In this document: in pieces, positions 1-64,000 of the stretch
Layout of the letters: each line of letters begins with the position of its first letter
Numbering within the stretch: position 1 is the stretch's first letter
Source of the DNA: Pseudidiomarina halophila
Lineage (GTDB): Bacteria > Pseudomonadota > Gammaproteobacteria > Enterobacterales > Alteromonadaceae
Direction: 5' to 3'
Length of the DNA stretch: 64,000 nt
Assembly: GCF_003987215.1 (NCBI RefSeq)
Contig: NZ_PIPW01000002.1
Span: 248,001 to 312,000 of the forward strand
The notes under the pieces: model-generated
Told to the model about the DNA's origin: nothing
The model's database searches: none
The model's input: the letters and a program-made list of their open reading frames with translations, nothing else
Position numbers and translations under genes: made by a program

Positions 1-817
1 TGCCCTTCATCTGTTCCTCGTGGGTGCTGCCGCCTTCGTCATCGATTTGCAGGTCGATTATACACAGCTGCTTTTCCACCAGCGTCACCGGGCCATGCAA
101 AAACTCAGCACTACTAAAGGCTTCCGCATGGATGCTCAACACTTCTTTTAATTTCAAGGCAACTTCGCGGGCAATGGCGTAACCAAAACCGCGGCCTAAT
201 ACCACACAATGTTGCAAGCCCTGAAGTTGTTCTGCCTGTAGCTGTGGGGGTAACTGCTGGGCCTGTCGCAATGCGTCGGGTAAGGCGCTCAGGCCTTCGA
301 GCAATTCGTGATCCTTCTGCCAGTAAGCGCACAACTGACAGAGTGCGCTCAGGCTGGCGAGATAGCTTTTGGTCGCGGCTACTGCCAGTTCCGGCCCCGC
401 ATGCAGGGGTAAAACATCGTCAGCGAGGCGACCCAGCGGCGAATCGACCACATTGACCAGCGCCAGTACGCGGGCGCCGCCGGCTTTGGCGAGCTGGGCT
501 TGTTGCACGATATCGGGGCTTTGCCCGGATTGTGAGATACAAATTGCCAGACAGCCCTCGAGCTTTAACGTGCGCTTGTAGACACCAGCCACCGAGGGGG
601 CGGCGGCAAACACCGGGACGCCACAGCCTACCTCGAACAGGTATTTGGCAAAGACGCCGGCATGATCCGAGGTACCACGGCCGATCATCATGATGGTGCG
701 CGGCGGTATAGCCTGAAGTTCTGCTGCAATTTGCTGGCAACGTTCAGCGTTATTCTCGAGCTGCCGGGCAATAATTTCCGGTGCGGATTTCGCTTCATCC
801 GCCATCTGGTGGCTCAT
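1..817 (-). CDS. nagB-II: SIS-domain glucosamine-6-phosphate deaminase/isomerase (NagB-II type), partial
   Basis: Translation of the minus strand from ATG at 817 stays open to the left edge (272 codons), so the C-terminus is missing; relatives are about 340 residues. It has the two SIS halves of the GlmS isomerase domain without the glutaminase domain: an early GRGTSDHAG phosphate loop, CISQSGQSPD, and later the EVLSIHAEAF and EFLHGP motifs typical of GlmS/AgaS/NagB-II. Known NagB-II proteins convert glucosamine-6-P to fructose-6-P in Shewanella-type N-acetylglucosamine pathways. The start overlaps the stop of the upstream kinase gene (ATGA), so the two are translationally coupled; nagA is expected just beyond the edge, which is inference. 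Sugar specificity (glucosamine versus another amino sugar phosphate) cannot be settled from sequence alone. Confidence 0.8.
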   Translation of the reverse strand, partial: MSHQMADEAKSAPEIIARQLENNAERCQQIAAELQAIPPRTIMMIGRGTSDHAGVFAKYLFEVGCGVPVFAAAPSVAGVYKRTLKLEGCLAICISQSGQSPDIVQQAQLAKAGGARVLALVNVVDSPLGRLADDVLPLHAGPELAVAATKSYLASLSALCQLCAYWQKDHELLEGLSALPDALRQAQQLPPQLQAEQLQGLQHCVVLGRGFGYAIAREVALKLKEVLSIHAEAFSSAEFLHGPVTLVEKQLCIIDLQIDDEGGSTHEEQMKG

Positions 818-1710
818 GATACATCTCCTAAACCGCCGTTCTGATAAAGCAAAATTGCGCCCCATTCCGGGCCAAACTGGGTTGGACGCAGGGCGCTGCG
901 AATGTCTTCGTCAAGCCAGGGTGTCATGGCTTCTGCCACACCGCCGGCGATGACCAGATTGCCGCCACTTAATTGCACGGCTTTGCGGGCGATGTCGCTC
1001 AGATAGCGACTACCGCGTTCAACTAGTGCGCGGGCGGTCGGCTCGTTCTCGCGTGCGAGCTTGAGAATGATTGGGCAAATCTCACCGAACACGCCGGGAT
1101 TAGCTTGAATCAGCCGGTCGACGATATCGGTCGCGCTTTGGCATTGGTAATGACTGCATACAGCTTCGGCCAGTTCGCCGCGCTCGACGACGCCATCGAT
1201 GGCTTCCAGAGTATGCATCACCGCCTGTTTGCCAAGCCAGGCGCCACTGCCCTTATCGCCAAGCAGAAAACCATGGCCACCGAACTGGGTTAGGTTTCCA
1301 TCGACCAGTGCCGCGGCGCATGAACCCGTGCCCATCACTAATACCGCACCATTTTCTCCGGCGTGCGCACCGTACAGGGCGGTGTGCAGGTCGGAGGTAA
1401 AGTGGAATTGCTGGAACGGATGTTGCCATTTGCTTAGTGTTGCAGCTGCTGAGGGCAGGTTAGCGCCGGCTAACCCTGCGCAAACACAAGCGTCGCCCAA
1501 ATAGCGTTGATCAATGTCGGCGGCATCGAAAGCGTTACGGACAGCGCTGAGAATCGATTGCTCAGCGGTGTTACCCTGTCGGGCAATATTGGCTGAACCA
1601 GCGACACCGGAGCCGAGGAGGTCACCCTGTGGGTTGTAGAGTTCAGCGCGGCATTTGGTGCCACCGCCATCAACGCCCACGTAATAGAGAGAAGAGGTTT
1701 TGTGCTTCAT
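814..1710 (-). CDS. nagK: BadF/BadG-family amino-sugar kinase (NagK/MurK-like)
   Basis: A 298-residue cytoplasmic sugar kinase of the ASKHA fold. The first phosphate loop VGVDGGGTKCRAEL is at residues 10-23; later come VCAGLAGAN, the acidic DLHTALYGAH, the second phosphate loop VMGTGSCAAAL, GGHGFLLGDKGSGAWLG and the adenosine motif VIAGGVAEA. Relatives include Shewanella-type GlcNAc kinase and the Clostridium MurK that phosphorylates both GlcNAc and MurNAc. Because MurQ needs MurNAc-6-P and no PTS transporter is present, this enzyme may act on both sugars; that is inference. It is first in an operon with the NagB-II gene and is read divergently from a secreted hydrolase across a candidate operator at 1778-1796. 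Confidence 0.85.
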   Translation of the reverse strand: MKHKTSSLYYVGVDGGGTKCRAELYNPQGDLLGSGVAGSANIARQGNTAEQSILSAVRNAFDAADIDQRYLGDACVCAGLAGANLPSAAATLSKWQHPFQQFHFTSDLHTALYGAHAGENGAVLVMGTGSCAAALVDGNLTQFGGHGFLLGDKGSGAWLGKQAVMHTLEAIDGVVERGELAEAVCSHYQCQSATDIVDRLIQANPGVFGEICPIILKLARENEPTARALVERGSRYLSDIARKAVQLSGGNLVIAGGVAEAMTPWLDEDIRSALRPTQFGPEWGAILLYQNGGLGDVS

Positions 1711-1777
1711 GGCCTCACTTTATAGATTGATTTGTGCCAGCGAATGGTCAACATACTGCCATACTTTGCCCTATGAG

Positions 1778-1796
1778 TTGTAATACTTTATTCTTG
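1778..1796. promoter_or_regulatory. Candidate RpiR/MurR operator, site A
   Basis: The sequence is TTGTAATA-CTT-TATTCTTG, matching 12 of 16 arm positions of the palindrome TTGGAATA-N3-TATTCCAA seen at other murein genes here. It lies in the divergent gap, 68 bp before the kinase ATG and 27 bp before the ATG at 1823, where a bound repressor could block both. It is one of the weaker members; the assignment rests on position and family resemblance. Confidence 0.5.
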
Positions 1797-1822
1797 ATCC
1801 GGGAATAATAAGGAATCGATTG

Positions 1823-3136
1823 ATGAAAAAAACAACAAGTAAGATGTTTCGCGCATTTGCGGGTGCGCTAAGTTTGACCGTGATTATGCCTGCAGCCTAT
1901 GCGCTACAAAGCTCGGATGATCCGCAGGGCGAGGCCTATTATAAGCAAGTCATGGGGGCTGCCCCTCTTGCACCAGCACACCCGGAGATGCGCTGGCAGC
2001 AGTGTGCTCCTACAGTTGCTGCTGATAGTTCGGCTTATCAGACGGTGGCTGAAACCGGCACGGCGGAAGGCTGGGTCGAAGCCAGTGCGCATGACTGGAG
2101 CTATTTTGAGATGCCGGCAGATGCTGGCAAGGTGCTGGTCATTGATTATGCGCGCAAGGGCGATGAGTTAGCGTTCCGCTATCTTGGCAATGCCGAAACC
2201 CATGATGATCTTTACGAGCCGTGGAGTACGTCAAAAATCATGGCGTTCAGCGGTGCGCTGTCGCTGCTAAGTGATAATTTCGCGCAGCCTGACACCCTGG
2301 TGGGCGAGCTTAAGCTTGCCGATTTAATTACCAGCATTCATAGCTACGAAACCTCGGGAGCGGCTGATGGTAATTCCAATGCTTATGCCTATTATCTCGC
2401 TGATCTTGCCGGCCGCGACTATTTAACTGCGCTGTTTCACGACGCCTGGCTCAATATCGGCCAGCCGCAGGTTAAATTCCGCGGTGCTTATGGGCCTGAA
2501 GCCTTTGCGCCGACCGGTGATTACTGGCGCACGCCATCGCGTTCGGTGAAAGCCGCTTTCGTCGCCCGCGACAGCGACCCGGGCATGCTTAGCTACCGCT
2601 GTGAGGATTGCGGTTTAACCGGCAACAAGCCAATGACGACCCTTGCCTCAGCGGAATTTTTAAAGCGTCTGGCAAGCCACAAACGGGTACCGCAAACGCA
2701 GCTGCCAGGTCTTTCTGATGATGCAGTGATGATGCTGTTTTACGGACCCGGGCATAGCGAAAACAGCGCAAATGCCGGCGGTATGATGGCGGGCGCGAGT
2801 TTAATGCCGCACCGTGCGATCGCTGCGGCACTGCAGACGCACTTACCGGAACTTGAGGGATTGAGTACGCAACAGGTGTTAGATCAAGCGACCAATGGTA
2901 ACTGGCGCATCTTCCATAAACTTGGTGCTGGACCTAGCGAAACCCGTGGCACCAGTGAAGTGGTGGCGCTTGCCCATATTTGCTTACCCTTAGCTGCCGG
3001 CACGCGCGAATTTACTGTTGCCGCGCAAGCCTCTGTCAAAGGCGACAGCTATGAAAACGTAGGCTTTGCTGGCGCCAAACTTGAGCAATTGCTGAAAGAA
3101 ACCGTACAGCAGATCCTGACAAATCCCCCACAGTAG
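1823..3136 (+). CDS. Secreted serine beta-lactamase/PBP-fold hydrolase
   Basis: A 437-residue protein starting at ATG 1823, preceded by AAGGA at 1810-1814; an in-frame TTG at 1820 is less likely. A signal peptide ends near AAYA-LQ (about residue 28). The serine-hydrolase fold is suggested by STSK (SxxK, in WSTSKIMAFSG), SNAYAYYLAD as a possible second element, and a late KLG triad in HKLGAGPSETRGTSE. Cysteines in RCEDC and near both ends could form disulfides. Class A-like proteins of this kind act on D-Ala peptides or beta-lactams; in a murein locus a DD-peptidase or muropeptide hydrolase role is more plausible than antibiotic resistance. The exact family is not recognised and no function is claimed beyond the fold. 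Confidence 0.6.
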   Translation: MKKTTSKMFRAFAGALSLTVIMPAAYALQSSDDPQGEAYYKQVMGAAPLAPAHPEMRWQQCAPTVAADSSAYQTVAETGTAEGWVEASAHDWSYFEMPADAGKVLVIDYARKGDELAFRYLGNAETHDDLYEPWSTSKIMAFSGALSLLSDNFAQPDTLVGELKLADLITSIHSYETSGAADGNSNAYAYYLADLAGRDYLTALFHDAWLNIGQPQVKFRGAYGPEAFAPTGDYWRTPSRSVKAAFVARDSDPGMLSYRCEDCGLTGNKPMTTLASAEFLKRLASHKRVPQTQLPGLSDDAVMMLFYGPGHSENSANAGGMMAGASLMPHRAIAAALQTHLPELEGLSTQQVLDQATNGNWRIFHKLGAGPSETRGTSEVVALAHICLPLAAGTREFTVAAQASVKGDSYENVGFAGAKLEQLLKETVQQILTNPPQ

Positions 3137-3144
3137 CGGGCTAC

Positions 3145-3178
3145 GGAAAGGAGGGGCTGCCCCTTCTTTCCCTATTTT
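3145..3178 (+). terminator. Rho-independent terminator after the serine hydrolase gene
   Basis: A 12-bp stem (GGAAAGGAGGGG at 3145-3156 with CCCCTTCTTTCC at 3160-3171, one G-U pair, loop of three) is followed by CTATTTT. It lies nine bases after the TAG/flanking stop region and before the operator of the symporter gene, so it separates the two transcription units. Confidence 0.75.
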
Positions 3179-3200
3179 CTATTCCTGGTATACATTAAAG

Positions 3201-3219
3201 TTGGAATAATCTATTCTAA
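3201..3219. promoter_or_regulatory. Candidate RpiR/MurR operator, site B
   Basis: TTGGAATA-ATC-TATTCTAA matches 15 of 16 arm positions of the shared palindrome and is the best three-base-spacer copy. It ends 30 bp before the ATG of the symporter gene, so a bound repressor would cover the promoter/transcription start of the symporter-murQ-namZ operon. Confidence 0.7.
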
Positions 3220-3249
3220 GCGGTAAATCACTTAACCCGAAACGTCTTT

Positions 3250-4830
3250 ATGCTCGGTTACTATTCTTTCGCTGATGTACTGGTTTTCATCGCTTACGGG
3301 CTGGTTTTGCTCGGCAGTGGCTGGTTGTTTAACCGCCGCAATAAGTCGACGCAGGATTACTTCCTGGGCGGCAATAAGATGCCCATGTGGGTGGTGGCGA
3401 TTTCGGTGCTGGCGACGTCGCAGTCGGCGGCCACGTTTCTTGGTGGTCCGGACCAGGGCTACCGCGGTGATCTGACTTATCTGGCTACTAACATCGGTGC
3501 TTTCATTGCCGTGGGCTTTGTTGCCATCTTTCTGATCCCGAAATTCTATCAGTTTAAGGTCTACACGGTTTACGAGCTGCTGGAACAACGCTTTGGTAGC
3601 GCGGCGAAACGCCAGGCCGGTGTTATGTACCTGTTCGGCCGTATTTTTGCCAGCGGCGCGCGGCTTTATATGGCAGCTATTGCCGTGGCGATGATTCTGT
3701 TTGGTGACTTTGACGCCAGCAGTGTCATTGCCGCAACTCTTATCATTACCCTCGCGGGTTTGCTGTACACAGTGTATGGTGGCATCCGCACCGTTATCTA
3801 TTCAGACGTACTGCAAGCGGGTATCTATGTGAGCGCCGCTATTGCTGTCATCATTGTGCTCTATAACGCTATCCCTATTGGCTTTAGCGAGCTGGTGACA
3901 GCGTTGCAGAATCCTGCTCCGGGCGAGCCGTCGAAGCTGAAACTGATCGATACCGACGTGGATTTCAGCAGCTCAGGGGTATTCAATATCTGGTCAGTGC
4001 TGACCGGTTTCGTGCTGCTTAATATTGCCGCCTTTGGTCTCGACCAGGACATGACGCAACGTGTGCTGACCTGTAAAAATGCCAAAGAAGGCAGCAAAGC
4101 CATGCTGATGTCAGTGGTCATGGTGATCCCGGTTATGCTGCTGTTTATCGTGATCGGCTTATTGCTGTATATCTACTACCAACGGCCAGATATTATGGCA
4201 AGTGGGCAGGATGACGGACCGGTACCGACCTTTGCCGGTGAAGCTGTCACTATTTTCATGTATTACGTGTTGACGGAGATCCCCGCCGGTGTTCGTGGGC
4301 TGGTCACTATAGGTATTATTGCCGCAGCGCTTTCGACCCTGAACTCAGGTCTAAACTCAATGTCGAGCGTACTGATCCAGGATATCTACCGGCCGTGGAA
4401 GTTGCGCCGCGATGCCAGTGCCAGCGACACACACTTTGTGCGGGCGGGGCAGCTCGGGATGACGGTTGTTGCCGCCGCCTTAGCGCTTATGGCTTGCTTG
4501 TGCTACTACTGGCAGCAATACACCGATACGCCGCTGTTGCAGTTTGCCTTAAGCGTTATGGTGTTTTCGTACAGTGGCTTGCTGGGCGTGTACTTCGTCA
4601 CTTTATTTAGCAAGCGCGGCAGCCCCGCTTCGGTGGCCGCAGCATTGGTCATAGGCTTTATCGTACCTTTACTGATGCAACCTTATGTTATGGATGCAAT
4701 TTGGCCAGCGGCCTGGGTGACCGATATCGGCTTTACCTGGCAGCTTATGATTGGCACCGCAATTTCGACCTTAATTTGTTTGACCGGCTCGTCAGCTAAG
4801 GGAGCTCATGTCGACGAGCCTAACCAATAA
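3250..4830 (+). CDS. SSS-family sodium:solute symporter, probable amino-sugar (MurNAc) importer
   Basis: A 526-residue inner-membrane protein with about 13 hydrophobic segments and the solute:sodium symporter signature: the early [24 protein letters not shown], then [20 protein letters not shown], and [21 protein letters not shown]. The family couples sodium entry to uptake of sugars, sialic acid, amino acids and similar solutes. It sits where MurP (the PTS MurNAc permease) would be in an enterobacterial murQ operon: murQ follows after eight bases and namZ overlaps murQ. The inferred substrate is therefore MurNAc or a small muropeptide sugar, taken up without phosphorylation. The start has no strong ribosome site. 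Confidence 0.85.
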
Positions 4831-4838
4831 GAGTAGCT

Positions 4839-5771
4839 ATGGAAGATTCGAACCGCACCGCCGAATTGCTGGCACAGTTAAATAAAATCGTCTCCGAAGG
4901 GCGCAACCCAGAGACGATGGAAATCGATATCCTTTCGAGTGAAGGGATCCTGCGCAAAATTAATCATGAAGATGCCCGTGTGGCACCCGCGGTATCCACG
5001 CAAATACCCAGTATCGCTGAAGCGGTGGATGCTATTGTCGAACGCTTACAGAGGGGCGGCCGGTTGTTTTACATCGGCGCCGGCACCAGTGGTCGCTTAG
5101 GCATTCTGGATGCGGTCGAGTGCCGGCCAACCTTTAGCGTGCCGGACGATCTGGTGCAGGGCATCATCGCCGGTGGCGAGCACGCCATTCAGTTTGCGGT
5201 CGAAGGTGCTGAGGATGACCGCGATGCCGGTGTCGCTGACGTGAAAGCTGTCAATTTAAGTGACAATGACGTGCTGGTCGGGCTTTCGGCGAGTGGCCGC
5301 ACGCCTTATGTTGTCGCCGCGCTCGAATACGCCAACAGTATCGGTTGTGTGAGTGTCTCAGTAACCTGCAATCCGGATTCGCCATTGATGACCACTGCGC
5401 AGATTGGTATTTGCCCGGTAGTGGGCCCAGAAGCCTTAACCGGCTCCACCCGCATGAAATCGGGTACCGCGCAGAAACTGGTACTGAATATGCTTAGTAC
5501 CGCCAGTATGATCCGGCTGGGCAAAACCTACGAAAACCTGATGGTGGATGTTAACGCGAGCAATGAGAAGTTGCGGGCACGGGCGATTCGTATCGTGATG
5601 CAAGCCACCGATTGCAGCCGCGAAACTGCAGAAGAAGCGCTCAAAGCCGCGAAAAACCGCGCTAAACTGGCCATATTGATGATTTTAACCGGCGCTGAAC
5701 TAGATGAGGCCGAATCACTCCTGGCCCAGCAAGATGGCTTTTTACGTCGTGCAGTGGAGCAGAAATCATGA
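4839..5771 (+). CDS. murQ: N-acetylmuramic acid 6-phosphate etherase MurQ
   Basis: A 310-residue SIS-domain enzyme with the family signature [20 protein letters not shown] (starting near residue 80, containing the conserved catalytic glutamate region), [15 protein letters not shown] and [17 protein letters not shown]. MurQ cleaves the D-lactyl ether of MurNAc-6-P to give GlcNAc-6-P and D-lactate in the cytoplasm. Full length compared with E. coli MurQ (298). It lies eight bases after the symporter gene and overlaps the next gene at ATGA, so the three form an operon. Its D-lactate product matches the D-lactate dehydrogenase encoded 2 kb away. Confidence 0.97.
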
Positions 5772-6937
5772 GGATGCTGGTCCGGATAATGGTTCTGATT
5801 GGCTTTATTGGTGTCACATTAACGGGCTGTAGCAGTGCTGAAACAGACGTTCGGGTCGGCGCTGAACGCGCAAGTGAGTACTTACCCCTATTGAGCGGTA
5901 AGCGTGTCGCTTTGGTGGTCAATCAGACCTCGCGGGTGGGTGAGCAGCACCTGGTCGATTACTTGCTGGAGCAAGATGTCGAAGTGGTCAAAGTGCTGGC
6001 GCCGGAACACGGCTTCCGCGGTGATGCTGGCGCTGGCGAAACCATCAATGACGCGCTCGATCCACGCACCGGGCTGCCGATTCTGTCCATCTATGGCAAA
6101 ACCAAGAAACCCTCGGCGGAAATGCTGGCGGATGTCGATACCATCATCTTCGATATTCAGGATGTCGGGGCACGATTTTATACCTATATCAGCACCATGC
6201 ACTATGTGATGGAAGCGGCGGCGGAGCAAGGTATTGCTATGCTGGTACTGGATCGGCCGAATCCGAACGGCGCCTATGTGGATGGTCCCGTGTTAGATCC
6301 AGCCTTTCAGTCGTTCGTCGGTATGCACGAAATTCCGCTACTGCACGGCATGACCGTCGGTGAGTTAGCACAGATGATCAAGGGCGAGGACTGGATTAAT
6401 GCCGCCGACGACCTCGAGTTAATCGTAGTTCCGGTGGCTGACTATGAGCGCACGCAGCCTTATGTGTTACCCGTAGCGCCGAGTCCGAACTTGCCAAATG
6501 CGCAGGCGATTCAGTTGTATCCTTCGTTGTGCCTGTTTGAGGCAACCGCCGTTAGCATTGGCCGTGGTACGGACTTTCCGTTTCAGGTCATGGGCCATGA
6601 CGAAGTGCATTTAGGCGAATTTAAATTTAGCCCGCGCAGCATGCCAAACAGTGCCCCGTCGCCGAAATTAGAAGGGCAAACCGTTTACGGGAAAGATCTG
6701 CGCGAAAGTGACCTGCACGGTCTAGATTTAGGCTTGTTCATTGCTGCCTATCAAAAGTTCGATGCTGCGGGCGTGACATTTTTTACCGCGCCGGACTTTA
6801 TGGATAAGCTGAGTGGCACCGACACCTTGCGTAAAGCCATTATCGCAGGACAGTCGGAAGCTGAGATTCGTGACAGCTGGCAAGCAGACCTTGCCGCGTT
6901 TAAAAAGCGGCGTCAGCCATACCTGCTGTATCCGTAA
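5768..6937 (+). CDS. namZ: DUF1343 lipoprotein, exo-beta-N-acetylmuramidase NamZ type
   Basis: A 389-residue lipoprotein precursor with lipobox LTGC (cysteine near residue 19). The DUF1343/GH171 core is clear: [28 protein letters not shown] (glutamate probably catalytic), [29 protein letters not shown] and [11 protein letters not shown]. Bacillus NamZ removes terminal MurNAc from murein ends. The start overlaps the murQ stop, and the gene ends 13 bases from the convergent regulator gene. Placement next to murQ and a MurNAc-capable importer supports release of MurNAc in the periplasm or at the outer membrane. Confidence 0.88.
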
Positions 6938-6949
6938 TCAAGCAAAGAA

Positions 6950-7798
6950 TCAGCCGCCACGCAGGCGCTGAAATGCTTTGTTGGTTTGCGCGAGAGTCGT
7001 GCGGCCGGCTTCGGAAGCTTGTATCAGCGCAATGAACAGCAAGTCGATGATAAGGTTTTGTGCGGTGCGCGCATGAATAGAAGAAAGTCGTGTCGACTCG
7101 CTTTCTGCCACTGAGTAAAGTTTGACGTCGGCCAACTGGCTGACCGCGGTTTTGCCATAGCGGGTGATAGAAATAATCTGGCATTTATGCCGTTGCGCTT
7201 CTTTAATCACTCGTGTGACTTCGCGCGTGGTGCCCGACTCACTGATGGCAATCACCACATCGCTGGCTGACAAGGTAGCGGCAATGGCCAACTGGATATG
7301 ACTATCGGCGTCGGCTTGTGCTTGCAGTCCTAGTTTTTGCAGTTTGTAGCAGAGATCTTTACAGACCAGTGCGGAACCGCCGACCCCGCTGACCAGAATA
7401 CGATGGGCACCGAGCAAGCGCTGTACGGCATCGGTAAAGGCTTCTTTCTCGTTAAGGTTGCGGGTTTCGCTGAGCACGTTAATTTTGCCGGCCAGCAACT
7501 TATCCGCCATGTCGTTAAAGTCATCGTCCAGGGTGATTTCGCCGTGTAAGCGGGCCGCCTGATGAGCTTTTTTGTTCAGTGCATCGACCACCGATAATTT
7601 AAACGCCGGGTAACCTTTGTATCCCAGTTTCTGGGCAAATTTGACTACGCTGGACTGGCTTACGCCAACGGTTTTTGCCAGCTGCGACGACGACATGTCG
7701 CGCATGGCACTAGGTGAGGCCAGGGTGAATGAGGCAAGCTTGGCTTCGCTGGCCGATAATGAATGCTGTATGGCTTTTATTTTCGCAAATGCGGACAT
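6950..7798 (-). CDS. murR: RpiR-family regulator, MurR-like
   Basis: A 282-residue regulator: an N-terminal helix-turn-helix (about residues 1-77, SSSQLAKTVGVSQSSVVKFAQKLGYKGYPAFK) and a C-terminal SIS domain (about 110-260, with LVSGVGGSA, AISESGTTREV and IISITRYGKTAVSQLAD). MurR proteins repress MurNAc genes and are relieved by MurNAc-6-P, sensed by the SIS domain. It is read divergently from the D-lactate dehydrogenase gene; a copy of the shared palindrome ends only 14 bp before its ATG, implying autoregulation. It is convergent with namZ. Confidence 0.88.
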   Translation of the reverse strand: MSAFAKIKAIQHSLSASEAKLASFTLASPSAMRDMSSSQLAKTVGVSQSSVVKFAQKLGYKGYPAFKLSVVDALNKKAHQAARLHGEITLDDDFNDMADKLLAGKINVLSETRNLNEKEAFTDAVQRLLGAHRILVSGVGGSALVCKDLCYKLQKLGLQAQADADSHIQLAIAATLSASDVVIAISESGTTREVTRVIKEAQRHKCQIISITRYGKTAVSQLADVKLYSVAESESTRLSSIHARTAQNLIIDLLFIALIQASEAGRTTLAQTNKAFQRLRGG

Positions 7799-7811
7799 GA
7801 TGTCCTACCCT

Positions 7812-7830
7812 GTGGAATTATTTATTCAAA
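7812..7830. promoter_or_regulatory. Candidate RpiR/MurR operator, site C
   Basis: GTGGAATT-ATT-TATTCAAA matches 13 of 16 arm positions of the shared palindrome. It lies in the 70-bp divergent gap, 13 bp from the regulator ATG (7798) and 38 bp before the GTG of the D-lactate dehydrogenase gene, suitable for control of both. Confidence 0.6.
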
Positions 7831-7868
7831 TATAAACGAGTTGAAGCGAATATCAAAAGGAGTTTCTG

Positions 7869-10757
7869 GTGCGTGAGATTTCCGGGCACGAAAATTCTGG
7901 CAAAGACAGCTCGGCTAACGAAAGCTCGGCTAACGCCACTTCGGCTAACGCCACTTCGGCGAACGAAGGCTCTGCGCTGAATCCAGCCTTTCTGCAAGGC
8001 GTAGCTGCGCTTTTGCCGTCGTCCCGGCGGTTCACCGACTTGACCCGCCGTCTTGCCTTCAGCACCGATGCCAGCTTCTATCACAAAGTGCCTAAGTTAG
8101 TGGTTGAAATTGCCAGTGCTGATGAGATGCGCGAACTGCTGCAGCTGGCGCAACATTACCAGGTATCCTTAACTTTTCGTGCCGCAGGTACCAGCTTGTC
8201 AGGACAGGCGATATCCGACTCGGTGCTGGTGCTGCTGACCCGCGATTGGCAAGGGATCACTATTCTCGAGCAGGGTGCCCGGGTACGTTTGCAACCCGGT
8301 GTTATCGGTGCCGAAGCGAATCGTAAGCTAGCTCCTTTTGAACGCAAAATTGGCCCTGATCCAGCCTCGATTAACACCTGTAAAATTGGTGGGATTGCCG
8401 CTAATAATGCCTCCGGCATGTGCTGCGGCGTGCGCCACAACAGCTACCACACCTTGCAGGAACTGACGTTTATTCTGGCCGATGGCACTCTGGTCGATAC
8501 CTCGGATGCCGACTCAGTGGCGGCGTTTCGCCAGAGCCACGCGCAGTTGCTGGGCGAGCTCAAACAACTTGGTGAGCAGGTGCGCGGGGATGCCGACCTC
8601 AAAGCTAAAATTGCGCATCAATACCGCCTTAAAAATACCATGGGCTATGGCCTGAACGCCCTGCTGGACTACCAGGATCCGGTGGCGATGCTGAGCCATT
8701 TATTAATTGGCTCCGAAGGAACCCTTGGCTTTATTGCCGACATTACTTACCAGACGGTTGCTGTACCCAAAGCCAGTGCCACCGGCTTGTATCTGTTCGC
8801 CGACAGCCACGCTGCCTGTGCAGTGATCAGCAAGCTCAAAGCCATTGGCGTCGAGGCTGTGGAGTTCATGGATGGCCGTTCGTTAGCGTCGGTGCGTGAT
8901 CTGCTGCAGGCGTACGCACCGACCACACCGGATGCCGATGCGGTCGCGCTGTTAATCGAACTCGGGCGTGACACTGTCGGGCAACTCGAACAGGGAATTG
9001 CCGAAATCGAACAATGTTTTGCCGGAGTTGACGGGGTGCAGCCTTTATCTGCGTTTAGCAGCGATCCGGCGACCGCAGCTGCACTCTGGCAAATCCGTAA
9101 AGGCCTGTTTCCCGCCGTGGGAGCGGTGCGTGCCAGTGGTACCACAGTAATTATCGAGGATGTTGCCTTTCCCCTCGATCAATTGCCCGACGCAGTTACG
9201 GCCTTGCAGCAGCTGTTCGTTGAACATGGTTATCATGAAGCGATCATTTTCGGTCATGCGTTGGATGGCAATGTCCATTTTGTCTTTACCCAGGGCTTTG
9301 AAACGGTAGCAGAGACTACACGCTACGCCAGTTTTATGGCAGCGGTAGCGACCCTGGTTACTGAGCGGTTTGCCGGCACACTAAAAGCAGAGCATGGTAC
9401 TGGCCGCAATATGGCGCCGTACCTGTATGCACAGTGGGGCGGTGCTGGCTTGGCGGTGATGCAAAAGCTGAAACAGCTGATTGATCCCGTTGGCATTCTT
9501 AACCCGGGGGTGATCATCAATGCTAATCCAAATGCGCACATTGAAGATCTGAAGCTGCTGCCGGCAGTGGATCCGACTGTGGATGCCTGTATTGAATGCG
9601 GGTTTTGTGAGCCACAATGCCCATCGCTGGATTACACCCTGTCACCGCGGCAACGCATCGCCCTTATGCGTCGAGCCCAGCAGCAAAGTCCCGCTGACCA
9701 GCGCCAGATCCAGCAGGATTTCCAGCATTTGGGCATTGACTCCTGTGCCGCGACCGGACTTTGTGCAACGGCATGTCCCGTTGGTATTAATACCGGCACC
9801 TGGGTGCAGCAATTACGCGCACAACAAGCAACGCATAGGGGTATGGCGAACTGGACCGCGAAACATTTAGCCAGCAGTTTGCAGATCGCGCGATTTGGCC
9901 TGGGCGCCGCGCGCACAGTCGGCAAAGTTGCACCCAAGCTACTTAATAAAGTTGCGCCTGCGGGCATGCCCGAACTGCCACCCGCAGCCAGTAGGCAAAT
10001 GACTGAGCAGCCGCAACCTGCTGCGGAAAAAGTGGTTTATTTTGTCACTTGTCCAAACCGCTTGTTCGGTTACGCCGGGACGAAGCAACCTTCGTTGCCC
10101 GATACTGTGGTGCGCCTTTGCAATAAGGCGGGCATTGAAGTGCTCGTGCCGGATGCCGCGGCACAATCTTGTTGCGGTCAGCCCTGGCAAAGTAAAGGTT
10201 ACCCACAGCAGGCTGCTGAACGCCGGGCACAACTGCGCGAGTTGCTGTGGCAAGCCAGTGAGCAAGGCCGCTGGCCGATAGTACTCGACGCCAGTCCCTG
10301 TGCCTTGCAAATTGATGACTGCGAGGGCATCGAAACCTTTGAGCTCAGCACTTTTTTGTATCAACACGTGGTGCCTCGTCTGGTGCTGGAGCCGAGCAAA
10401 GAGCCATTGTTGCTGCACGTGACCTGTAGCAGTCGTCGCCTTGATAATGGACTGGCTTTACGCAAGCTGGCGCAACTTTGCAGCACCAGTGTTATTGAGC
10501 CCGATGGTATTAAATGCTGTGGCTTTGCGGGTGATAAAGGATTCACCCTGCCGGAGTTAAATAGCAGTGCACTTGCCCCCTTGGCTGCGCAGGTACCAGA
10601 GGGTTGCAGTCAAGGCGTAAGCAATAGTCGTACCTGTGAAATCGGCCTGAGCCAACATAGTGGCGTGGCGTACGCACATATTGCGTTTTTGCTCGACGCC
10701 ATAAGCCATAGCAAAACCAGTACCAGCAACGTTAATCATGAAGGAGTTTCAGCATGA
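7869..10757 (+). CDS. dld: FAD- and Fe-S-containing D-lactate dehydrogenase (D-2-hydroxyacid dehydrogenase fusion)
   Basis: A 962-residue protein. The GTG start at 7869 is preceded by AAGGAG at 7857-7862. Domains in order: FAD-binding type 4 (about 70-290, FRAAGTSLSGQAISD and GGIAANNASGMCCG), FAD oxidase C-terminal domain (about 300-550, HALDGNVHFVF, EHGTGRNMAPYL), a 4Fe-4S ferredoxin pair (CIECGFCEPQCP from residue 574, CAATGLCATACPVG from 626), and two CCG domains (CCG near 768 and 883). Such fusions oxidise D-lactate or related 2-hydroxyacids and pass electrons to quinone. It overlaps the M14 gene (ATGA). In context it removes the D-lactate made by MurQ. Residues 15-34 are an odd SANxx repeat coded by a tandem array. 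Confidence 0.88.
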   Translation: MREISGHENSGKDSSANESSANATSANATSANEGSALNPAFLQGVAALLPSSRRFTDLTRRLAFSTDASFYHKVPKLVVEIASADEMRELLQLAQHYQVSLTFRAAGTSLSGQAISDSVLVLLTRDWQGITILEQGARVRLQPGVIGAEANRKLAPFERKIGPDPASINTCKIGGIAANNASGMCCGVRHNSYHTLQELTFILADGTLVDTSDADSVAAFRQSHAQLLGELKQLGEQVRGDADLKAKIAHQYRLKNTMGYGLNALLDYQDPVAMLSHLLIGSEGTLGFIADITYQTVAVPKASATGLYLFADSHAACAVISKLKAIGVEAVEFMDGRSLASVRDLLQAYAPTTPDADAVALLIELGRDTVGQLEQGIAEIEQCFAGVDGVQPLSAFSSDPATAAALWQIRKGLFPAVGAVRASGTTVIIEDVAFPLDQLPDAVTALQQLFVEHGYHEAIIFGHALDGNVHFVFTQGFETVAETTRYASFMAAVATLVTERFAGTLKAEHGTGRNMAPYLYAQWGGAGLAVMQKLKQLIDPVGILNPGVIINANPNAHIEDLKLLPAVDPTVDACIECGFCEPQCPSLDYTLSPRQRIALMRRAQQQSPADQRQIQQDFQHLGIDSCAATGLCATACPVGINTGTWVQQLRAQQATHRGMANWTAKHLASSLQIARFGLGAARTVGKVAPKLLNKVAPAGMPELPPAASRQMTEQPQPAAEKVVYFVTCPNRLFGYAGTKQPSLPDTVVRLCNKAGIEVLVPDAAAQSCCGQPWQSKGYPQQAAERRAQLRELLWQASEQGRWPIVLDASPCALQIDDCEGIETFELSTFLYQHVVPRLVLEPSKEPLLLHVTCSSRRLDNGLALRKLAQLCSTSVIEPDGIKCCGFAGDKGFTLPELNSSALAPLAAQVPEGCSQGVSNSRTCEIGLSQHSGVAYAHIAFLLDAISHSKTSTSNVNHEGVSA
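7911..7970 (+). repeat. Four 15-bp in-frame tandem repeats
   Basis: Four units beginning TCGGCTAACG (last unit TCGGCGAACG) encode SANES, SANAT, SANAT, SANEG near the N-terminus of the D-lactate dehydrogenase. The unit length is a multiple of three, so copy-number change would preserve the frame. Confidence 0.9.
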
Positions 10758-11917
10758 GTCATCCCCATGCCGCAATAGCTGCACTTGAGCAGGACGTCGT
10801 TGCGCTACAATGGTCGCAACTCGATCGCCGGCATCTCAGTTACCCTGATATCGCACCAATTGTGGATGAACTTGCACAACATGAAGGGCTCAGGGTAGCG
10901 ACCATTGGTGATTCCTACCTTGGTACGCCTATCAAGCGTTTGTCGATCGGACAGGGTCCGTTGGTTGTTCTGGCCTGGACGCAAATGCATGGTGATGAGC
11001 CGACCGCCACTGCGGCAGTGTTGGATTGGCTGCGTCTGCTGCTTGAGCGGACGCCGGCAAGTTTGCCAGGGGACTGGCAGGAGCTGATTACCCTGCATGT
11101 TATTCCAATGCTCAACCCCGATGGTGCGGCCCAAAACACCCGGCAAAATGCCCAGGGTATCGATATTAACCGCGATGCGCTGGTGCAGCAGAGTCCCGAA
11201 GGGCGTTTATTGTGGCAACAGGTGCAGGACTTGCAGCCTACGGTGGCGTTTAATTTGCACGACCAAAATCCCTACTATGCGGTGGGTGATAGTGCCGAGC
11301 CAGCGACTATTGCGTTTTTAGCCCCGGCGTATCACCCCGATAAGCATGTCGATAGTGCGCGGCTACAGGCAAAGCAACTGATTGCCCACATGCGACAAAT
11401 TTTGTCGCACTGGCTGCCGCAGGGGACCGCGCGTTATGACGACAGTTACTCGGCGCGCTCCTTTGGCGATACCATTGCCGGCACCGGCGCCAGTACCATA
11501 TTGATTGAAAGTGGTGCGCACCGTGATGATCCCCATCGTCAGGTGGCACGGCGGCTCAATGTGATTGCCCTGCAGACGGCTCTGGAAGCCTTGTTGAGTG
11601 ACGTACATCGCGGCCAGACACTGGCCGACTATTATGGCATTCCAGCCAATACCGCCGATGGCTTTTGCGATATTAAACTGACCCAAGTCACCGTAAGTGA
11701 CGGTACCCATGAGCCGTTCCAGACGGATATCTGCATCTGTCGTAACAAAGGTTCGCAATCCTTATACGTTGACTTTATTGGTGATGCCCGCGGTGTTCAC
11801 GGTTTTGTTGAACATGATGCCCGGCAGCTGACACTGCCGGGCTTAGTGAAGGTAGGAGAGGTGGCCGAACCTTTATTGCGGTTGCTCGGTCTCAGCAGGG
11901 AAAACAGTAACGGGTAA
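10754..11917 (+). CDS. M14-family zinc carboxypeptidase, probably cytoplasmic
   Basis: A 387-residue metallopeptidase overlapping the D-lactate dehydrogenase gene at ATGA. M14 landmarks are present: QMHGDEPTAT (HxxE zinc ligands, near residue 77), MLNPDGAAQNTR, INRDA, NLHDQNPYY (third ligand) and ILIESGAHRDD (possible catalytic glutamate). No signal peptide is visible, so it should act in the cytoplasm. M14 members include MpaA, which cuts the L-Ala-gamma-D-Glu-meso-DAP tripeptide; the operon context makes a murein-peptide role attractive but unproven. The last 45 bases overlap the convergent nagZ gene tail to tail. Confidence 0.75.
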   Translation: MSHPHAAIAALEQDVVALQWSQLDRRHLSYPDIAPIVDELAQHEGLRVATIGDSYLGTPIKRLSIGQGPLVVLAWTQMHGDEPTATAAVLDWLRLLLERTPASLPGDWQELITLHVIPMLNPDGAAQNTRQNAQGIDINRDALVQQSPEGRLLWQQVQDLQPTVAFNLHDQNPYYAVGDSAEPATIAFLAPAYHPDKHVDSARLQAKQLIAHMRQILSHWLPQGTARYDDSYSARSFGDTIAGTGASTILIESGAHRDDPHRQVARRLNVIALQTALEALLSDVHRGQTLADYYGIPANTADGFCDIKLTQVTVSDGTHEPFQTDICICRNKGSQSLYVDFIGDARGVHGFVEHDARQLTLPGLVKVGEVAEPLLRLLGLSRENSNG

Positions 11918-13753
11918 TACGCCAGGCGTGGGCGCGCCCAGTAAGCCTGCGACCGCAGCCGCCACGCTGGGGCTGTGTATATTAGTGCCGGTCACCGCAT
12001 CAATGGGGTCATAGGCACTGTAATCGTAGCTGGCGAGTGCTGCATCAGCCAAACCGGCGAAACGCGAGAGCACATAAGGGGCGCGCAGAGCGATTACCAC
12101 TGTGGCCTGCTGGCGCGCTTTAGAAGCGGTCAATGCCTGCTCAATCCAGCGGTACTGCGCATCCTTGCTCGGACGGTCGCGCCAGTTTTTCAAATCATCC
12201 ATACCACCCATTTCAGCGAGACTATGATGGGGGGTAATATCGCCAATCACCAGTGTGGCGTTTGGATCCCAGTCTTGCCATGGCGTGCCTTCAGGTAACT
12301 CACTCAGACTCAAACAGTCGACCGAACTGCCGGGCTGCTGTGCTGCAAACGCCTGACGAAAAGCCTGGCAACGCAGGGTATCAGGCATCACCAGTTGCCA
12401 CTTGTTGGTAGTGACGGGCAACACACCCTGGTCGAAAACCTTTGTTAGTGCAGCCGCAGCAAGTTCACGCTCAAGTCTTTTATTCGCTGCCAGAGGCAAT
12501 CGCTTTTCCACATTTTCGATGCGTTCAGCAAGGGGCATATTCCCTGTCGCTTGCAACCCGTACTGCTCTTTTAGTTCAGCAATACGCGCGACAGAGGCTT
12601 GCAGCTGAGTAAAATCAATCGCACCATCTTCGACCGCTCGCTCAAGCCCCGCAAAGTACTGCCAAAAACCTGCGATGTCGTCATTATTACGGATGGTGTA
12701 CGGCATGAGCGCAATATCCGCACCCGCGTGAAAGGTCTGAATAGTCGCTGCTAAGGGGTCAAAATAATGTGCGATACCGGCCATATCGAGTGCATCAGTG
12801 ACGATGACGCCCTGATAACCCAACTCCTGGCGTAGCACCCCGGTCAGAATTTTATGCGACATAGTTGCCGGTAAAATGGTTGGCTCGCCGTCAGTTGCAA
12901 TGAAGGTAGTGTCATCAAGCTGCGGATACTGAATGTGTGCCGTCATGATCATTGCCGGCGGTGAGCTACTTGCAATGCTGCGCTTAAACGGCAATAAATC
13001 GACAGCATCTATGGTCGCACGGTCATGATCGACCCGCGGTAAGCCGGTATGACTATCAACATGGGTGTCGCCGTGTCCGGGGAAATGTTTCAGTGCACTC
13101 ATTACCCCCTGTGCCTGCATTGCTTTGACAGTTGCCTGGCCAAGCGCTGCTACCAGCCCGGCATCCTCGCCGTAGCTTCGTACATTAATTACCGGATTAT
13201 CAGGGTTAACGTTGACATCGACGGTGGGCGCGAAATTTAAATTAAAGCCCAGCATTTTCACTGCTTTCCCAATACCGGCACCGACGCGTTCGGCAAATAA
13301 TGTGCCGTGGTTGGGGTAGGTCGCGCCGATTGCCATATTACCGCTAAAGCGCGTCACAATATCATCCGGCAACCGCGCCACCCGGCCACCTTCCTGATCA
13401 AGCGCGATAAACAAAGGTGGCAACTCATGCTTGCGCATGACCTGCTGCATGGCGTCAATGAGTGACATGATTTGTGGCGTGGTTTCGAGGTTTTCCGCAA
13501 AGACAATCACCCCGCCGATGGCTCCACTACGCAATACTTCCGCGAGTTCCGGTGGCAATTCCGTTACCGCCTGCTGGCAGTCCTCGCTTGGGGTGCCGTC
13601 ATTACAAAAATAGCGGAAGTCGAGCATGAGCTTTTGCCCAAGCATCTGCCGCACTTCTGATAAAGGTTCGCTCGCGCGGCGCTCTGGTGTACACGCGCTA
13701 ATGCTCGCGCACGCGAATAGGATTGTCGTAAATACTACAAAGGTACGAAACAT
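11873..13753 (-). CDS. nagZ: Exported GH3 beta-N-acetylglucosaminidase lipoprotein (two-domain NagZ type)
   Basis: A 626-residue GH3 enzyme with a signal peptide and lipobox ISAC (cysteine near residue 21). The catalytic domain shows ALDQEGGRVARL, LGFNLNFAPTVDVN, the family KHFPGHGDT histidine loop (His-Asp acid/base dyad) and VTDALDMAGI (nucleophile aspartate). A second C-terminal domain of about 230 residues follows, as in the 642-residue Bacillus YbbD/NagZ and unlike the about 340-residue cytoplasmic NagZ of enterobacteria. It should remove GlcNAc from murein fragments outside the cytoplasm and hand MurNAc ends to NamZ. It is read away from the TonB receptor gene; a candidate operator is 52 bp before its ATG. 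Confidence 0.9.
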   Translation of the reverse strand: MFRTFVVFTTILFACASISACTPERRASEPLSEVRQMLGQKLMLDFRYFCNDGTPSEDCQQAVTELPPELAEVLRSGAIGGVIVFAENLETTPQIMSLIDAMQQVMRKHELPPLFIALDQEGGRVARLPDDIVTRFSGNMAIGATYPNHGTLFAERVGAGIGKAVKMLGFNLNFAPTVDVNVNPDNPVINVRSYGEDAGLVAALGQATVKAMQAQGVMSALKHFPGHGDTHVDSHTGLPRVDHDRATIDAVDLLPFKRSIASSSPPAMIMTAHIQYPQLDDTTFIATDGEPTILPATMSHKILTGVLRQELGYQGVIVTDALDMAGIAHYFDPLAATIQTFHAGADIALMPYTIRNNDDIAGFWQYFAGLERAVEDGAIDFTQLQASVARIAELKEQYGLQATGNMPLAERIENVEKRLPLAANKRLERELAAAALTKVFDQGVLPVTTNKWQLVMPDTLRCQAFRQAFAAQQPGSSVDCLSLSELPEGTPWQDWDPNATLVIGDITPHHSLAEMGGMDDLKNWRDRPSKDAQYRWIEQALTASKARQQATVVIALRAPYVLSRFAGLADAALASYDYSAYDPIDAVTGTNIHSPSVAAAVAGLLGAPTPGVLPVTVFPAETEQPQ

Positions 13754-13804
13754 GACTATACTCAGCTGATTAAGGTCTGGCAGGTATCCTACGTGAGGAA
13801 TAGC

Positions 13805-13823
13805 TAAAAATAAATTATTCCTT
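13805..13823. promoter_or_regulatory. Candidate RpiR/MurR operator, site D
   Basis: Read on the minus strand, AAGGAATA-ATT-TATTTTTA matches 11 of 16 arm positions; the GGAATAATTTATT core is the same as in site E. It lies 52 bp before the nagZ ATG. Confidence 0.5.
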
Positions 13824-14035
13824 GAGAAACAAATGAAGTCTTGTGGCAGAGGTGAATAAAAGCCGCTTTTGTTAGAATAAATTGAAATAACAAGAGCACC
13901 TATGCGGTGTTAAAACGAAAGAAACATTCCGCAACAAATTAGCCTAAAAACCATAAGCAGCGGTAATTATTCAATAAAATTCGGTGAAAAATCAGGGCTC
14001 TTGACCTGGCGCATAAAAATTACATACGAAACGGC

Positions 14036-14054
14036 TTGGAATAATTTATTATTT
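14036..14054. promoter_or_regulatory. Candidate RpiR/MurR operator, site E
   Basis: TTGGAATA-ATT-TATTATTT has a perfect left arm and a half-matched right arm (12 of 16). It lies 144 bp before the GTG of the TonB receptor gene, implying a long leader. Confidence 0.55.
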
Positions 14055-14197
14055 ACATTATAAGAATATGTGGTACTTTCAACTCATGATGGATTTTTTC
14101 ATCGGTTGTGGTAAGTCGTCGATACACGGCAGAGATTATAAAAACAAAGCGTAGTGACGCTACGCATCAGATTCTTACAACGAGCGGAGATTGCAAA

Positions 14198-17077
14198 GTG
14201 AAACTCAATAAAATAGCACTCGTGCTGGGATTGACAACAAGTATGAGCGGCCTCGCTTATGCGCAAGATGTTGATCCAGAAGAGAACACACAGCAAAACG
14301 AAGAAGCAGAAAAAGTTGAACGAATTCAGGTAACGGGTTCAAGCATCAAGCGTACAGCAATGGAAGGCGATTTGCCGCTGACTGTTATCTCGCGCGAAGA
14401 TATTGATGCGCAAGGTATTACAACTGCCGAACAGTTAATGTTACAACTTAACGTTGCTTCAAATTCAAATGACAACCTAAGCAGCAACACGGGTATCGTA
14501 AGTGGTGAAGAGCGCGGTAATAACGGTGCTTCAACAGCTAACTTGCGCCAACAGGGCTCAGGCTCGACACTGGTTCTTCTGAACGGTCGTCGTACTGCAA
14601 CCCACGGCCTTAAAGGTCGTTCTGTTGACTTAAACTCTATTCCTTTTTCTGCTATCGAACGCGTTGAAATCTTACGTGACGGCGCCTCAGCCGTTTACGG
14701 TACTGATGCGATCGGTGGTGTAATCAACTTCATCCTGAAAAAAGACTTCCAGGGTGCTCAAGTTGGTACTTTCGTTGATCACACCGAAGCCGGTGGCGGT
14801 AATATCTACCGTTTCAACGTACTCGCAGGTAAAGGTGATCTTTATTCCGACGGTTATAACGTAATGGCGTCATTGTCCTACCGCAAAGCAGAAATTCTGC
14901 GCGGTGTTGAGCGTGACTTTACCAACACCTTCCAACCTGAAAGCGGCTTGTCGCCAGATACGCGTGGTACACCATTCGCATCACTGAACAACCGTCCAGG
15001 TGGTGATGATCCTAACTCACCAAACTACAACCTGATTGGTACCGGCTTACAATACCCGGGCGACCCAGATCGGATTAACGACGTACTCAACGTGCTTGCT
15101 CTCCCTGGCATGCCAGGTTGTGACGTGTATCCGAACATGGGCCCTGATGCTGCAGAGTTGTGGAACCGTGAACGGAACTCTGGTGTGAGCTGTGCCTGGG
15201 ATTATCCACGTGCCGCAGCATTGCAGCAGCCGGTCGATAGCATCGACTTTGTTGCGCGCGGCACCATGGTGCTGGGTGACAATGCAGAAGGTTTTGTTGA
15301 GTTCATGGGCTCAGACGTGACGTCGCAGAAAGTCTTTGAACCGAACCAGATTACTCCCTGGTCAATTGGCTCAGAGGGTTATTACCCTAGCACAGGCGCT
15401 TCTTACGACTATATCGTTGACGCCTTATCAGCGTTCTACGGTGCTGATCAGCTGAATATTGGTGCGCCAATTGCCTATCGCTGGCGTTGTATGGACTGTG
15501 GACCTCGTGAGATCGAAACCACAACTGAAGCAATGAAAATTCAGTTTGGTGTTGAAGGTACTATCGGATTCTGGGATTACCGTGTCGGCTTAGGCCATGC
15601 AACCAACGAATCTCAGTCGCAACTTGGTGGCGGTTACCATTACACCTCATTGTTAGCGCAAGGTATCGGTAGCGGTGATATCAACCCATTCCTGTTACCA
15701 AATCAGTCGCAAACTGAAGCTGGTATGGCAGCATTAGCAGCCGCTTCTGCTGAAGGCGTTATTCTTTATGGTGGTAAAACCACAATGACCCAGTTCGACG
15801 CGTCGATCACGGGTGATAGTGGCTGGAACCTGGGCTTAGGTGGCGGTAACGTTTATGTTGCAGCTGGTGTTGATATTCGTAATGAAGGTTATGAATTCAA
15901 TGGCGACCGTCGCGAAGCAGCAGACCGCCCAGAAATCTATGGTGCGCCTTTTGATAACGCCAATGAACTGGAAGATATCGATCGTACCGTGAAAGCAGTC
16001 TTTACCGAGGCTCTGGTACCTATTGTAGATACCTTTGAAATGAACCTTGCGGTTCGTTATGACCACTACGATGGTTTTGGCGGCACCACTAATCCTAAAG
16101 TAGGCTTAGTCTGGACCCCAGTCGAAGAAGTACTGGTACGTGGTGCATACAGCACCGGTTTCCGTACACCTTCGTTTAACCAGCTTTATAACGGTGTGTC
16201 TGAACAGCCGTACACGGGTCAGGATCTCGCAGATCCACGCGACTGCCCAGGTGGTGAAGTCGATGCAAGCGACCCTCAATGTGACGAACCAATTCAGCCA
16301 ACACGCTTATTCGGTGGTAAAGAAGACTTAGGTCCTGAAGAGTCGAAGCAACAAAGCTTTGGTGTTGTTTATGCACCGACTGACAGCTTCTCGATGAATG
16401 TCGACTGGTGGCGTATCGAAATTGATGGAACTATTCAGATTCCTAGCTTCCGTGACTTGTTGGAAAACTACGAGTTGTTTGAAGAAAACTTCATCCGTAA
16501 CGAAGCTGGCGAACTGGTCACCATCGATTCACGTTATATCAACGCTGGTGGCCGTGAAACAAGTGGTATTGAATTAGGCATTCAGAGCAACGGCGAACTG
16601 GCCGGCGGTGTCTGGAATGTTAACTTCAACGGTAGCTACTTGCTTGAAGATAAGAAAAAGCTGCTCGACAACGCGGCATGGGGTGACAACCTGGTGGGTA
16701 CCCACTCACGTGGTAACATTCCATTGCGTTGGAAACACACCATTATGTTCAACTACGCCAAAGGCGACTTTGCGCATAACCTGACACAGATTTATCGTCA
16801 TAGCTATGACGATGAGATCCCACCAGGTGTACGTTCAGGTATCGCAACCCCAGCGTACTTTGACGGTGAAGTCGGTAGTTATACAATCTATAACTACAGC
16901 TTACGCTACATGGCGTGGGAAGACATTGATGTGACATTCGGCATCAAGAACTTGTTTGACCGCGATCCACCGTTCACTGCACACCAGAACGATTACTCTC
17001 CTGGTGCAGCGTTTGACCCTCGCGTAGCAGATCCACGCGGGCGTTCATACACCCTGCAGTTGACTTACAACTTCTAA
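14198..17077 (+). CDS. TonB-dependent outer-membrane receptor, probable muropeptide/amino-sugar importer
   Basis: I place the start at GTG 14198, preceded by GCGGAGA, because it gives a clean signal peptide (MKLNKIALVLGL to AYA-QD); upstream in-frame codons add only an implausible extension. The 959-residue product has a TonB-box-like VERIQVTGSSIKR, a plug domain (LRQQGSGSTLVLLNGRR, VEILRDGASAVYGTDAIGGVINFIL) and a C-terminal barrel ending in an aromatic residue (TYNF). It is of the large carbohydrate type common in Alteromonadales. It heads an operon-like run with the halogenase-like and amidase genes. A murein-fragment substrate is inferred from the locus and from the palindrome at 14036, not from the sequence itself. 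Confidence 0.88.
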   Translation: MKLNKIALVLGLTTSMSGLAYAQDVDPEENTQQNEEAEKVERIQVTGSSIKRTAMEGDLPLTVISREDIDAQGITTAEQLMLQLNVASNSNDNLSSNTGIVSGEERGNNGASTANLRQQGSGSTLVLLNGRRTATHGLKGRSVDLNSIPFSAIERVEILRDGASAVYGTDAIGGVINFILKKDFQGAQVGTFVDHTEAGGGNIYRFNVLAGKGDLYSDGYNVMASLSYRKAEILRGVERDFTNTFQPESGLSPDTRGTPFASLNNRPGGDDPNSPNYNLIGTGLQYPGDPDRINDVLNVLALPGMPGCDVYPNMGPDAAELWNRERNSGVSCAWDYPRAAALQQPVDSIDFVARGTMVLGDNAEGFVEFMGSDVTSQKVFEPNQITPWSIGSEGYYPSTGASYDYIVDALSAFYGADQLNIGAPIAYRWRCMDCGPREIETTTEAMKIQFGVEGTIGFWDYRVGLGHATNESQSQLGGGYHYTSLLAQGIGSGDINPFLLPNQSQTEAGMAALAAASAEGVILYGGKTTMTQFDASITGDSGWNLGLGGGNVYVAAGVDIRNEGYEFNGDRREAADRPEIYGAPFDNANELEDIDRTVKAVFTEALVPIVDTFEMNLAVRYDHYDGFGGTTNPKVGLVWTPVEEVLVRGAYSTGFRTPSFNQLYNGVSEQPYTGQDLADPRDCPGGEVDASDPQCDEPIQPTRLFGGKEDLGPEESKQQSFGVVYAPTDSFSMNVDWWRIEIDGTIQIPSFRDLLENYELFEENFIRNEAGELVTIDSRYINAGGRETSGIELGIQSNGELAGGVWNVNFNGSYLLEDKKKLLDNAAWGDNLVGTHSRGNIPLRWKHTIMFNYAKGDFAHNLTQIYRHSYDDEIPPGVRSGIATPAYFDGEVGSYTIYNYSLRYMAWEDIDVTFGIKNLFDRDPPFTAHQNDYSPGAAFDPRVADPRGRSYTLQLTYNF

Positions 17078-17099
17078 GTCGCACGGTGATAAAGCAACA

Positions 17100-17130
17100 A
17101 TGCGGTCAGCCTCGGCTGGCCGCATCTATT
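17100..17130 (+). terminator. Hairpin between receptor and halogenase genes, possible attenuating terminator
   Basis: An 11-bp GC-rich stem (17100-17110 with 17115-17125, one G-U pair, loop of four) is followed by CTATTTT. It begins 23 bases after the receptor stop and 17 bases before the next ATG. It may cut readthrough so the receptor is made in excess of downstream proteins. Confidence 0.6.
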
Positions 17131-17141
17131 TTGGTCCTCTG

Positions 17142-18665
17142 ATGAACAATTCGATGACGCATCCGTATCAAATCGTTATCTTAGGTGGGGGCTCGGCAGG
17201 CTGGATGACTGCTGCCGCATTGAGCAAAGTCCTTGACCAGCAAAAGTACCGAATTACCTTAGTCGAATCCGCAGCGATCGGCACCGTATCTGTTGGCGAA
17301 GCCACCATTCCAGGCATTCGCGAATTCAACCAACTTCTCGAAATCAACGAAGACGAGTTTCTGCGTGAAACCAATGGCTCATTCAAGTTAGGCATTGCGT
17401 TTGAAAACTGGCAGAACATCGGTGATTTCTATATGCACCCGTTTGGCCCTTATGGTGTCACCTTACATGGTGTGCATTTCCATCATTACTACTTACGTCA
17501 CCAGCGCGAGCAGGGCGAGGCTGATGCGATGCCGCTCAGCGATCTCAACCTGGAATGGCGGGCGGCAATTGAACATAAATTTACCCGGCCGATTGCCGAC
17601 AAACGCAGTCCGTTGGGGCATATTAAGTACGCCTATCATTTTGATGCACTGAAATACGCGCAATACCTGAAAAAATACGCTACTGCACGGGGTGTGGTGG
17701 CACTAGACGATCGCATGGTCGAAGCCAAACAGCAGGTCAAGCATGGCCCGATTGATGCGTTAATGCTTGAGAAGAATGGCGAGTTAGCCGGCGATTTCTT
17801 TATCGACTGCAGCGGCTTTAAGGCGTTGCTTATTGGTGAAGCGCTAGATGTAAGCTACCACGACTGGCGTAAGTGGATGCCATGTGACAGCGCGGTGGCG
17901 TTGCCAGGTCAGCATGATAACGCTGATATCCTGCCCTATACCCGCTCGATTGCTCATCACGAGGGCTGGCGCTGGCGTATTCCGTTGCAGCACCGCACAG
18001 GTGAGGGTTGGGTGTACTCGAGTCGGTTTACCGATTCAGAAAAGGCTGAGCGGGAATTCCGTGACACTATCGGTAACCATGACAGTAAAGCCAACCATTT
18101 GCGCTGGATCAACGGCCGCCGTGATCAGGCGTGGCGCCATAACTGCGCTGCAATTGGCTTATCCGCCGGTTTTATTGAACCGTTAGAGTCTACCGGCTTG
18201 CAGCTCACGCAGTCTGGCATCATGCGACTTATCAGTTTACTGCCAGGGCAGGGCGAGTTAAGCGAGCGTGCGGCCGCATTTAACCGGTTTACCGCTGAAG
18301 AAATCACCAATATCCGTGATTTTGTGATGTGCCATTACAAACTGACAAACCGGGACGACTCGGAATTCTGGCGTTATTGCCGCGATATGGAAATTCCGGA
18401 TTCACTGCAGCAACGACTCGATCTGTATCAGGAAAACGCCAGTGTTTTTCGTAACAGCAATAATGAGCTGTTTAATGAAATCAGCTGGTTCTCGATGTTT
18501 CAGGGACAAGGGCTCCGCCCTGCAAATGTGCATCCACTGGCCGAGCAAATGCCGGCCGCGACCTTGCAACAGCACCTGCAAACGATTCAACGGGTGTTCG
18601 CACAGTCAGTCGCCCAGCTACCGACCCACGAACAATTTATTAAAGAGCATTGTAAAGCCCCATGA
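17142..18665 (+). CDS. Flavin-dependent tryptophan-halogenase-family protein
   Basis: Start chosen at ATG 17142 (ATG 17154 is also possible) because the earlier in-frame ATG at 17100 lies inside a terminator-like hairpin. The 507-residue product has the FAD loop ILGGGSAGWMTA, GEATIPGIREF, FKLGIAFENW (lysine equivalent to the catalytic one of PrnA), WRWRIPLQ (the WxWxIP halogenase motif) and GFIEPLESTGL (glutamate of the active site). The halogenase residues are therefore present. Such genes commonly accompany large TonB receptors in Alteromonadales and Caulobacter relatives, but their substrates are unknown. The stop overlaps the next ATG. A secondary-metabolite role has no support nearby. 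Confidence 0.85.
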   Translation: MNNSMTHPYQIVILGGGSAGWMTAAALSKVLDQQKYRITLVESAAIGTVSVGEATIPGIREFNQLLEINEDEFLRETNGSFKLGIAFENWQNIGDFYMHPFGPYGVTLHGVHFHHYYLRHQREQGEADAMPLSDLNLEWRAAIEHKFTRPIADKRSPLGHIKYAYHFDALKYAQYLKKYATARGVVALDDRMVEAKQQVKHGPIDALMLEKNGELAGDFFIDCSGFKALLIGEALDVSYHDWRKWMPCDSAVALPGQHDNADILPYTRSIAHHEGWRWRIPLQHRTGEGWVYSSRFTDSEKAEREFRDTIGNHDSKANHLRWINGRRDQAWRHNCAAIGLSAGFIEPLESTGLQLTQSGIMRLISLLPGQGELSERAAAFNRFTAEEITNIRDFVMCHYKLTNRDDSEFWRYCRDMEIPDSLQQRLDLYQENASVFRNSNNELFNEISWFSMFQGQGLRPANVHPLAEQMPAATLQQHLQTIQRVFAQSVAQLPTHEQFIKEHCKAP

Positions 18666-21121
18666 CACGTACTTTTTTGAAACCTTTTAGTATTGCCATG
18701 TTGGCGCTGTTCGCGCTGAATAGCTGCAGCATGCTGGCCGATTATGAGCAAATGCCGTCTGCCAATTATGACCACCGTATTAAGTTGCTGGTCATGCACT
18801 ACACCGCAATCGATTATGGTAAAAGTGTGGACGTACTGGTTGAGCCAAAAGGGCTGAGCTCTCATTACCTGGTGCCGGAATCCGGAGACCCAAGCTATCC
18901 CTATGATGAACTCAAGGTTTTTCAGTTGGTCGATGAGTCGGAACGGGCCTGGCACGCGGGTGACAGCTACTGGCAGGGGCGTACTGACCTCAATGATCAG
19001 TCCATCGGTATCGAAATTGTTAATGTGCCGCAGTGTGAGTGGGATACCACCCAGCAGACATCACGGGCGGAACATGGTGAAAATCGCCTGTGCGTTTTCC
19101 CGGATTATGACCCACAGCAGATTGAAAAGGTGATCGAGTTAGCGCAGGAGATTCTTGCGCGCCATCCTGATATTCATCCAACCGCAGTAGTGGGGCACTC
19201 AGATATTGCCCCAACGCGGAAAAACGATCCGGGTCCACGTTTTCCCTGGTACCAGCTGTATCAACAAGGTGTTGGTGCCTGGTACGAACAGGAGACCCTC
19301 GCACGCTACTGGAAGCAGTTTAACCAGCAGCCCGTTAATACCGGGTTGTTGCAAGCCGCGTTTAATGCCTATGGCTATGGCGTTACTGAAACGGGTGTCT
19401 ACGACGAAACCACGGCGAGTACCGTATCAGCTTTCCAAATGCACTTTTTGCCGTGGCAGGTAACGGGTAAGGCAGATAGTCAAACCAGCGCAGCGCTGTT
19501 CGCGCTATTAGAAAAGTACTTTCCGGAAAAACTTGAAGCCTTATGGGAACGTTATCAAGCCGAAGTTGCCGCGCGTCCTGCACCGGCCTGGGAGCCTAAG
19601 CACGGTCAAGTTGATGCAAGCTTCCCGGAGCCTGAAGCGCAACGCTCCAGCCGTGAATTAGTGAATGATAAGGCCGCATTCAAAAGCTATCGTGGCCGGG
19701 GCGAGCTTGTACTTTCCAGCGAACAGGACGTTACCGCAGTGCTGGAAGTGAATGGCGAAACCCTCAACATTGCAACGCCCCTGTTAGCGGAAAAAACCTA
19801 TGAGTATTCGCTCCATCGGCGCACCCAGAACGGTATCAACACCTTCCATGTGAAGTCGGTAGAGCCCGAAGGTGCGCGCCTTGATGTGCGTATTCCTTAT
19901 CCGCGGTTAATTGACGGGACTACCAACTATAGCGGCAAATTTAAAGAAGTTGACCGCCTTATCGAAGAAGATATCGCAAACGGATTCCCCGGCGCAGTGT
20001 TGCTGGTTGTTAAAGACGGCAAAATTATTAAGCACAGTGCCTACGGCTACGCGCGGCGCTACGATGAGCAGGGGCAGCCCCTCGCTAACCCCACGCCGAT
20101 GCAGCCCGATACCTTGTTCGACGTCGCCTCAAATACCAAAGCGTTCGCCACCTCAATGGCGATGATGCAGTTGGTGGAACGTGGCCTGCTGGACGTGACG
20201 AAGCCGATTTACTATTACCTGCCTGAATACCGCGGTAACGGTCGCGAAGCGCGTACGGTGGAAGACTTGCTCAACCATCATTCCGGTTATGCGCCGCAGG
20301 TACACTTCTTCGACCCCGATAATAAACTGGGTAAGGGGTTCTATTCGCTGGAAAAAGAAAAGACCCAGCGTTTGATGGCGACTCGCGTGCCTTTTGATGT
20401 TGGTAAGGGGGTACGTGCCACCTACAGTGATACTAACTTTATGCTGCTGGGAACCATTATTGAACGCATCACCGGCATGCCGCTCGATCAATATACGGAG
20501 CAGAACATATACGTACCTCTGGGTCTGCATGACACCCTGTTTGCGCCTTTACGCAAAGGACGGCAGCCAACCGAGATCGCAGCGACAGAACTGCAGGGCA
20601 ATACCCGCGGCGGTGTTGTTGACTTCCCGGGCGTGCGCACCTACACCCTGCAAGGCGAAGTGCACGATGAAAAAGCCTTCTACGCGATGGATGAGGTTGC
20701 CGGTCATGCGGGCTTGTTTTCTACCGCCCCGGATTTAGCCGTGCTGATTCAGACGCTGTTGAACGGCGGCGGCTATGGCAATGTGCATTTGTTTGAACCC
20801 AGCGTGCTTGATGCCTTTACCCAGCCGCATCAGAACGAGCGTACCTTCGGTTTAGGCTGGCGTCGTGCCGCCGACGGACAATTGCGCTGGCATTTTGGTC
20901 CTTACGCCAGCCATCAGGCATTTGGTCATACCGGTTGGACCGGTGTTGCCACTGTGGTCGATCCAGCGCTGGACCTGGGCATCATCTTGCTGACCAATGC
21001 CCGGCATAGCCCGACCACAGAAAAAAATGGGGACATTGAGTTTCTCGGCAAGACCTTCGAAACCGGTAATTACGGCAGCGTAATGACTGCCGTTTACGAG
21101 GCTGTGCTAGAGACGCAGTAG
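18662..21121 (+). CDS. Lipoprotein fusion: AmiD-type murein amidase + peptidoglycan-binding domain + YfeW/PBP4B-type serine hydrolase
   Basis: An 819-residue protein with signal peptide and a lipobox-like LNSC (Cys22). Residues about 40-200 are Amidase_2/AmiD: VMHYTA (zinc His46), SSHYLVPE, RAWHAGDSYWQGRTDLND, IGIEIVN, and VVGHSDIAPTRKNDPGP with the remaining zinc ligands. About 225-295 is a PG_binding_1-like repeat. About 400-819 is a serine hydrolase closely resembling E. coli YfeW: SNTK at 490-493, YSDTN near 588, PLGL, ATELQGNTRGG, VHDEKAFYAMDEVAGHAGLFS and GHTGWTG. In E. coli yfeW is part of the murQ operon, and the related Bacillus AmiE is a muropeptide amidase. One polypeptide thus joins two murein-cleaving folds. 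ATGA overlap couples it to the halogenase gene. Confidence 0.9.
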   Translation: MTRTFLKPFSIAMLALFALNSCSMLADYEQMPSANYDHRIKLLVMHYTAIDYGKSVDVLVEPKGLSSHYLVPESGDPSYPYDELKVFQLVDESERAWHAGDSYWQGRTDLNDQSIGIEIVNVPQCEWDTTQQTSRAEHGENRLCVFPDYDPQQIEKVIELAQEILARHPDIHPTAVVGHSDIAPTRKNDPGPRFPWYQLYQQGVGAWYEQETLARYWKQFNQQPVNTGLLQAAFNAYGYGVTETGVYDETTASTVSAFQMHFLPWQVTGKADSQTSAALFALLEKYFPEKLEALWERYQAEVAARPAPAWEPKHGQVDASFPEPEAQRSSRELVNDKAAFKSYRGRGELVLSSEQDVTAVLEVNGETLNIATPLLAEKTYEYSLHRRTQNGINTFHVKSVEPEGARLDVRIPYPRLIDGTTNYSGKFKEVDRLIEEDIANGFPGAVLLVVKDGKIIKHSAYGYARRYDEQGQPLANPTPMQPDTLFDVASNTKAFATSMAMMQLVERGLLDVTKPIYYYLPEYRGNGREARTVEDLLNHHSGYAPQVHFFDPDNKLGKGFYSLEKEKTQRLMATRVPFDVGKGVRATYSDTNFMLLGTIIERITGMPLDQYTEQNIYVPLGLHDTLFAPLRKGRQPTEIAATELQGNTRGGVVDFPGVRTYTLQGEVHDEKAFYAMDEVAGHAGLFSTAPDLAVLIQTLLNGGGYGNVHLFEPSVLDAFTQPHQNERTFGLGWRRAADGQLRWHFGPYASHQAFGHTGWTGVATVVDPALDLGIILLTNARHSPTTEKNGDIEFLGKTFETGNYGSVMTAVYEAVLETQ

Positions 21122-21123
21122 TC

Positions 21124-22515
21124 TTAAGGACTCTGGTAACGCGCGCGGATCTCCGTAATTCGTGCATCAAGGGTAGCGCGGTCAAACCATTGGCCGCGTA
21201 CCATAACACCGCGCGGCTGCTTCAGGGCGCTGGCAGAAACTAATGGATTCTTTTCCAGCAACATGAAATCGGCCTGATAACCGGTGGCGACATGACCCAG
21301 CTTCGGTGCGTTTTCGTAACTGGAGAAATACTCTCCTGCGGCTGCCGTGGCACTGTAGTAAATCGCCTCAAGGGGCATACCTGCGGCCTGCATGTAACGA
21401 ATTTCGTGGTGAATTGAATAGCCCGGTACACTAAACAGTTGTGGTGCATCGGTACCAAAGATAATTTCGGCGCCGGCTTCATAAAGTGCGTTAAGCAACT
21501 TTCGGCGATTGTTCTGCTGTACCGCAGCATGCTCGACGTTGAAATAACTTGAGCCGCGGTTCGGATAATAGGCCAGCCAAGCTTCCCGTACCTGTTCTGG
21601 GACTAATGCCAGTTCCGCATAGCTCGCCAGCGACTCTGGGTCGCCTGCACCTATTAAGGTTGCCCATAGGGCCTGGGTGGGTACCACCACCATGTTGTGT
21701 TGCAGGGTCAGCTCCACCAAAATGGCGAGCTCACTTGCGGTAACAGGGCGGTCAATGGCATCGACGTAACGCAGGTAGCCGTCAAGATGGTCAATGGTAC
21801 GCTGGCCTTCTTCCATGGCGACCTTAAGCCCGACATCGACCGGCACGTGACCGGCAAAATCAATACCCAGAGTTCGCGCCGCTGCCGCAACGGCACGGTA
21901 TTCTTCAAGCTGCAGTCCCGGGTGAATCTTGAGCAAATCCCAGCCCTCGGCAACATGTTCCTGTACCCGCGCCGCGGCTTGTTCCGGTGACTCGACAGTG
22001 GCGTCGTTAAAACTCGGTCCGGCCAGAAATAATGTTGGCCCGACACGTTTACCCGCAGCAATATCTTGTTTTAGCTGCAGCTGATCGGTGTAGCCGAGCA
22101 TCCCCCGTACCGTGGTAACGCCATTGGCGACGTAGAGGAACAGCATGTCGTCGGCATAGCTGGAGGGCATGCCACCAAAATCAACCGCCGCAGGAACGTG
22201 CCCATGCATTTCGGTAAATCCCGCCAGTACATAACCGCCGTTACCATCGATAACTTGTGTGAACTCATTAATCATGGCGGCATTTAGCGTCGGCGTGACG
22301 GCGACAATTTGACCGTCCTGAATCGCGATGCTGGCGTCTTCAAGCAGTGTCGCTTGCTCGTTCTGCCAGGTGATCACGTTCACACCGCTGACGACAGTGT
22401 CAGCAGCCGTTACCGGATCACCCATTGCCTGAACGGATGCTGCGGGCTCGGGTGAGCAGCCCAAAACCACGAACAAGCCGGCGCCCAATAGCAGATGTTT
22501 GCATACCTGGAACAT
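21124..22515 (-). CDS. Amidohydrolase-family lipoprotein
   Basis: A 463-residue metal-dependent hydrolase with signal peptide and lipobox VLGC (cysteine near residue 20). Visible TIM-barrel landmarks: GGYVLAGFTEMHGHVPAA (HxH metal motif), LLKIHPG (lysine of the bridge), FAGHVPV and TIDHLDGY histidines, and IIFGTDAP (aspartate). It resembles imidazolonepropionase-like or prolidase-like exported amidohydrolases; the substrate is unknown. It converges on the amidase fusion gene, ending three bases away. No shared palindrome was seen before it, so membership in the murein regulon is doubtful. Confidence 0.8.
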   Translation of the reverse strand: MFQVCKHLLLGAGLFVVLGCSPEPAASVQAMGDPVTAADTVVSGVNVITWQNEQATLLEDASIAIQDGQIVAVTPTLNAAMINEFTQVIDGNGGYVLAGFTEMHGHVPAAVDFGGMPSSYADDMLFLYVANGVTTVRGMLGYTDQLQLKQDIAAGKRVGPTLFLAGPSFNDATVESPEQAAARVQEHVAEGWDLLKIHPGLQLEEYRAVAAAARTLGIDFAGHVPVDVGLKVAMEEGQRTIDHLDGYLRYVDAIDRPVTASELAILVELTLQHNMVVVPTQALWATLIGAGDPESLASYAELALVPEQVREAWLAYYPNRGSSYFNVEHAAVQQNNRRKLLNALYEAGAEIIFGTDAPQLFSVPGYSIHHEIRYMQAAGMPLEAIYYSATAAAGEYFSSYENAPKLGHVATGYQADFMLLEKNPLVSASALKQPRGVMVRGQWFDRATLDARITEIRARYQSP

Positions 22516-22683
22516 AACTTAATCCTCGAGTGCGTTAATGACTTCAGCATATTACATAAATGCACTGCCACCAATTTTTCATAGCAGCAGCAATGCGATC
22601 TGCAAAACAATTGCGAACAGCACTAGCATCAATCAGCAATCCTGTTTACCTTAGCAGGTGAACCAGGAGGACATTCATTCACC

Positions 22684-23505
22684 ATGCGTATTGCGACTCT
22701 CGGCCCAGCGGGCACCTTTTCTGAAATTGCGGCGTGTGAGTACGGGCGGCAACTGGATAACTATACCTTACAGTTCTATCCGGCTCTGGCACGGGTATTA
22801 AAAGCCGTACCGGAAGAGGCGGATATTGCGGTAGTCCCTATTGAGAATATCGTTGAAGGAGTGGTCTCGCCGGTGATTGATACTTTTGTCAAAAGGCCCT
22901 TGGAGATCATCGCTGAATTATCGATCCCTGTACGTTTTTCTTTGGTTGCTAACCATCGTTCTCCGGCGAAAATTTATGCACAGTTTGTGGCCCAGGGACA
23001 ATGCAGTGAGTGCCTGAGCCAGTACGATGTACCTGTTATGAATACCGCCAGCAACAGTGAAGCATTGCAGTTACTGCTGCAAAGTCACGAACCTGCGGCG
23101 GCGGTGGTGCCCGAACACTGTCTGGGCGATCACAATTTTGCGCATACGCAGCACGACGTGACCGATTACGCCCACAACGAAACCCGGTTCGTGGCAGTAC
23201 GGGAGGCAAAGGGTAACAGCGTACCCAGAGCTTCGGACGTGCGCTATAAAACGTCGCTATTGATCATCGATGACACTGATCATCCGGGACTTCTGGTCGA
23301 GCATCTGCAGGTATTTGCTGCTTACCGGGTCAACTTAACCTCGCTGGTGTCACGGCCGACCGGGCAGGCGTTCGGGCAGTACCATTTTTATATTGAATGT
23401 GAAGGGCATCACGAAGATACCGCCATCCGCGCGGCGTTAACGCTCATCAAGTTGCGCAATAAGGTGATGCTACTAGGCAGTTACCCAAACGCGGGCGCTG
23501 TTTAG
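22684..23505 (+). CDS. pheA: Prephenate dehydratase (monofunctional)
   Basis: A 273-residue enzyme of phenylalanine synthesis turning prephenate into phenylpyruvate. It begins ATLGPAGTFSE and has two periplasmic-binding-like lobes with IAVVPIENIVEGVV, the HNETRF motif near 185 (TRF catalytic signature), then an ACT domain (about 195-270, SLLIIDDTDHPGLLVEHL) for feedback by phenylalanine. It lacks the chorismate mutase domain of E. coli PheA. AGGAGG lies at 22665-22670, a rather long 13 bases before the ATG. The stop overlaps the stop of the convergent DUF2474 gene by four bases. Confidence 0.93.
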   Translation: MRIATLGPAGTFSEIAACEYGRQLDNYTLQFYPALARVLKAVPEEADIAVVPIENIVEGVVSPVIDTFVKRPLEIIAELSIPVRFSLVANHRSPAKIYAQFVAQGQCSECLSQYDVPVMNTASNSEALQLLLQSHEPAAAVVPEHCLGDHNFAHTQHDVTDYAHNETRFVAVREAKGNSVPRASDVRYKTSLLIIDDTDHPGLLVEHLQVFAAYRVNLTSLVSRPTGQAFGQYHFYIECEGHHEDTAIRAALTLIKLRNKVMLLGSYPNAGAV

Positions 23506-23609
23506 AGCAGCGCCCAGCGAATGGTTAAACCCACAGCTGTAACCGCAGCAACGCCGGCCAGCCACAGCAGAAGAAACCAGCCCAGCCGCCGCCATGTTTG
23601 ACGCTTCAT
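23502..23609 (-). CDS. DUF2474-type small membrane protein of the bd oxidase operon
   Basis: A 35-residue single-pass protein, beginning MKRQTWRRLGWFLLLWLAG and ending TIRWALL. Its ATG overlaps the cioB stop (TAATG), so it is translationally coupled as third gene of the oxidase operon. A basic N-terminus, one hydrophobic helix and a W-RRL-W pattern fit the DUF2474 family that follows cioB/cydB in many proteobacteria, a likely counterpart of CydX/CydH subunits. Overlap with the pheA stop is four bases. Confidence 0.8.
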   Translation of the reverse strand: MKRQTWRRLGWFLLLWLAGVAAVTAVGLTIRWALL

Positions 23610-24616
23610 TAGTCGTGATACCCCGAATCCTCGCGAACTTTGCCGCGAAACACCCAGTAGGTGTAGCCAGTGTAGGCAAAGATGATAGGTAAAAGTATCA
23701 CGGCGCCAACCAATAAGAACACTAAACTATTGTCCGGAGCGGCAGCGTCCCAGAGCGTAATCGCGCGCGGCACGAGATAAGGGAAAATACTCACGGCAAA
23801 GCCCAGAAACGCGACCAGGAATAAACCCAGTGACCAGAGATAGGGACTGACGTGGCGACGCTGTTTCAATGCCCGTAACAAACCGATAGTTACGCCCGCT
23901 AATACCAGTGGCAGAATCCACAGCCAGATCGATGCCGGAAAACTGAACCAGCGGTCAGCAATAGCGCTACTGCGCCAGGGTAAATAAAGACTGACGAAGG
24001 CGATGCAAGCGACCAGAGCCAGCGCAAACCTGAAAGCGAGGCCGTAGCTTCTGCGTTGCAGCTCGCCTTCGGTTTTCATTACCAACCAGGTGGCACCGAG
24101 CAGGGCATAGCCAATCACCACCGCAATACCACAGAACAATGAGAACCAGGTCAGCCAGTCAAACCAGCCACCGGCATAGGCACGGTCAACAACCTTGATG
24201 CCCTGAAGCATTGCGCCGAGCATGATACCCTGACTTAAGGCCGCGACCAGTGATCCCAGAATAAAAGACAGGTCCCATAGATGCTTACTGGTTTTGGTTT
24301 TGAAGCGGTACTCAAAAGCAACACCACGGAAGATAAGACCGAGCAGCATCGCAATAACCGGCATATACAACGCGGGCATAAGCACTGCATAGGCCAGAGG
24401 GAATACGGCTAAAAGACCGCCACCGCCTAGCACCAGCCAGGTTTCGTTGCCATCCCACACCGGAGCGACAGTATTCATCATAATATCGCGATGGTTTTCT
24501 TTCCTGAACCAGGGGAAAAGCATAGCGACACCAAGGTCAAAACCGTCCAGGGCAACGTAAGCAAACACGGCGATGGCAATAAGAATGGCCCAAATTAATG
24601 CATAATCCATGATCAA
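23609..24616 (-). CDS. cioB: Cytochrome bd-type quinol oxidase subunit II
   Basis: A 335-residue inner-membrane protein with about eight to nine helices, starting with DYALIWAILIAIAVFAYVALDGFDLG, typical of CydB/CioB, then PVWDGNETWLVLGGGGLLAVFP and FRGVAFEYRFK. It pairs with subunit I to reduce oxygen using quinol without proton pumping. It overlaps cioA (ATGA) and the DUF2474 gene (TAATG), a tight operon. Confidence 0.95.
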   Translation of the reverse strand: MIMDYALIWAILIAIAVFAYVALDGFDLGVAMLFPWFRKENHRDIMMNTVAPVWDGNETWLVLGGGGLLAVFPLAYAVLMPALYMPVIAMLLGLIFRGVAFEYRFKTKTSKHLWDLSFILGSLVAALSQGIMLGAMLQGIKVVDRAYAGGWFDWLTWFSLFCGIAVVIGYALLGATWLVMKTEGELQRRSYGLAFRFALALVACIAFVSLYLPWRSSAIADRWFSFPASIWLWILPLVLAGVTIGLLRALKQRRHVSPYLWSLGLFLVAFLGFAVSIFPYLVPRAITLWDAAAPDNSLVFLLVGAVILLPIIFAYTGYTYWVFRGKVREDSGYHD

Positions 24617-26016
24617 TCCTCCTCGTGCATTAAGCGCTCTGATGCCATGCCGGCATGCTGGTGTTTTGCGTAATCAGGTATATGAACCTGGTCGGGGTCG
24701 GCTGCCATTTTCCGCAAGATATAAACAGTACCTGCACCGAACACCAGGAAGTAAACGGCAATAAAGGCAAGTAGACTGCCCCCAACGCCTTCTGCAGCAA
24801 TTGCAGATACGGCATCCTCGGTGCGTAGTAATCCATAGATGACCCAGGGCTGGCGGCCGACTTCGGTGACAATCCAGCCGGCAATCACGGCGACAAAACC
24901 TGCCGGCGCCATCAGCACCGCCGACTTATGTAACCTGGAGGCCTGATAAAGTTTACCGCGTGCCCGCTGGATACCAGCCCAAACGCCTACCACGAGCATC
25001 AGCATGCCGATGCCCACCATTACCCGAAATGCCCAAAACACAATGGCAACCGGTGGCCACTCATCACGGGGGAACGCATCAAGTCCGGTAACTTCTGCGT
25101 TTATGTCGTGTTTTAAAATAAGACTGCCAAGGGCGGGGACACTCAGGGCGTAATCGACCCGCGCGGTTTCTTCATTAGGTAGCCCGAATAAATGCAGCGG
25201 GGCGCGCGGCTTAGACTCAAAGTGCCCCTCCATGGCTGCAACTTTAGCTGGCTGATGTTCCTGAGTATTTAAACCATGCAGATCGCCGACTACCACCTGC
25301 AGGGGTGCGACAAGTAGCGCCATCCACATTGCCATCGAGAACATCTTGCGTGCGGCGGCATTACTGCGATTACGCAACAGGTGCCAGGCACCAACCCCAC
25401 CGACAACAAAAGCAGTTGTTAAATAGGCCGCAAGCAACATGTGTACAAAGCGATAAGGAAAGCTGGGATTAAAAATAACCGCTAACCAGTCCTCGACGAT
25501 GTACTGGCCGACCTCGTTCATGCCAAATCCTGCCGGCGTTTGCATCCAGCTGTTGACCGAGAGGATCCAGAAGGCACTTATGGCAGTGCCAATAGCGACC
25601 ATTAAGGTCGCGAAGAAATGCAAACCCTCGCCAACCCGGTTCATACCAAACAGCATCACGCCGAGAAAACCAGCTTCCAGAAAGAACGCAGTGAGTACCT
25701 CATAGCCCATCAGTGGACCGATAACCGGACCCGCTTTGTCGGAGAAAACCGACCAGTTGGTACCAAACTGGTAGCTCATGACAATACCGGAGACGACGCC
25801 CATGCCAAAGGCAACCGCGAAGATTTTGAGCCAGAAACGGAACAGTTTTTGATAGACAGGATTGCGGGTTTTTAAATACAAGCCTTCAAGGACTGCAAGA
25901 TAACTGGCGATGCCAATGGTGAAGGCGGGAAATATGATGTGGAAAGCAACGGTAAACGCGAACTGAATACGCGCTAGCAACAGTGCATCCGCAGTGGAGA
26001 AGAGACTCTCAATCAT
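24613..26016 (-). CDS. cioA: Cytochrome bd-type quinol oxidase subunit I, short Q-loop (cyanide-insensitive) class
   Basis: A 467-residue subunit, shorter than E. coli CydA (522), consistent with the short Q-loop CioA class. Seen: ARIQFAFTVAFHIIFPAFTIG (haem-ligand His near residue 26), GVVSGIVMSYQFGTNW, NSWMQTPAGF, GDLHGLNTQEHQPAKVAAMEG (quinol loop) and GRQPWVIYGLLRTEDAVS. It carries haems b558, b595 and d by family knowledge. CioAB-type oxidases often resist cyanide and serve low-oxygen or stress respiration. A pair of 14-bp direct repeats 22 bp apart lies 31-66 bp before the ATG and is a candidate regulator site. Confidence 0.93.
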   Translation of the reverse strand: MIESLFSTADALLLARIQFAFTVAFHIIFPAFTIGIASYLAVLEGLYLKTRNPVYQKLFRFWLKIFAVAFGMGVVSGIVMSYQFGTNWSVFSDKAGPVIGPLMGYEVLTAFFLEAGFLGVMLFGMNRVGEGLHFFATLMVAIGTAISAFWILSVNSWMQTPAGFGMNEVGQYIVEDWLAVIFNPSFPYRFVHMLLAAYLTTAFVVGGVGAWHLLRNRSNAAARKMFSMAMWMALLVAPLQVVVGDLHGLNTQEHQPAKVAAMEGHFESKPRAPLHLFGLPNEETARVDYALSVPALGSLILKHDINAEVTGLDAFPRDEWPPVAIVFWAFRVMVGIGMLMLVVGVWAGIQRARGKLYQASRLHKSAVLMAPAGFVAVIAGWIVTEVGRQPWVIYGLLRTEDAVSAIAAEGVGGSLLAFIAVYFLVFGAGTVYILRKMAADPDQVHIPDYAKHQHAGMASERLMHEED

Positions 26017-26046
26017 GCCAGTGGCTCCAATTGGTTTAGAATCTAC

Positions 26047-26082
26047 TTAAGTGTAGGTAATCCCATGATTAAGTGTAGGTAA
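26047..26082. promoter_or_regulatory. Direct repeat TTAAGTGTAGGTAA twice, 22 bp apart, before cioAB
   Basis: Perfect 14-base copies lie at 26047-26060 and 26069-26082. The period of 22 bp is about two helical turns, putting both copies on one DNA face, as expected for cooperative protein binding. It sits between the divergent cioA and yqhA genes. No regulator is identified. Confidence 0.55.
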
Positions 26083-26193
26083 AAACCATTAATTTTCTAA
26101 GACCATTTATAATCCGATGCCCTACGTGATGTATGGCAAGTCGCAGCAAGTCACGTTAAACTCTGACATCTGATTTTGCGAATAGGACTAGTC

Positions 26194-26694
26194 ATGGAAC
26201 GTATCGTAGAAAACCTGATGTACAGCTTGCGCTGGTTGCTGGCCCCAATTTACCTTGGTTTGAGTTTAGCTGTTATGTTGTTGGGGATTAAGTTCTTCCA
26301 GGAACTGTTTCATGCCATACCGCTGATCTTCACTATGCCTGAAGTGGATTTGATTCTGCTCACTCTGACCCTGATCGATATCGCTTTGGTGGGCGGTTTG
26401 TTGGTGATGGTCATGCTCAGTGGCTACGAGAATTTTGTGTCGACCTTAAATATTAGCGGCGACACTGAAAAGCTAGCCTGGCTGGGGAAAATTGATTCTG
26501 GCGGATTGAAGAATAAAGTTGCAGCATCCATCGTTGCTATCTCATCAATCCATTTGCTCAAAGTCTTTATGAATGCTGAAAACACCAGCGTCGAGAAGAT
26601 TAAATGGTATGTGATCATTCACCTGACGTTTGTCGGCTCAGCCTTCGCTATGGGCTATCTGGACAAACTTACGCGTAAATCAGCAAACGATTAA
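26194..26694 (+). CDS. yqhA: YqhA-family (UPF0114) inner-membrane protein
   Basis: A 166-residue protein with three or four hydrophobic helices. Start at ATG 26194 follows AGGA at 26184-26187. The beginning [20 protein letters not shown], plus [24 protein letters not shown] and [19 protein letters not shown], match the TIGR00645/UPF0114 family. Function is unknown. It is monocistronic and divergent from cioAB. Confidence 0.9.
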
Positions 26695-26752
26695 TCTCTA
26701 AAACCAAGAGTTTGGTCTAGATAAGTTGCTATTCCCCCATGCCTTTGGGTAG

Positions 26753-26790
26753 TCTCGTTGGAACTACAGTTAAATCACAGTCCAACGAGA
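26753..26790 (+). promoter_or_regulatory. Leader hairpin touching the ribosome site of the S9 peptidase gene
   Basis: A perfect 10-bp inverted repeat, TCTCGTTGGA at 26753-26762 and TCCAACGAGA at 26781-26790, has an 18-base loop. The right arm includes most of the GAGAAG that would serve as ribosome site for ATG 26800, so folding could hide it. It could also be an operator. Confidence 0.5.
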
Positions 26791-26799
26791 AGCCCAATT

Positions 26800-28875
26800 A
26801 TGACGCATAAATTAAATCCAACAGCTTTAAGTTTTTGTCTCGCTTCCGCGCTTTTCCTTGCGCCGGCTATGGCGCAGGACACCCAGCACCAGCCTGATTT
26901 GAAGCAACCTTTACAAGCGGAAGACGTGTTCGCGCTAGAGCATGCGAACGATGTCCAAATCTCACCTGATGGTAAGTACATCGCTTATATCCGTAACAGT
27001 TTCGATATTATGACCGACGGCACCCGCAAAGGTCTGTGGCTGATCGATACGGCAACGGGGCAACATACACCACTGTTCGCTGATAAACACAGCTACGGCA
27101 ACCCAACCTGGTCACCTGATGGTAAGCGGCTGGCGTTTACCTCGAACCGCTCAGGGCGTAACCAGATCAACGTATTCTGGGTCGATGAGCAGCGCGTTGC
27201 ACCTGTTACCGAGGTGACGAACAGCCCCAGCCAGATGGCGTGGTCGCAGGATGGCGAGCAACTGGCATTTATGATGGCGGTGGAGGAGCCTAAATCTGAT
27301 TTCGCCAGGAGTGTGCATACTCCGAAAAAACCAGAAAAAGCCAAATGGGGCAAACCCCCGCTTATCGTTGAACGCACCCTCTATCAACGCGATGGTCGCG
27401 GGGTAGTGAAGTCTTCATATAATCAGGTGTTCGTGGTGCCGAGCCATGGTGGCAGCGCGCGGCAGATTACCGATGGACCTTTTCAGCATCGTGGACCCCT
27501 AGTCTGGGCTGCTGATGATCAACATATCGTGTTCTCCGGCAATCGCACTGAGAACTGGGAATACCAAACCCGTGAAAGTGACTTATGGGCGGTGAAGCTT
27601 GCTGACAATAGCCTGCAGCAGTTGACCGATCTTCCGGGTGACGAGTACTCAGCAACTTTATCGCCTAATGGCGAGCATTTAGCTTTCTTGCATGGTGACA
27701 ATGAGCCAGTTCCTTATCGTAACAGCACACTACACCGGTTAAATTGGGAAAGCGGCGCGTTAACCGCGATTAAGACAGATCTTGACCGTTCGCTGGAAAG
27801 TCCGCAATGGATTGATAACCAGCGCTTGACGGTGCAGTACACCGATCGCGGGTTAACCAAGGTCGCAGAGGTTAATCTCGAAGGTGAATTGCATGACCGT
27901 GTCAGCACCCTTGGCGGTACTTATGTGAGTCGTCCTTATACCAGCGGCATGTACTCTGTAGCACCGGCTACTGGGGCGATCGCCTTCACTCATGCAACGC
28001 CTTACGATCTGGCAAACGTGGCAATGGCAGTCGATGGGGAAACGCAGCAGTTAACCGACCTCAACAGTGAAGTGCTCGGCTACCGTGAGCTTGGTGAAGT
28101 GCGTGAGATGACGTATGAATCGTCTTTTGATGGCACCGAAATTCAGGCATGGTACATTTTGCCGCCAGGTTACGAAGCAGGAAAAACCTACCCGACCATC
28201 GTCGAGATCCACGGCGGGCCACATGCGTCCTATGGGCCGGTATTTGGTATCGAGCATCAGCGCTATGCTGCTGAAGGCTATGTCGTGTTGTACGCCAACT
28301 ACCGTGGCAGTACCTCCTATGGTAAAGAATTTGCCAATTTGCTGGACGGTTTCTATTCATCAGAGCGGGACTTTGCCGACCACATGTCCGGACTCGACGA
28401 ACTGATTGAAATGGGTATTGCCGATGCAGATAACCTGTATATCGCTGGTGGTTCAGCGGGCGGTATTGCGACCGCTTACGCGGTCGGCCTGACGGATCGC
28501 TTTAATGCTGCGGCTGCGACCAATCCGGTTATCAATTGGGTCAGTAAAACACTGACAGCAGATAGCTCGGTCGGTCAGATACAGAATCAGTTTCCCGCCA
28601 TGCCGTGGGAAGATTTAGCGCACTACTGGAAACGTTCACCCTTGTCTTTGGTGGGTAATGTAACCACGCCAACCCTGCTGTTTACCGGTGAACTGGACCG
28701 TCGTACGCCAATGGCGGAAACCGAACAGTTTTACCAGGCCTTGCAGCTGCGCAACGTCGATACGGTTATGGTGCGCGTGCCTGACGCTTACCATGGCGTT
28801 ACCGCAAAGCCTTCACGCATCGTAGCAAAAGTTGAGCATGCACTGGCCTGGTTTAAACGCTACCGTAAAGAGTAA
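26800..28875 (+). CDS. Periplasmic S9 prolyl-oligopeptidase-family peptidase
   Basis: A 691-residue secreted peptidase; the start at ATG 26800 gives a signal peptide ending PAMA-QD. The N-terminal half is a beta-propeller with repeated SPDGK, WSPDGKRLAFTSNRSG and LSPNGEHLAFL blades; the C-terminal half is an alpha/beta hydrolase with GGSAGGIATAYAV (nucleophile serine), GELDRRTPM (aspartate) and DAYHGV (histidine). The family comprises dipeptidyl and acylaminoacyl peptidases that digest short peptides. It is followed after two bases by the yqaA-like gene. A hairpin may control translation. Confidence 0.92.
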   Translation: MTHKLNPTALSFCLASALFLAPAMAQDTQHQPDLKQPLQAEDVFALEHANDVQISPDGKYIAYIRNSFDIMTDGTRKGLWLIDTATGQHTPLFADKHSYGNPTWSPDGKRLAFTSNRSGRNQINVFWVDEQRVAPVTEVTNSPSQMAWSQDGEQLAFMMAVEEPKSDFARSVHTPKKPEKAKWGKPPLIVERTLYQRDGRGVVKSSYNQVFVVPSHGGSARQITDGPFQHRGPLVWAADDQHIVFSGNRTENWEYQTRESDLWAVKLADNSLQQLTDLPGDEYSATLSPNGEHLAFLHGDNEPVPYRNSTLHRLNWESGALTAIKTDLDRSLESPQWIDNQRLTVQYTDRGLTKVAEVNLEGELHDRVSTLGGTYVSRPYTSGMYSVAPATGAIAFTHATPYDLANVAMAVDGETQQLTDLNSEVLGYRELGEVREMTYESSFDGTEIQAWYILPPGYEAGKTYPTIVEIHGGPHASYGPVFGIEHQRYAAEGYVVLYANYRGSTSYGKEFANLLDGFYSSERDFADHMSGLDELIEMGIADADNLYIAGGSAGGIATAYAVGLTDRFNAAAATNPVINWVSKTLTADSSVGQIQNQFPAMPWEDLAHYWKRSPLSLVGNVTTPTLLFTGELDRRTPMAETEQFYQALQLRNVDTVMVRVPDAYHGVTAKPSRIVAKVEHALAWFKRYRKE

Positions 28876-28877
28876 AT

Positions 28878-29312
28878 GTGTATTTAAGTCTATTTCTGGT
28901 GGCCTTTCTGGCCGCCACTGTGTTTCCGGCACAGTCCGAAGTGCTGGTAATCAGCGCTCAGCAGCTGGGTTACAACGTGTGGCTCATCTGGCTGAGTGCT
29001 TCAGTGGGTAACACTCTGGGCAGCGTGGTGAATTACGCGCTGGGCCGGTTTTTGTTGAAATACCAGGAACGGCGTTGGTTTCCTTTTAAGGGCAAAACCT
29101 TAGAGCGCGGACATTGGTGGTTTGAACGTTACGGGAAGTGGTCACTATTGCTCGCCTGGGCCCCTTTCATTGGCGACACGCTGACCTTTATTGCCGGCAT
29201 GTTGCGCTTGAGGTTCTGGGAGTTTTTGCTGATTGTCTGGATAAGTAAAGCAGGGCGCTACGCCCTGCTACTTGGCTTGCTGAAACTCTGGTTTGAACCC
29301 GTCCTGAATTGA
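28878..29312 (+). CDS. yqaA: YqaA-like small DedA/SNARE-associated membrane protein
   Basis: A 144-residue inner-membrane protein starting with GTG 28878, directly after the S9 peptidase stop. It has three or four hydrophobic stretches, the early FPAQSEVLVISAQQ, a glycine-rich SVGNTLGSVVNYALG, and FERYGKWSLLLAWAPFIGDTLTFIAGMLRL, matching the YqaA branch of the DedA family. The exact role is unknown; DedA relatives act in lipid translocation. It converges on the epimerase gene. Confidence 0.85.
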   Translation: MYLSLFLVAFLAATVFPAQSEVLVISAQQLGYNVWLIWLSASVGNTLGSVVNYALGRFLLKYQERRWFPFKGKTLERGHWWFERYGKWSLLLAWAPFIGDTLTFIAGMLRLRFWEFLLIVWISKAGRYALLLGLLKLWFEPVLN

Positions 29313-29326
29313 GTCAGAGCGCGCTT

Positions 29327-30430
29327 CTAACTGCGCGGAATGAACTCTTCCAGCCCCTCGATAGACTCAATACCCAGGCCTGGCGAGTCGTTGATCGAGA
29401 TTTCAGCATCTTTAAAGCTGACACTACCTTTAACTGGATCGTACGCGCACAACGAAGGCCCATCGAGGTCAATCTTGGTGATCACGTTAGACTTCGCTAC
29501 CGCCAGATGAACTGCAGCGGAAACACTGATGCTGGACTCCAGCATGCAGCCAATCATGCATTGCATGTCGTACACCGAACAGATGTCAGCGATCTTAATG
29601 GCATTGGAGATACCACCGGTCTTCATCAATTTGATATTAATAATATCGGCGGCGCGCATTTTAATCAGTTCTATAACTTCGCGCGGACCGAAACTGCTTT
29701 CATCGGCCATTACCGGCGTGTGAACCCGTTCAGTAATATACTTCATGCCATCGATATCACGCGCCTTAACGGGCTGCTCAACCAACTCCAGCCGTACGCC
29801 GGCACCTTCAAGTTTGTGCAGCGCATAAACGGCTTCTTTAGGTGTCCAGCCCTGGTTTGCGTCTAAGCGCAGCAAGGCTTTGCCTTCAACTGCGGCGTAA
29901 ATCGCTTTAACCCGCTCAATATCAACACCAATGTCTTTACCGACCTTAATCTTCAGGGTTTCAAAGCCACGATCGATGGCCTCTAACGAGTCAGCGACCA
30001 TTTTATCGATGTAGTCGACACTGATGGTGATGTCAGTAGAGATGGTTGGCACGCCGCCACCCAGCATTTTATAAAGCGGCGCGTTGTACAATTGGCCCCA
30101 GAGGTCATAAACCGCCATTTCTACGGCAGCTTTGGCACTGTAATTGCGAATAATACCGTTTTGGATGAGTCCGATGATGTGGTTGAGGTCGGAAACCTCC
30201 TGACCAATCAGTTTTGGCTTCATAATACGATCTATGGCTTCCACCATAGAGCCATGGGTATCGCCGGTGATCACTGCGGTCGCTGGCGCTTCGCCGTAAC
30301 CCACATGGCCGGTATCGGTATGCACCATAATGACGATATCTTCAATCGACTCAACCGTGCGCAATGCGGTTTTAAAAGGTGTTTTCAACGGCACGCGCAG
30401 CATGGCGAATTTGATGTCAGTAATTTTCAT
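29327..30430 (-). CDS. L-Ala-D/L-Glu (dipeptide) epimerase
   Basis: A 367-residue enolase-superfamily enzyme of the muconate lactonizing group. N-terminal capping domain with EAPATAVITGDT, then a TIM barrel with TLKIKVGKD (KxK catalytic lysines), LLRLDANQGW, ELVEQPV and MADESSFGP metal ligands (D, E, D), and INIKLMKTGG (second catalytic lysine). The VITGDT motif and the neighbourhood fit YcjG/YkfB enzymes that convert L-Ala-D-Glu from murein into L-Ala-L-Glu for ordinary peptidases. It is last in the operon, 12 bases after the NlpC/P60 gene, with AGGA before the ATG. Confidence 0.9.
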   Translation of the reverse strand: MKITDIKFAMLRVPLKTPFKTALRTVESIEDIVIMVHTDTGHVGYGEAPATAVITGDTHGSMVEAIDRIMKPKLIGQEVSDLNHIIGLIQNGIIRNYSAKAAVEMAVYDLWGQLYNAPLYKMLGGGVPTISTDITISVDYIDKMVADSLEAIDRGFETLKIKVGKDIGVDIERVKAIYAAVEGKALLRLDANQGWTPKEAVYALHKLEGAGVRLELVEQPVKARDIDGMKYITERVHTPVMADESSFGPREVIELIKMRAADIINIKLMKTGGISNAIKIADICSVYDMQCMIGCMLESSISVSAAVHLAVAKSNVITKIDLDGPSLCAYDPVKGSVSFKDAEISINDSPGLGIESIEGLEEFIPRS

Positions 30431-30442
30431 ATAAGATCCTGT

Positions 30443-31864
30443 TTAGCGTACCGATTTGATCGCATAGATACGATCTAAGTAAGTGTCGTTCGCACCAAAG
30501 CCTAGGTCGATAAGGGGGGTTACCGAAACGCCGTTGAGCGTGCCTTCATAGTGCTGATCTTCTGCGTCGCGGTAGCTCAAGCCGTGAACGTCATGAATAA
30601 CATAAGGTTGACCGTCGATTTCCCCAATGTACATCACTACGTGCCCCGGTAAATAAATTAAATCGCCAACTTTTGCTGCCGCCAGGCGTTCAAGCTTCTC
30701 TTCGTTACTGCTGTTTTCGTCATAGACGACAGTTTCGCCGTAACTGCCGTAGCCTTGCTGACTGGAGTTACGTGGCATATCAATGCCCATGCTGCGATAC
30801 ACTTCCAGGACGAATCCGGTGCAATCGCGGGCGTTGTAATCATGGCCCCAACCATAACGTTCGCCCAGGAATTTAAAGGCCTGATTGATAACATTCGCTT
30901 CAGTATAGGGCAGATAGCCGACATGAACATCATGATGGCGGGCGATCAGTGCCGGAGAAAAGGCGAGATCACCGTTAGCGTCACGGATAGGCAGTTGCAC
31001 AGTGTAACTGGCAAATGGGTTCTGGCCATGTACGTCATGGCCGGTTTCTGCGGCACTAAGTAACGGCAGGCGTGTACTCATATCGAGTTGCACGTCAGAT
31101 ACCGGCGCAAAAGAAGGGGTGTAATTGGTTTCGACTTTGGCTTCCGCAACAATGGCAAAGGGCTCTTTTTCGGCAAATGAGAGCACTTCCTCGCGTGGGC
31201 CGATAGCAACATCTTTCGCTTGTACCCAGGCCAGATAGTGATAGGACTGCGCCAGATACCATTCACCGTCGGTGCTGGTGTGCAAAATCGCCAGTGGCAT
31301 GCCGGGAAATACCCCAGTTTCCTGAAAACGGTCGATATCAAAGTCAAGATCGTCGCTATAGAGCTTATCGAGCGTCGGGAAGGTGCGCATGGCTGAGCGT
31401 TTGACCACCAGCCCGAAGCGCACTGGATTAGTGGCCTGAATGGCGTCGAAGTTTGCTGCGTTGCGATAGCCAGCTAATTGTTCCGCAGTGGCTTGTTCGC
31501 CGTTGGCGTAAAATCTTGGGTAACCAGGTAAACTGCTGATAGCGTCGATTTTATCGTGTAACTCTGCAGCGCTGAGCTGGGTGGGGTGCTCACTCAAATA
31601 CACCATTTCATCCTGCACCGCGTACGAACGTTGATTGAACGCTGCTATCTCGTCTGCGGTCATGACCAGCGCATCAGGATGTTCGAGGCGTTGTAGCCAG
31701 AACTCAGGTTCCAGATACTGTTCCTGCATGCCAATAATGTCATGCTCATAGTTCGGTAATGACTGGTATTCGACGGATGGCGCCGGCGCTGTTGTTTGCT
31801 CTGATGGTGCCGGTTGGCAACCCACCAGAGTGGCAAGGCTGATAGCTAACGCAATGTATCTCAC
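30443..31864 (-). CDS. SH3/NlpC-P60 C40-family murein endopeptidase lipoprotein (YkfC-like)
   Basis: A 473-residue lipoprotein (LVGC lipobox, Cys16). The N-terminal half (about 40-330) fits the c-clip plus two bacterial SH3 domains seen in this C40 group (SAMRTFPTLDKLY, DGEWYLAQSYHYLAWVQAKDVAI). The catalytic domain has ARDCTGFVLEVYRSMGIDMPRNSSQQ (nucleophile cysteine), GDLIYLPGHVVMYIG (histidine) and a further VIHDVHG. Relatives such as YkfC cut gamma-D-Glu-diamino acid bonds, releasing L-Ala-D-Glu, the substrate of the epimerase coded next. A perfect copy of the shared palindrome lies 70 bp upstream, suggesting an internal promoter. Confidence 0.88.
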   Translation of the reverse strand: MRYIALAISLATLVGCQPAPSEQTTAPAPSVEYQSLPNYEHDIIGMQEQYLEPEFWLQRLEHPDALVMTADEIAAFNQRSYAVQDEMVYLSEHPTQLSAAELHDKIDAISSLPGYPRFYANGEQATAEQLAGYRNAANFDAIQATNPVRFGLVVKRSAMRTFPTLDKLYSDDLDFDIDRFQETGVFPGMPLAILHTSTDGEWYLAQSYHYLAWVQAKDVAIGPREEVLSFAEKEPFAIVAEAKVETNYTPSFAPVSDVQLDMSTRLPLLSAAETGHDVHGQNPFASYTVQLPIRDANGDLAFSPALIARHHDVHVGYLPYTEANVINQAFKFLGERYGWGHDYNARDCTGFVLEVYRSMGIDMPRNSSQQGYGSYGETVVYDENSSNEEKLERLAAAKVGDLIYLPGHVVMYIGEIDGQPYVIHDVHGLSYRDAEDQHYEGTLNGVSVTPLIDLGFGANDTYLDRIYAIKSVR

Positions 31865-31933
31865 AGGTTCTCCCTATTGGGCGTGCGAATTTTGTGACTA
31901 ATCTTTTGTGACTAAACTAGTTCCCATCTTAAA

Positions 31934-31950
31934 TTGGAATAATATTCCAA
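31934..31950. promoter_or_regulatory. Candidate RpiR/MurR operator, site F (perfect arms, one-base spacer)
   Basis: TTGGAATA-A-TATTCCAA is a perfect 17-base palindrome with both full arms, but its spacer is one base, not three. It sits between alr and the NlpC/P60 gene, 70 bp before the latter's ATG. Confidence 0.65.
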
Positions 31951-31973
31951 ACAACCAATTTTTTAGGCATAAA

Positions 31974-33077
31974 TTATTTGCAATGTCTTGGTACCCGTGG
32001 GCTGACACGGCATAACAGCTCATAGCTAATAGTGCCAATAGCGTCGGCCACAGTAGCGACGGGCAAATTCGGCCCCCAAAGCTCTGCTTCATCACCGATG
32101 GCGACGGACTCAAGCTCGGTCACATCCAGAGTAATCATATCCATCGAAACAGTACCTGCTAAGGGTACCCGCTGACCGTTCAGCCACACCGGGGTGCCGT
32201 TGGGCGCATGGCGGGGATAGCCATCAGCATAGCCTATGGCCAGGGTGGCAATGCGACTTGGTCGCCCGGCATGCCAGCGACTGCCATAACCGACCGCGGC
32301 ACCAGCGGCGACGTCGCGTAATGCGATTACCGGCGCAGTCAGGCGCATGGCTGCTTGCAGGGGCTCCGTCCTGGCGTGCGAGGTCGGATTCACTCCATAC
32401 AGTAAAATGCCGGTGCGACACCACTGACCAGGGTCCGTGCCCAGGTCAATGGCGCTGCTCAGCAAGGCCGCGGTATTGGCGCTGCTCAACGCCGTGGTTG
32501 GTGAGGTCGAGGCACAAAGTTCGGCAAACCGTTGTTGCTGCACCTGATTGAGGGCATCATCAGCCACTTCAGCGTTGGCAAAATGGGTCATCAACGTGAC
32601 GCTGGCAACCTGCGGGCAGTTCTCCAGTTGTTGTGTCGCTTCCTTGACCGCAGCCGGAGGAAACCCTAACCGATGCATTCCGGTATCGGTCTTCAACCAT
32701 ACCGCCAGCGGTTTCACCAGTCGCGCATTGAGTATGGCATCGATCTGGCCCTGATGGTGCACCACCGGTTGCAAATTATAGTGCGCACAAACAGGCAATT
32801 CCGCTTCAGAAAAACACCCCTCCAGCAAGACGATGGGCTGATTAAAACCGGCTTCGCGAAGTTGTAGTGCTTCGTCGATGAAAGCGACAGCAAAAGCATC
32901 AACAGTGCCACTTATCGCCCGTGCAACGGTGATAGCGCCATGGCCATAGCCATCCGCTTTAATCACCCCCAGCAGGTTACATTTGCCGGCATGGTGACGC
33001 GCGACCTGGGCATTGTGTTGCAACGCTGACATGGAAATTTCCGCACGGGTCGGACGAAAATGTAAGCCATTACTCAT
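31974..33077 (-). CDS. alr: Alanine racemase
   Basis: A 367-residue PLP enzyme. The PLP lysine is in VIKADGYGHG near residue 39; the C-terminal domain has YGSRWHAGRPSRIATLAIGYADG and VSMDMITLDV, with the catalytic tyrosine side in this region. It interconverts L- and D-alanine. Its place three bases after a secreted serine hydrolase gene and before murein peptidase genes suggests a catabolic role for alanine released from murein stems, as with DadX, although a biosynthetic role cannot be excluded. Confidence 0.95.
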   Translation of the reverse strand: MSNGLHFRPTRAEISMSALQHNAQVARHHAGKCNLLGVIKADGYGHGAITVARAISGTVDAFAVAFIDEALQLREAGFNQPIVLLEGCFSEAELPVCAHYNLQPVVHHQGQIDAILNARLVKPLAVWLKTDTGMHRLGFPPAAVKEATQQLENCPQVASVTLMTHFANAEVADDALNQVQQQRFAELCASTSPTTALSSANTAALLSSAIDLGTDPGQWCRTGILLYGVNPTSHARTEPLQAAMRLTAPVIALRDVAAGAAVGYGSRWHAGRPSRIATLAIGYADGYPRHAPNGTPVWLNGQRVPLAGTVSMDMITLDVTELESVAIGDEAELWGPNLPVATVADAIGTISYELLCRVSPRVPRHCK

Positions 33078-33080
33078 ATA

Positions 33081-34667
33081 TTACTGCTTCGTAAAGTTGA
33101 GGTCTTCAAAGTCAAAACTGAAGTCCGCTGCTGGGTCAATAGGTGCCAATTGCATGCCGAGAATATCGCCTTGCATGGTGGTGGTGAATCGTACATATGC
33201 ATCAGCATGGTGGGTACGGTCGTCCCAGCGTGCCGCAAAAGTATCGCCTTTAATGTGGAACAGTTCGCCAACCATGCGCGCTGAGCGATGTGAACGCCAA
33301 CGCAACTGACCGTCCTGCCAGCTCACGGTGACTTTACCAAACCATGGGTCGACATAGTCACCTACTACCCGGGCAGCAATCTCCGGCGTCACCGCTTGTG
33401 TCTCTGGCTCTTCAAAAGCTGCAGCACGGCGGGCGCTGGCTGCTTCACGCCATTCCTGTACCTTGGCGATCCAATCTTGTTCAGGGCTGTCGGTATAAGC
33501 TTTCATCATGGTGCGCATCATCGCTGTGCGTGCGTCACTGTGGGCGCGGTTCATCAGCACCATAAAACCGACGTCCAGTTCCGGGAAGAACGACAGATAC
33601 GCATTCATGCCATGCAAGGTGCCGGTGTGGTGTACCCGCAACAAGCCATCGACATCGTGCATACGCCACCCCAGACCGTAGGCTGCGAAATGGGTGTTGT
33701 CCCAGTCATACGCCCGTGAGCCGACATTCATAATGGTTTGAGGTGACCACAGCTCGGCATGTTGTCGGGTACTAATAAGCTGCTTTTGTTGCCCTTCACT
33801 GTCGGTGTAAGCGCCGCGCGCCAGGTGCATTTTCATCCACTTCGTCATCGCCTGGATGCTGCAGCGAATGCCACCTGCTGGCGCTGAAGTCAGATAATCA
33901 TCAGCAAAGTCGCGCCGTACAACTGTCGGTTGATCATCGATAATCCCGTGTGGTTGGGCAATGTACTTTTTGTAGTCCTCAGGTACCGGTCCGGCGAAGC
34001 AGTACTCCATACCAAGGGGACGCATCAGGTTTTCTTCGACAAAGGTCTCCCAACGCTGTCCAGTGACGCGCTCGGTAAGCTCGCCGGCGATCACATAAAG
34101 AATATTGTCGTATGCGTACTGGGTACGAAAGCCGCGCGTCATCGGCAGATACTGTAAGCCATGCAGGATATCAGCACGGGTGAAATCATTGGGGGTAGGC
34201 CAGAACATCAGATCACCTGCGCCCAGATTCAGTCCGCTTTTATGAATCAGTAAGTCACGAACGGTGAAGTTACGGGTTATCCATGGATCCTGCACCCGAA
34301 ATTCCGGAATATAATCGATGACCGGGTCGTCCCAGTTGAGCTTGCCCTGATCGACCAGCAATGCCAGCGCCGCAGTGGTAAAGTTTTTAGTGACCGATGC
34401 GATTTTAAATAAGGTACGGGTAGAAACCTCTGCCGGTTCGCCCAACTCGTGCACACCATAACCTTTGGCAAACACCACATCATCGCCTTCGACAATGGCG
34501 ATCGCCATGCCAGGTACGTCGTAGATGTCACGAATTTGCGCCACTGTCGCATCCAGTTTGGCACTACTGATTTGACTAGGTTCGGCTTGTACTGTGGCAC
34601 TAAACGCCAGAGAGACTGCAGCCGCTAACCCGGCCACTGGCCGGGTGAAATTTTGTAATTTGCGCAT
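33081..34667 (-). CDS. Secreted S12-family serine hydrolase (beta-lactamase/PBP fold)
   Basis: A 528-residue exported protein (signal peptide to VQA-EP, about residue 28). Catalytic elements: IASVTKNFTT (SxxK), YAYDNILYVIAGEL (YxN) and VHHTGTLHGM (HxG). An extra C-terminal beta domain follows (about 410-528). Family members include D-aminopeptidases, esterases and carboxypeptidases. Coupling with alr and a transporter suggests it cuts D-amino acids from murein peptides, for example D-Ala; that is inference. It lies 21 bases after the transporter gene. Confidence 0.83.
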   Translation of the reverse strand: MRKLQNFTRPVAGLAAAVSLAFSATVQAEPSQISSAKLDATVAQIRDIYDVPGMAIAIVEGDDVVFAKGYGVHELGEPAEVSTRTLFKIASVTKNFTTAALALLVDQGKLNWDDPVIDYIPEFRVQDPWITRNFTVRDLLIHKSGLNLGAGDLMFWPTPNDFTRADILHGLQYLPMTRGFRTQYAYDNILYVIAGELTERVTGQRWETFVEENLMRPLGMEYCFAGPVPEDYKKYIAQPHGIIDDQPTVVRRDFADDYLTSAPAGGIRCSIQAMTKWMKMHLARGAYTDSEGQQKQLISTRQHAELWSPQTIMNVGSRAYDWDNTHFAAYGLGWRMHDVDGLLRVHHTGTLHGMNAYLSFFPELDVGFMVLMNRAHSDARTAMMRTMMKAYTDSPEQDWIAKVQEWREAASARRAAAFEEPETQAVTPEIAARVVGDYVDPWFGKVTVSWQDGQLRWRSHRSARMVGELFHIKGDTFAARWDDRTHHADAYVRFTTTMQGDILGMQLAPIDPAADFSFDFEDLNFTKQ

Positions 34668-34688
34668 GACGATGGGTCGCTCTTTCGG

Positions 34689-36062
34689 TTAAATCATGAT
34701 CAAACTGGTGATGACATACAGCACCAGAGTAATTGCTCCGCCGGTAAGTGCGTAAGGCAACTGGGTGCGAACGTGCTCAAGCAAGTCGCAACCTGAAGCC
34801 AGAGCGGATACCGCCGTGGTATCGGATATAGGCGAACAGTGATCGCCAAACACGCCGCCGCCAAGAACCGCCGCGAGCAATAAAGGTGCGGGCAAGTCGA
34901 GGGCGATGATCATTGGCGCTGCGATCGGGATCAGAATTGCAAAGGTTCCCCACGAGGTGCCCGTGGTGAAGGAGATCAAGGCACCCGCAATAAACAACAT
35001 CGGCGCGATTAAGAACAGTGGCAGGAACTCGCCAACCAGCCCGGCTAAGAAGATACCTGTGCCCAGTTCGCGTAAGCTGCTACCCAGCGCTAGTGAAAGT
35101 AACACGATGCTCACCAGCGGCAGCAGTTCACCCATGCCTTTAAAGCCGATATCAACCAGTTGCTGATGGCTCTTACGACGGCTGATAATGAGCATGAAAT
35201 AGGCCACGACACATGCCAGAACTGTTGCATAAAGTACTGATTTCGAGCCGTCACCCTGGGTAATGTCGCCACCACCGGTGCCAAACATAAAGGCCACCAT
35301 GCCCACCACCATTACCGTCAAAGGCACCAGCATGTAACGGGCTTTACTGTTACTTGGTACATGTTCAGGTATGTCTTTGTGCTCTACCGGGCGCTCTTCA
35401 ACTTTCTTCAGCGGGCCAAACACACGTCCGCTAATAGCGGTGTAAAAGACGATGACCAGAGTTACCAGGGCATAAAAGTTGAAAGGGATGGTACTCCACA
35501 GCGTAGTGACGCTGGAGCCTGGCAAATCCTGTTGATCCAGCATACCCAGAACATAAGCACCCCAGCCGTTAAGGAGGATTAGAATACAGATCGGCGCACT
35601 GGTACTATCAATAAGGTAGGCGAGGCGCGCCCGACTCATGCCGAGTTTTTCGAACAAGCCGCGCGAAAGAATACCAGCGGTCAGTACACTCAGGTTCGAT
35701 TCGATAAAAACAAAAATACCGGTGAAAACTGTCATCAGGCTGGCACTACGCTTGGTCGTGCCAAGCCCGCGGGCGAGAAGGGCTTCAACAGTTGCAGCGA
35801 CACCACCGGATTCACGGATATAGGCCAGCAACGCGCCGACCATTAAACTAAAAATCAGGATTCGTGTGTTGCCAGCGGAGCCGAAGACAGAAATAATGCG
35901 TTCAATGGTTGCGACGAAGGTGTAAACCAGTGATTCACCGCCTTGCCATGTGAGTAGAAGTTCTGAAGTAACGATGGCAAGGAGTAATGCAACAATGACT
36001 TCCTTGCGCCAGAACACCACGATAATGGCCACGAGTGGCGGTAATACGGACATCCAGCTCAT
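34689..36062 (-). CDS. NhaC-family transporter, first gene of the murein-peptide operon
   Basis: A 457-residue inner-membrane protein with 11-12 hydrophobic segments and NhaC-like motifs: SLMVGALLAYIRESGGVAATVEAL, IDSTSAPICILILLNGWGAY, FTTGTSWGTFAILIPIAAPM and GGGVFGDHCSPISDTTAVSALASG. Characterised members are sodium/proton antiporters, but several relatives carry amino acids or organic acids. Its place at the head of a murein-peptide operon suggests uptake of alanine, glutamate or a dipeptide with sodium. The ATG is 57 bp from the divergent palindrome at 36119. Confidence 0.82.
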   Translation of the reverse strand: MSWMSVLPPLVAIIVVFWRKEVIVALLLAIVTSELLLTWQGGESLVYTFVATIERIISVFGSAGNTRILIFSLMVGALLAYIRESGGVAATVEALLARGLGTTKRSASLMTVFTGIFVFIESNLSVLTAGILSRGLFEKLGMSRARLAYLIDSTSAPICILILLNGWGAYVLGMLDQQDLPGSSVTTLWSTIPFNFYALVTLVIVFYTAISGRVFGPLKKVEERPVEHKDIPEHVPSNSKARYMLVPLTVMVVGMVAFMFGTGGGDITQGDGSKSVLYATVLACVVAYFMLIISRRKSHQQLVDIGFKGMGELLPLVSIVLLSLALGSSLRELGTGIFLAGLVGEFLPLFLIAPMLFIAGALISFTTGTSWGTFAILIPIAAPMIIALDLPAPLLLAAVLGGGVFGDHCSPISDTTAVSALASGCDLLEHVRTQLPYALTGGAITLVLYVITSLIMI

Positions 36063-36118
36063 AAATGAGACCTTGTTTGAGTTATTAGTAGCGGATTTTC
36101 GACGTCCATATTGCCAAC

Positions 36119-36137
36119 CAGTAATAAATTATTCAAT
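36119..36137. promoter_or_regulatory. Candidate RpiR/MurR operator, site G
   Basis: On the minus strand, ATTGAATA-ATT-TATTACTG matches 11 of 16 arm positions and keeps the GAATAATTTATT core of sites D and E. It lies between the divergent transporter and regulator genes, 57 and 44 bp from their starts. Confidence 0.5.
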
Positions 36138-36180
36138 ATGGGATTCTAACTTTCATAGATTATGAAGAATTACAGCGCCT

Positions 36181-37026
36181 ATGTCCTGTTTATTAAAAAT
36201 CCGCGCGATGCGCGAAGATATGTCGTTAATTGAGCGCAAGCTCGCCGACTTTATCCTGGAGAATACCCACCTGTTACGCGATTACTCGTCGCAACAACTG
36301 GCTGACGCGATCGGGGTAAGTCAATCCAGTGTGGTTAAGTTTAGTCAAAAACTAGGTTACCGCGGCTATCCCGATTTGAAGTTTGCAGTCAATGAAGCTG
36401 TGGTCTCGGCTTCCAATCAAACACGTACCCAGGCCAGCCACCCCTCGCAGGAGCGTTCCATTGCCGCGACTTTTGCCGAGTTACGCGACGGGTACTATGC
36501 GGTAATGCAAGGTGTTGCCGATATTAATGAAGTTGAGAAACTGCAACAGGCGCTGCGTTTGCTCACGGCCGCAGAAACAATTCAAATCGTTGGCTTTGGT
36601 AAATCCGCGATTGTTGCCAAGGATTTTGTGCTGCGTTTGATGCAATTGGGTAAAGTTACCCTCAGTAGCACAGACCCTGCGCTGCAAGTGCAGATGGCGA
36701 CCACTCTTAGTGAGGGCAATGTTTTGTTCGCTATCAGTGACGGTGGGCAGAATAGCGATATTCTGAAGATTGTCCGTCAGGCTAAAAGTAAAGGCGCCAA
36801 AGTCATTTCGCTGACGCGCTACGGTAATAATCCCACCAGCGTACTGGCGGACATCAGCTTATTCGCACTAGGCGGCGATACGCATATGCGCACCGACAGT
36901 GTATTAATGCAGTTGGGGATGCAGCACCTTTGTCACATGCTCTATGTGCAGCTCTGTCAGACGTTAAAAGTTGATTCACTCATCGAAGAGAGTATGAATT
37001 CGCACAACTTGCTAGATACCAAATGA
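36181..37026 (+). CDS. Second RpiR-family regulator
   Basis: A 281-residue protein with the same plan as the regulator at 6950-7798: N-terminal helix-turn-helix (SSQQLADAIGVSQSSVVKFSQKLGYRGYPDLK) and C-terminal SIS domain (about 130-240, IQIVGFGKSAIVAKDF, FAISDGGQNSDILKI, VISLTRYGNNPTSVLAD). The recognition helices (GVSQSSVVKF-QKLGY-GYP) are nearly identical in the two paralogs, so both may read the same palindrome. It is divergent from the transporter-led operon, the usual arrangement for a local regulator. The ligand is probably a phosphorylated sugar, unidentified. Confidence 0.88.
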   Translation: MSCLLKIRAMREDMSLIERKLADFILENTHLLRDYSSQQLADAIGVSQSSVVKFSQKLGYRGYPDLKFAVNEAVVSASNQTRTQASHPSQERSIAATFAELRDGYYAVMQGVADINEVEKLQQALRLLTAAETIQIVGFGKSAIVAKDFVLRLMQLGKVTLSSTDPALQVQMATTLSEGNVLFAISDGGQNSDILKIVRQAKSKGAKVISLTRYGNNPTSVLADISLFALGGDTHMRTDSVLMQLGMQHLCHMLYVQLCQTLKVDSLIEESMNSHNLLDTK

Positions 37027-37053
37027 AACTTATTCCCATTTAGGTATTGATCA

Positions 37054-37072
37054 TTAAATGCGAATCGTTATC
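37054..37072 (+). promoter_or_regulatory. Fur-box-like sequence before the second TonB receptor
   Basis: TTAAATGCGAATCGTTATC matches the 19-base Fur consensus at 13 positions by eye. It lies 45 bp before ATG 37117, fitting iron repression of a siderophore-type receptor. Confidence 0.5.
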
Positions 37073-37116
37073 ATTAGCGCACTTTTTCTAACTTTGTGCT
37101 GATAGGATTCGTAGTC

Positions 37117-39234
37117 ATGAAGAAAACCTTGTTGAGTTTAAGTTTAGCCTCTGCCTTAGCGCTACCCGTTGCGGCACCAGTTGTCGCACAAGAACAGACA
37201 GCTCAGCCTGTCAAAGCCGATGAACGCATCAAGATCACTGCTTCGCGGACCGAGCAAACCACCGCGAGCATTCCTGCTACCGTGACGGTGATTGATGGCG
37301 AAGATCTGCGCCAACAACTCGCCAGTGCCGATACCTTGTCAGACGTTTTGGGTAATTTAGTACCCGCCTTCTCACCTTCGCGGCAGAAGTTAACCAGCTC
37401 TGGCGAAACCTTGCGCGGCCGTGAACCTCTTTATCTGATCGATGGTGTGCCACAATCCAACCCATTGCGTAATGGTGCCCGGGCAGCCTACACCATAGAC
37501 CCGCTGATGATTGAGCGGGTTGAAATCATTCATGGCGCAAGTGCAATCCAAGGCATGGGTGCCAGCGGCGGTATCATCAACATCGTCACCAAATCTGCCG
37601 AGCAGGGCGCAAACCATGAAGTCAATGTAGGTTTCAGCGCGCCGACCAGCGAAACCAGCGAAGGATTAAGTTATCGCACCGGTTATCTGTTCCGCGGTGC
37701 CTCCGGTGATGTCTCCGCTGTTGCAGGTGTGCAGCTGCGCAGCACGGGTATGTATGTAGATGGCAACGGTCAGTTGATTGGTGTCGACACCGCCCAGGGC
37801 GATACCATGGATTCAGAAAGCTACGATGTGTTTGCGAAGTTAGGTTATCGCATTGACGCCGGGCAAACGGTCGAACTTATGCTCAACCATTTTGATATGG
37901 AAGGCAATGGCGACTATTCATCGGTCGGGGGCGATCGCTCTGCGGGCATACCAACAATCTCAGTGGCAGAGCCTACAGCCGGTGACGCGCCACGTAACCG
38001 AGTTACTACCGCAACGGTTACCTATCGCAACGCTGATGTTCTGGGTGCTGACCTGAACTGGCAGTTATTCTCGCAGGATTTCTCTGCTTTGTATGGCGGT
38101 GGCACCTACGCCACCTTCCAGGACCCAGCCTATGGCGAGGATCTCTTCGATCAGTCACGCAACGATTCGCAAAAGTATGGTTCTCGGGTGACGCTGAACT
38201 GGAATGACGTCGTAGATTTGCCTGTTGCGGTTAGTGCAGGGCTTGATTACTTGCGCGACAGTACTTTCCAGGAGCTGGCACAAACGGGTCGCAAGTGGGT
38301 TCCGGAAACAACTTTTAATAACTGGGCACCATTCGCACAGGTTCGCTACCGCAATCAGGGGCTGACCCTCAGTGCTGGCGTGCGTTATGAGTATGGCAAA
38401 TTAAAGGTAGATGATTTCACCACGCTGGCGAGCTATGGCAACACTTTTGTAGAAGGTGGTGAGCCGTCATTTAATGAATTGTTGCCGAATGTCGGTGCGG
38501 TATACGAATTAACTAACGACTGGCGGGTATTTGCCAGCTATTCCGAAGGCTTTAGCATGCCTGACGTAGGCCGTGTGTTACGTGGTATCAGTCAACCGGA
38601 TTTGAGCGTCTCGAGCTTCCTTGATCTGCAGCCGGTGATTGCTGATAACCAGGAAATTGGTGTTGAGTACCGTGGCAATGCGCTGAACTTAAGTGTGAGC
38701 TATTTCACCTCTGACTCAGATCTTGGCGCGCGGCTGCAAGCCGATGCTGACGGCTTCTACAGCGTTAAACGTGAACGTACCGAAATCGATGGGGTGGAGT
38801 TAAGTGCTAGTTATGCATGGTCGTCTTACACCAACTTCGGCATGAACTATGCGAAAACCAACGGTGAGTACGACAGCAACGACGATCAACGTGTTGATAC
38901 CGAGCTTGGCGGTCGCAATATCGCACCAGAACGCGCCAACCTTTATTGGGAGCAGCAATGGGGCGCCATGGTCAGCAGCCGTGTGCAATACAACGTCCTG
39001 TTCGACCGCGATATTTATAGCGGCGCACAAGCGGTGAATAACTTCGACGGCTACCAGACTCTGGATGCGCAACTCCTGATCGAAACCCTTGATTATGGTC
39101 AGTTCACAGTGGGGGTTGAGAACTTGCTGGATGAGTACTATTTCACTTACTACGCGCAGACCGTAGGTCCGGATTCACGTAACTTCACTGGTCGTGGTCG
39201 CACAGTAAGTGTGAATTGGAATTATCAGTTCTAA
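37117..39234 (+). CDS. TonB-dependent receptor, probably siderophore/iron
   Basis: A 705-residue outer-membrane receptor; ATG 37117 gives a signal peptide ending VVA-QE. Plug motifs include DERIKITASRTEQTT (TonB-box region), LRGREPLYLIDGVPQ and VEIIHGASAIQGMGASGGIINIVTK; the barrel ends NWNYQF with a terminal phenylalanine. Size and the following PepSY protein suit a ferric-siderophore or haem receptor. The stop overlaps the ATG of that gene (TAATG). A Fur-like box upstream supports iron control. The ligand cannot be named. Confidence 0.88.
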   Translation: MKKTLLSLSLASALALPVAAPVVAQEQTAQPVKADERIKITASRTEQTTASIPATVTVIDGEDLRQQLASADTLSDVLGNLVPAFSPSRQKLTSSGETLRGREPLYLIDGVPQSNPLRNGARAAYTIDPLMIERVEIIHGASAIQGMGASGGIINIVTKSAEQGANHEVNVGFSAPTSETSEGLSYRTGYLFRGASGDVSAVAGVQLRSTGMYVDGNGQLIGVDTAQGDTMDSESYDVFAKLGYRIDAGQTVELMLNHFDMEGNGDYSSVGGDRSAGIPTISVAEPTAGDAPRNRVTTATVTYRNADVLGADLNWQLFSQDFSALYGGGTYATFQDPAYGEDLFDQSRNDSQKYGSRVTLNWNDVVDLPVAVSAGLDYLRDSTFQELAQTGRKWVPETTFNNWAPFAQVRYRNQGLTLSAGVRYEYGKLKVDDFTTLASYGNTFVEGGEPSFNELLPNVGAVYELTNDWRVFASYSEGFSMPDVGRVLRGISQPDLSVSSFLDLQPVIADNQEIGVEYRGNALNLSVSYFTSDSDLGARLQADADGFYSVKRERTEIDGVELSASYAWSSYTNFGMNYAKTNGEYDSNDDQRVDTELGGRNIAPERANLYWEQQWGAMVSSRVQYNVLFDRDIYSGAQAVNNFDGYQTLDAQLLIETLDYGQFTVGVENLLDEYYFTYYAQTVGPDSRNFTGRGRTVSVNWNYQF

Positions 39235-40274
39235 TGTGGCGGCATTGGTGTGGCCGGGTCCATAAGTGGCTCGGTTTGACATTGAGTCTTTGGGTCGTGC
39301 TCGTTTCATTAACGGGCACGATTCTTTTATATAAAACTGAGTTACTGCAACTGCAGTATCCGCAGTTGCGACTCAACGAAATCCCTTCGACTGCCGAAGC
39401 TGCGCAGATTTTTGACCGCTTCAACGCGGGCTACGCTTATCTTCCGCGTGCAGATAAACCCTGGGTCGAGGTGGTTGACGGCGAAGGAACCACTCACTAT
39501 TTCGACGGCGCAGGCACGGAACTGCTCGTCCGGCCGCTACTCGATGACTGGATTTCCTGGTTTGTCGAGTTTCACCATCATTTGTTATTGCACGATTTTG
39601 GCAAAGACCTGATGGGCATTTTCGGTTTATTAAGCTTGCTCCTGGTCATCGCCGGGGTGGTTCGCTGGTGGCCGCGCAACTGGAGCTGGCGGGTGTTCAG
39701 CGTACGTTGGCACGGGGTGCGCTCACGACAATTCAGGGCCACCTTGTGGCAGTTGCATCGCAGTATTGGGATCCTCACGATCGTGCCAGTTTTAGCATTG
39801 CTCATTACCGGCACAGCGATCATGTATGCCGCCGCTGTGAATTCGGGCCTTGATCAGCTGTTGCCGTATAAAACCGTGCAACCACAGCCGCAGTTACCTG
39901 AGCAAAATGCTGACAACTGGCAGCAGCGTTTCGTCATAGCTGAGCAATTCTGGCCTGCGCAAAGGCCGCGGCTGGTGTACCTGCAACCCAATGCCGACGG
40001 CGCTTACCGGTTACGCTTACAGCACAGTGATGAGTGGCATCCGAACGGGCGCAGCTACCTTACCTTTGCTGGAAACGGTCCGTTAATCCAGGCGGACGAC
40101 GTGCGAAATAAAAGCCTCGGTTATCAGCTATCGCAGATGATTTATCCGCTTCATGTCGCCGCTGTCGGTGGCCTGGTGTGGCTGATTTTGCTGGTTATCG
40201 GTGGAGTTGTACTGGTGTTATTACCGGTCACAGGCGTCTGGTTCTGGTACAAGCGCCGCGAGCGTGAGCATTAA
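39234..40274 (+). CDS. PepSY-associated membrane protein, siderophore-reductase type
   Basis: A 346-residue inner-membrane protein starting at ATG 39234, overlapping the receptor stop. It has four hydrophobic helices: one near the start (LGLTLSLWVVLVSLTGTILLY), others around 128-148 and 185-210, and one near the end, with a long periplasmic part between. Conserved histidines (FHHHLL, LHRSIGIL, PLHVAAVGG) could bind haem, as in PepSY_TM proteins thought to reduce iron taken up through TonB receptors. Its stop overlaps the dinB stop by four bases. Confidence 0.85.
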   Translation: MWRHWCGRVHKWLGLTLSLWVVLVSLTGTILLYKTELLQLQYPQLRLNEIPSTAEAAQIFDRFNAGYAYLPRADKPWVEVVDGEGTTHYFDGAGTELLVRPLLDDWISWFVEFHHHLLLHDFGKDLMGIFGLLSLLLVIAGVVRWWPRNWSWRVFSVRWHGVRSRQFRATLWQLHRSIGILTIVPVLALLITGTAIMYAAAVNSGLDQLLPYKTVQPQPQLPEQNADNWQQRFVIAEQFWPAQRPRLVYLQPNADGAYRLRLQHSDEWHPNGRSYLTFAGNGPLIQADDVRNKSLGYQLSQMIYPLHVAAVGGLVWLILLVIGGVVLVLLPVTGVWFWYKRREREH

Positions 40275-41353
40275 TCGAGCTCAAGTTCGAGCTGCAACTG
40301 CTCATCGGGATCAGGCAGCGCTACGCTGAGACCGACCAGACGTACACCGCGTTGCTCACGACGGTCCCAGGCGTCACGCACCAATTGATAAAACAGGCTG
40401 GGCGATACGGTTTTGGCGGTGCGAGACACCGTGGTTTGCTGAAAGTCGCTGAATTTCAGTTTTACCGTCTGGCTTTTGATGTGAGTGTCCTGCCAGCGAC
40501 TCTGGCCCAGACGCTTTTTCAGCTGCGGCAGCAAGACTTCATCCAGAAACTGTTCCACTTGCCGCAAATGCTGAAAGTCATGGCGTAAGGTTTCTTCACA
40601 GCCGACACTTTTGCGGGTGCGCTCAGTGACCACAGGTCGCACATCAATACCATTACAGCGTTGCTGCAGTAACCATCCGGCCTTGTCACCCAGTAAACGC
40701 TGCAAACGATCCAGCGCCGCGTGTTGAATGTCTTTGCCGGTATAAAACCCGGCATGCTGCAGACGTTCCAGACTTTTCGGACCAACCCCGGGGATGCGCT
40801 TCAGGCTAAGTTGTGCAATATAAGCCAGGACATCATCTGGCGGCACAACAAACTGGCCGTCGGGTTTTTGCTCCTCACTGGCGATTTTCGCGACCATTTT
40901 TTGACAACTAATCCCAGCGGACGCTGTCAAGCCAAGTTTACGTAGCTCGTCGCGAATGGCCTGCATGGTCAATGACGCACTGCCATGAAATTGCGTATTG
41001 TCGGTAAGATCAAGATAGAACTCATCTATCGATGCGGGTTCAACACGATCCGTAACCTTGTGTAATACCGCCAGCACTTGTTTTGATAGCTCGCGGTAAT
41101 AGCGGTGGTCAGGGCTGACAAAATGCAGATGTGGACACAGACGTCGGGCGTGCGCCCCTGACATGGCGCTGCGCACACCGTATTGCCGGGCCAGATAATT
41201 AGCTGTAGCGACGACACCGCGCTCGCTGCCCCCGCCGACGGCAAAGGGGCGTTCACGCAAACTGGGATCGCGCAGAACTTCGGCGCTGGCAAAAAAAGCG
41301 TCGAGATCTAAAAGCGCTATTTTGCGCGTATCAGGCGGTGATTGTTGCGACAT
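40271..41353 (-). CDS. dinB: DNA polymerase IV
   Basis: A 360-residue Y-family polymerase for lesion bypass. Seen: LLDLDAFFASAEVL (first catalytic aspartate), GVRSAMSGAHARRLCP, EPASIDEFYLDLTD (SxDE catalytic motif), GISCQKMVAKIASEEQKPDGQ, RIPGVGPKSLERL (helix-hairpin-helix thumb) and a C-terminal little-finger domain. The final residues are acidic and leucine-rich (DEQLQLELELD); a consensus QLxLxL beta-clamp box is there in QLELEL. No LexA box was identified upstream by eye. Confidence 0.95.
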   Translation of the reverse strand: MSQQSPPDTRKIALLDLDAFFASAEVLRDPSLRERPFAVGGGSERGVVATANYLARQYGVRSAMSGAHARRLCPHLHFVSPDHRYYRELSKQVLAVLHKVTDRVEPASIDEFYLDLTDNTQFHGSASLTMQAIRDELRKLGLTASAGISCQKMVAKIASEEQKPDGQFVVPPDDVLAYIAQLSLKRIPGVGPKSLERLQHAGFYTGKDIQHAALDRLQRLLGDKAGWLLQQRCNGIDVRPVVTERTRKSVGCEETLRHDFQHLRQVEQFLDEVLLPQLKKRLGQSRWQDTHIKSQTVKLKFSDFQQTTVSRTAKTVSPSLFYQLVRDAWDRREQRGVRLVGLSVALPDPDEQLQLELELD

Positions 41354-41445
41354 AAAACGAAATGTTTAACCTTGGACGGAATCTGGCTATAATCGCAACA
41401 ACTTTGTGAGCGTGCAAGCTCAACTAAATGAAACAGGAGTCCACT

Positions 41446-41877
41446 GTGAACGTATTGAAAGTTGTAAAATCTGGCCGTTTGTTTGCTGCCGCATTGGCCT
41501 TCGTGGTTGGTAGTGCGGGTGCGACCATATTGCCGCAGGATAGTAGTGAAGAGATCGCCGAGCGGATCGCGCCGATTGGCCAGGTACGCACAGGCAGTGC
41601 TGATGCCGCAAACGGTGGTGACAGTGCCAGTGCAGAAGCACGCTCAGGCGAAGCTGTATACAATCAGTTCTGCGCAGCCTGTCATACCAGTGGTGTTTTA
41701 GGTGCGCCGAAGTTGAACAATGCGGCAGACTGGGAGCCACGCCTTGCCCAGGGTATGGACACAGTGTTGAAGCACGCGATTGAAGGCTATAATGCCATGC
41801 CACCAAAAGGCACCTGTAGTGATTGTAGCGACGAAGAGATTCAAGCGGCAATTGATTACATGATCGCCGACATTTAA
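41446..41877 (+). CDS. Cytochrome c5-type monohaem protein
   Basis: A 143-residue exported protein. GTG 41446 is chosen because AGGAG at 41435-41439 is six bases before it; the upstream ATG 41428 overlaps that site. A signal or anchor sequence is at residues 10-28, a variable linker follows, then the haem motif CAACH and the axial methionine in YNAMPPKGTCSDCSDEE, with a C-x-x-C pair typical of cytochrome c5. It carries electrons in the periplasm. A strong terminator follows. Confidence 0.92.
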   Translation: MNVLKVVKSGRLFAAALAFVVGSAGATILPQDSSEEIAERIAPIGQVRTGSADAANGGDSASAEARSGEAVYNQFCAACHTSGVLGAPKLNNAADWEPRLAQGMDTVLKHAIEGYNAMPPKGTCSDCSDEEIQAAIDYMIADI

Positions 41878-41903
41878 GTTACAAAGTGACTGAATAGAAT
41901 GAC

Positions 41904-41927
41904 AAAAACCGCTTCGGCGGTTTTTTT
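41904..41927 (+). terminator. Rho-independent terminator with UUCG tetraloop
   Basis: Nine-base stem AAAAACCGC / GCGGTTTTT closed by TTCG, followed by further T residues, 27 bases after the cytochrome stop. The symmetrical A/T flanks let it work in both directions, though no gene converges here. Confidence 0.93.
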
Positions 41928-42073
41928 GTGCGTGAAAAGTGATGAAAAATCCAGCAAAAACCTTTCTTGTAAGGGAATGTAAAGATATAATCAAAACCAA
42001 GTTCGTTCACAAAAAAATATACATAAAAACAATAAACGTCATAAAAACACACAAATAGAGCTCGTCAAAGCCG

Positions 42074-44650
42074 ATGCCAAACGAACCACAGCTGTCTACA
42101 GAATCTCGCGACATTGCGCGCTTGCGTAAGGCAGTTACACGTTTAAAAAGTATCGCATTGAAGTATCGGCAGTCCGAAGTTGTCCAAAAAGCTCTCTTCC
42201 GTATCTCTGAGCTAGCGTCGTCCGCCCGCGACATGTCAGAGTTCTATCCTGCGTTACATGCCATTATCGACGAGCTGATGATGGCGAAGAATTTCTTTGT
42301 CTGCCTCTTTGATAACACCAACGATATGGTCAAATTCGTCTACTTCGTTGATGAATATGATGACGTTCCCAGCAACGAGCAATTCCCGGCAGAAGTATTG
42401 CGCCAGGGCCTGACCGGCTACGTGATGCGTAACTCAAAAGCGTTCCTGCTAAACGAAGAAGATTTCAGTGCTCTGGTTGAGTCAGGTGAAATCCGCGACT
42501 TAGGCTCACCTCCGGTCGACTGGTTAGGGGTGCCGTTACGCAGTGGCGAACGGGTCATTGGTGCCATGGTGGTGCAAAGCTACACCGAGAATGTCGGCTA
42601 TACCCGCGCCGATAAAGAGCTGTTTATGTTCGTTTCGCAGCATATTGTTAATGCTCTCGAGCGGATCCGGCAGCGCGAGTTTATGCGTGAAGAAATTGAC
42701 CGACAGACGGCAAATCTGCGCGATATTAATGCCGACCTGGAAGAGCAGATTGCTGAACGAAAGCGGGCGGAAAAGCTCTCCGCAGTGTTGTATGCGATCT
42801 CTGAATTAACCAATACCTCAGAGAGTATGGCCAACTTCTTTAAGCAGTTGCATCGACAGATTGGCTTGCTCATGAACAACGATAACTTTTTCGTAGCTCT
42901 GCTTGATGACGACCGCAAACATATTCGCTTTCCCTACTACGTTGACGAACGCGACACTCAGTTGATCGACCGGCGACCGTTGGGCAAAGGCCTGACAGAG
43001 TTCGTGATAAAAACGAGAAAGCCAGTCTATGTTGATGAAGCTGCGTATGAACAGCTTCTTAAACAGGGAGACGTTGAGGGACCGACAAAATATTACGGCA
43101 CCCGGCCGACCCAGTGGTTAGGCTCGCCGCTGCTGGTCGATGATGAAGTGATAGGCGTATTGTCGGTACAGACCTACAGCGATGAAGTCAGTTACAAACA
43201 TGATGATTTAGAACTGTTGAACTTCGTTTCCCAGCACGTGGCTGTGGCAATTGAGCGCCGCCGCAACGCTGATGAAGTGCGGCGCGTAAACGCATTCCTC
43301 GAGAAAAAAGTCGCCGAGCGCACCGAAGAACTGGTGAACGAGATTGAGCGCCGGAAAAAAATTGAAGAAAAATTATTTTATGATGCCCATCACGACACTT
43401 TGACCGGGCTGCCGAACCGTTCGATGTTTACCGAGCGCTTACAACAGGCTCTTAATCAAAAACGCCGATTCCCCAGCCATAATTTTGCAGTCTTATTTGT
43501 CGACCTTGACCGCTTTAAAGATATTAATGACTCGCTGGGCCATTCCGCAGGTGATGAATTCTTGCTCGAGGCCAGTCGGCGTATTGGTGAATGCGTGCGT
43601 GATAACGATACCGTCGCGCGCCTGGGCGGTGATGAGTTCGTTATATTACTTAATCTGGTACGGCATATCGAAGACGCCAAAGACGTCGCCTCGCGTATTA
43701 TCGAGCATATGCGGCAACCTTTCGTTTTCGGTGAGACAGAGCATTATTCAGGCGCGAGTGTCGGCATTGCCGAATGTAAGTCGCGCAATGACTCGGCGGA
43801 ACGTCTGCTGCGCGATGCTGATGCCGCCATGTATCAGGCAAAAAGCATGGGCCGCGGACGCTATGTGGTATTTGATGAGAGTATTCATAAAGATCTGGTG
43901 GCATCCTTGCATCGCGAAGCAGAACTGCGTCACGCGCAATTTGATCAGGACTTCGTGTTGCAGCAGTTTGATCTGCTGACGTTAGTGGACGGTAAGCCAC
44001 AGGCACGAGAAGTGCTGGTCCGTTGGCAGCGCGGCGACCAGTTACTGACAGCACAGAGTTTTCTCAATGTCGCTGAAAAAACCGGCATGATTTTATCCCT
44101 CGACCACTGGATGCTGACCCGCTGCTGCGAAATACTCAGAGAACAGAAAGAAGATGTGCCGATCTACCTTAGTCTGTCGACCAAGCATCTGTACAAATTG
44201 GCCGATGTTAAAGCCTTACTGGAGATTATTAAAAACGCCGGCATATCGCCAAAGCGCTTAGTCTTTGAATTCAGTGAGACCGAACTTAGCGATAACTCCA
44301 AGCGCCAGTTAACTGCGCTCAGAACATTGGCGGATGCCGGGGTCGGTTTAGCCTTGAATGAATTTGGCCGTAGTTCCGGTGCACTGCAATATTTGCTTAA
44401 TTATCCGTTTACCCACGTTAAGCTGGATCCGCGTTTTGTCAGTGAAACTGCCAATAGCGAGCGCGCTGGTGTGATGGTTCGTAATGTCGTGAAGTTGTGT
44501 AATGAATTGTCGATTACCATTGCTGCTGCAGGTATCGATACCCCCGAGCAGTTGCAGGCACTACGCGACGCGGGCGTTCAGATAGGGGTCGGTAAGCAGC
44601 TCGGCGAACCGGTTTGGCTGCAAAGCAAAGAAAAACAGGAAGCTATTTAA
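42074..44650 (+). CDS. GAF-GAF-GGDEF-EAL signalling protein with a degenerate EAL domain
   Basis: An 858-residue cytoplasmic protein: GAF (about 45-190), a coiled coil (about 195-232), second GAF (about 235-400), a coiled coil (about 400-435), GGDEF (about 440-605) and EAL-like (about 610-858). The GGDEF motif at 518-522 is intact and has an inhibitory RDND site five residues before it, so diguanylate cyclase activity with product inhibition is expected. In the EAL part the signature reads EVL (AREVLVRW) and the metal-binding DDFGTG is NEFGRS (from 762), so phosphodiesterase activity is probably lost. No membrane segment. Its 3' end overlaps rep. Confidence 0.9.
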   Translation: MPNEPQLSTESRDIARLRKAVTRLKSIALKYRQSEVVQKALFRISELASSARDMSEFYPALHAIIDELMMAKNFFVCLFDNTNDMVKFVYFVDEYDDVPSNEQFPAEVLRQGLTGYVMRNSKAFLLNEEDFSALVESGEIRDLGSPPVDWLGVPLRSGERVIGAMVVQSYTENVGYTRADKELFMFVSQHIVNALERIRQREFMREEIDRQTANLRDINADLEEQIAERKRAEKLSAVLYAISELTNTSESMANFFKQLHRQIGLLMNNDNFFVALLDDDRKHIRFPYYVDERDTQLIDRRPLGKGLTEFVIKTRKPVYVDEAAYEQLLKQGDVEGPTKYYGTRPTQWLGSPLLVDDEVIGVLSVQTYSDEVSYKHDDLELLNFVSQHVAVAIERRRNADEVRRVNAFLEKKVAERTEELVNEIERRKKIEEKLFYDAHHDTLTGLPNRSMFTERLQQALNQKRRFPSHNFAVLFVDLDRFKDINDSLGHSAGDEFLLEASRRIGECVRDNDTVARLGGDEFVILLNLVRHIEDAKDVASRIIEHMRQPFVFGETEHYSGASVGIAECKSRNDSAERLLRDADAAMYQAKSMGRGRYVVFDESIHKDLVASLHREAELRHAQFDQDFVLQQFDLLTLVDGKPQAREVLVRWQRGDQLLTAQSFLNVAEKTGMILSLDHWMLTRCCEILREQKEDVPIYLSLSTKHLYKLADVKALLEIIKNAGISPKRLVFEFSETELSDNSKRQLTALRTLADAGVGLALNEFGRSSGALQYLLNYPFTHVKLDPRFVSETANSERAGVMVRNVVKLCNELSITIAAAGIDTPEQLQALRDAGVQIGVGKQLGEPVWLQSKEKQEAI

Positions 44651-46652
44651 GCGCATTGCGCAACATCGACAGACCATCGTTGCGAGATTCTTCCTCCCGC
44701 TCAGGCGTTATCGGCGTTTTGCCTTCCCATTCTAAATCATCCTGCGGTAACTCAAACAAAAACCGGCTCGGTTCCGGTCTGAGTACATCACCATATTGGC
44801 GGCGTTCTTTCGCCATGGTAAAAATCAGTGACTGTTGGGCGCGGGTAATTCCGACATAGGCCAGCCGGCGTTCTTCTTCCACCATATTATCGTCAATGCT
44901 GGATTGGTGAGGTAATAAGCCTTCTTCCATGCCGACCAGAAAGACATGCGGAAACTCGAGGCCTTTGGAGGCGTGCAGGGTCATCAGTTGCACCTGGTCG
45001 CCAAACTCTTCTTCTTCATGACGCGACATTAAATCGCGTAAACATAACTTAGCGACGGCTTGTTCAAAGTTTAACGGTTCGTGGTCCTCGTCCCCCTTGA
45101 GCATTTCCCCGACCCAGCGCAGTAACTCGCTGATATTTTTATAACGCATTTCTGCTGCGGCCTGACTGGGACTGGCTTCATACAACCATTCCTCATAACC
45201 CACCTCTTTTATCAGATGGTAAAGCGCAGCCATAACGTCAGTCGTATCTTCGCAGCGTCGCGCGGTTTTACTGATTAAATGCGTGAACAACTGCACCGAC
45301 TGGTACTCGCGGCTACCCAGTCGCGTTTTCAGCGCCTGATGTTGCGCCGCTGCAAGTAAGCTGGTATGCAGCTCATGAGAGAGTTCACCGATACGCTCGA
45401 CGGTGTGGGGACCGATTCCACGCTTGGGTACATTGACGACACGAATAAAGGCAGTGTCGTCCGTCGGGTTCATCAACAGACGCAGATACGCCATGATGTC
45501 TTTGACTTCCGCGCGCGCAAAAAAACTCTGGCCACCGGTCATACGATAGGGAATACGGTTGGTCAGTAACGCTTTCTCAAAAATTCGTGACTGATGGTTG
45601 CCGCGGTACAGCACCGCAAAATGCGAGTAGGGGGTGCGCTCTAAAAAACGCCGCCGCACAATTTCAGCAACCACACGCTCCGCTTCATGTTCTTCATTGC
45701 GGCCATAAATGACCCGCAATGGCACACCGTACTCCATCTCTGAGAATAATTTTTTCTCAAACACGTGGGGATTGTTCTCAATGAGAATATTCGCCGACTT
45801 AAGAATACGGCCATGGGAACGGTAGTTTTGCTCGAGCTTGATGACCTGCAAGGTCGGGAAGTCTTGCTGCAGCAATGCCAGGTTCTGCGGCTGTGCGCCG
45901 CGCCAGGAGTAAATGGATTGATCATCGTCGCCCACCACAGTGAAGCGTGCGCGTTCACCCACCAAAAGTTTCACCAGTTGGTACTGGGAGGTGTTGGTAT
46001 CCTGATACTCATCGACCAGCAAATACTGAAACTTTTTCTGCCAGCGCTCACGCACCGATGTATTGGTGGCAAGGAGCTGAGTGGGCAACAAAATCAAGTC
46101 ATCGAAGTCGAGGGCATTGCAGGCACGCATATTCTGCTGGTAGCGGCGGTAAAACTCGGCAAATTCCTGCTCGTCAGGGGTCTGCGCGTGGGACAGTGCT
46201 TGTTGCGGTGTCCACATGGCATTCTTCCAACTGCCAATTTGGCTTTGCAGGCGCTTAAGGCTGTCTTTATCACCATCTAATTCAGGTTCCGTGAGTGCTT
46301 TTAGCAAAGCAAAGCTGTCCTGATCGTCAAACAACGAAAAACCAGACTTCAAGCCAAGCTGTTGCACCTCTTTACGGATAATACTCAGCCCCAGGGTATG
46401 GAAGGTGGACACCGTTAACCCACGAATCTGCTGCCGCCCCAAGGTTTTACTGATGCGTTCTTTCATCTCGCGCGCAGCCTTATTGGTAAAGGTTACGGCG
46501 GCGATATGACGGGCCTGATACTGACAACGGGTGATCAAGTAAGCGATTTTCTCGGTAATCACGCGTGTTTTGCCACTCCCTGCACCAGCGAGCACCAGCA
46601 CAGGACCGCTGATGGCTTCCACTGCTTCTTGTTGGCGCGGGTTTAACTGCAT
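44643..46652 (-). CDS. rep: ATP-dependent DNA helicase Rep
   Basis: A 669-residue superfamily 1A helicase. Motifs: LNPRQQEAVEA (Q motif), AGAGSGKTRVITEKI (Walker A near 22), AVTFTNKAAREMKER (Ia), LLVDEYQDTNTSQ (II), VVGDDDQSIYSWRGA (III), LEQNYRSHGRIL (IV), VQLMTLHASKGLEFPHVFLVG (V) and RRLAYVGITRAQQSL (VI). Length and IYSWRGA point to Rep rather than UvrD (about 720). It helps forks move through protein blocks. Its end overlaps the GGDEF gene by eight bases, tail to tail. Confidence 0.95.
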   Translation of the reverse strand: MQLNPRQQEAVEAISGPVLVLAGAGSGKTRVITEKIAYLITRCQYQARHIAAVTFTNKAAREMKERISKTLGRQQIRGLTVSTFHTLGLSIIRKEVQQLGLKSGFSLFDDQDSFALLKALTEPELDGDKDSLKRLQSQIGSWKNAMWTPQQALSHAQTPDEQEFAEFYRRYQQNMRACNALDFDDLILLPTQLLATNTSVRERWQKKFQYLLVDEYQDTNTSQYQLVKLLVGERARFTVVGDDDQSIYSWRGAQPQNLALLQQDFPTLQVIKLEQNYRSHGRILKSANILIENNPHVFEKKLFSEMEYGVPLRVIYGRNEEHEAERVVAEIVRRRFLERTPYSHFAVLYRGNHQSRIFEKALLTNRIPYRMTGGQSFFARAEVKDIMAYLRLLMNPTDDTAFIRVVNVPKRGIGPHTVERIGELSHELHTSLLAAAQHQALKTRLGSREYQSVQLFTHLISKTARRCEDTTDVMAALYHLIKEVGYEEWLYEASPSQAAAEMRYKNISELLRWVGEMLKGDEDHEPLNFEQAVAKLCLRDLMSRHEEEEFGDQVQLMTLHASKGLEFPHVFLVGMEEGLLPHQSSIDDNMVEEERRLAYVGITRAQQSLIFTMAKERRQYGDVLRPEPSRFLFELPQDDLEWEGKTPITPEREEESRNDGLSMLRNALK

Positions 46653-46769
46653 GATTGCCCTGTTAAAGTGAGGAGAAAAGACGCTGTACGAGCGAACTGA
46701 ACAGCAGATTTTACCGCAAACTCCTGCTAAGCTAAAAGACTATTCCCTAATTCGCCCAAGGAGTTTGAA

Positions 46770-47015
46770 ATGGACGCGAAAAAAATTGAAGATATCGCCA
46801 AACAAATCAATGATAGCATTCCTGCTGGCATGAAAGATTTTGCCGGCAGTATGGAGCAGCGCATCAAACAGATTCTGCAGCAACAGTTGAGCAAGCTTGA
46901 TGTTGTCACTCATGAAGAGTTTGATATCCAGCAACAGCTTTTATTGCGGTTACGCCAGCGCGTGGAAGAGCTGGAGAAACAAGTTCAGGCCATGCAGCAA
47001 AACAGAGACGTTTAA
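46770..47015 (+). CDS. ubiK: Ubiquinone biosynthesis accessory factor UbiK (YqiC)
   Basis: An 81-residue, charged, largely helical protein: MDAKKIEDIAKQINDSIPAG start and a C-terminal coiled coil (LLRLRQRVEELEKQVQAM), the BMFP layout. UbiK assists the aerobic ubiquinone complex with UbiJ by family knowledge. AAGGAG lies just before the ATG. It is divergent from rep and ends two bases from the convergent lipoprotein gene. Confidence 0.92.
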   Translation: MDAKKIEDIAKQINDSIPAGMKDFAGSMEQRIKQILQQQLSKLDVVTHEEFDIQQQLLLRLRQRVEELEKQVQAMQQNRDV

Positions 47016-47017
47016 AT

Positions 47018-47689
47018 TTAGTGGCAGGTGACCCAGTTGGCGTTAAGATCGACCGCTGCAGGTGCTGCCGGTAGTTTAGCTGCCGCTGCCTGTAACTGGT
47101 TACGGTAATCAGCAAAGCTTAATTCATTGTCGAGCAAACGGTTAACATCGCGCTGAATAAAGTAGGCTCGCCTACCCACTGCATATAACCCCGATGAATC
47201 ATCTGCGCGGAGAAGTGCTGTGGCATTGCTGCTCAGCGCATGGGCGCAGCAGTCCTGAACCGCGTTACGTAGATTGCGAATAATGGAATCCGGCACTTTC
47301 ATTTCTTGCGGATTAGAACTGAAGCGACGTAATCCCTCTATTTGTTCATAAGCATGAGCGGTGTGTTCAAGCACTTCATCAATTTTGGTAATGGAGTCGC
47401 GTGCCAGATGGTAATTAAGCGCTGTCATCAGGTGCTGGCCGTGCTTAGCTTCGTCCGGGCGAAGGAGCTCGTCTTGTTGTAGGGTTCGCCAGCGCTCATT
47501 GAGAAAGCGAAGCTGTTTGGCATCCGGCTGGTTAACATCAAACTGGGCTAAACTGATGGCAAAATCGCAAACCTCTGGTTTTGAATACCTTAGCACCGGT
47601 GCTGGTTCCTGTGGTGCTGCTGCGCGTTCACCGCAACCGCTTACGGCAAGCAGAGTGAACAGTATCAGAAGGTAGAATTTGCTGTTCAT
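47018..47689 (-). CDS. Hypothetical lipoprotein, N-terminal half variable, DUF3080-like arrangement
   Basis: A 223-residue lipoprotein precursor with lipobox VSGC (cysteine near 19) followed by an Ala/Pro/Glu linker. The rest is helical and charged with scattered cysteines (CDFAISL, DCCAHALSS, final TCH). I do not recognise the family with confidence; the DUF3080 resemblance is only in general layout and should not be taken as an assignment. It sits alone between ubiK and fpr, convergent with ubiK. Confidence 0.6.
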   Translation of the reverse strand: MNSKFYLLILFTLLAVSGCGERAAAPQEPAPVLRYSKPEVCDFAISLAQFDVNQPDAKQLRFLNERWRTLQQDELLRPDEAKHGQHLMTALNYHLARDSITKIDEVLEHTAHAYEQIEGLRRFSSNPQEMKVPDSIIRNLRNAVQDCCAHALSSNATALLRADDSSGLYAVGRRAYFIQRDVNRLLDNELSFADYRNQLQAAAAKLPAAPAAVDLNANWVTCH

Positions 47690-47781
47690 GACCTAGCCCT
47701 ATATTTCAGAAACGCGTACTCTATCAGTAAAGCTAGCACAAAGTTAGTGACGTCAATTTATTAATTTGAAAGGTGGTACCG

Positions 47782-48525
47782 ATGGCACAGTGGATGACTG
47801 GCGAAGTTATCGAGAATCATGCATGGAACAATGAGTTATTCAGCTTACGAGTGCGGGTACCTAAGCCGTTTGAGTTTATCGCAGGCCAGTTTGTTCGACT
47901 TGGACTGCAAACTGACGAGCAGCGTATTCAACGCGCCTACTCACTGGTCAATGGCCCGGATGATCCGATTCTCGACTTTTTGATCAACCGTGTGCATGGC
48001 GGCGATTTCTCACCGCGGCTGCATGATTTGCGTGCCGGTCAGTCGATTGAGGTAAGTCAGCCTCCAACTGGCTTTTTTACCCTGAATGAAGTGCCGGAAG
48101 GCGAAAGTCTGTGGCTGATTTCTACGGGTACCGGTATTGGGCCTTATCTGTCTATGCTGACGACCACGATCCCATACGAACGTTTTGCCCGGATCCATCT
48201 GATTCATGCGGTTCGCTATGAGGCCGACTTAGCCTATCAACAAAAAATTTTAGCTTGGGTTGCTGAACACCCGGGGCAACTTAACTACCAACCGATCGTC
48301 AGTCGCGAAGATGCCACTGGCGCATTACGCGGGCGTATCCCCACGCTAATTCTTGACGGTCAGCTGGAAGCTGCTCTGGGCGATGAACTAAACGATAACG
48401 CGCAGGTCATGTTATGCGGCAACCCCGAGATGATCCGCGACGCCAAGCAAGTTCTCGCCGACAAAGGCCTGCCGAAGAACCTGCGCCGCAAACCGGGTAA
48501 CGTGACCGTAGAACACTATTGGTAG
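47782..48525 (+). CDS. fpr: Ferredoxin/flavodoxin-NADP reductase
   Basis: A 247-residue FAD enzyme; ATG 47782 follows AAAGGTGG and is preferred to an in-frame GTG at 47773. FAD site: RAYSLVNGPDDP; NADP site: LISTGTGIGPYLSML and VMLCGNPEMIRDAKQVL; it ends VEHYW, as in the E. coli-type Fpr where the terminal aromatic stacks on FAD. It passes electrons from NADPH to flavodoxin/ferredoxin and helps in oxidative stress and iron-sulfur supply. Confidence 0.95.
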   Translation: MAQWMTGEVIENHAWNNELFSLRVRVPKPFEFIAGQFVRLGLQTDEQRIQRAYSLVNGPDDPILDFLINRVHGGDFSPRLHDLRAGQSIEVSQPPTGFFTLNEVPEGESLWLISTGTGIGPYLSMLTTTIPYERFARIHLIHAVRYEADLAYQQKILAWVAEHPGQLNYQPIVSREDATGALRGRIPTLILDGQLEAALGDELNDNAQVMLCGNPEMIRDAKQVLADKGLPKNLRRKPGNVTVEHYW

Positions 48526-48657
48526 TGGTGATACTTTTTGCTCGCGGCGCCCTGCTGACAACCTCCAGGGATTTGTAAAATAAGCATTTTTGTTCCAGAC
48601 TATGACTTATTCTTTGTGAACTGAAGCAAACAGAACACTTAACGAATAGGAGCGCCT

Positions 48658-49908
48658 GTGGAATCCGTTGATGCATCCTTCTGGCAAATGTACGGCGAAG
48701 CGGCTAAAACCGCCCTTGGTTTTTTCTGGAAAGCCGGCTGGGCTTTCATTTTAGGTTACGCAATTTCTGCAATGATCCAGGTCTTTGTACCTAAGCACCG
48801 GTTAGTGCGTCACATGGGGAATGCATCTTTACGCAGTACCAGCCTTGCTACTGCATTTGGTACGATTTCCTCCAGCTGCTCCTTTGCGGCGCTGGCCGCA
48901 GCGCGGGCGCTGTTCGCGAAAGGCGCCCATTTTATTCTAATAGTAGCTTTCATGTTCGCTTCGACCAACCTGGTGATCGAGCTCGGCATTCTGATTTTGA
49001 TCTTTCTCGGCTGGCAGTATCTGGTGGCAGAAATTATCGGTGGCCTGATTCTGATTACTATCAGCGCGGTGTTGATTAAATTTACTTACCCTAAGGGCTG
49101 GATCAAAAAGGCACGAGACAAAGCCGAGGGTGACGCGCCCGACGAGGAAGATTTTTCGCCTATGGACCGTATGCGCAGCGCCGAGGGCTGGCGTATGGTC
49201 GGCAACCAGTTTGTGATGGAATGGCAGATGGTCTGGAAGGAGATCCTGATCGGTTTCACCGTGGCTGGCTTTATGAAGGTTTTCGTCCCTGAGGCATTCT
49301 GGAAGGCGTTATTCCTGCAAGGTTATAAGGATACGCTGCCGGAGTTCCTTATCGTTCTGCAGAACGCCATCGTGGGGCCTTTTGTCGCAGCTCTTACTTT
49401 TATCGGCTCGATGGGTAATATCCCACTGGCGACGGTATTGGCTGGATCCGGTGTGACTTTTGCCGGGGTTATGGCGTTTATTTACTCTGACCTGATGGTG
49501 CCGCCTCTGGTGCGTGTTAATGCCAAATACTATGGCTGGCGGGTAGCTCTCTACATCGCCGGGATCATGCTGGTATCTATTGTCACCACTGCGCTGATTC
49601 TGCATTTCGGTTTTGCTGCATTTAACCTGACGCCTGACGCGGCTCAGAGTGCGGTGATGAACGAGCAGTTCGCGATTGATTATACGTTCTTCTTCAATCT
49701 CGCGTTCCTGGCGCTAGCCGTGTTAATGATTGTGCTGCATCGCCGGCACATGAAGAAAAGCGAGCATGGCCATCACCATGATCATGATCATGGTGACGGC
49801 GGCGGCTTTTCGTTTCAGGATTGGGTGGTGCTCATCTTTATTATTGGTCTGGTGGGCGGCGTGCTTGCCTTCGGTACTACCGGTGGTGTCCCCGCTGGTG
49901 CCCAATAA
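48658..49908 (+). CDS. ArsP/DUF318-type permease with a histidine-rich tail loop
   Basis: A 416-residue membrane protein; GTG 48658 is preceded by AGGAG at 48648-48652. It has about nine to ten helices in two halves, with SSSCSFAALAAARALFAKGAH and the second-half FIGSMGNIPLATVLAGSGVTFAGVMAF, matching the PF03773 permease family (ArsP and relatives). Before the last helix is a cytoplasmic or periplasmic metal-binding-like run of eight histidines with Asp and Gly (residues about 370-382). Substrates of this family include organoarsenicals; here none can be named, though the histidine run suggests a metal. Confidence 0.85.
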   Translation: MESVDASFWQMYGEAAKTALGFFWKAGWAFILGYAISAMIQVFVPKHRLVRHMGNASLRSTSLATAFGTISSSCSFAALAAARALFAKGAHFILIVAFMFASTNLVIELGILILIFLGWQYLVAEIIGGLILITISAVLIKFTYPKGWIKKARDKAEGDAPDEEDFSPMDRMRSAEGWRMVGNQFVMEWQMVWKEILIGFTVAGFMKVFVPEAFWKALFLQGYKDTLPEFLIVLQNAIVGPFVAALTFIGSMGNIPLATVLAGSGVTFAGVMAFIYSDLMVPPLVRVNAKYYGWRVALYIAGIMLVSIVTTALILHFGFAAFNLTPDAAQSAVMNEQFAIDYTFFFNLAFLALAVLMIVLHRRHMKKSEHGHHHDHDHGDGGGFSFQDWVVLIFIIGLVGGVLAFGTTGGVPAGAQ

Positions 49909-50138
49909 GACAAGCGTGTTAACGGACGAAGATCACCACATCGTCGCTGATGTAATCAATGGTTAGCTGGTAGTGGCCGGCTAGCCATTCAAACACAGAC
50001 AGTCAGATTCTAGCGATTTACAAACCAAACGACGATAGCGTACAGCTAAATCAGTCACTCTGATAACGTTTCATTCAAGATACATCGTTATACTTGTTTG
50101 ATGGAGTGTGCCTGCGGGCGACAGTCAAAGGAGTGACG
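49909..50138. other. Intergenic region with a possible small frameshifted gene
   Basis: No convincing full gene. On the minus strand two short open stretches abut in different frames (about 49995-50065 beginning VTDLAVRYRRLV, and 49919-49996 ending DYISDDVVIFVR), as if one small gene of about 48 codons had a frameshift. No family is recognised. Confidence 0.25.
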
Positions 50139-51683
50139 ATGGGATCGATCAGTTTGGCGCGGGTATTTACCCGCGCGTTATATGGCATGGAAGCACCCTT
50201 GGTGACGGTTGAAGTGTGTCTGGCGGCGGGGCTGCCCGCCTTTACGGTTGTTGGGATGCCTCAGGCGGGTGTGCGGGAGGCGCGCGACCGGGTGCGCTCA
50301 GCGATTCAGGCCAGCGAGTTTAACTTCCCCCGGGGCAGCAAGATCACCGTCAATTTAGCACCTGCCGATTTGCCAAAGCATGGCGCGCGTTACGATCTGG
50401 CTATTGCTATAGGCATTCTCGCTGCCGATGGTCAGTTAAGCGAGAGTTCGGTGGTATCGCGGGAGTTTTACGGTGAGCTGACGCTCAATGGTGAATTGCG
50501 CGGGGTAGAGGGCATGTTGCCAGCGCTACTGGCGTGTCGGCGTGAAGGCCGCGAGGCGGTAATTCCGCTGGATAATCTGGCAGAAGCACAGGTCATTCGT
50601 GAGCAACAATGTGTGGTGGGCGAGAGCCTGCGTGATGTGGTCGAACACTTATCGGGTCCCCATCGGCTGCCACCGGTGAAGCCGATTGCCAAAACCAGCT
50701 ATGTTTACCCGGGCGGTGATCTTGCTGATGTGATAGGCCAAGAGCAGGCCAAGCGTGCCCTGGTGCTGGCGGCTATGGGCGGTCACCATCTGCTGTTTGT
50801 CGGGCCACCCGGCACCGGTAAAACCATGCTGGCCCAACGGTTGCTTGGACTGTTGCCACCGTTAAGCGATGAGGAAGGTCTGGAAGTCGCTGCAGTACGC
50901 AGTGTCGCGGGCTACGAACACCGCGCCGCAACCCCACAGAGTTGGCTGCAACGAAGCATGCGGGCGCCGCACCACTCCTGTTCGGCGGCGGCCTTAGTGG
51001 GCGGTGGCTCACCGCCGCAGCCGGGCGAAATTTCATTGGCTCATAAGGCTTTGTTGTTCTTAGATGAATTACCCGAATTTTCCCGGCATGTACTGGACTC
51101 GCTGCGTGAACCCCTGGAGTCCGGTCAGGTTTCGATTAGTCGCGCGGGCTATCAAGCCAAGTTTCCGGCGCAGTTTCAGTTAGTGTGTGCGTTGAATCCA
51201 TCACCCTGCGGACATTTTGATGGCACTCTGGCGAGTGCGCGCGCCAGCCCGGATCAGATCACTCGTTACCTGGGTAAACTTTCAGGCCCGCTGTTAGATC
51301 GGATTGATATGCAGGTCTCGGTGCCGCGGCAACCTGCCGTATTGCAACAGCAGCATCAGCAACAGGAGCCGCAAACGCCATTGTTGCGCGAACAGGTCGA
51401 GGCGGTTCGCGGCTTGCAGTTGAAACGTCAGAAGTGCTTGAACTCTGAGCTGGAAACCGCGCAACTTGCTGATGTTTGTCGGCTAAGTGACGAAGACCAC
51501 GGTTTTCTGGTCTCCGCCATTGAGCGCTTTAACTTATCGCACCGCGCTTATCATCGGGTATTAAGGCTTGCCCGCACCATAGCCGACGCGGCAGGCGCTG
51601 AGCACATCAGCAAAGCCCACCTCGCCGAAGCCTTAAGCTATCGGGCTCTGGACCGCCTGCTGCAGCAGTTACAGGACCTTTAA
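50139..51683 (+). CDS. comM: YifB/ComM-family AAA+ Mg-chelatase-like helicase
   Basis: A 514-residue protein; ATG 50139 follows AAAGGAG. N-terminal ChlI-like domain (about 1-180: GLPAFTVVGMPQAGVREARDRVRSAI, PADLPKHGARYDL), AAA+ domain with GPPGTGKTMLAQRL (near 232), LLFLDELPEF (Walker B), MRAPHHSCSAAALVGGG and a C-terminal Mg_chelatase_C (about 410-510). ComM is a hexameric branch-migration helicase in natural transformation; YifB is the common name in non-competent relatives. It ends overlapping ltaE by 15 bases, tail to tail. Confidence 0.93.
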   Translation: MGSISLARVFTRALYGMEAPLVTVEVCLAAGLPAFTVVGMPQAGVREARDRVRSAIQASEFNFPRGSKITVNLAPADLPKHGARYDLAIAIGILAADGQLSESSVVSREFYGELTLNGELRGVEGMLPALLACRREGREAVIPLDNLAEAQVIREQQCVVGESLRDVVEHLSGPHRLPPVKPIAKTSYVYPGGDLADVIGQEQAKRALVLAAMGGHHLLFVGPPGTGKTMLAQRLLGLLPPLSDEEGLEVAAVRSVAGYEHRAATPQSWLQRSMRAPHHSCSAAALVGGGSPPQPGEISLAHKALLFLDELPEFSRHVLDSLREPLESGQVSISRAGYQAKFPAQFQLVCALNPSPCGHFDGTLASARASPDQITRYLGKLSGPLLDRIDMQVSVPRQPAVLQQQHQQQEPQTPLLREQVEAVRGLQLKRQKCLNSELETAQLADVCRLSDEDHGFLVSAIERFNLSHRAYHRVLRLARTIADAAGAEHISKAHLAEALSYRALDRLLQQLQDL

Positions 51684-52682
51684 CGCGTTCGCGAAGCTGC
51701 TGACGATTTGGTCGATGGTAGTGGCCGGAATACCAAGGTGGGTCACCAATCGCATGCGTTGCGATGTGCCAACGATGATGTCGTGCTTGCGTAAGTACTC
51801 ACTTACTTTTTTGGCGTTGTCAGCTGAAGAAAAGTTGACGTAGACCATATTGGTTTGCGCCGGCTCAACGTCGAGGCCGTCGAGCTGACTTAGGCCCGCG
51901 GCAAGTTTTTTAGCATTGGCGTGGTCTTCGGCGAGACGCTCGATATGATGATCCAAGGCATAATCCATGGCAGCGGCCACAATTCCGGCCTGGCGCATAC
52001 CGCCACCAAGCATTTTGCGCCACCGGTGAGCGCGGGCAATAAATGTGCGATCGCCGACCAGAACCGAGCCAATGGGTGTGCCCAGACCTTTGGAAAAGCA
52101 AATTGAAACGCTATCAAATGGCGCTGCTAACTCGGCCAGTGAAGAGCCACTGGCTACCGCAGCGTTAGCGATACGAGCGCCATCTAAGTGCAATTTCAGA
52201 CCGTGCTTATCAACCAGCTTCCGCGCACGTTCCATGTATGCTTGCGGAATAAGTTTTCCGGTATGGGTGTTCTCCAGCGCCAGCAACCGTGTGATAGGGA
52301 AGTGTGGGTCGTCAGGTTTAATGCGCCGCTCGACCGCCGCGAGGTCTAAGGTACCATCCGTTTCGACTTCGAAGGGTTGTGGCACGATACCGCCAAGCAC
52401 GGCTGCACCGCCGGCTTCATAACGGTAGGTATGGTATTCCTGACCCACCAGATATTCTTCGCCGCGCTGACAATGACTAAGTAACGCCAGCAGGTTAGTT
52501 TGGGTGCCACTGCTGGCAATTAGGGCGGCCTCTTTGCCGGTCATAGCGGCGACGCGTTCCTGTAAGGCATTAATGGTCGGGTCGTCGCCGAACACATCAT
52601 CCCCGACAGGCGCGGCAGCCATAGCATCACGCATGGCGGCGGTGGGTTGAGTCACGGTATCACTGCGTAAATCGAGTACCAC
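51669..52682 (-). CDS. ltaE: Low-specificity L-threonine aldolase
   Basis: A 337-residue PLP enzyme of the aminotransferase fold that splits L-threonine/L-allo-threonine to glycine and acetaldehyde. Begins [21 protein letters not shown], the family signature; [15 protein letters not shown] holds the PLP aspartate/arginine, and [16 protein letters not shown] the PLP lysine (near 195). Length fits. It is followed, on the same strand and upstream by nine bases, by a lipoprotein gene (52692-53285), so they may be cotranscribed. Confidence 0.95.
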
Positions 52683-52691
52683 GTTGCGCTC

Positions 52692-53285
52692 CTATTCAGT
52701 ATAACCCCAAGCCGCAGGCGGCTCAGCGACGGGTTGTGATAAATCGACGGCTACTACAAATTCACGGCCAGGACGGGTGAGTTCGTAATACATGGTTTCG
52801 CCTTCGAAGGAGATGATCCAGGTATTAGTGGTGGAGACGTCCAGCCCGTTCTCGACAAACAACGCCTTACTGGCATCGTCTACGGGAAACGCTTGCATAT
52901 CAGCACTGCCAATAGCAACGGTGTGGCCACCATAGGGGGACACCGCATCCGGAGTGCCATCTTCATGCAAATGAATGTGCTGGAAGTCGATGCCATCGGT
53001 GGTACGGGTCAACACCCAGGTGCGCGAGCGATCTTCACCAACGTGCAACGGCATGCGGAGAACGTTCGCTTCGCAATCACGAATGTGCACCACGAGATCC
53101 TGCTGCCAGGTTTCGCTGGGTTGATTGTCTGCAACGACTTCAGCGGCGTAAGCATTGCCGCAATAGGGGGTGAATTTAGCCATAAAGGCGTCCTGCGGAT
53201 CCGCAGCCTGGGGCTGACAAGCCGCGATACCGATCACGCTGCCAAGGATAATCAACGGACGGAAAAACTGTGATGAAGTTGACAT
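52692..53285 (-). CDS. Hypothetical lipoprotein
   Basis: A 197-residue protein with signal peptide and lipobox IAAC (Cys23 region), followed by a Gln/Ala/Asp linker. The mature part is beta-rich with aromatic residues (WVLTRTTDGIDFQHIHLHEDG, TNTWIISFEGETMYYELTRPGREFVVAVDLS). I do not recognise the family. It is nine bases upstream of ltaE and probably cotranscribed, with no functional tie visible. Confidence 0.7.
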   Translation of the reverse strand: MSTSSQFFRPLIILGSVIGIAACQPQAADPQDAFMAKFTPYCGNAYAAEVVADNQPSETWQQDLVVHIRDCEANVLRMPLHVGEDRSRTWVLTRTTDGIDFQHIHLHEDGTPDAVSPYGGHTVAIGSADMQAFPVDDASKALFVENGLDVSTTNTWIISFEGETMYYELTRPGREFVVAVDLSQPVAEPPAAWGYTE

Positions 53286-53429
53286 GTATGTACCCTAATC
53301 AATTAGTGTGTGCCTTAATGTGCCATAAGTTATGCGAAAAAGCATGATGAAAGAAAAGGTACAAATTGGCATCATCAGGGTGCATCGTGCGATAATAGGG
53401 CAACTTTAAGATTGAATGGAAACCACAGC

Positions 53430-54401
53430 ATGCGAGTTTATCAAAACGTACTGGAAATGATTGGCAACACGCCAATGGTCAAGGTCAGCCATATAGATAC
53501 TGGCCCGTGTGAGCTGTATTTGAAGTTAGAAAACCTGAATCCGGGTGGCTCGATCAAGGATCGTATCGCGGTAAGCATGATCGAAGCGGCCGAGCAATCG
53601 GGGCAACTCAAACCGGGTATGACCATCATTGAAGCGACCGCTGGCAACACCGGCCTGGGCCTGGCGTTGGTTGCGGCGAGCAAAGGTTATCCATTAAAAA
53701 TTGTTATGCCTGACAAAATGTCAGCGGAGAAGGTTAACAACCTTAAGGCGATGGGCGCAGAAGTCCAGCGTACCCGTTCAGACGTACAAAAAGGTCATCC
53801 GGAATATTATCAGGATGTCGCCGCGCGTTTAGCCAAAGAGCATGGCTACTTTTACGTGAACCAGTTTGCGAATGAAGCCAATGTTACCGCGCATTACGAC
53901 ACCACAGGTCCGGAAATCTGGAACCAGCTGGAAGGCAATCTTGATGCCTTCGTTTGTGGCGTAGGATCGGGCGGTACTTTAACGGGCGTTGGTCGTTATT
54001 TACGCGAACAGAATGCGGACATTGATTTGGTTCTGGCGGATCCTGAAGGTTCAATTCTTGAGCCATTAGTGAATCGTAACGAGACTGTTGAAGCGGGCAG
54101 TTGGCTGGCGGAAGGTATCGGTGAAGACTTTATTCCGGATATCTGTGATATCAAGCTCGCCAACAAAGCTTATGCTGTAAGCGATAAAGACGCTTTTCAT
54201 ACGGCGCGCGAGGTACTGGTGAAAGAGGGCGTTATGGTTGGCTCGTCCAGCGGCACTCTGATCACTGCGGCACTCCGTTATTGTCGTGAGCAAACCGAAC
54301 CGAAACGTGTCGTAACCCTAGCCTGTGATACCGGCAATCGTTACCTCTCGAAACTATATAATGATGAGTGGATGGCCGCTCAAAATCTGCTGGAGGAGTA
54401 A
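53430..54401 (+). CDS. Cystathionine beta-synthase / cysteine-synthase-family PLP enzyme
   Basis: A 323-residue fold-II PLP enzyme. ATG 53430 is chosen over an upstream TTG. PLP lysine in GGSIKDRIAV, EATAGNTGLGLALV, VCGVGSGGTLTGVGRYLRE and GSSSGTLITAAL are the family hallmarks. No regulatory CBS domains. The stop is two bases before a cystathionine gamma-lyase gene; that pairing is the usual mark of a catalytic-core cystathionine beta-synthase (reverse transsulfuration, homocysteine to cysteine), but OAS-thiol-lyase activity is equally possible from sequence. Confidence 0.9.
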   Translation: MRVYQNVLEMIGNTPMVKVSHIDTGPCELYLKLENLNPGGSIKDRIAVSMIEAAEQSGQLKPGMTIIEATAGNTGLGLALVAASKGYPLKIVMPDKMSAEKVNNLKAMGAEVQRTRSDVQKGHPEYYQDVAARLAKEHGYFYVNQFANEANVTAHYDTTGPEIWNQLEGNLDAFVCGVGSGGTLTGVGRYLREQNADIDLVLADPEGSILEPLVNRNETVEAGSWLAEGIGEDFIPDICDIKLANKAYAVSDKDAFHTAREVLVKEGVMVGSSSGTLITAALRYCREQTEPKRVVTLACDTGNRYLSKLYNDEWMAAQNLLEE

Positions 54402-54403
54402 GC

Positions 54404-55567
54404 ATGGCGGACGCCAAGAAGATGAAATTTGCAACCAAAAGTATTCACGGCGGACAATCACCTGAGCCAGCTACTGGCGCGGTGATGCCACCGATTTTTA
54501 CCAGCTCAACCTATATTCAGGAAAGCCCGGGTGTGCACAAGGGGTTTGAATACTCGCGTTCACACAATCCAACACGGTTTGCCTGGGAGCGTGCGGTAGC
54601 AAGCCTGGAAAACGGTACCCGCGGCTTTGCTTTTGGCTCGGGTATGGCAGCTACGTCGACCATTATGGAAATCCTTAACAGTGGCGACCATGTGGTGGCG
54701 ATGGATGACCTGTACGGCGGCACCTTCCGCTTATTTGATAAGGTCCGCGGGCGTTCTGCAGGACTGGAATTTTCTTACGTTGATCTTAGCGATATGAGTG
54801 AAGTGGAAGCTGCGATCACCGACAAAACCCGGATGATCTGGGTCGAAACACCAAGTAATCCAATGCTGAAGTTGGTGGATATCGAAGCCATCGTAAATAT
54901 TGCAAAGCAACACAACATCATTGTGGTGGTCGACAATACCTTTGCGACACCGTATAACCAGCTGCCGCTCGATCTGGGTGCGGATATTGTGATGCACTCA
55001 GCCACTAAGTACCTGAATGGCCACTCCGACATGGTCGGTGGCATCGCGGTGGTAGGTGATAACGAAGAGCTGGCCGAGCAAATGGCATTTTTACAAAATT
55101 CCGTAGGTGCCGTAGCAGGGCCTTTTGACAGCTACCTGGCATTGCGCGGGGTAAAAACCTTAGCCCTGCGGATGAAGCAGCACAATGAAGCAGCGTTGAC
55201 CATCGCCAAATGGCTTGAACAGCATCCTGAAGTGGAGAAAGTCATCCACCCGGGACTGGCGAGTCACCCCCAGCATGAGCTGGCGAAAAAACAGATGTCT
55301 GGCTTTGGCGGGATGATCTCAATTCTGTTAAAAGGCGACATTGAAAAAGCGCGTCGTTTCCTTGAGAAAGTCGAGATTTTTGCTCTTGCGGAAAGTCTGG
55401 GTGGAGTGGAAAGCCTGATTGAACATCCGGCGATTATGACCCACGCATCGATTCCAAAAGAGAACCGCGAGAAACTTGGCATTCTGGATAATTTCGTGCG
55501 TATTTCAGTAGGTATTGAAGACGTTGATGACTTGATTGCTGACCTTGATCAGGCGCTAACTGACTGA
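54404..55567 (+). CDS. Cystathionine gamma-lyase / gamma-synthase-family PLP enzyme
   Basis: A 387-residue fold-I enzyme; ATG 54404 follows GGAGGAG. Seen: [70 protein letters not shown] and [15 protein letters not shown] (PLP lysine near 205). It breaks cystathionine to cysteine, 2-oxobutyrate and ammonia when paired with the preceding synthase. Together they form a two-gene reverse transsulfuration operon. Confidence 0.92.
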
Positions 55568-55660
55568 TAATACAGCTACATTTACATTCTTTTACAATTG
55601 AATAAAGTTACGGTAGGCTTATTCCACAATTATTAGAAACATAAAAACAAGGGTTATCTT

Positions 55661-55873
55661 ATGCCTCTTAGCCTGTTCTTATTACAAGGTTTAGTGGCGG
55701 CATTGTTGTTTTATGTGCTGGTCGGGCAACATCATCGTCAGCCATTGTGGAGTATGCTTGCCGTACTAATTTGCGGAATGATTCCGCCGGTCAATTGGGC
55801 CGTATTACTGGTTGCTGTTGGTGTCCGTATGTGGCGACGCACAGCACCTCTCATGTCTTCCGTTAAACACTAA
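55661..55873 (+). CDS. Hypothetical small membrane protein
   Basis: 70 residues with two hydrophobic helices (about 2-18 and 27-52) and a short basic C-terminus (RMWRRTAPL). It has an ATG with AAGGG eleven bases upstream. No family recognised. It is 18 bases before the VOC gene and may share its transcript. Confidence 0.55.
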   Translation: MPLSLFLLQGLVAALLFYVLVGQHHRQPLWSMLAVLICGMIPPVNWAVLLVAVGVRMWRRTAPLMSSVKH

Positions 55874-55891
55874 TTTGAGTACCTCTAACCC

Positions 55892-56323
55892 ATGAGCTCC
55901 GATTCCGCTGTACGCCCGTTTCATCTTGCCATTCCTGTCGACAACATCGCCCGTGCGCGTGAGTTTTACGGTGACGTACTAGGGTGTAGTGAAGGCCGCA
56001 GTGCCGAAGAATGGGTGGATTGGGATTTTTACGGACATCAGCTGGTTACCCACCTGGCGCCCGAACAAACGGGTGTTGCGCATCATAATCCGGTCGACGG
56101 TCATGCTGTTCCAGTGCCGCATTTTGGTGTGGTGCTGACAATGGAAACCTGGCGTGAACTAGCCGATCGGGTTGCCGCAAAGGGCATTCAATTCGTCATC
56201 GAACCTCATGTGCGCTTCGCTGGCAAGCCGGGTGAGCAGGCGACAATGTTCTTCTACGATTACAGCGGCAACGCCCTTGAATTTAAAGCGTTCAAAGACT
56301 TGTCTCAACTGTTTGCTTCCTGA
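55892..56323 (+). CDS. VOC-family (glyoxalase/dioxygenase-like) protein
   Basis: 143 residues with the paired beta-alpha-beta-beta-beta modules of the vicinal oxygen chelate family: FHLAIPVDNIARAREFYGDVLGC at the start and MFFYDYSGNALEFKAFKD at the end, with His and Glu as likely metal ligands. The substrate is unknown; the HLAxPVxDxxxAxxFY start is seen in glyoxalase-like and fosfomycin-type members, but nothing points to either. Confidence 0.85.
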   Translation: MSSDSAVRPFHLAIPVDNIARAREFYGDVLGCSEGRSAEEWVDWDFYGHQLVTHLAPEQTGVAHHNPVDGHAVPVPHFGVVLTMETWRELADRVAAKGIQFVIEPHVRFAGKPGEQATMFFYDYSGNALEFKAFKDLSQLFAS

Positions 56324-56336
56324 AACAGCGCTTGGC

Positions 56337-57257
56337 TTAATCGCGAGGCGGGACGTTGCCGCCACTGATGATGACGCCCACTTGTTTTTCTGCAAAGACT
56401 TCAGGATAGCGCTTAAGTGCAGCGATAGTTGTCGCTGATGAAGGCTCTATCCACATTCCGGTACATTCTTTAACGAGCTGCTGGGCAGCTTCAACTTCCT
56501 GATCCGACACCAGCACAACATCTGTGACCTGTTCTTGCAAGATTGCAAAGGTATGTTTGCCCAGGCTGGTTAACAGACCGTCGCAAATGCTTTTCGGTGG
56601 CATTGCCGGCTGAATTTCACCAAGCTCCAGCGATTGCTTACCATCGGCAGCGAGTTCTGGCTCCACGCCATAGCAAAAGGCGTCGAAATGTGCCGCGACA
56701 AGGCAACTGCCACTTAACAGGCCACCGCCGCCAAGCGGGGTGACAAGACCCCATAGCTGCGGGTAGTCCTCGAGCAACTCCAACGCCGCGGTGCCCTGTC
56801 CGGCAATGATGTCTGGATGGTCGTAGGGTGGAATGATGATGGCACCCTGTTCAAGTTGTTCAGCTAAAAAAGCCTCGCGCGCCTCCATACCCGGTTCGAT
56901 AGGTATGATCTTTGCACCATAACGCAACATATTGCTGCGCTTTAATGGCGAAGCATTGCTGGCGACGCCAACGGTCACTTCGACGCCAAGCATTTTGCCG
57001 GCGCAGGCAAGGGCGGCGCCATGATTGCCGGAAGATACGGTGACCACGCCCTGAGAGCGCTGTTCGGGAGCGAGCTGCAACAATGCATTACAGGCCCCGC
57101 GAAATTTAAACGCACCGCTTTTCTGCAGGTTTTCACATTTTAAATACACCTGACAGCCCAGCGCGGCATCCAGTTGGTCCGATCGTTTTACCGGGGTACG
57201 CAGCGCCCGGGCGGCTATCCGGTCGGCGGCTGCGGCAATAGCTTGAAAAGTCATCAT
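56337..57257 (-). CDS. Threonine/serine dehydratase or serine racemase-like PLP enzyme
   Basis: 306 residues of fold-II PLP type; either ATG at 57257 or at 57254. PLP lysine in QKSGAFKFRGACNAL, VTVSSGNHGAALA (substrate-binding SxGNHG), VTPLGGGGLLSG (phosphate cup) and GVIISGGN near the end. No C-terminal ACT domain, so catabolic dehydratase or serine racemase is favoured over biosynthetic IlvA. It converges on the VOC gene and is divergent from parD. Confidence 0.87.
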   Translation of the reverse strand: MMTFQAIAAAADRIAARALRTPVKRSDQLDAALGCQVYLKCENLQKSGAFKFRGACNALLQLAPEQRSQGVVTVSSGNHGAALACAGKMLGVEVTVGVASNASPLKRSNMLRYGAKIIPIEPGMEAREAFLAEQLEQGAIIIPPYDHPDIIAGQGTAALELLEDYPQLWGLVTPLGGGGLLSGSCLVAAHFDAFCYGVEPELAADGKQSLELGEIQPAMPPKSICDGLLTSLGKHTFAILQEQVTDVVLVSDQEVEAAQQLVKECTGMWIEPSSATTIAALKRYPEVFAEKQVGVIISGGNVPPRD

Positions 57258-57425
57258 GATTGGTTAACTACGCTGTTGTTGAATCGAATAAAGCGCTTTT
57301 CGCGCGCTAATTTTCGTTATCAGAGTACATGGAATTTAGCGCCAGTACTACGGCGTAATTTTGGCACGAACCCGAACCACTGCTATACTTGTGTGAACTA
57401 TTCATACAGACTCTTTGAGGTTCAA

Positions 57426-57668
57426 ATGTCACGAACAACCAGTGTAACAATTGGCTCACAGTTGGATGAGTTTGTTGGCGAGCTTATAGCATCCGGTCGA
57501 TATGAGTCGACCAGCGAAGTTGTTCGTTCGGCTCTGCGCTTGTTGGAATTGCAGGAGAAGCAAACGGCTGCGCTTAGGGCAGCAGTGCAAGCCGGCGAGG
57601 AAAGCGGTGAAAGCGTTCTGGAGTTACATGAGATCGCGCAAGAGGTGAAGCGAGCTCCGAGTGTATAA
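57426..57668 (+). CDS. parD: ParD-family antitoxin
   Basis: 80 residues; ATG 57426 has GAGG six bases upstream, and a longer in-frame start upstream is rejected because it only adds a non-homologous tail. N-terminal ribbon-helix-helix (RTTSVTIGSQLDEFVGELI, GRYESTSEVVRSALRLLE) binds DNA and autoregulates; the C-terminal acidic part would bind the toxin. It overlaps parE by eight bases. Confidence 0.93.
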   Translation: MSRTTSVTIGSQLDEFVGELIASGRYESTSEVVRSALRLLELQEKQTAALRAAVQAGEESGESVLELHEIAQEVKRAPSV

Positions 57669-57954
57669 GCTCTCCAATTTGGCTGCTCAAGACTTTGCTG
57701 CTATTTACGCCTACACACTAAAACATTTTGGTAGCAAGCAAGCAGATAGGTATTTGCACGATCTCGATAGCGTATTGCGGCTGCTGGGCGAAGCGCCCTT
57801 AATTGGGCGTGAGTGTGCGGAGCTTGGTGAACAAATACGACGACATGATCATCAGAAACATGCAATTTTCTATCGCCAACGGACAAGTGATATTTTTGTC
57901 GTTCGTCTCTTGCATCAGCAGATGGGACCGTTGAAACACTTTTGGGGAAATTAG
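57661..57954 (+). CDS. parE: ParE-family toxin
   Basis: 97 residues, starting GTG 57661 inside the parD end, as usual for such pairs. RelE/ParE fold: LSNLAAQDFAAIYAYTLKHFG, helical hairpin, then LGEQIRRHDHQKHAIFYRQ and FVVRLLHQQMG. ParE toxins inhibit DNA gyrase; RelE relatives cleave mRNA, and the ParD partner favours gyrase. The gene is intact, and a 7-bp tandem array follows 19 bases later. Confidence 0.93.
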   Translation: MYKLSNLAAQDFAAIYAYTLKHFGSKQADRYLHDLDSVLRLLGEAPLIGRECAELGEQIRRHDHQKHAIFYRQRTSDIFVVRLLHQQMGPLKHFWGN

Positions 57955-57973
57955 GGTTTATGGTGTTACCATT

Positions 57974-58020
57974 AACGAATAACGAATAACGAATAACGAA
58001 TAACGAATAACGAATAACGA
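57974..58020. repeat. Heptanucleotide tandem array AACGAAT, six copies plus five bases
   Basis: Perfect head-to-tail AACGAAT copies fill 57974-58020, ending 14 bases before the yjaG ATG. The unit is not a multiple of three and is non-coding. Copy change would alter spacing of the yjaG leader/promoter. Confidence 0.95.
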
Positions 58021-58034
58021 CCTATGGATTCTAA

Positions 58035-58649
58035 ATGCTAACTACTTTTCAGCGCTTTCGCGAACTTGATTTTGCTTACCAGGTATTGGCTGCGCTTTAT
58101 CTGTGTGAACGTATGTACCCGAACTACGAGCTGTTTCATCAGGTGACGGGGTTTGGCGACCCGAAACCGTTGCGGGGGGCGCTGAATGCGTGTTGGGACT
58201 GGAGCTGGCAGGGCAAGAAAGTGAAGGTTAACTTCGCGCGCTGGCAAGAAAAAGTTGATGATGTGACGCCCAGCGAATATGGCCATGACATGCTGGGGGT
58301 TTATCCTGCCATGGATGCCTGCACTGCGATCAGTACTATGCTGGAAGGTTTTCAGGATCCCGGTACAGGGGATCTGGTCAGTGTGGCCAAGGTTTCACAG
58401 GCTGGCGTGGCGAAGTTTCTGGAACTCACCGAAGGCGCTGAGCTCGATGATGAAGGGCGTCGGCAACTGGTGCGCGAGCATGAGCTCGCGGTCTATGAAA
58501 TTGATGTGCAGCAAGCCTTGCTGGATTTTCTTGAGGCCATGCAACGCACTGAAGATAAACCGACGCAAATGATGGTGCGTCAGTTGCAAGAGATGGTCGT
58601 GACCGAGGGCATCACCAACATCGGTATGGAACGCGACAGCGAGAGTTAG
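58035..58649 (+). CDS. yjaG: YjaG-family (DUF416) protein
   Basis: 204 residues, alpha-helical, cytoplasmic. The conserved YERMYPNYELF-like stretch (CERMYPNYELFHQVTGFGDPKPLRGALNACWDW) and YGHDMLGVYPAMDACTAISTMLEGFQ match DUF416. Function unknown. Its leader contains the heptanucleotide array. It ends four bases into the convergent DUF1145 gene. Confidence 0.92.
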   Translation: MLTTFQRFRELDFAYQVLAALYLCERMYPNYELFHQVTGFGDPKPLRGALNACWDWSWQGKKVKVNFARWQEKVDDVTPSEYGHDMLGVYPAMDACTAISTMLEGFQDPGTGDLVSVAKVSQAGVAKFLELTEGAELDDEGRRQLVREHELAVYEIDVQQALLDFLEAMQRTEDKPTQMMVRQLQEMVVTEGITNIGMERDSES

Positions 58650-58930
58650 TCGTGCTGCTTCTTTCGGCCTGGTTGCGCCTGCACAATGGCGAGCCAGCCG
58701 ATGACGCCAAACAAGAAAATCTGCCAAAAATCACCGCGGCGCCACTGTATGTGTTCACGGTACACGGTGGTGAACATTAATAGCTGCAATAAATGCAGAG
58801 CAACTAACACAAACAGTAAAATCAGAAACAGCGGGAAGCCTTTGCCCGGAAATGGCCAGACGATATTGGCTAACATTGCCCCCCAAATGACCGCAAAGGC
58901 TAACCTACCCACCCACACTAACGCACTCAT
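58646..58930 (-). CDS. DUF1145 family small membrane protein
   Basis: 94 residues with three hydrophobic helices (about 4-26, 34-54, 72-84), WPFPGKGFPLFLILLFVLVALHLLQLLMF and a basic hydrophilic end. It overlaps rsmD at ATGA, so it is translated with it. YhhL in E. coli sits in the same place next to rsmD. Function unknown. Confidence 0.88.
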   Translation of the reverse strand: MSALVWVGRLAFAVIWGAMLANIVWPFPGKGFPLFLILLFVLVALHLLQLLMFTTVYREHIQWRRGDFWQIFLFGVIGWLAIVQAQPGRKKQHD

Positions 58931-59562
58931 GCTTGTTCCTCTTTATTTAACACGGTTTGCTTACCGACAGTGAATAAACGGTAACAGACTTGCCCGGCGG
59001 TTTTCTCGCGTTCCAGTTGCCAGTTTTGCGGCACGACGAGTGGCCACTCCTTTTCGGTTTCCAGGTAAATCAAGCTGCCTTCGTGGACCCATTGGTGCTG
59101 CTGCAGTAACTGGCAGGCCGGAGTCGCAAGGTCACTGCGAAAGGGTGGATCGACAAAGACAATATCAAATACCTGTTCGCTTGTCGTCGCTAACCATTGC
59201 AGGGCGTCGGCGTGGACACAGGTTGCCTGGCCATGGCACTGTTCGTTTAACAGCTTGGCATGTTGTGCCAGCATGCCAGCCGCGACTTTATGCTGCTCTA
59301 CCAGTGTGACTTCGCTGGCGCCGCGTGAGAGCGTCTCAAGTCCCAGCGCACCGGTGCCCGCGAAGAGATCGAGACAGCGTTGCTGCGGCACTTCAAATTG
59401 CAGCCAGTTAAACACCGTCTCACGCACCCGATCCGTGGTGGGGCGCAACCCTGGCACGTCAGCAACAGCCAGTTTGCGGCCACGCAAAGTGCCGCCGATG
59501 ATGCGTAGTTGACCACTGCCCGTGCGGCTCGAATTTTTCTGCTTGTCTGGGGTGCGACGCAT
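58927..59562 (-). CDS. rsmD: 16S rRNA (guanine966-N2)-methyltransferase RsmD
   Basis: ATG 59562 is chosen because conserved RsmD sequence (GQLRIIGGTLRGRKL) begins shortly after it, giving 211 residues; the upstream in-frame ATGs would prolong it by 30 to 82 residues without homology. Class I methyltransferase: CLDLFAGTGALGLETLSRGA (SAM loop), VTLVEQ and IVFVDPPF (NPPY-type catalytic DPPF). It methylates G966 of 16S rRNA in the assembled 30S. Divergent from ftsY, the usual order. Confidence 0.95.
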   Translation of the reverse strand: MRRTPDKQKNSSRTGSGQLRIIGGTLRGRKLAVADVPGLRPTTDRVRETVFNWLQFEVPQQRCLDLFAGTGALGLETLSRGASEVTLVEQHKVAAGMLAQHAKLLNEQCHGQATCVHADALQWLATTSEQVFDIVFVDPPFRSDLATPACQLLQQHQWVHEGSLIYLETEKEWPLVVPQNWQLEREKTAGQVCYRLFTVGKQTVLNKEEQA

Positions 59563-59696
59563 GCTAAAGTAGCCCTCGGATTGACTGATTTCGCGCAGTG
59601 ATTGGCGCTGGCGGGAGATGCCGTACGCCAGCGTACGTGCTAAACTGCCCGCCATTGTAAACTGAGTCGCAGCGAACTTCCAAAGGTAAACAAGGC

Positions 59697-60973
<1,277 letters not shown>

Positions 60974-60977
<4 letters not shown>

Positions 60978-61651
60978 TCAAATTTGAGCAAGTCAGCAAG
61001 GTCTACCCGGGGGGCTTTCAGGCTCTGAAAAATGTCAGCTTTCACATTGAGCCTGGGGAAATGGCGTTTTTGACCGGGCACTCAGGTGCGGGTAAAAGTA
61101 CAGTGCTGAAGCTCATTAGTATGATGGAGCGGCCAACCGCGGGGCGGGTGATGATCAATGGTCACGACCTGAAACGCATTGAGCGTAAGCAAATTGCTTA
61201 TGCGCGACGTGATATCGGGATGATTTTCCAGGATCACCGCTTATTGATGGACCGTACGGTGTTCGATAATGTCGCGCTGCCGTTGATGATTGAAGGCTAC
61301 AGCCTGGCAGAGGCGCGTAAGCGTGTGCACGCAGCGCTCGAAAAAGTAGGCTTATCCGATAAGGTGCGACACTATCCACAAATGCTGTCGGGTGGTGAAC
61401 AGCAACGGGTTGGCATTGCCCGCGCTGTGGTCAACAAACCGCCCTTACTGCTGGCTGATGAGCCCACGGGTAACCTGGATCCTAAGCTCTCCTCGGAAAT
61501 TATTAAATTGTTCGAAGATTTTAATCGGGTCGGGGTCTCGGTTCTCATTGCCACCCACGACTTAGGGCTCATTGCCCGCTTGCGCTATCGTACCTTGTCG
61601 CTGAAAGATGGCCGCATGATCAACGATGGCCTTAGTGAGGAGGCGCTATGA
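60974..61651 (+). CDS. ftsE: Cell division ATP-binding protein FtsE
   Basis: 225-residue ABC ATPase: GHSGAGKST (Walker A near 36), LSGGEQQRVGIARAVV (signature), PLLLADEPTGNLDP (Walker B) and the H-loop TH of ATHDLGL. With FtsX it forms the divisome ABC complex activating murein hydrolases. Overlaps ftsY and ftsX by four bases. Confidence 0.97.
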
Positions 61652-62628
61652 GTGTACTCTTTCGCTCGCGTCAGCAAGGGGCGCAACAGGTAAAAATTTC
61701 TGGCTTGCGGCGCTTTTTGATGTTCTGGGTCCACCATGCGCAACAATGTATTGGCAGCCTGGGCGAATTGGCCCGCTACCCGTTCGCGTCCCTGATGACC
61801 ATGGCAGTGCTCGGACTGAGCTTAACCTTGCCGGCAACTCTCTATGTGATCGTGAAAAACACCGATAGTATTGGCGCGAACTGGCAACAGGCATCGGAAA
61901 TTACCTTGTTCTTACGTCAGGAACTCAGTCAGCAAGAGGTGCAAACCTTTACTAAGCGCACTGAGCTCGCAGAGGAAGTTGACAGTGTACGGCTGATCGA
62001 TAAAGAACAAGGGCTAGCCGAATTCCGCCAGCGCTCAGGCTTTGGCGAAGCACTTGATACCCTGACCGATAACCCCTTACCTAACGTGTTGATTGTAGTG
62101 CCACGCGAAGGTTACCGGACGCCGGCAGCGGCGGAGGAACTGGTGCGTAAACTCAGCGCAGAGCGCGAGGTTGAGCAGGCACGTCTTGATCTGGGCTGGT
62201 TACAGCGCTTTCAGGCGATTGTGAACCTGGTACGGGACGGCTTTCTTGCGCTGGCCTTGTTGCTGTGTATCGCGGTAGTACTGATTGTCGGTAATACGAT
62301 TCGGCTGAATATCAGTAGCAAACGCGATGAAATTATGGTGATGAAGCTGGTGGGTGCAACGGATGCCTATATTCAGCGGCCGTTTTTGTATACCGGTATC
62401 TGGTACGGTTTAGTGGGCGGTATTATTACCTGGTTGGCGACCGGAGCTTTGTTATGGTGGCTAAGCGGCGCGGTACGAAATATCGCTGATCTTTATGATA
62501 GTCAATTTCGTTTAAATGGTCTCAATTTGACTGAAATGGGCGTGGTGTGGGGCTTAGCGATTGGGCTTGGTTTGGTAGGCTCTTATATTGCTGTAAGAAA
62601 ACATGTTAGCGCTATTGAACCGCGTTGA
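61648..62628 (+). CDS. ftsX: Cell division protein FtsX
   Basis: 326 residues with four membrane helices (around 50-70, 195-215, 245-265 and 295-315) and a large periplasmic loop (about 75-190) that binds EnvC-type activators. Typical sequence: EITLFLRQELSQQEVQ, NPLPNVLIVVP, NTIRLNISSKRDEIMVMKLVGATDAYIQRPFLYTGIWYGLVGG. Forms a complex with FtsE and is the last of ftsYEX. Confidence 0.96.
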   Translation: MSVLFRSRQQGAQQVKISGLRRFLMFWVHHAQQCIGSLGELARYPFASLMTMAVLGLSLTLPATLYVIVKNTDSIGANWQQASEITLFLRQELSQQEVQTFTKRTELAEEVDSVRLIDKEQGLAEFRQRSGFGEALDTLTDNPLPNVLIVVPREGYRTPAAAEELVRKLSAEREVEQARLDLGWLQRFQAIVNLVRDGFLALALLLCIAVVLIVGNTIRLNISSKRDEIMVMKLVGATDAYIQRPFLYTGIWYGLVGGIITWLATGALLWWLSGAVRNIADLYDSQFRLNGLNLTEMGVVWGLAIGLGLVGSYIAVRKHVSAIEPR

Positions 62629-62732
62629 TTTGTCCCCATGTAAGTTTTATGAAGATCATTAGGATCCCATTGTCAGCAGCGTCAGATTTGCTAGAATGAG
62701 GGAACTTCTCAGGCTAAAATCGGTCTGAAAGC

Positions 62733-62765
62733 GTGACTGCACTATCAATTCGGAGATGCAGTCAC
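62733..62765 (+). promoter_or_regulatory. Leader hairpin before rpoH
   Basis: Perfect nine-base inverted repeat GTGACTGCA (62733-62741) and TGCAGTCAC (62757-62765) with 15-base loop, ending just before the AAGGA ribosome site (62774-62778). It may be a leader structure affecting translation or an operator. Confidence 0.5.
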
Positions 62766-62787
62766 CAGCAAGAAAGGATGGTGTTGA

Positions 62788-63654
62788 ATGAGTACTGAAA
62801 TGACAAAAATGGCACTAGCAGTTCCACAAGGCGGGGGAAGCCTTGAGGCCTACATTCAGTCGGTCAGTCGCACTCCTATGCTAACTGCAGAAGAAGAGCA
62901 TGAGCTCGCTGTACGATTAACCGAAGAAAATGATTTAGAGGCTGCTCGCCAGCTCATCATGTCGCACTTACGCTTCGTGGTGCATGTGGCGCGCAGTTAT
63001 TCAGGCTATGGCCTGCCTCAGGCTGACCTGATCCAGGAAGGTAACATTGGCTTGATGAAAGCCGTACGTCGCTTTGACCCGTCGGTCGGAGTGCGTCTGG
63101 TGTCTTTTGCGGTACACTGGATCAAAGCAGAGATTCATGAGTATGTGCTGAAGAACTGGCGCATGGTGAAAGTTGCCACGACCAAAGCGCAACGCAAATT
63201 ATTCTTTAACCTGCGCAAGATGAAAAAGCGTTTAGGTTGGTTCACCCAGGAAGAGGTGAGCACTGTAGCTGAGACCTTAGGTGTCAGCACCAAAGAAGTG
63301 ATGGAAATGGAAGCTCGCATGAGTGCGCATGATCAGGCGTTTGAGCTAAGCTCTGACGATGACGACGCGCGCGAAGGCAGCAATTTCTCGCCAGCACAGT
63401 ATCTGGAAGATAAGCGCTCTGACTTAGCAGAAGAAGTTGAGCAGGAAGAGTGGCAGGACCACACGCAGAAGCGTTTATTCTCAGCGATCAAAACCCTTGA
63501 TGAGCGTAGTCAGGACATCGTGCGCGCCCGTTGGCTGGACGATGGCAACAAGACAACCTTACAAGAGCTTGCTGATAAGTATGAAGTTTCTGCAGAGCGT
63601 GTTCGTCAGCTCGAAGCCAACGCAATTAAGAAGCTGCGTATGGCAATGGCGTAA
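62788..63654 (+). CDS. rpoH: Heat-shock sigma factor RpoH (sigma-32)
   Basis: 288 residues. Region 2 ([44 protein letters not shown]), the RpoH box [16 protein letters not shown], and region 4 ([28 protein letters not shown]). It directs transcription of chaperones and proteases on heat shock. AAGGA is nine bases before the ATG. YkgJ gene follows three bases after the stop. Confidence 0.97.
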
Positions 63655-63657
63655 GCC

Positions 63658-63909
63658 ATGCAATGTCGTGCCGGTTGCGGTGCGTGTTGTATCGCACCCT
63701 CAATAAGCTCAGCAATACCAGGAATGCCAGCAGGGAAACCCGCTGGCATTCGTTGTATTCACCTCACCGAAAATCACCTCTGCGGTATTTTTAATCATCC
63801 TGATCGGCCGCAGGTGTGCGCCGATTTTGATGCTGAACCCTCAGTCTGTGGCAGCAGTCGTGACGAAGCAGTCATTCTGTTGACCCGCCTTGAACACGAG
63901 ACCTCTTAA
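63658..63909 (+). CDS. YkgJ-family cysteine cluster protein
   Basis: 83 residues with CRAGCGACCIAPSISSAIPGMP and later RCIHL, CGIF, VCADF and CG: a cysteine set of YkgJ type (CxxCxxCC-like), which probably binds a metal or Fe-S cluster. It closely resembles E. coli YkgJ in length and order. It sits three bases after rpoH and is probably cotranscribed. Positions 63723-63750 form a strong hairpin inside the gene. Confidence 0.88.
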   Translation: MQCRAGCGACCIAPSISSAIPGMPAGKPAGIRCIHLTENHLCGIFNHPDRPQVCADFDAEPSVCGSSRDEAVILLTRLEHETS

Positions 63910-63930
63910 AAGCTGCTGCAAAGGCCGCGA

Positions 63931-63999
63931 TTACTTGGTGGTCTGTAACAATTCCGACAGATAAACCAGTTGTACCGATTCTTGTGCGGCCAGCGCAGG
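63931..63999 (-). CDS. C-terminal fragment of an unidentified protein
   Basis: The minus strand is open from the right edge to a TAA at 63931-63933, giving the C-terminus LAAQESVQLVYLSELLQTTK. Too short to identify; convergent with the YkgJ gene. Confidence 0.4.
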   Translation of the reverse strand, partial: PALAAQESVQLVYLSELLQTTK

Positions 64000-64000
64000 C

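Follow-up and report, generated by a model that had tools for sequence, protein, structure and literature searches.

Bacterial walls are a sizeable marine source of organic nitrogen and carbon. The Escherichia coli genes for using MurNAc presumably form an operon of the layout murQ-murP-yfeW; to our knowledge, uptake there proceeds through a phosphotransferase system (PTS) and no TonB receptor belongs to the system. YbbC of Bacillus subtilis we take to be NamZ. According to the available excerpts of PMC5061867, the B. subtilis cluster has the layout murQRP-amiE-nagZ-ybbC. For Tannerella forsythia, the accessible parts of PMC5790795 and PMC7670621 describe a MurT-MurK-MurQ cluster of nine genes, including AmpG, and the use of intact murein. 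The ong cluster of Pseudoalteromonas, which serves oxidized chitin, comprises TonB receptors, a hexosaminidase, an SSS symporter, a kinase, and a MurR/RpiR repressor, and deleting the receptors or the symporter leaves growth on MurNAc unchanged, as far as the available text of PMC9537276 describes. RmNag3 of Rhodothermus marinus, a NagZ-type GH3 enzyme with a beta-lactamase domain, is thought to be periplasmic (PMC6987092, in excerpt), and MurNAc use has been predicted in mat bacteria from MurQ and the GlcNAc pathway (PMC5507952, in excerpt). The literature matches listed included no report of a TonB receptor or a whole murein-fragment regulon in marine Gammaproteobacteria.

Here, we describe a locus in a genome of Pseudidiomarina halophila, within a window (the whole stretch of DNA analyzed) of 64,000 nucleotides. 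Judging from sequence, we put the probability that it is a catabolic regulon for the amino sugars of murein, controlled by MurR, at roughly 0.8. Its parts are mostly of known kinds; their combination and an exported protein without a family are what is noteworthy.

Extent and layout of the locus

Open reading frames and Pfam and NCBIfam matches confirmed, in place, all genes named in a preliminary description of this DNA, among them an exported NagZ, NamZ, an amidase fusion, a symporter, a sugar kinase, MurQ, NagB-II, and a TonB receptor. The block further encodes an M14 peptidase, a protein resembling tryptophan halogenases, and a 437-amino-acid (437-aa) exported protein, and it reaches past the window, with nagA and nagP just upstream (L002 7422-9825). 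The features within the window are as follows:

2 to 865, minus strand: nagB-II, glucosamine-6-phosphate deaminase, truncated by the window edge, with nagA and nagP beyond
814 to 1710, minus strand: nagK-type BadF sugar kinase (Pfam and NCBIfam)
1823 to 3136, plus strand: exported 437-aa protein, no Pfam or NCBIfam family
3145 to 3171, plus strand: 12-pair terminator-like hairpin in the gap from the 437-aa gene to the symporter, from a consensus scan only
3250 to 4830, plus strand: SSS (sodium:solute) symporter, proposed to take up MurNAc in a MurT-like role
4839 to 5771, plus strand: murQ, MurNAc-6-phosphate etherase (Pfam and NCBIfam)
5768 to 6937, plus strand: namZ, exo-beta-N-acetylmuramidase, NamZ_N and NamZ_C with lipobox
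6950 to 7798, minus strand: MurR/RpiR-type regulator, HTH_6 and SIS
7869 to 10757, plus strand: FAD-oxidase/Fe-S/CCG fusion (Pfam and NCBIfam)
10754 to 11917, plus strand: M14-family carboxypeptidase-like protein, weak MpaA match
11873 to 13753, minus strand: exported GH3/NagZ with lipobox (PF00933, PRK05337)
14198 to 17077, plus strand: TonB-dependent receptor, whose frame opens at GTG 14108
17100 to 18665, plus strand: tryptophan-halogenase-like flavoprotein adjoining the receptor
18662 to 21121, plus strand: fusion of Amidase_2, PG_binding_1, and a PBP4B/AmiE-type beta-lactamase-fold part

The gene order is nagP-nagA-nagB-nagK, the 437-aa gene, SSS-murQ-namZ, murR, oxidase-M14, nagZ, and finally the receptor, the halogenase-like gene, and the fusion. 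Because both gene content and gene order recur in other species, the ensemble is not a product of chance. Full-length NagB-II scored 488 against an NCBIfam cut-off of 430, and NagA also exceeded its NCBIfam cut-off; NagP fell below the equivalog cut-off (473 of 625). No Rfam family matched in the window. A sigma-70 scan gave 12 sites against an average of 17 in shuffled sequence, and promoters were therefore not placed.

Exported enzymes and the 437-aa protein

NamZ matches both of its Pfam domains (NamZ_N, 269 bits; NamZ_C, 103 bits), while NagZ scores 180 bits against PRK05337, under the cut-off of 207. NagZ has the motifs KHFPGHG and TDAL, and further motifs lie in the amidase and the AmiE-like part of the fusion; all of these we take to be of catalytic type. 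The lipoboxes claimed earlier for NamZ and NagZ are there, as LTGC and ISAC, respectively, with Asp at +2 in neither. Lipoproteins without Asp at this position are, as a rule, sorted to the outer membrane. The fusion carries LNSC, which falls outside the pattern of the lipobox script, and a Cys stands at a like place in G029, G033, and G034 (compared by eye). NagZ, NamZ, and the fusion are probably lipoproteins of the outer membrane.

In the fusion, an Amidase_2 domain (aa 38-192), whose nearest solved structures are AmpDh3 and AmiD, is followed by PG_binding_1 (aa 229-279) and the PBP4B/AmiE-type part (aa 430-786), which matches PF00144 and scores 458.9 for PBP4B, over a cut-off of 385. With these domains, the fusion would strip peptides from murein fragments. 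Inspection of the M14 protein sequence found neither a signal peptide nor a lipobox. No endolytic murein hydrolase was recognized with Pfam or NCBIfam among the scanned locus proteins, the locus holds little for murein peptides, and there is no kinase beside murQ; calling the locus complete, as had been done, goes too far.

The 437-aa protein has invariant SxSK, SN, and KxGxG boxes; a survey of 394 genomes in the order found it in 7. It gave no beta-lactamase-type Pfam match and no PDB sequence match of weight. An AlphaFold2 model from seven sequences of one genus had a mean pLDDT of 38, and a Foldseek search with this model returned beta-lactamases or PBPs as 37 of the 50 hits listed, none at E <= 0.001. 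Neither profile comparison with class A beta-lactamases and PBPs produced a match, although as a test this is a weak one: the first (without G018) used five beta-lactamase frames, two empty or wrong and one shortened, and the second 2 beta-lactamase and 22 PBP sequences. We tentatively propose a hydrolase role from the invariant motifs and the gene neighbors, and the protein may act on the peptide part of murein.

Sugar phosphorylation, D-lactate, and transport

NagK scored 300 bits against NagK_SO3507, under the cut-off of 370, and is the single BadF match genome-wide. Since the genome has no other BadF kinase, we propose that NagK serves both GlcNAc and MurNAc; if this reading is true, one kinase must have two substrates. 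Pseudidiomarina has no separate BadF kinase beside murQ, whereas five sister-genus loci (G033, G034, L031, L145, and L147) have one between symporter and murQ (compared without G018, a near-copy of G007, and without the L146 kinase). The missing kinase, together with an AnmK encoded elsewhere in the genome, could also mean that MurQ is fed otherwise, through a symporter that carries anhydro-MurNAc or a kinase of another family. We regard this as improbable, as AnmK is encoded away from the locus, MurNAc would suit as substrate the kinase found next to murQ in the five related loci, and NamZ is expected to release MurNAc and not the anhydro form.

MurQ scores 415.6 against TIGR00274 (cut-off, 302). 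The gene described earlier as a D-lactate dehydrogenase does encode an FAD/Fe-S oxidase, but no family model names it as a D-lactate dehydrogenase, the best being GlcD at 181 of 568; D-lactate is its putative substrate, given the MurQ in the locus.

For the TonB receptor, GTG 14198 is a likelier start than GTG 14108, with a better fit to the signal peptide and to the relative in G034. By synteny and a common upstream site, the receptor is conserved and apparently co-regulated with exported glycosidases, an inner-membrane transporter, and catabolic enzymes, and it may import larger murein fragments. No PTS protein was found among the scanned locus proteins; the SSS symporter stands in that place and would take up MurNAc.

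Distribution and origin

NamZ, NagK, and full-length MurQ share one distribution in the genus: the same 12 of 26 genomes have all three and the remaining 14 none, so that NagK was found only where the other two are. The locus is present in, for example, P. terrestris 1ASP75-14 and P. aquimaris SW15. NamZ was present in 18 of the 59 genomes searched, in G035 without other locus genes, and NamZ_N matched in 3 of 14 control genomes, E. coli not among them. The preliminary description had called for a comparative search for the same gene set; all 15 genes were found in 7 of 10 other Pseudidiomarina loci of sufficient length. Among the incomplete loci, G004 has no nagB2 match, and G013 and G015 are without the M14 and halogenase-like genes; an eleventh locus, G001, is a 7.6-kb contig. 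SSS-murQ-namZ is also present in other genera, with neither nagA nor nagB matched in the stretches compared (e.g., G029, G030, G034, and L031). The compared stretches of three Alteromonas loci contain no TonB receptor, and L033 is without murQ. In sister genera, the added neighbors are an NlpC/P60 protein, an L-Ala-D/L-Glu-epimerase-like protein, and a DUF819 membrane protein.

These patterns bear on what the locus is for. A chitin-oligomer or GlcNAc locus with MurQ and NamZ as passengers would suit the nagP-nagA-nagB-nagK genes and the TonB receptor, and MurR/RpiR, SSS, and TonB receptor proteins serve oxidized chitin in Pseudoalteromonas (PMC9537276, in the text available). We nevertheless consider it very improbable: NagK occurs only alongside NamZ and full-length MurQ, the SSS-murQ-namZ genes occur elsewhere with no nagA or nagB match in the stretches compared, and there are 0 GH18 and 0 GH20 matches genome-wide, which weakens the chitin alternative that had been named beforehand as the potential refuter.

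Recycling of the cell's own wall, with the receptor merely recovering leakage, seems unlikely for other reasons. An AnmK and a 339-aa GH3 frame fitting a cytoplasmic NagZ lie elsewhere in the genome, over half of the genomes in the genus dispense with NamZ, NagK, and full-length MurQ, the products feed catabolism through NagA and NagB-II, and the common site lies upstream of the TonB receptor. This weighs more with us than the lack of a recognized endolytic hydrolase in the locus and the recovery by B. subtilis of its own turnover products with a similar murQRP-amiE-nagZ-ybbC cluster, as the excerpts of PMC5061867 report. The earlier suggestion of more than own-wall recycling is in keeping with these data.

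The "Bacillus-like parts" once seen here are not borne out, given the SSS symporter in place of a MurP PTS and the origin of the listed NamZ loci. Of 80 loci among the matches listed (a pattern-based list for NamZ only), 66 lie outside Alteromonadales-type genera, all of them in Bacteroidota; NamZ is nearest to Bacteroidota and not Bacillus among these matches. Besides the window, the 53 rows of the NamZ tree are 43 of the 80 listed loci, 7 of 17 other NamZ loci, and 2 further loci, without the incomplete namZ of L145; the tree has no Firmicutes rows and a root for drawing only.

Regulator and a common operator-like site

The putative MurR-like regulator has HTH_6 and SIS domains, and a common site precedes the proposed target genes, but the protein scores 170 of 408 bits for the MurR equivalog and is above the cut-off for none. 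The palindromic site GGAATAATNTATTC occurs in five copies across all four of the intergenic regions where genes start, including that of the TonB receptor:

1780 to 1793, plus strand: operator-like site GTAATACTTTATTC with 2 mismatches, in the gap separating nagK from the 437-aa gene
3203 to 3216, plus strand: operator-like site GGAATAATCTATTC, 34 nt upstream of the symporter
7814 to 7827, plus strand: operator-like site GGAATTATTTATTC in the murR-oxidase intergenic region
13808 to 13821, minus strand: operator-like site GGAATAATTTATTT upstream of nagZ
14038 to 14051, plus strand: operator-like site GGAATAATTTATTA upstream of the TonB receptor

The site was first spotted by eye in the Pseudidiomarina genome and tested afterwards. 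With at most 2 mismatches, the window has 9 matches against 0.82 expected (largest shuffle, 4). Five of the nine are in the locus, all of them intergenic, although intergenic DNA makes up 3.7% of the locus. The looser pattern GGAATWATNTATTM has three exact matches genome-wide, all in the locus; at 1 mismatch there are 13, 4 of them in the locus, versus 5 for a reversed control pattern.

G029, which belongs to another genus and was outside motif discovery, has 6 site matches against 0.82 expected, a count equaled in 0 of 200 shuffles. Counts were not significant against shuffles in G034 (0.125) and G033 (0.28), and the site is missing from the G030 and G031 loci. Among eight other scanned loci, L031 has two sites and L095 one, with none found in L027, L028, L029, L030, L032, and L033. 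A single-region scan found no near-perfect palindrome of 14-20 bases common to the regions. The palindrome scan and shuffle test of relatives were run without G018 and G001, and the intergenic-region comparison without G001 and, in three of four regions, G018. The block is apparently under one regulator.

Proposed pathway and comparison with known systems

From gene identities, conservation, the common site, and co-occurrence, we infer substrates, transport direction, and induction as follows. Soluble murein fragments, from others or from enzymes outside the block, would reach the periplasm, the larger ones by passing the TonB receptor. The lipoproteins would trim them from the ends, the fusion taking peptides, NagZ GlcNAc, and NamZ MurNAc. 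GlcNAc would then enter the cytoplasm via NagP, and MurNAc via the SSS symporter, by analogy with MurT of Tannerella. NagK would phosphorylate both sugars, and MurQ would convert MurNAc-6-phosphate to GlcNAc-6-phosphate and D-lactate. NagA and NagB-II would lead on to fructose-6-phosphate, and the FAD/Fe-S oxidase would burn the D-lactate. MurR may repress the operons through the palindrome centered on AATA-N3-TATT until a sugar phosphate releases it.

More tentatively, at somewhat less than even odds, the locus represents TonB-energized murein utilization in marine Gammaproteobacteria, with a receptor for large fragments, the AmiD-AmiE-type amidase fusion, NagZ and NamZ as exolytic lipoproteins, a MurNAc-active NagK, and a new exported SxSK/KxG serine-hydrolase family acting on stem peptides. 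If so, the NlpC/P60, epimerase-like, and DUF819 additions of sister genera would mean that the walls of other bacteria serve as food in both their sugar and their peptide parts. The set is compact, with one regulator, one site, one receptor, and three exported enzymes; a rare exported family, that of the 437-aa protein, keeps company with murein genes; and a single genus with and without the locus allows a clean comparison of species.

Common to the locus and E. coli are MurQ, a regulator of MurR type, and a domain of PBP4B (YfeW) type, which in the locus exceeds the NCBIfam cut-off; E. coli has no NamZ_N match. Its TonB receptor, SSS symporter, sugar kinase, and MurR/RpiR-type regulator recall the Pseudoalteromonas ong cluster, but the enzymes and the substrate (GlcNAc1A) differ, as described in the available part of PMC9537276. 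RmNag3 unites NagZ and a beta-lactamase domain in one protein (PMC6987092, in excerpt), whereas Pseudidiomarina couples its beta-lactamase-type domain to an amidase of AmiD type. Tannerella, likewise Gram-negative, has an SSS symporter adjoining murQ, a kinase, and MurQ; as far as the excerpts of PMC5790795 and PMC7670621 describe, it is a MurNAc auxotroph, dependent on this sugar to build its wall, with AmpG serving for muropeptides, and its MurNAc kinase is in the cluster, in contrast to Pseudidiomarina, which has no kinase beside murQ and a catabolic outlet through NagA and NagB-II. As in B. subtilis (PMC5061867, in excerpt), an exported NagZ, an AmiE-type amidase domain, MurQ, and a MurR-type regulator stand together. 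Where B. subtilis uses the MurP PTS, however, the Pseudidiomarina locus has an SSS symporter and a kinase, and it further differs in that the AmiE-type domain shares one protein with a domain of Amidase_2/AmiD type, in its Gram-negative lipoproteins, and in having NagPABK, a TonB receptor, and an FAD/Fe-S oxidase preceded by the common site.

Content and conservation of the locus

The genes at window positions 1 to 21121 form a real, conserved murein-sugar catabolic locus, apparently co-regulated, in the 2.6-Mb genome G000 (window, G000:C3:248001-312000); gene identity, conservation, a shared site and co-occurrence were each computed. All genes named in the preliminary description are present as judged by open reading frames (ORFs) and family models, and nagB-II at full length scores above its family cutoff. 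The nag operon extends upstream of the window into nagA and then a NagP-like permease, which are listed here (coordinates of the locus stretch L002) with further features of the block and its right edge.

L002 8701-9825: nagA (TIGR00221, 296.6, above the cutoff of 225.65)
L002 7422-8798: MFS permease whose best match is NagP (473 bits, short of the equivalog cutoff of 625)
L002 5637-6194: small protein that looks exported, with repeats of a charged EAQKDHDKA-like unit (by eye)
Window 10754-11917: M14 peptidase-like protein
Window 17100-18665: tryptophan-halogenase-like protein
Window 18662-21121, + strand: AmiD/AmiE-type amidase fusion
Window 21124-22515: amidohydrolase that starts like a lipoprotein and runs convergently to the fusion

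Leftward gene groups are nagK-nagB-II-nagA-nagP, murR alone and nagZ alone; rightward groups are the gene for a 437-residue protein followed by symporter-murQ-namZ, oxidase-M14, and TonB receptor-halogenase-like-fusion, with ORF calls overlapping by 4 bases at murQ/namZ, oxidase/M14 and halogenase-like/fusion. The M14 peptidase-like protein, encoded behind the oxidase gene, is without a signal peptide, and a weak MpaA match suggests that it may work on murein peptides in the cytoplasm. Of the other 10 long Pseudidiomarina loci, 8 have a match to the halogenase-like gene, which lies between the receptor and the fusion; genome G034 has one too, and G013 and G015 show none in that comparison. The amidohydrolase occupies the same place in 5 of the 10. 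Two loci depart in their symporter region: in L129 (G001) the symporter match is split, with about 118 residues absent between the pieces (a deletion or an assembly fault), and in L033 (Alteromonas sp. ASW11-130) the symporter adjoins namZ, the murQ of relatives being absent between them.

Window NamZ is 73 to 82% identical to that of six Pseudidiomarina strains. Taking a 26-genome genus group as Pseudidiomarina, NamZ occurs in 12 genomes, and NagK and full-length MurQ occur in the same 12; in eight further genomes the MurQ search gives only weak matches, to SIS-domain paralogues. The chance of such co-occurrence, one in 9.7 million, is a guide only, as related species inherit genes together. 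The genome carries AnmK, gives no match to GH18 or GH20, and has two more GH3 frames (339 and 855 residues), the shorter of which would fit a cytoplasmic NagZ. The MupP study places Idiomarina loihiensis among the genomes with AmgK and MurU and notes that Gammaproteobacteria possess either MurQ or AmgK-MurU (PMC5371407).

No endolytic murein hydrolase was recognized in the block, which would therefore depend on fragments made elsewhere. External murein would be the source used, with the oxidase presumably acting on D-lactate.

A shared operator-like site

The 14-base palindromic site GGAATAATNTATTC has nine matches in the window at up to two mismatches (shuffles: mean, 0.82; maximum, 4). Five lie in the locus, within four intergenic regions with gene starts, the nagZ-receptor region holding two; intergenic DNA is 3.7% of the locus, yet it contains all five. 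The remaining four fall at three places further right. A looser pattern, run against the whole genome, matches exactly 3 times, each time within the locus, and 13 times at one mismatch, 4 of them in the locus (reversed control, 5). As the site was first spotted visually in this genome, its excess in the window is in part circular, and other genera are a fairer test than the window itself.

Among Pseudidiomarina, the site occurs between nagK and the 437-residue protein gene in 10/10 examined, before the symporter in 8/11, between murR and the oxidase gene in 8/10, and twice between nagZ and the receptor in 10/10. Of 15 loci compared with 200 dinucleotide shuffles, 8 have more matches than any shuffle and three more reach 0.005 to 0.035; G034 (0.125) and G033 (0.28) are not significant, and the site is absent from the G030 and G031 loci. 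G029, from another genus and not used in finding the site, has 6 matches versus 0.82 expected. Matches lie between genes, by ORFs, in 4/6 cases in G029, 2/3 in G034 and 2/2 in G033. None were found in the three Alteromonas and three Pseudoalteromonas loci scanned. We infer that MurR binds the site, since it is the only regulator recognized in the block; its putative ligand is a sugar phosphate. No report of such a regulon in these bacteria appeared among the literature matches listed, from a search that mostly excluded subscription journals.

Origin of NamZ

Of the 80 NamZ loci listed, 66 come from genera other than Alteromonas, Pseudoalteromonas, Rheinheimera, Glaciecola and Pseudidiomarina; all 66 are Bacteroidota, with NamZ 50 to 59% identical to that of the window. 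In a NamZ tree with no Firmicutes rows and an open root, 22 of 24 rows of the window's order form one fully supported clade beside the Bacteroidota rows; outside it are NamZ of L147 and the distant NamZ of G035 (31% identity). This arrangement would fit gene transfer between the window's order and Bacteroidota. The parts had been called Bacillus-like, which holds for the enzyme logic but is not supported for descent.

The TonB receptor

The window's receptor is common to 10 long Pseudidiomarina loci (58 to 94%) and G034 (69%). The TonB receptor of L148 is a different one (36%). Near the same genes, G029, G033 and L147 instead encode proteins of about 1,000 residues that carry a CarboxypepD_reg domain, and the L147 protein also matches an outer-membrane barrel; these are probably Oar-like TonB receptors. 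Alteromonas loci have no TonB receptor within the stretches compared. Solved receptors align with the window's over the plug region, so its substrate is not readable from homology; substrates of receptor and symporter alike are presumptive.

A rare exported protein

The 437-residue protein looks exported from its sequence, with an ordinary signal peptide in the window and a lipobox-like Cys there in some relatives. It belongs to no Pfam or NCBIfam family, and no solved relative was found; the sole Pfam match of nine relatives is an unrelated myosin-tail-interacting domain (E, 0.002). The family is rare: among 394 genomes of the order, 7 have it, and these span 6 genera. In 6 of the 7 its gene is no more than about 10 kb from namZ; in G029 it is on another contig than namZ, adjoining a nagK-type gene. 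Family regions are as follows.

Window 1823-3136, + strand: 437-residue protein
L145 9998-15848: family region
L146 5568-11715: family region
L147 3260-10738: family region
L148 9856-12368: family region

Nearby are SH3/NlpC-P60 proteins (L145, L146, L147 and G034), MR_MLE proteins (L145 to L148) and DUF819 (L145 and L146), apparently murein-peptide company; the L145 MR_MLE protein has L-Ala-D/L-Glu epimerase as its best match, at 261 bits against a cutoff of 500. Nine aligned members share invariant S135, S137, K138, S185, N186, C260, C263, K366, G368 and G370, which give an SxSK box, an SN box, a KxGxG box and two Cys. These residues recall serine beta-lactamase-fold peptidases, a reading unconfirmed by profile comparison and structure model.

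The kinase step

Pseudidiomarina has NagK only, and no kinase lies between symporter and murQ in G029, G030, L027, L029 or L148. For the pathway to run, NagK would need two substrates, which is possible, or a kinase of unrelated type would have to act. PMC10465942 links MurNAc binding by Tannerella MurK with S133, P134 and L135, whose side chains are small. At the equivalent positions, in an alignment whose register we read ourselves, NagK has Gly-Gly-His and kinases beside murQ have Gly-Gly-Trp. Gly-Gly-Trp is also found in both 8zo3 (deposited as an N-acetylmuramic acid/N-acetylglucosamine kinase) and human NagK, so sequence does not settle the substrate, and the range given to NagK is presumptive. 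Five related loci (G033, G034, L031, L145 and L147) carry a BadF kinase of another type than NagK between symporter and murQ, which is the murT-murK-murQ gene order of Tannerella (PMC5790795).
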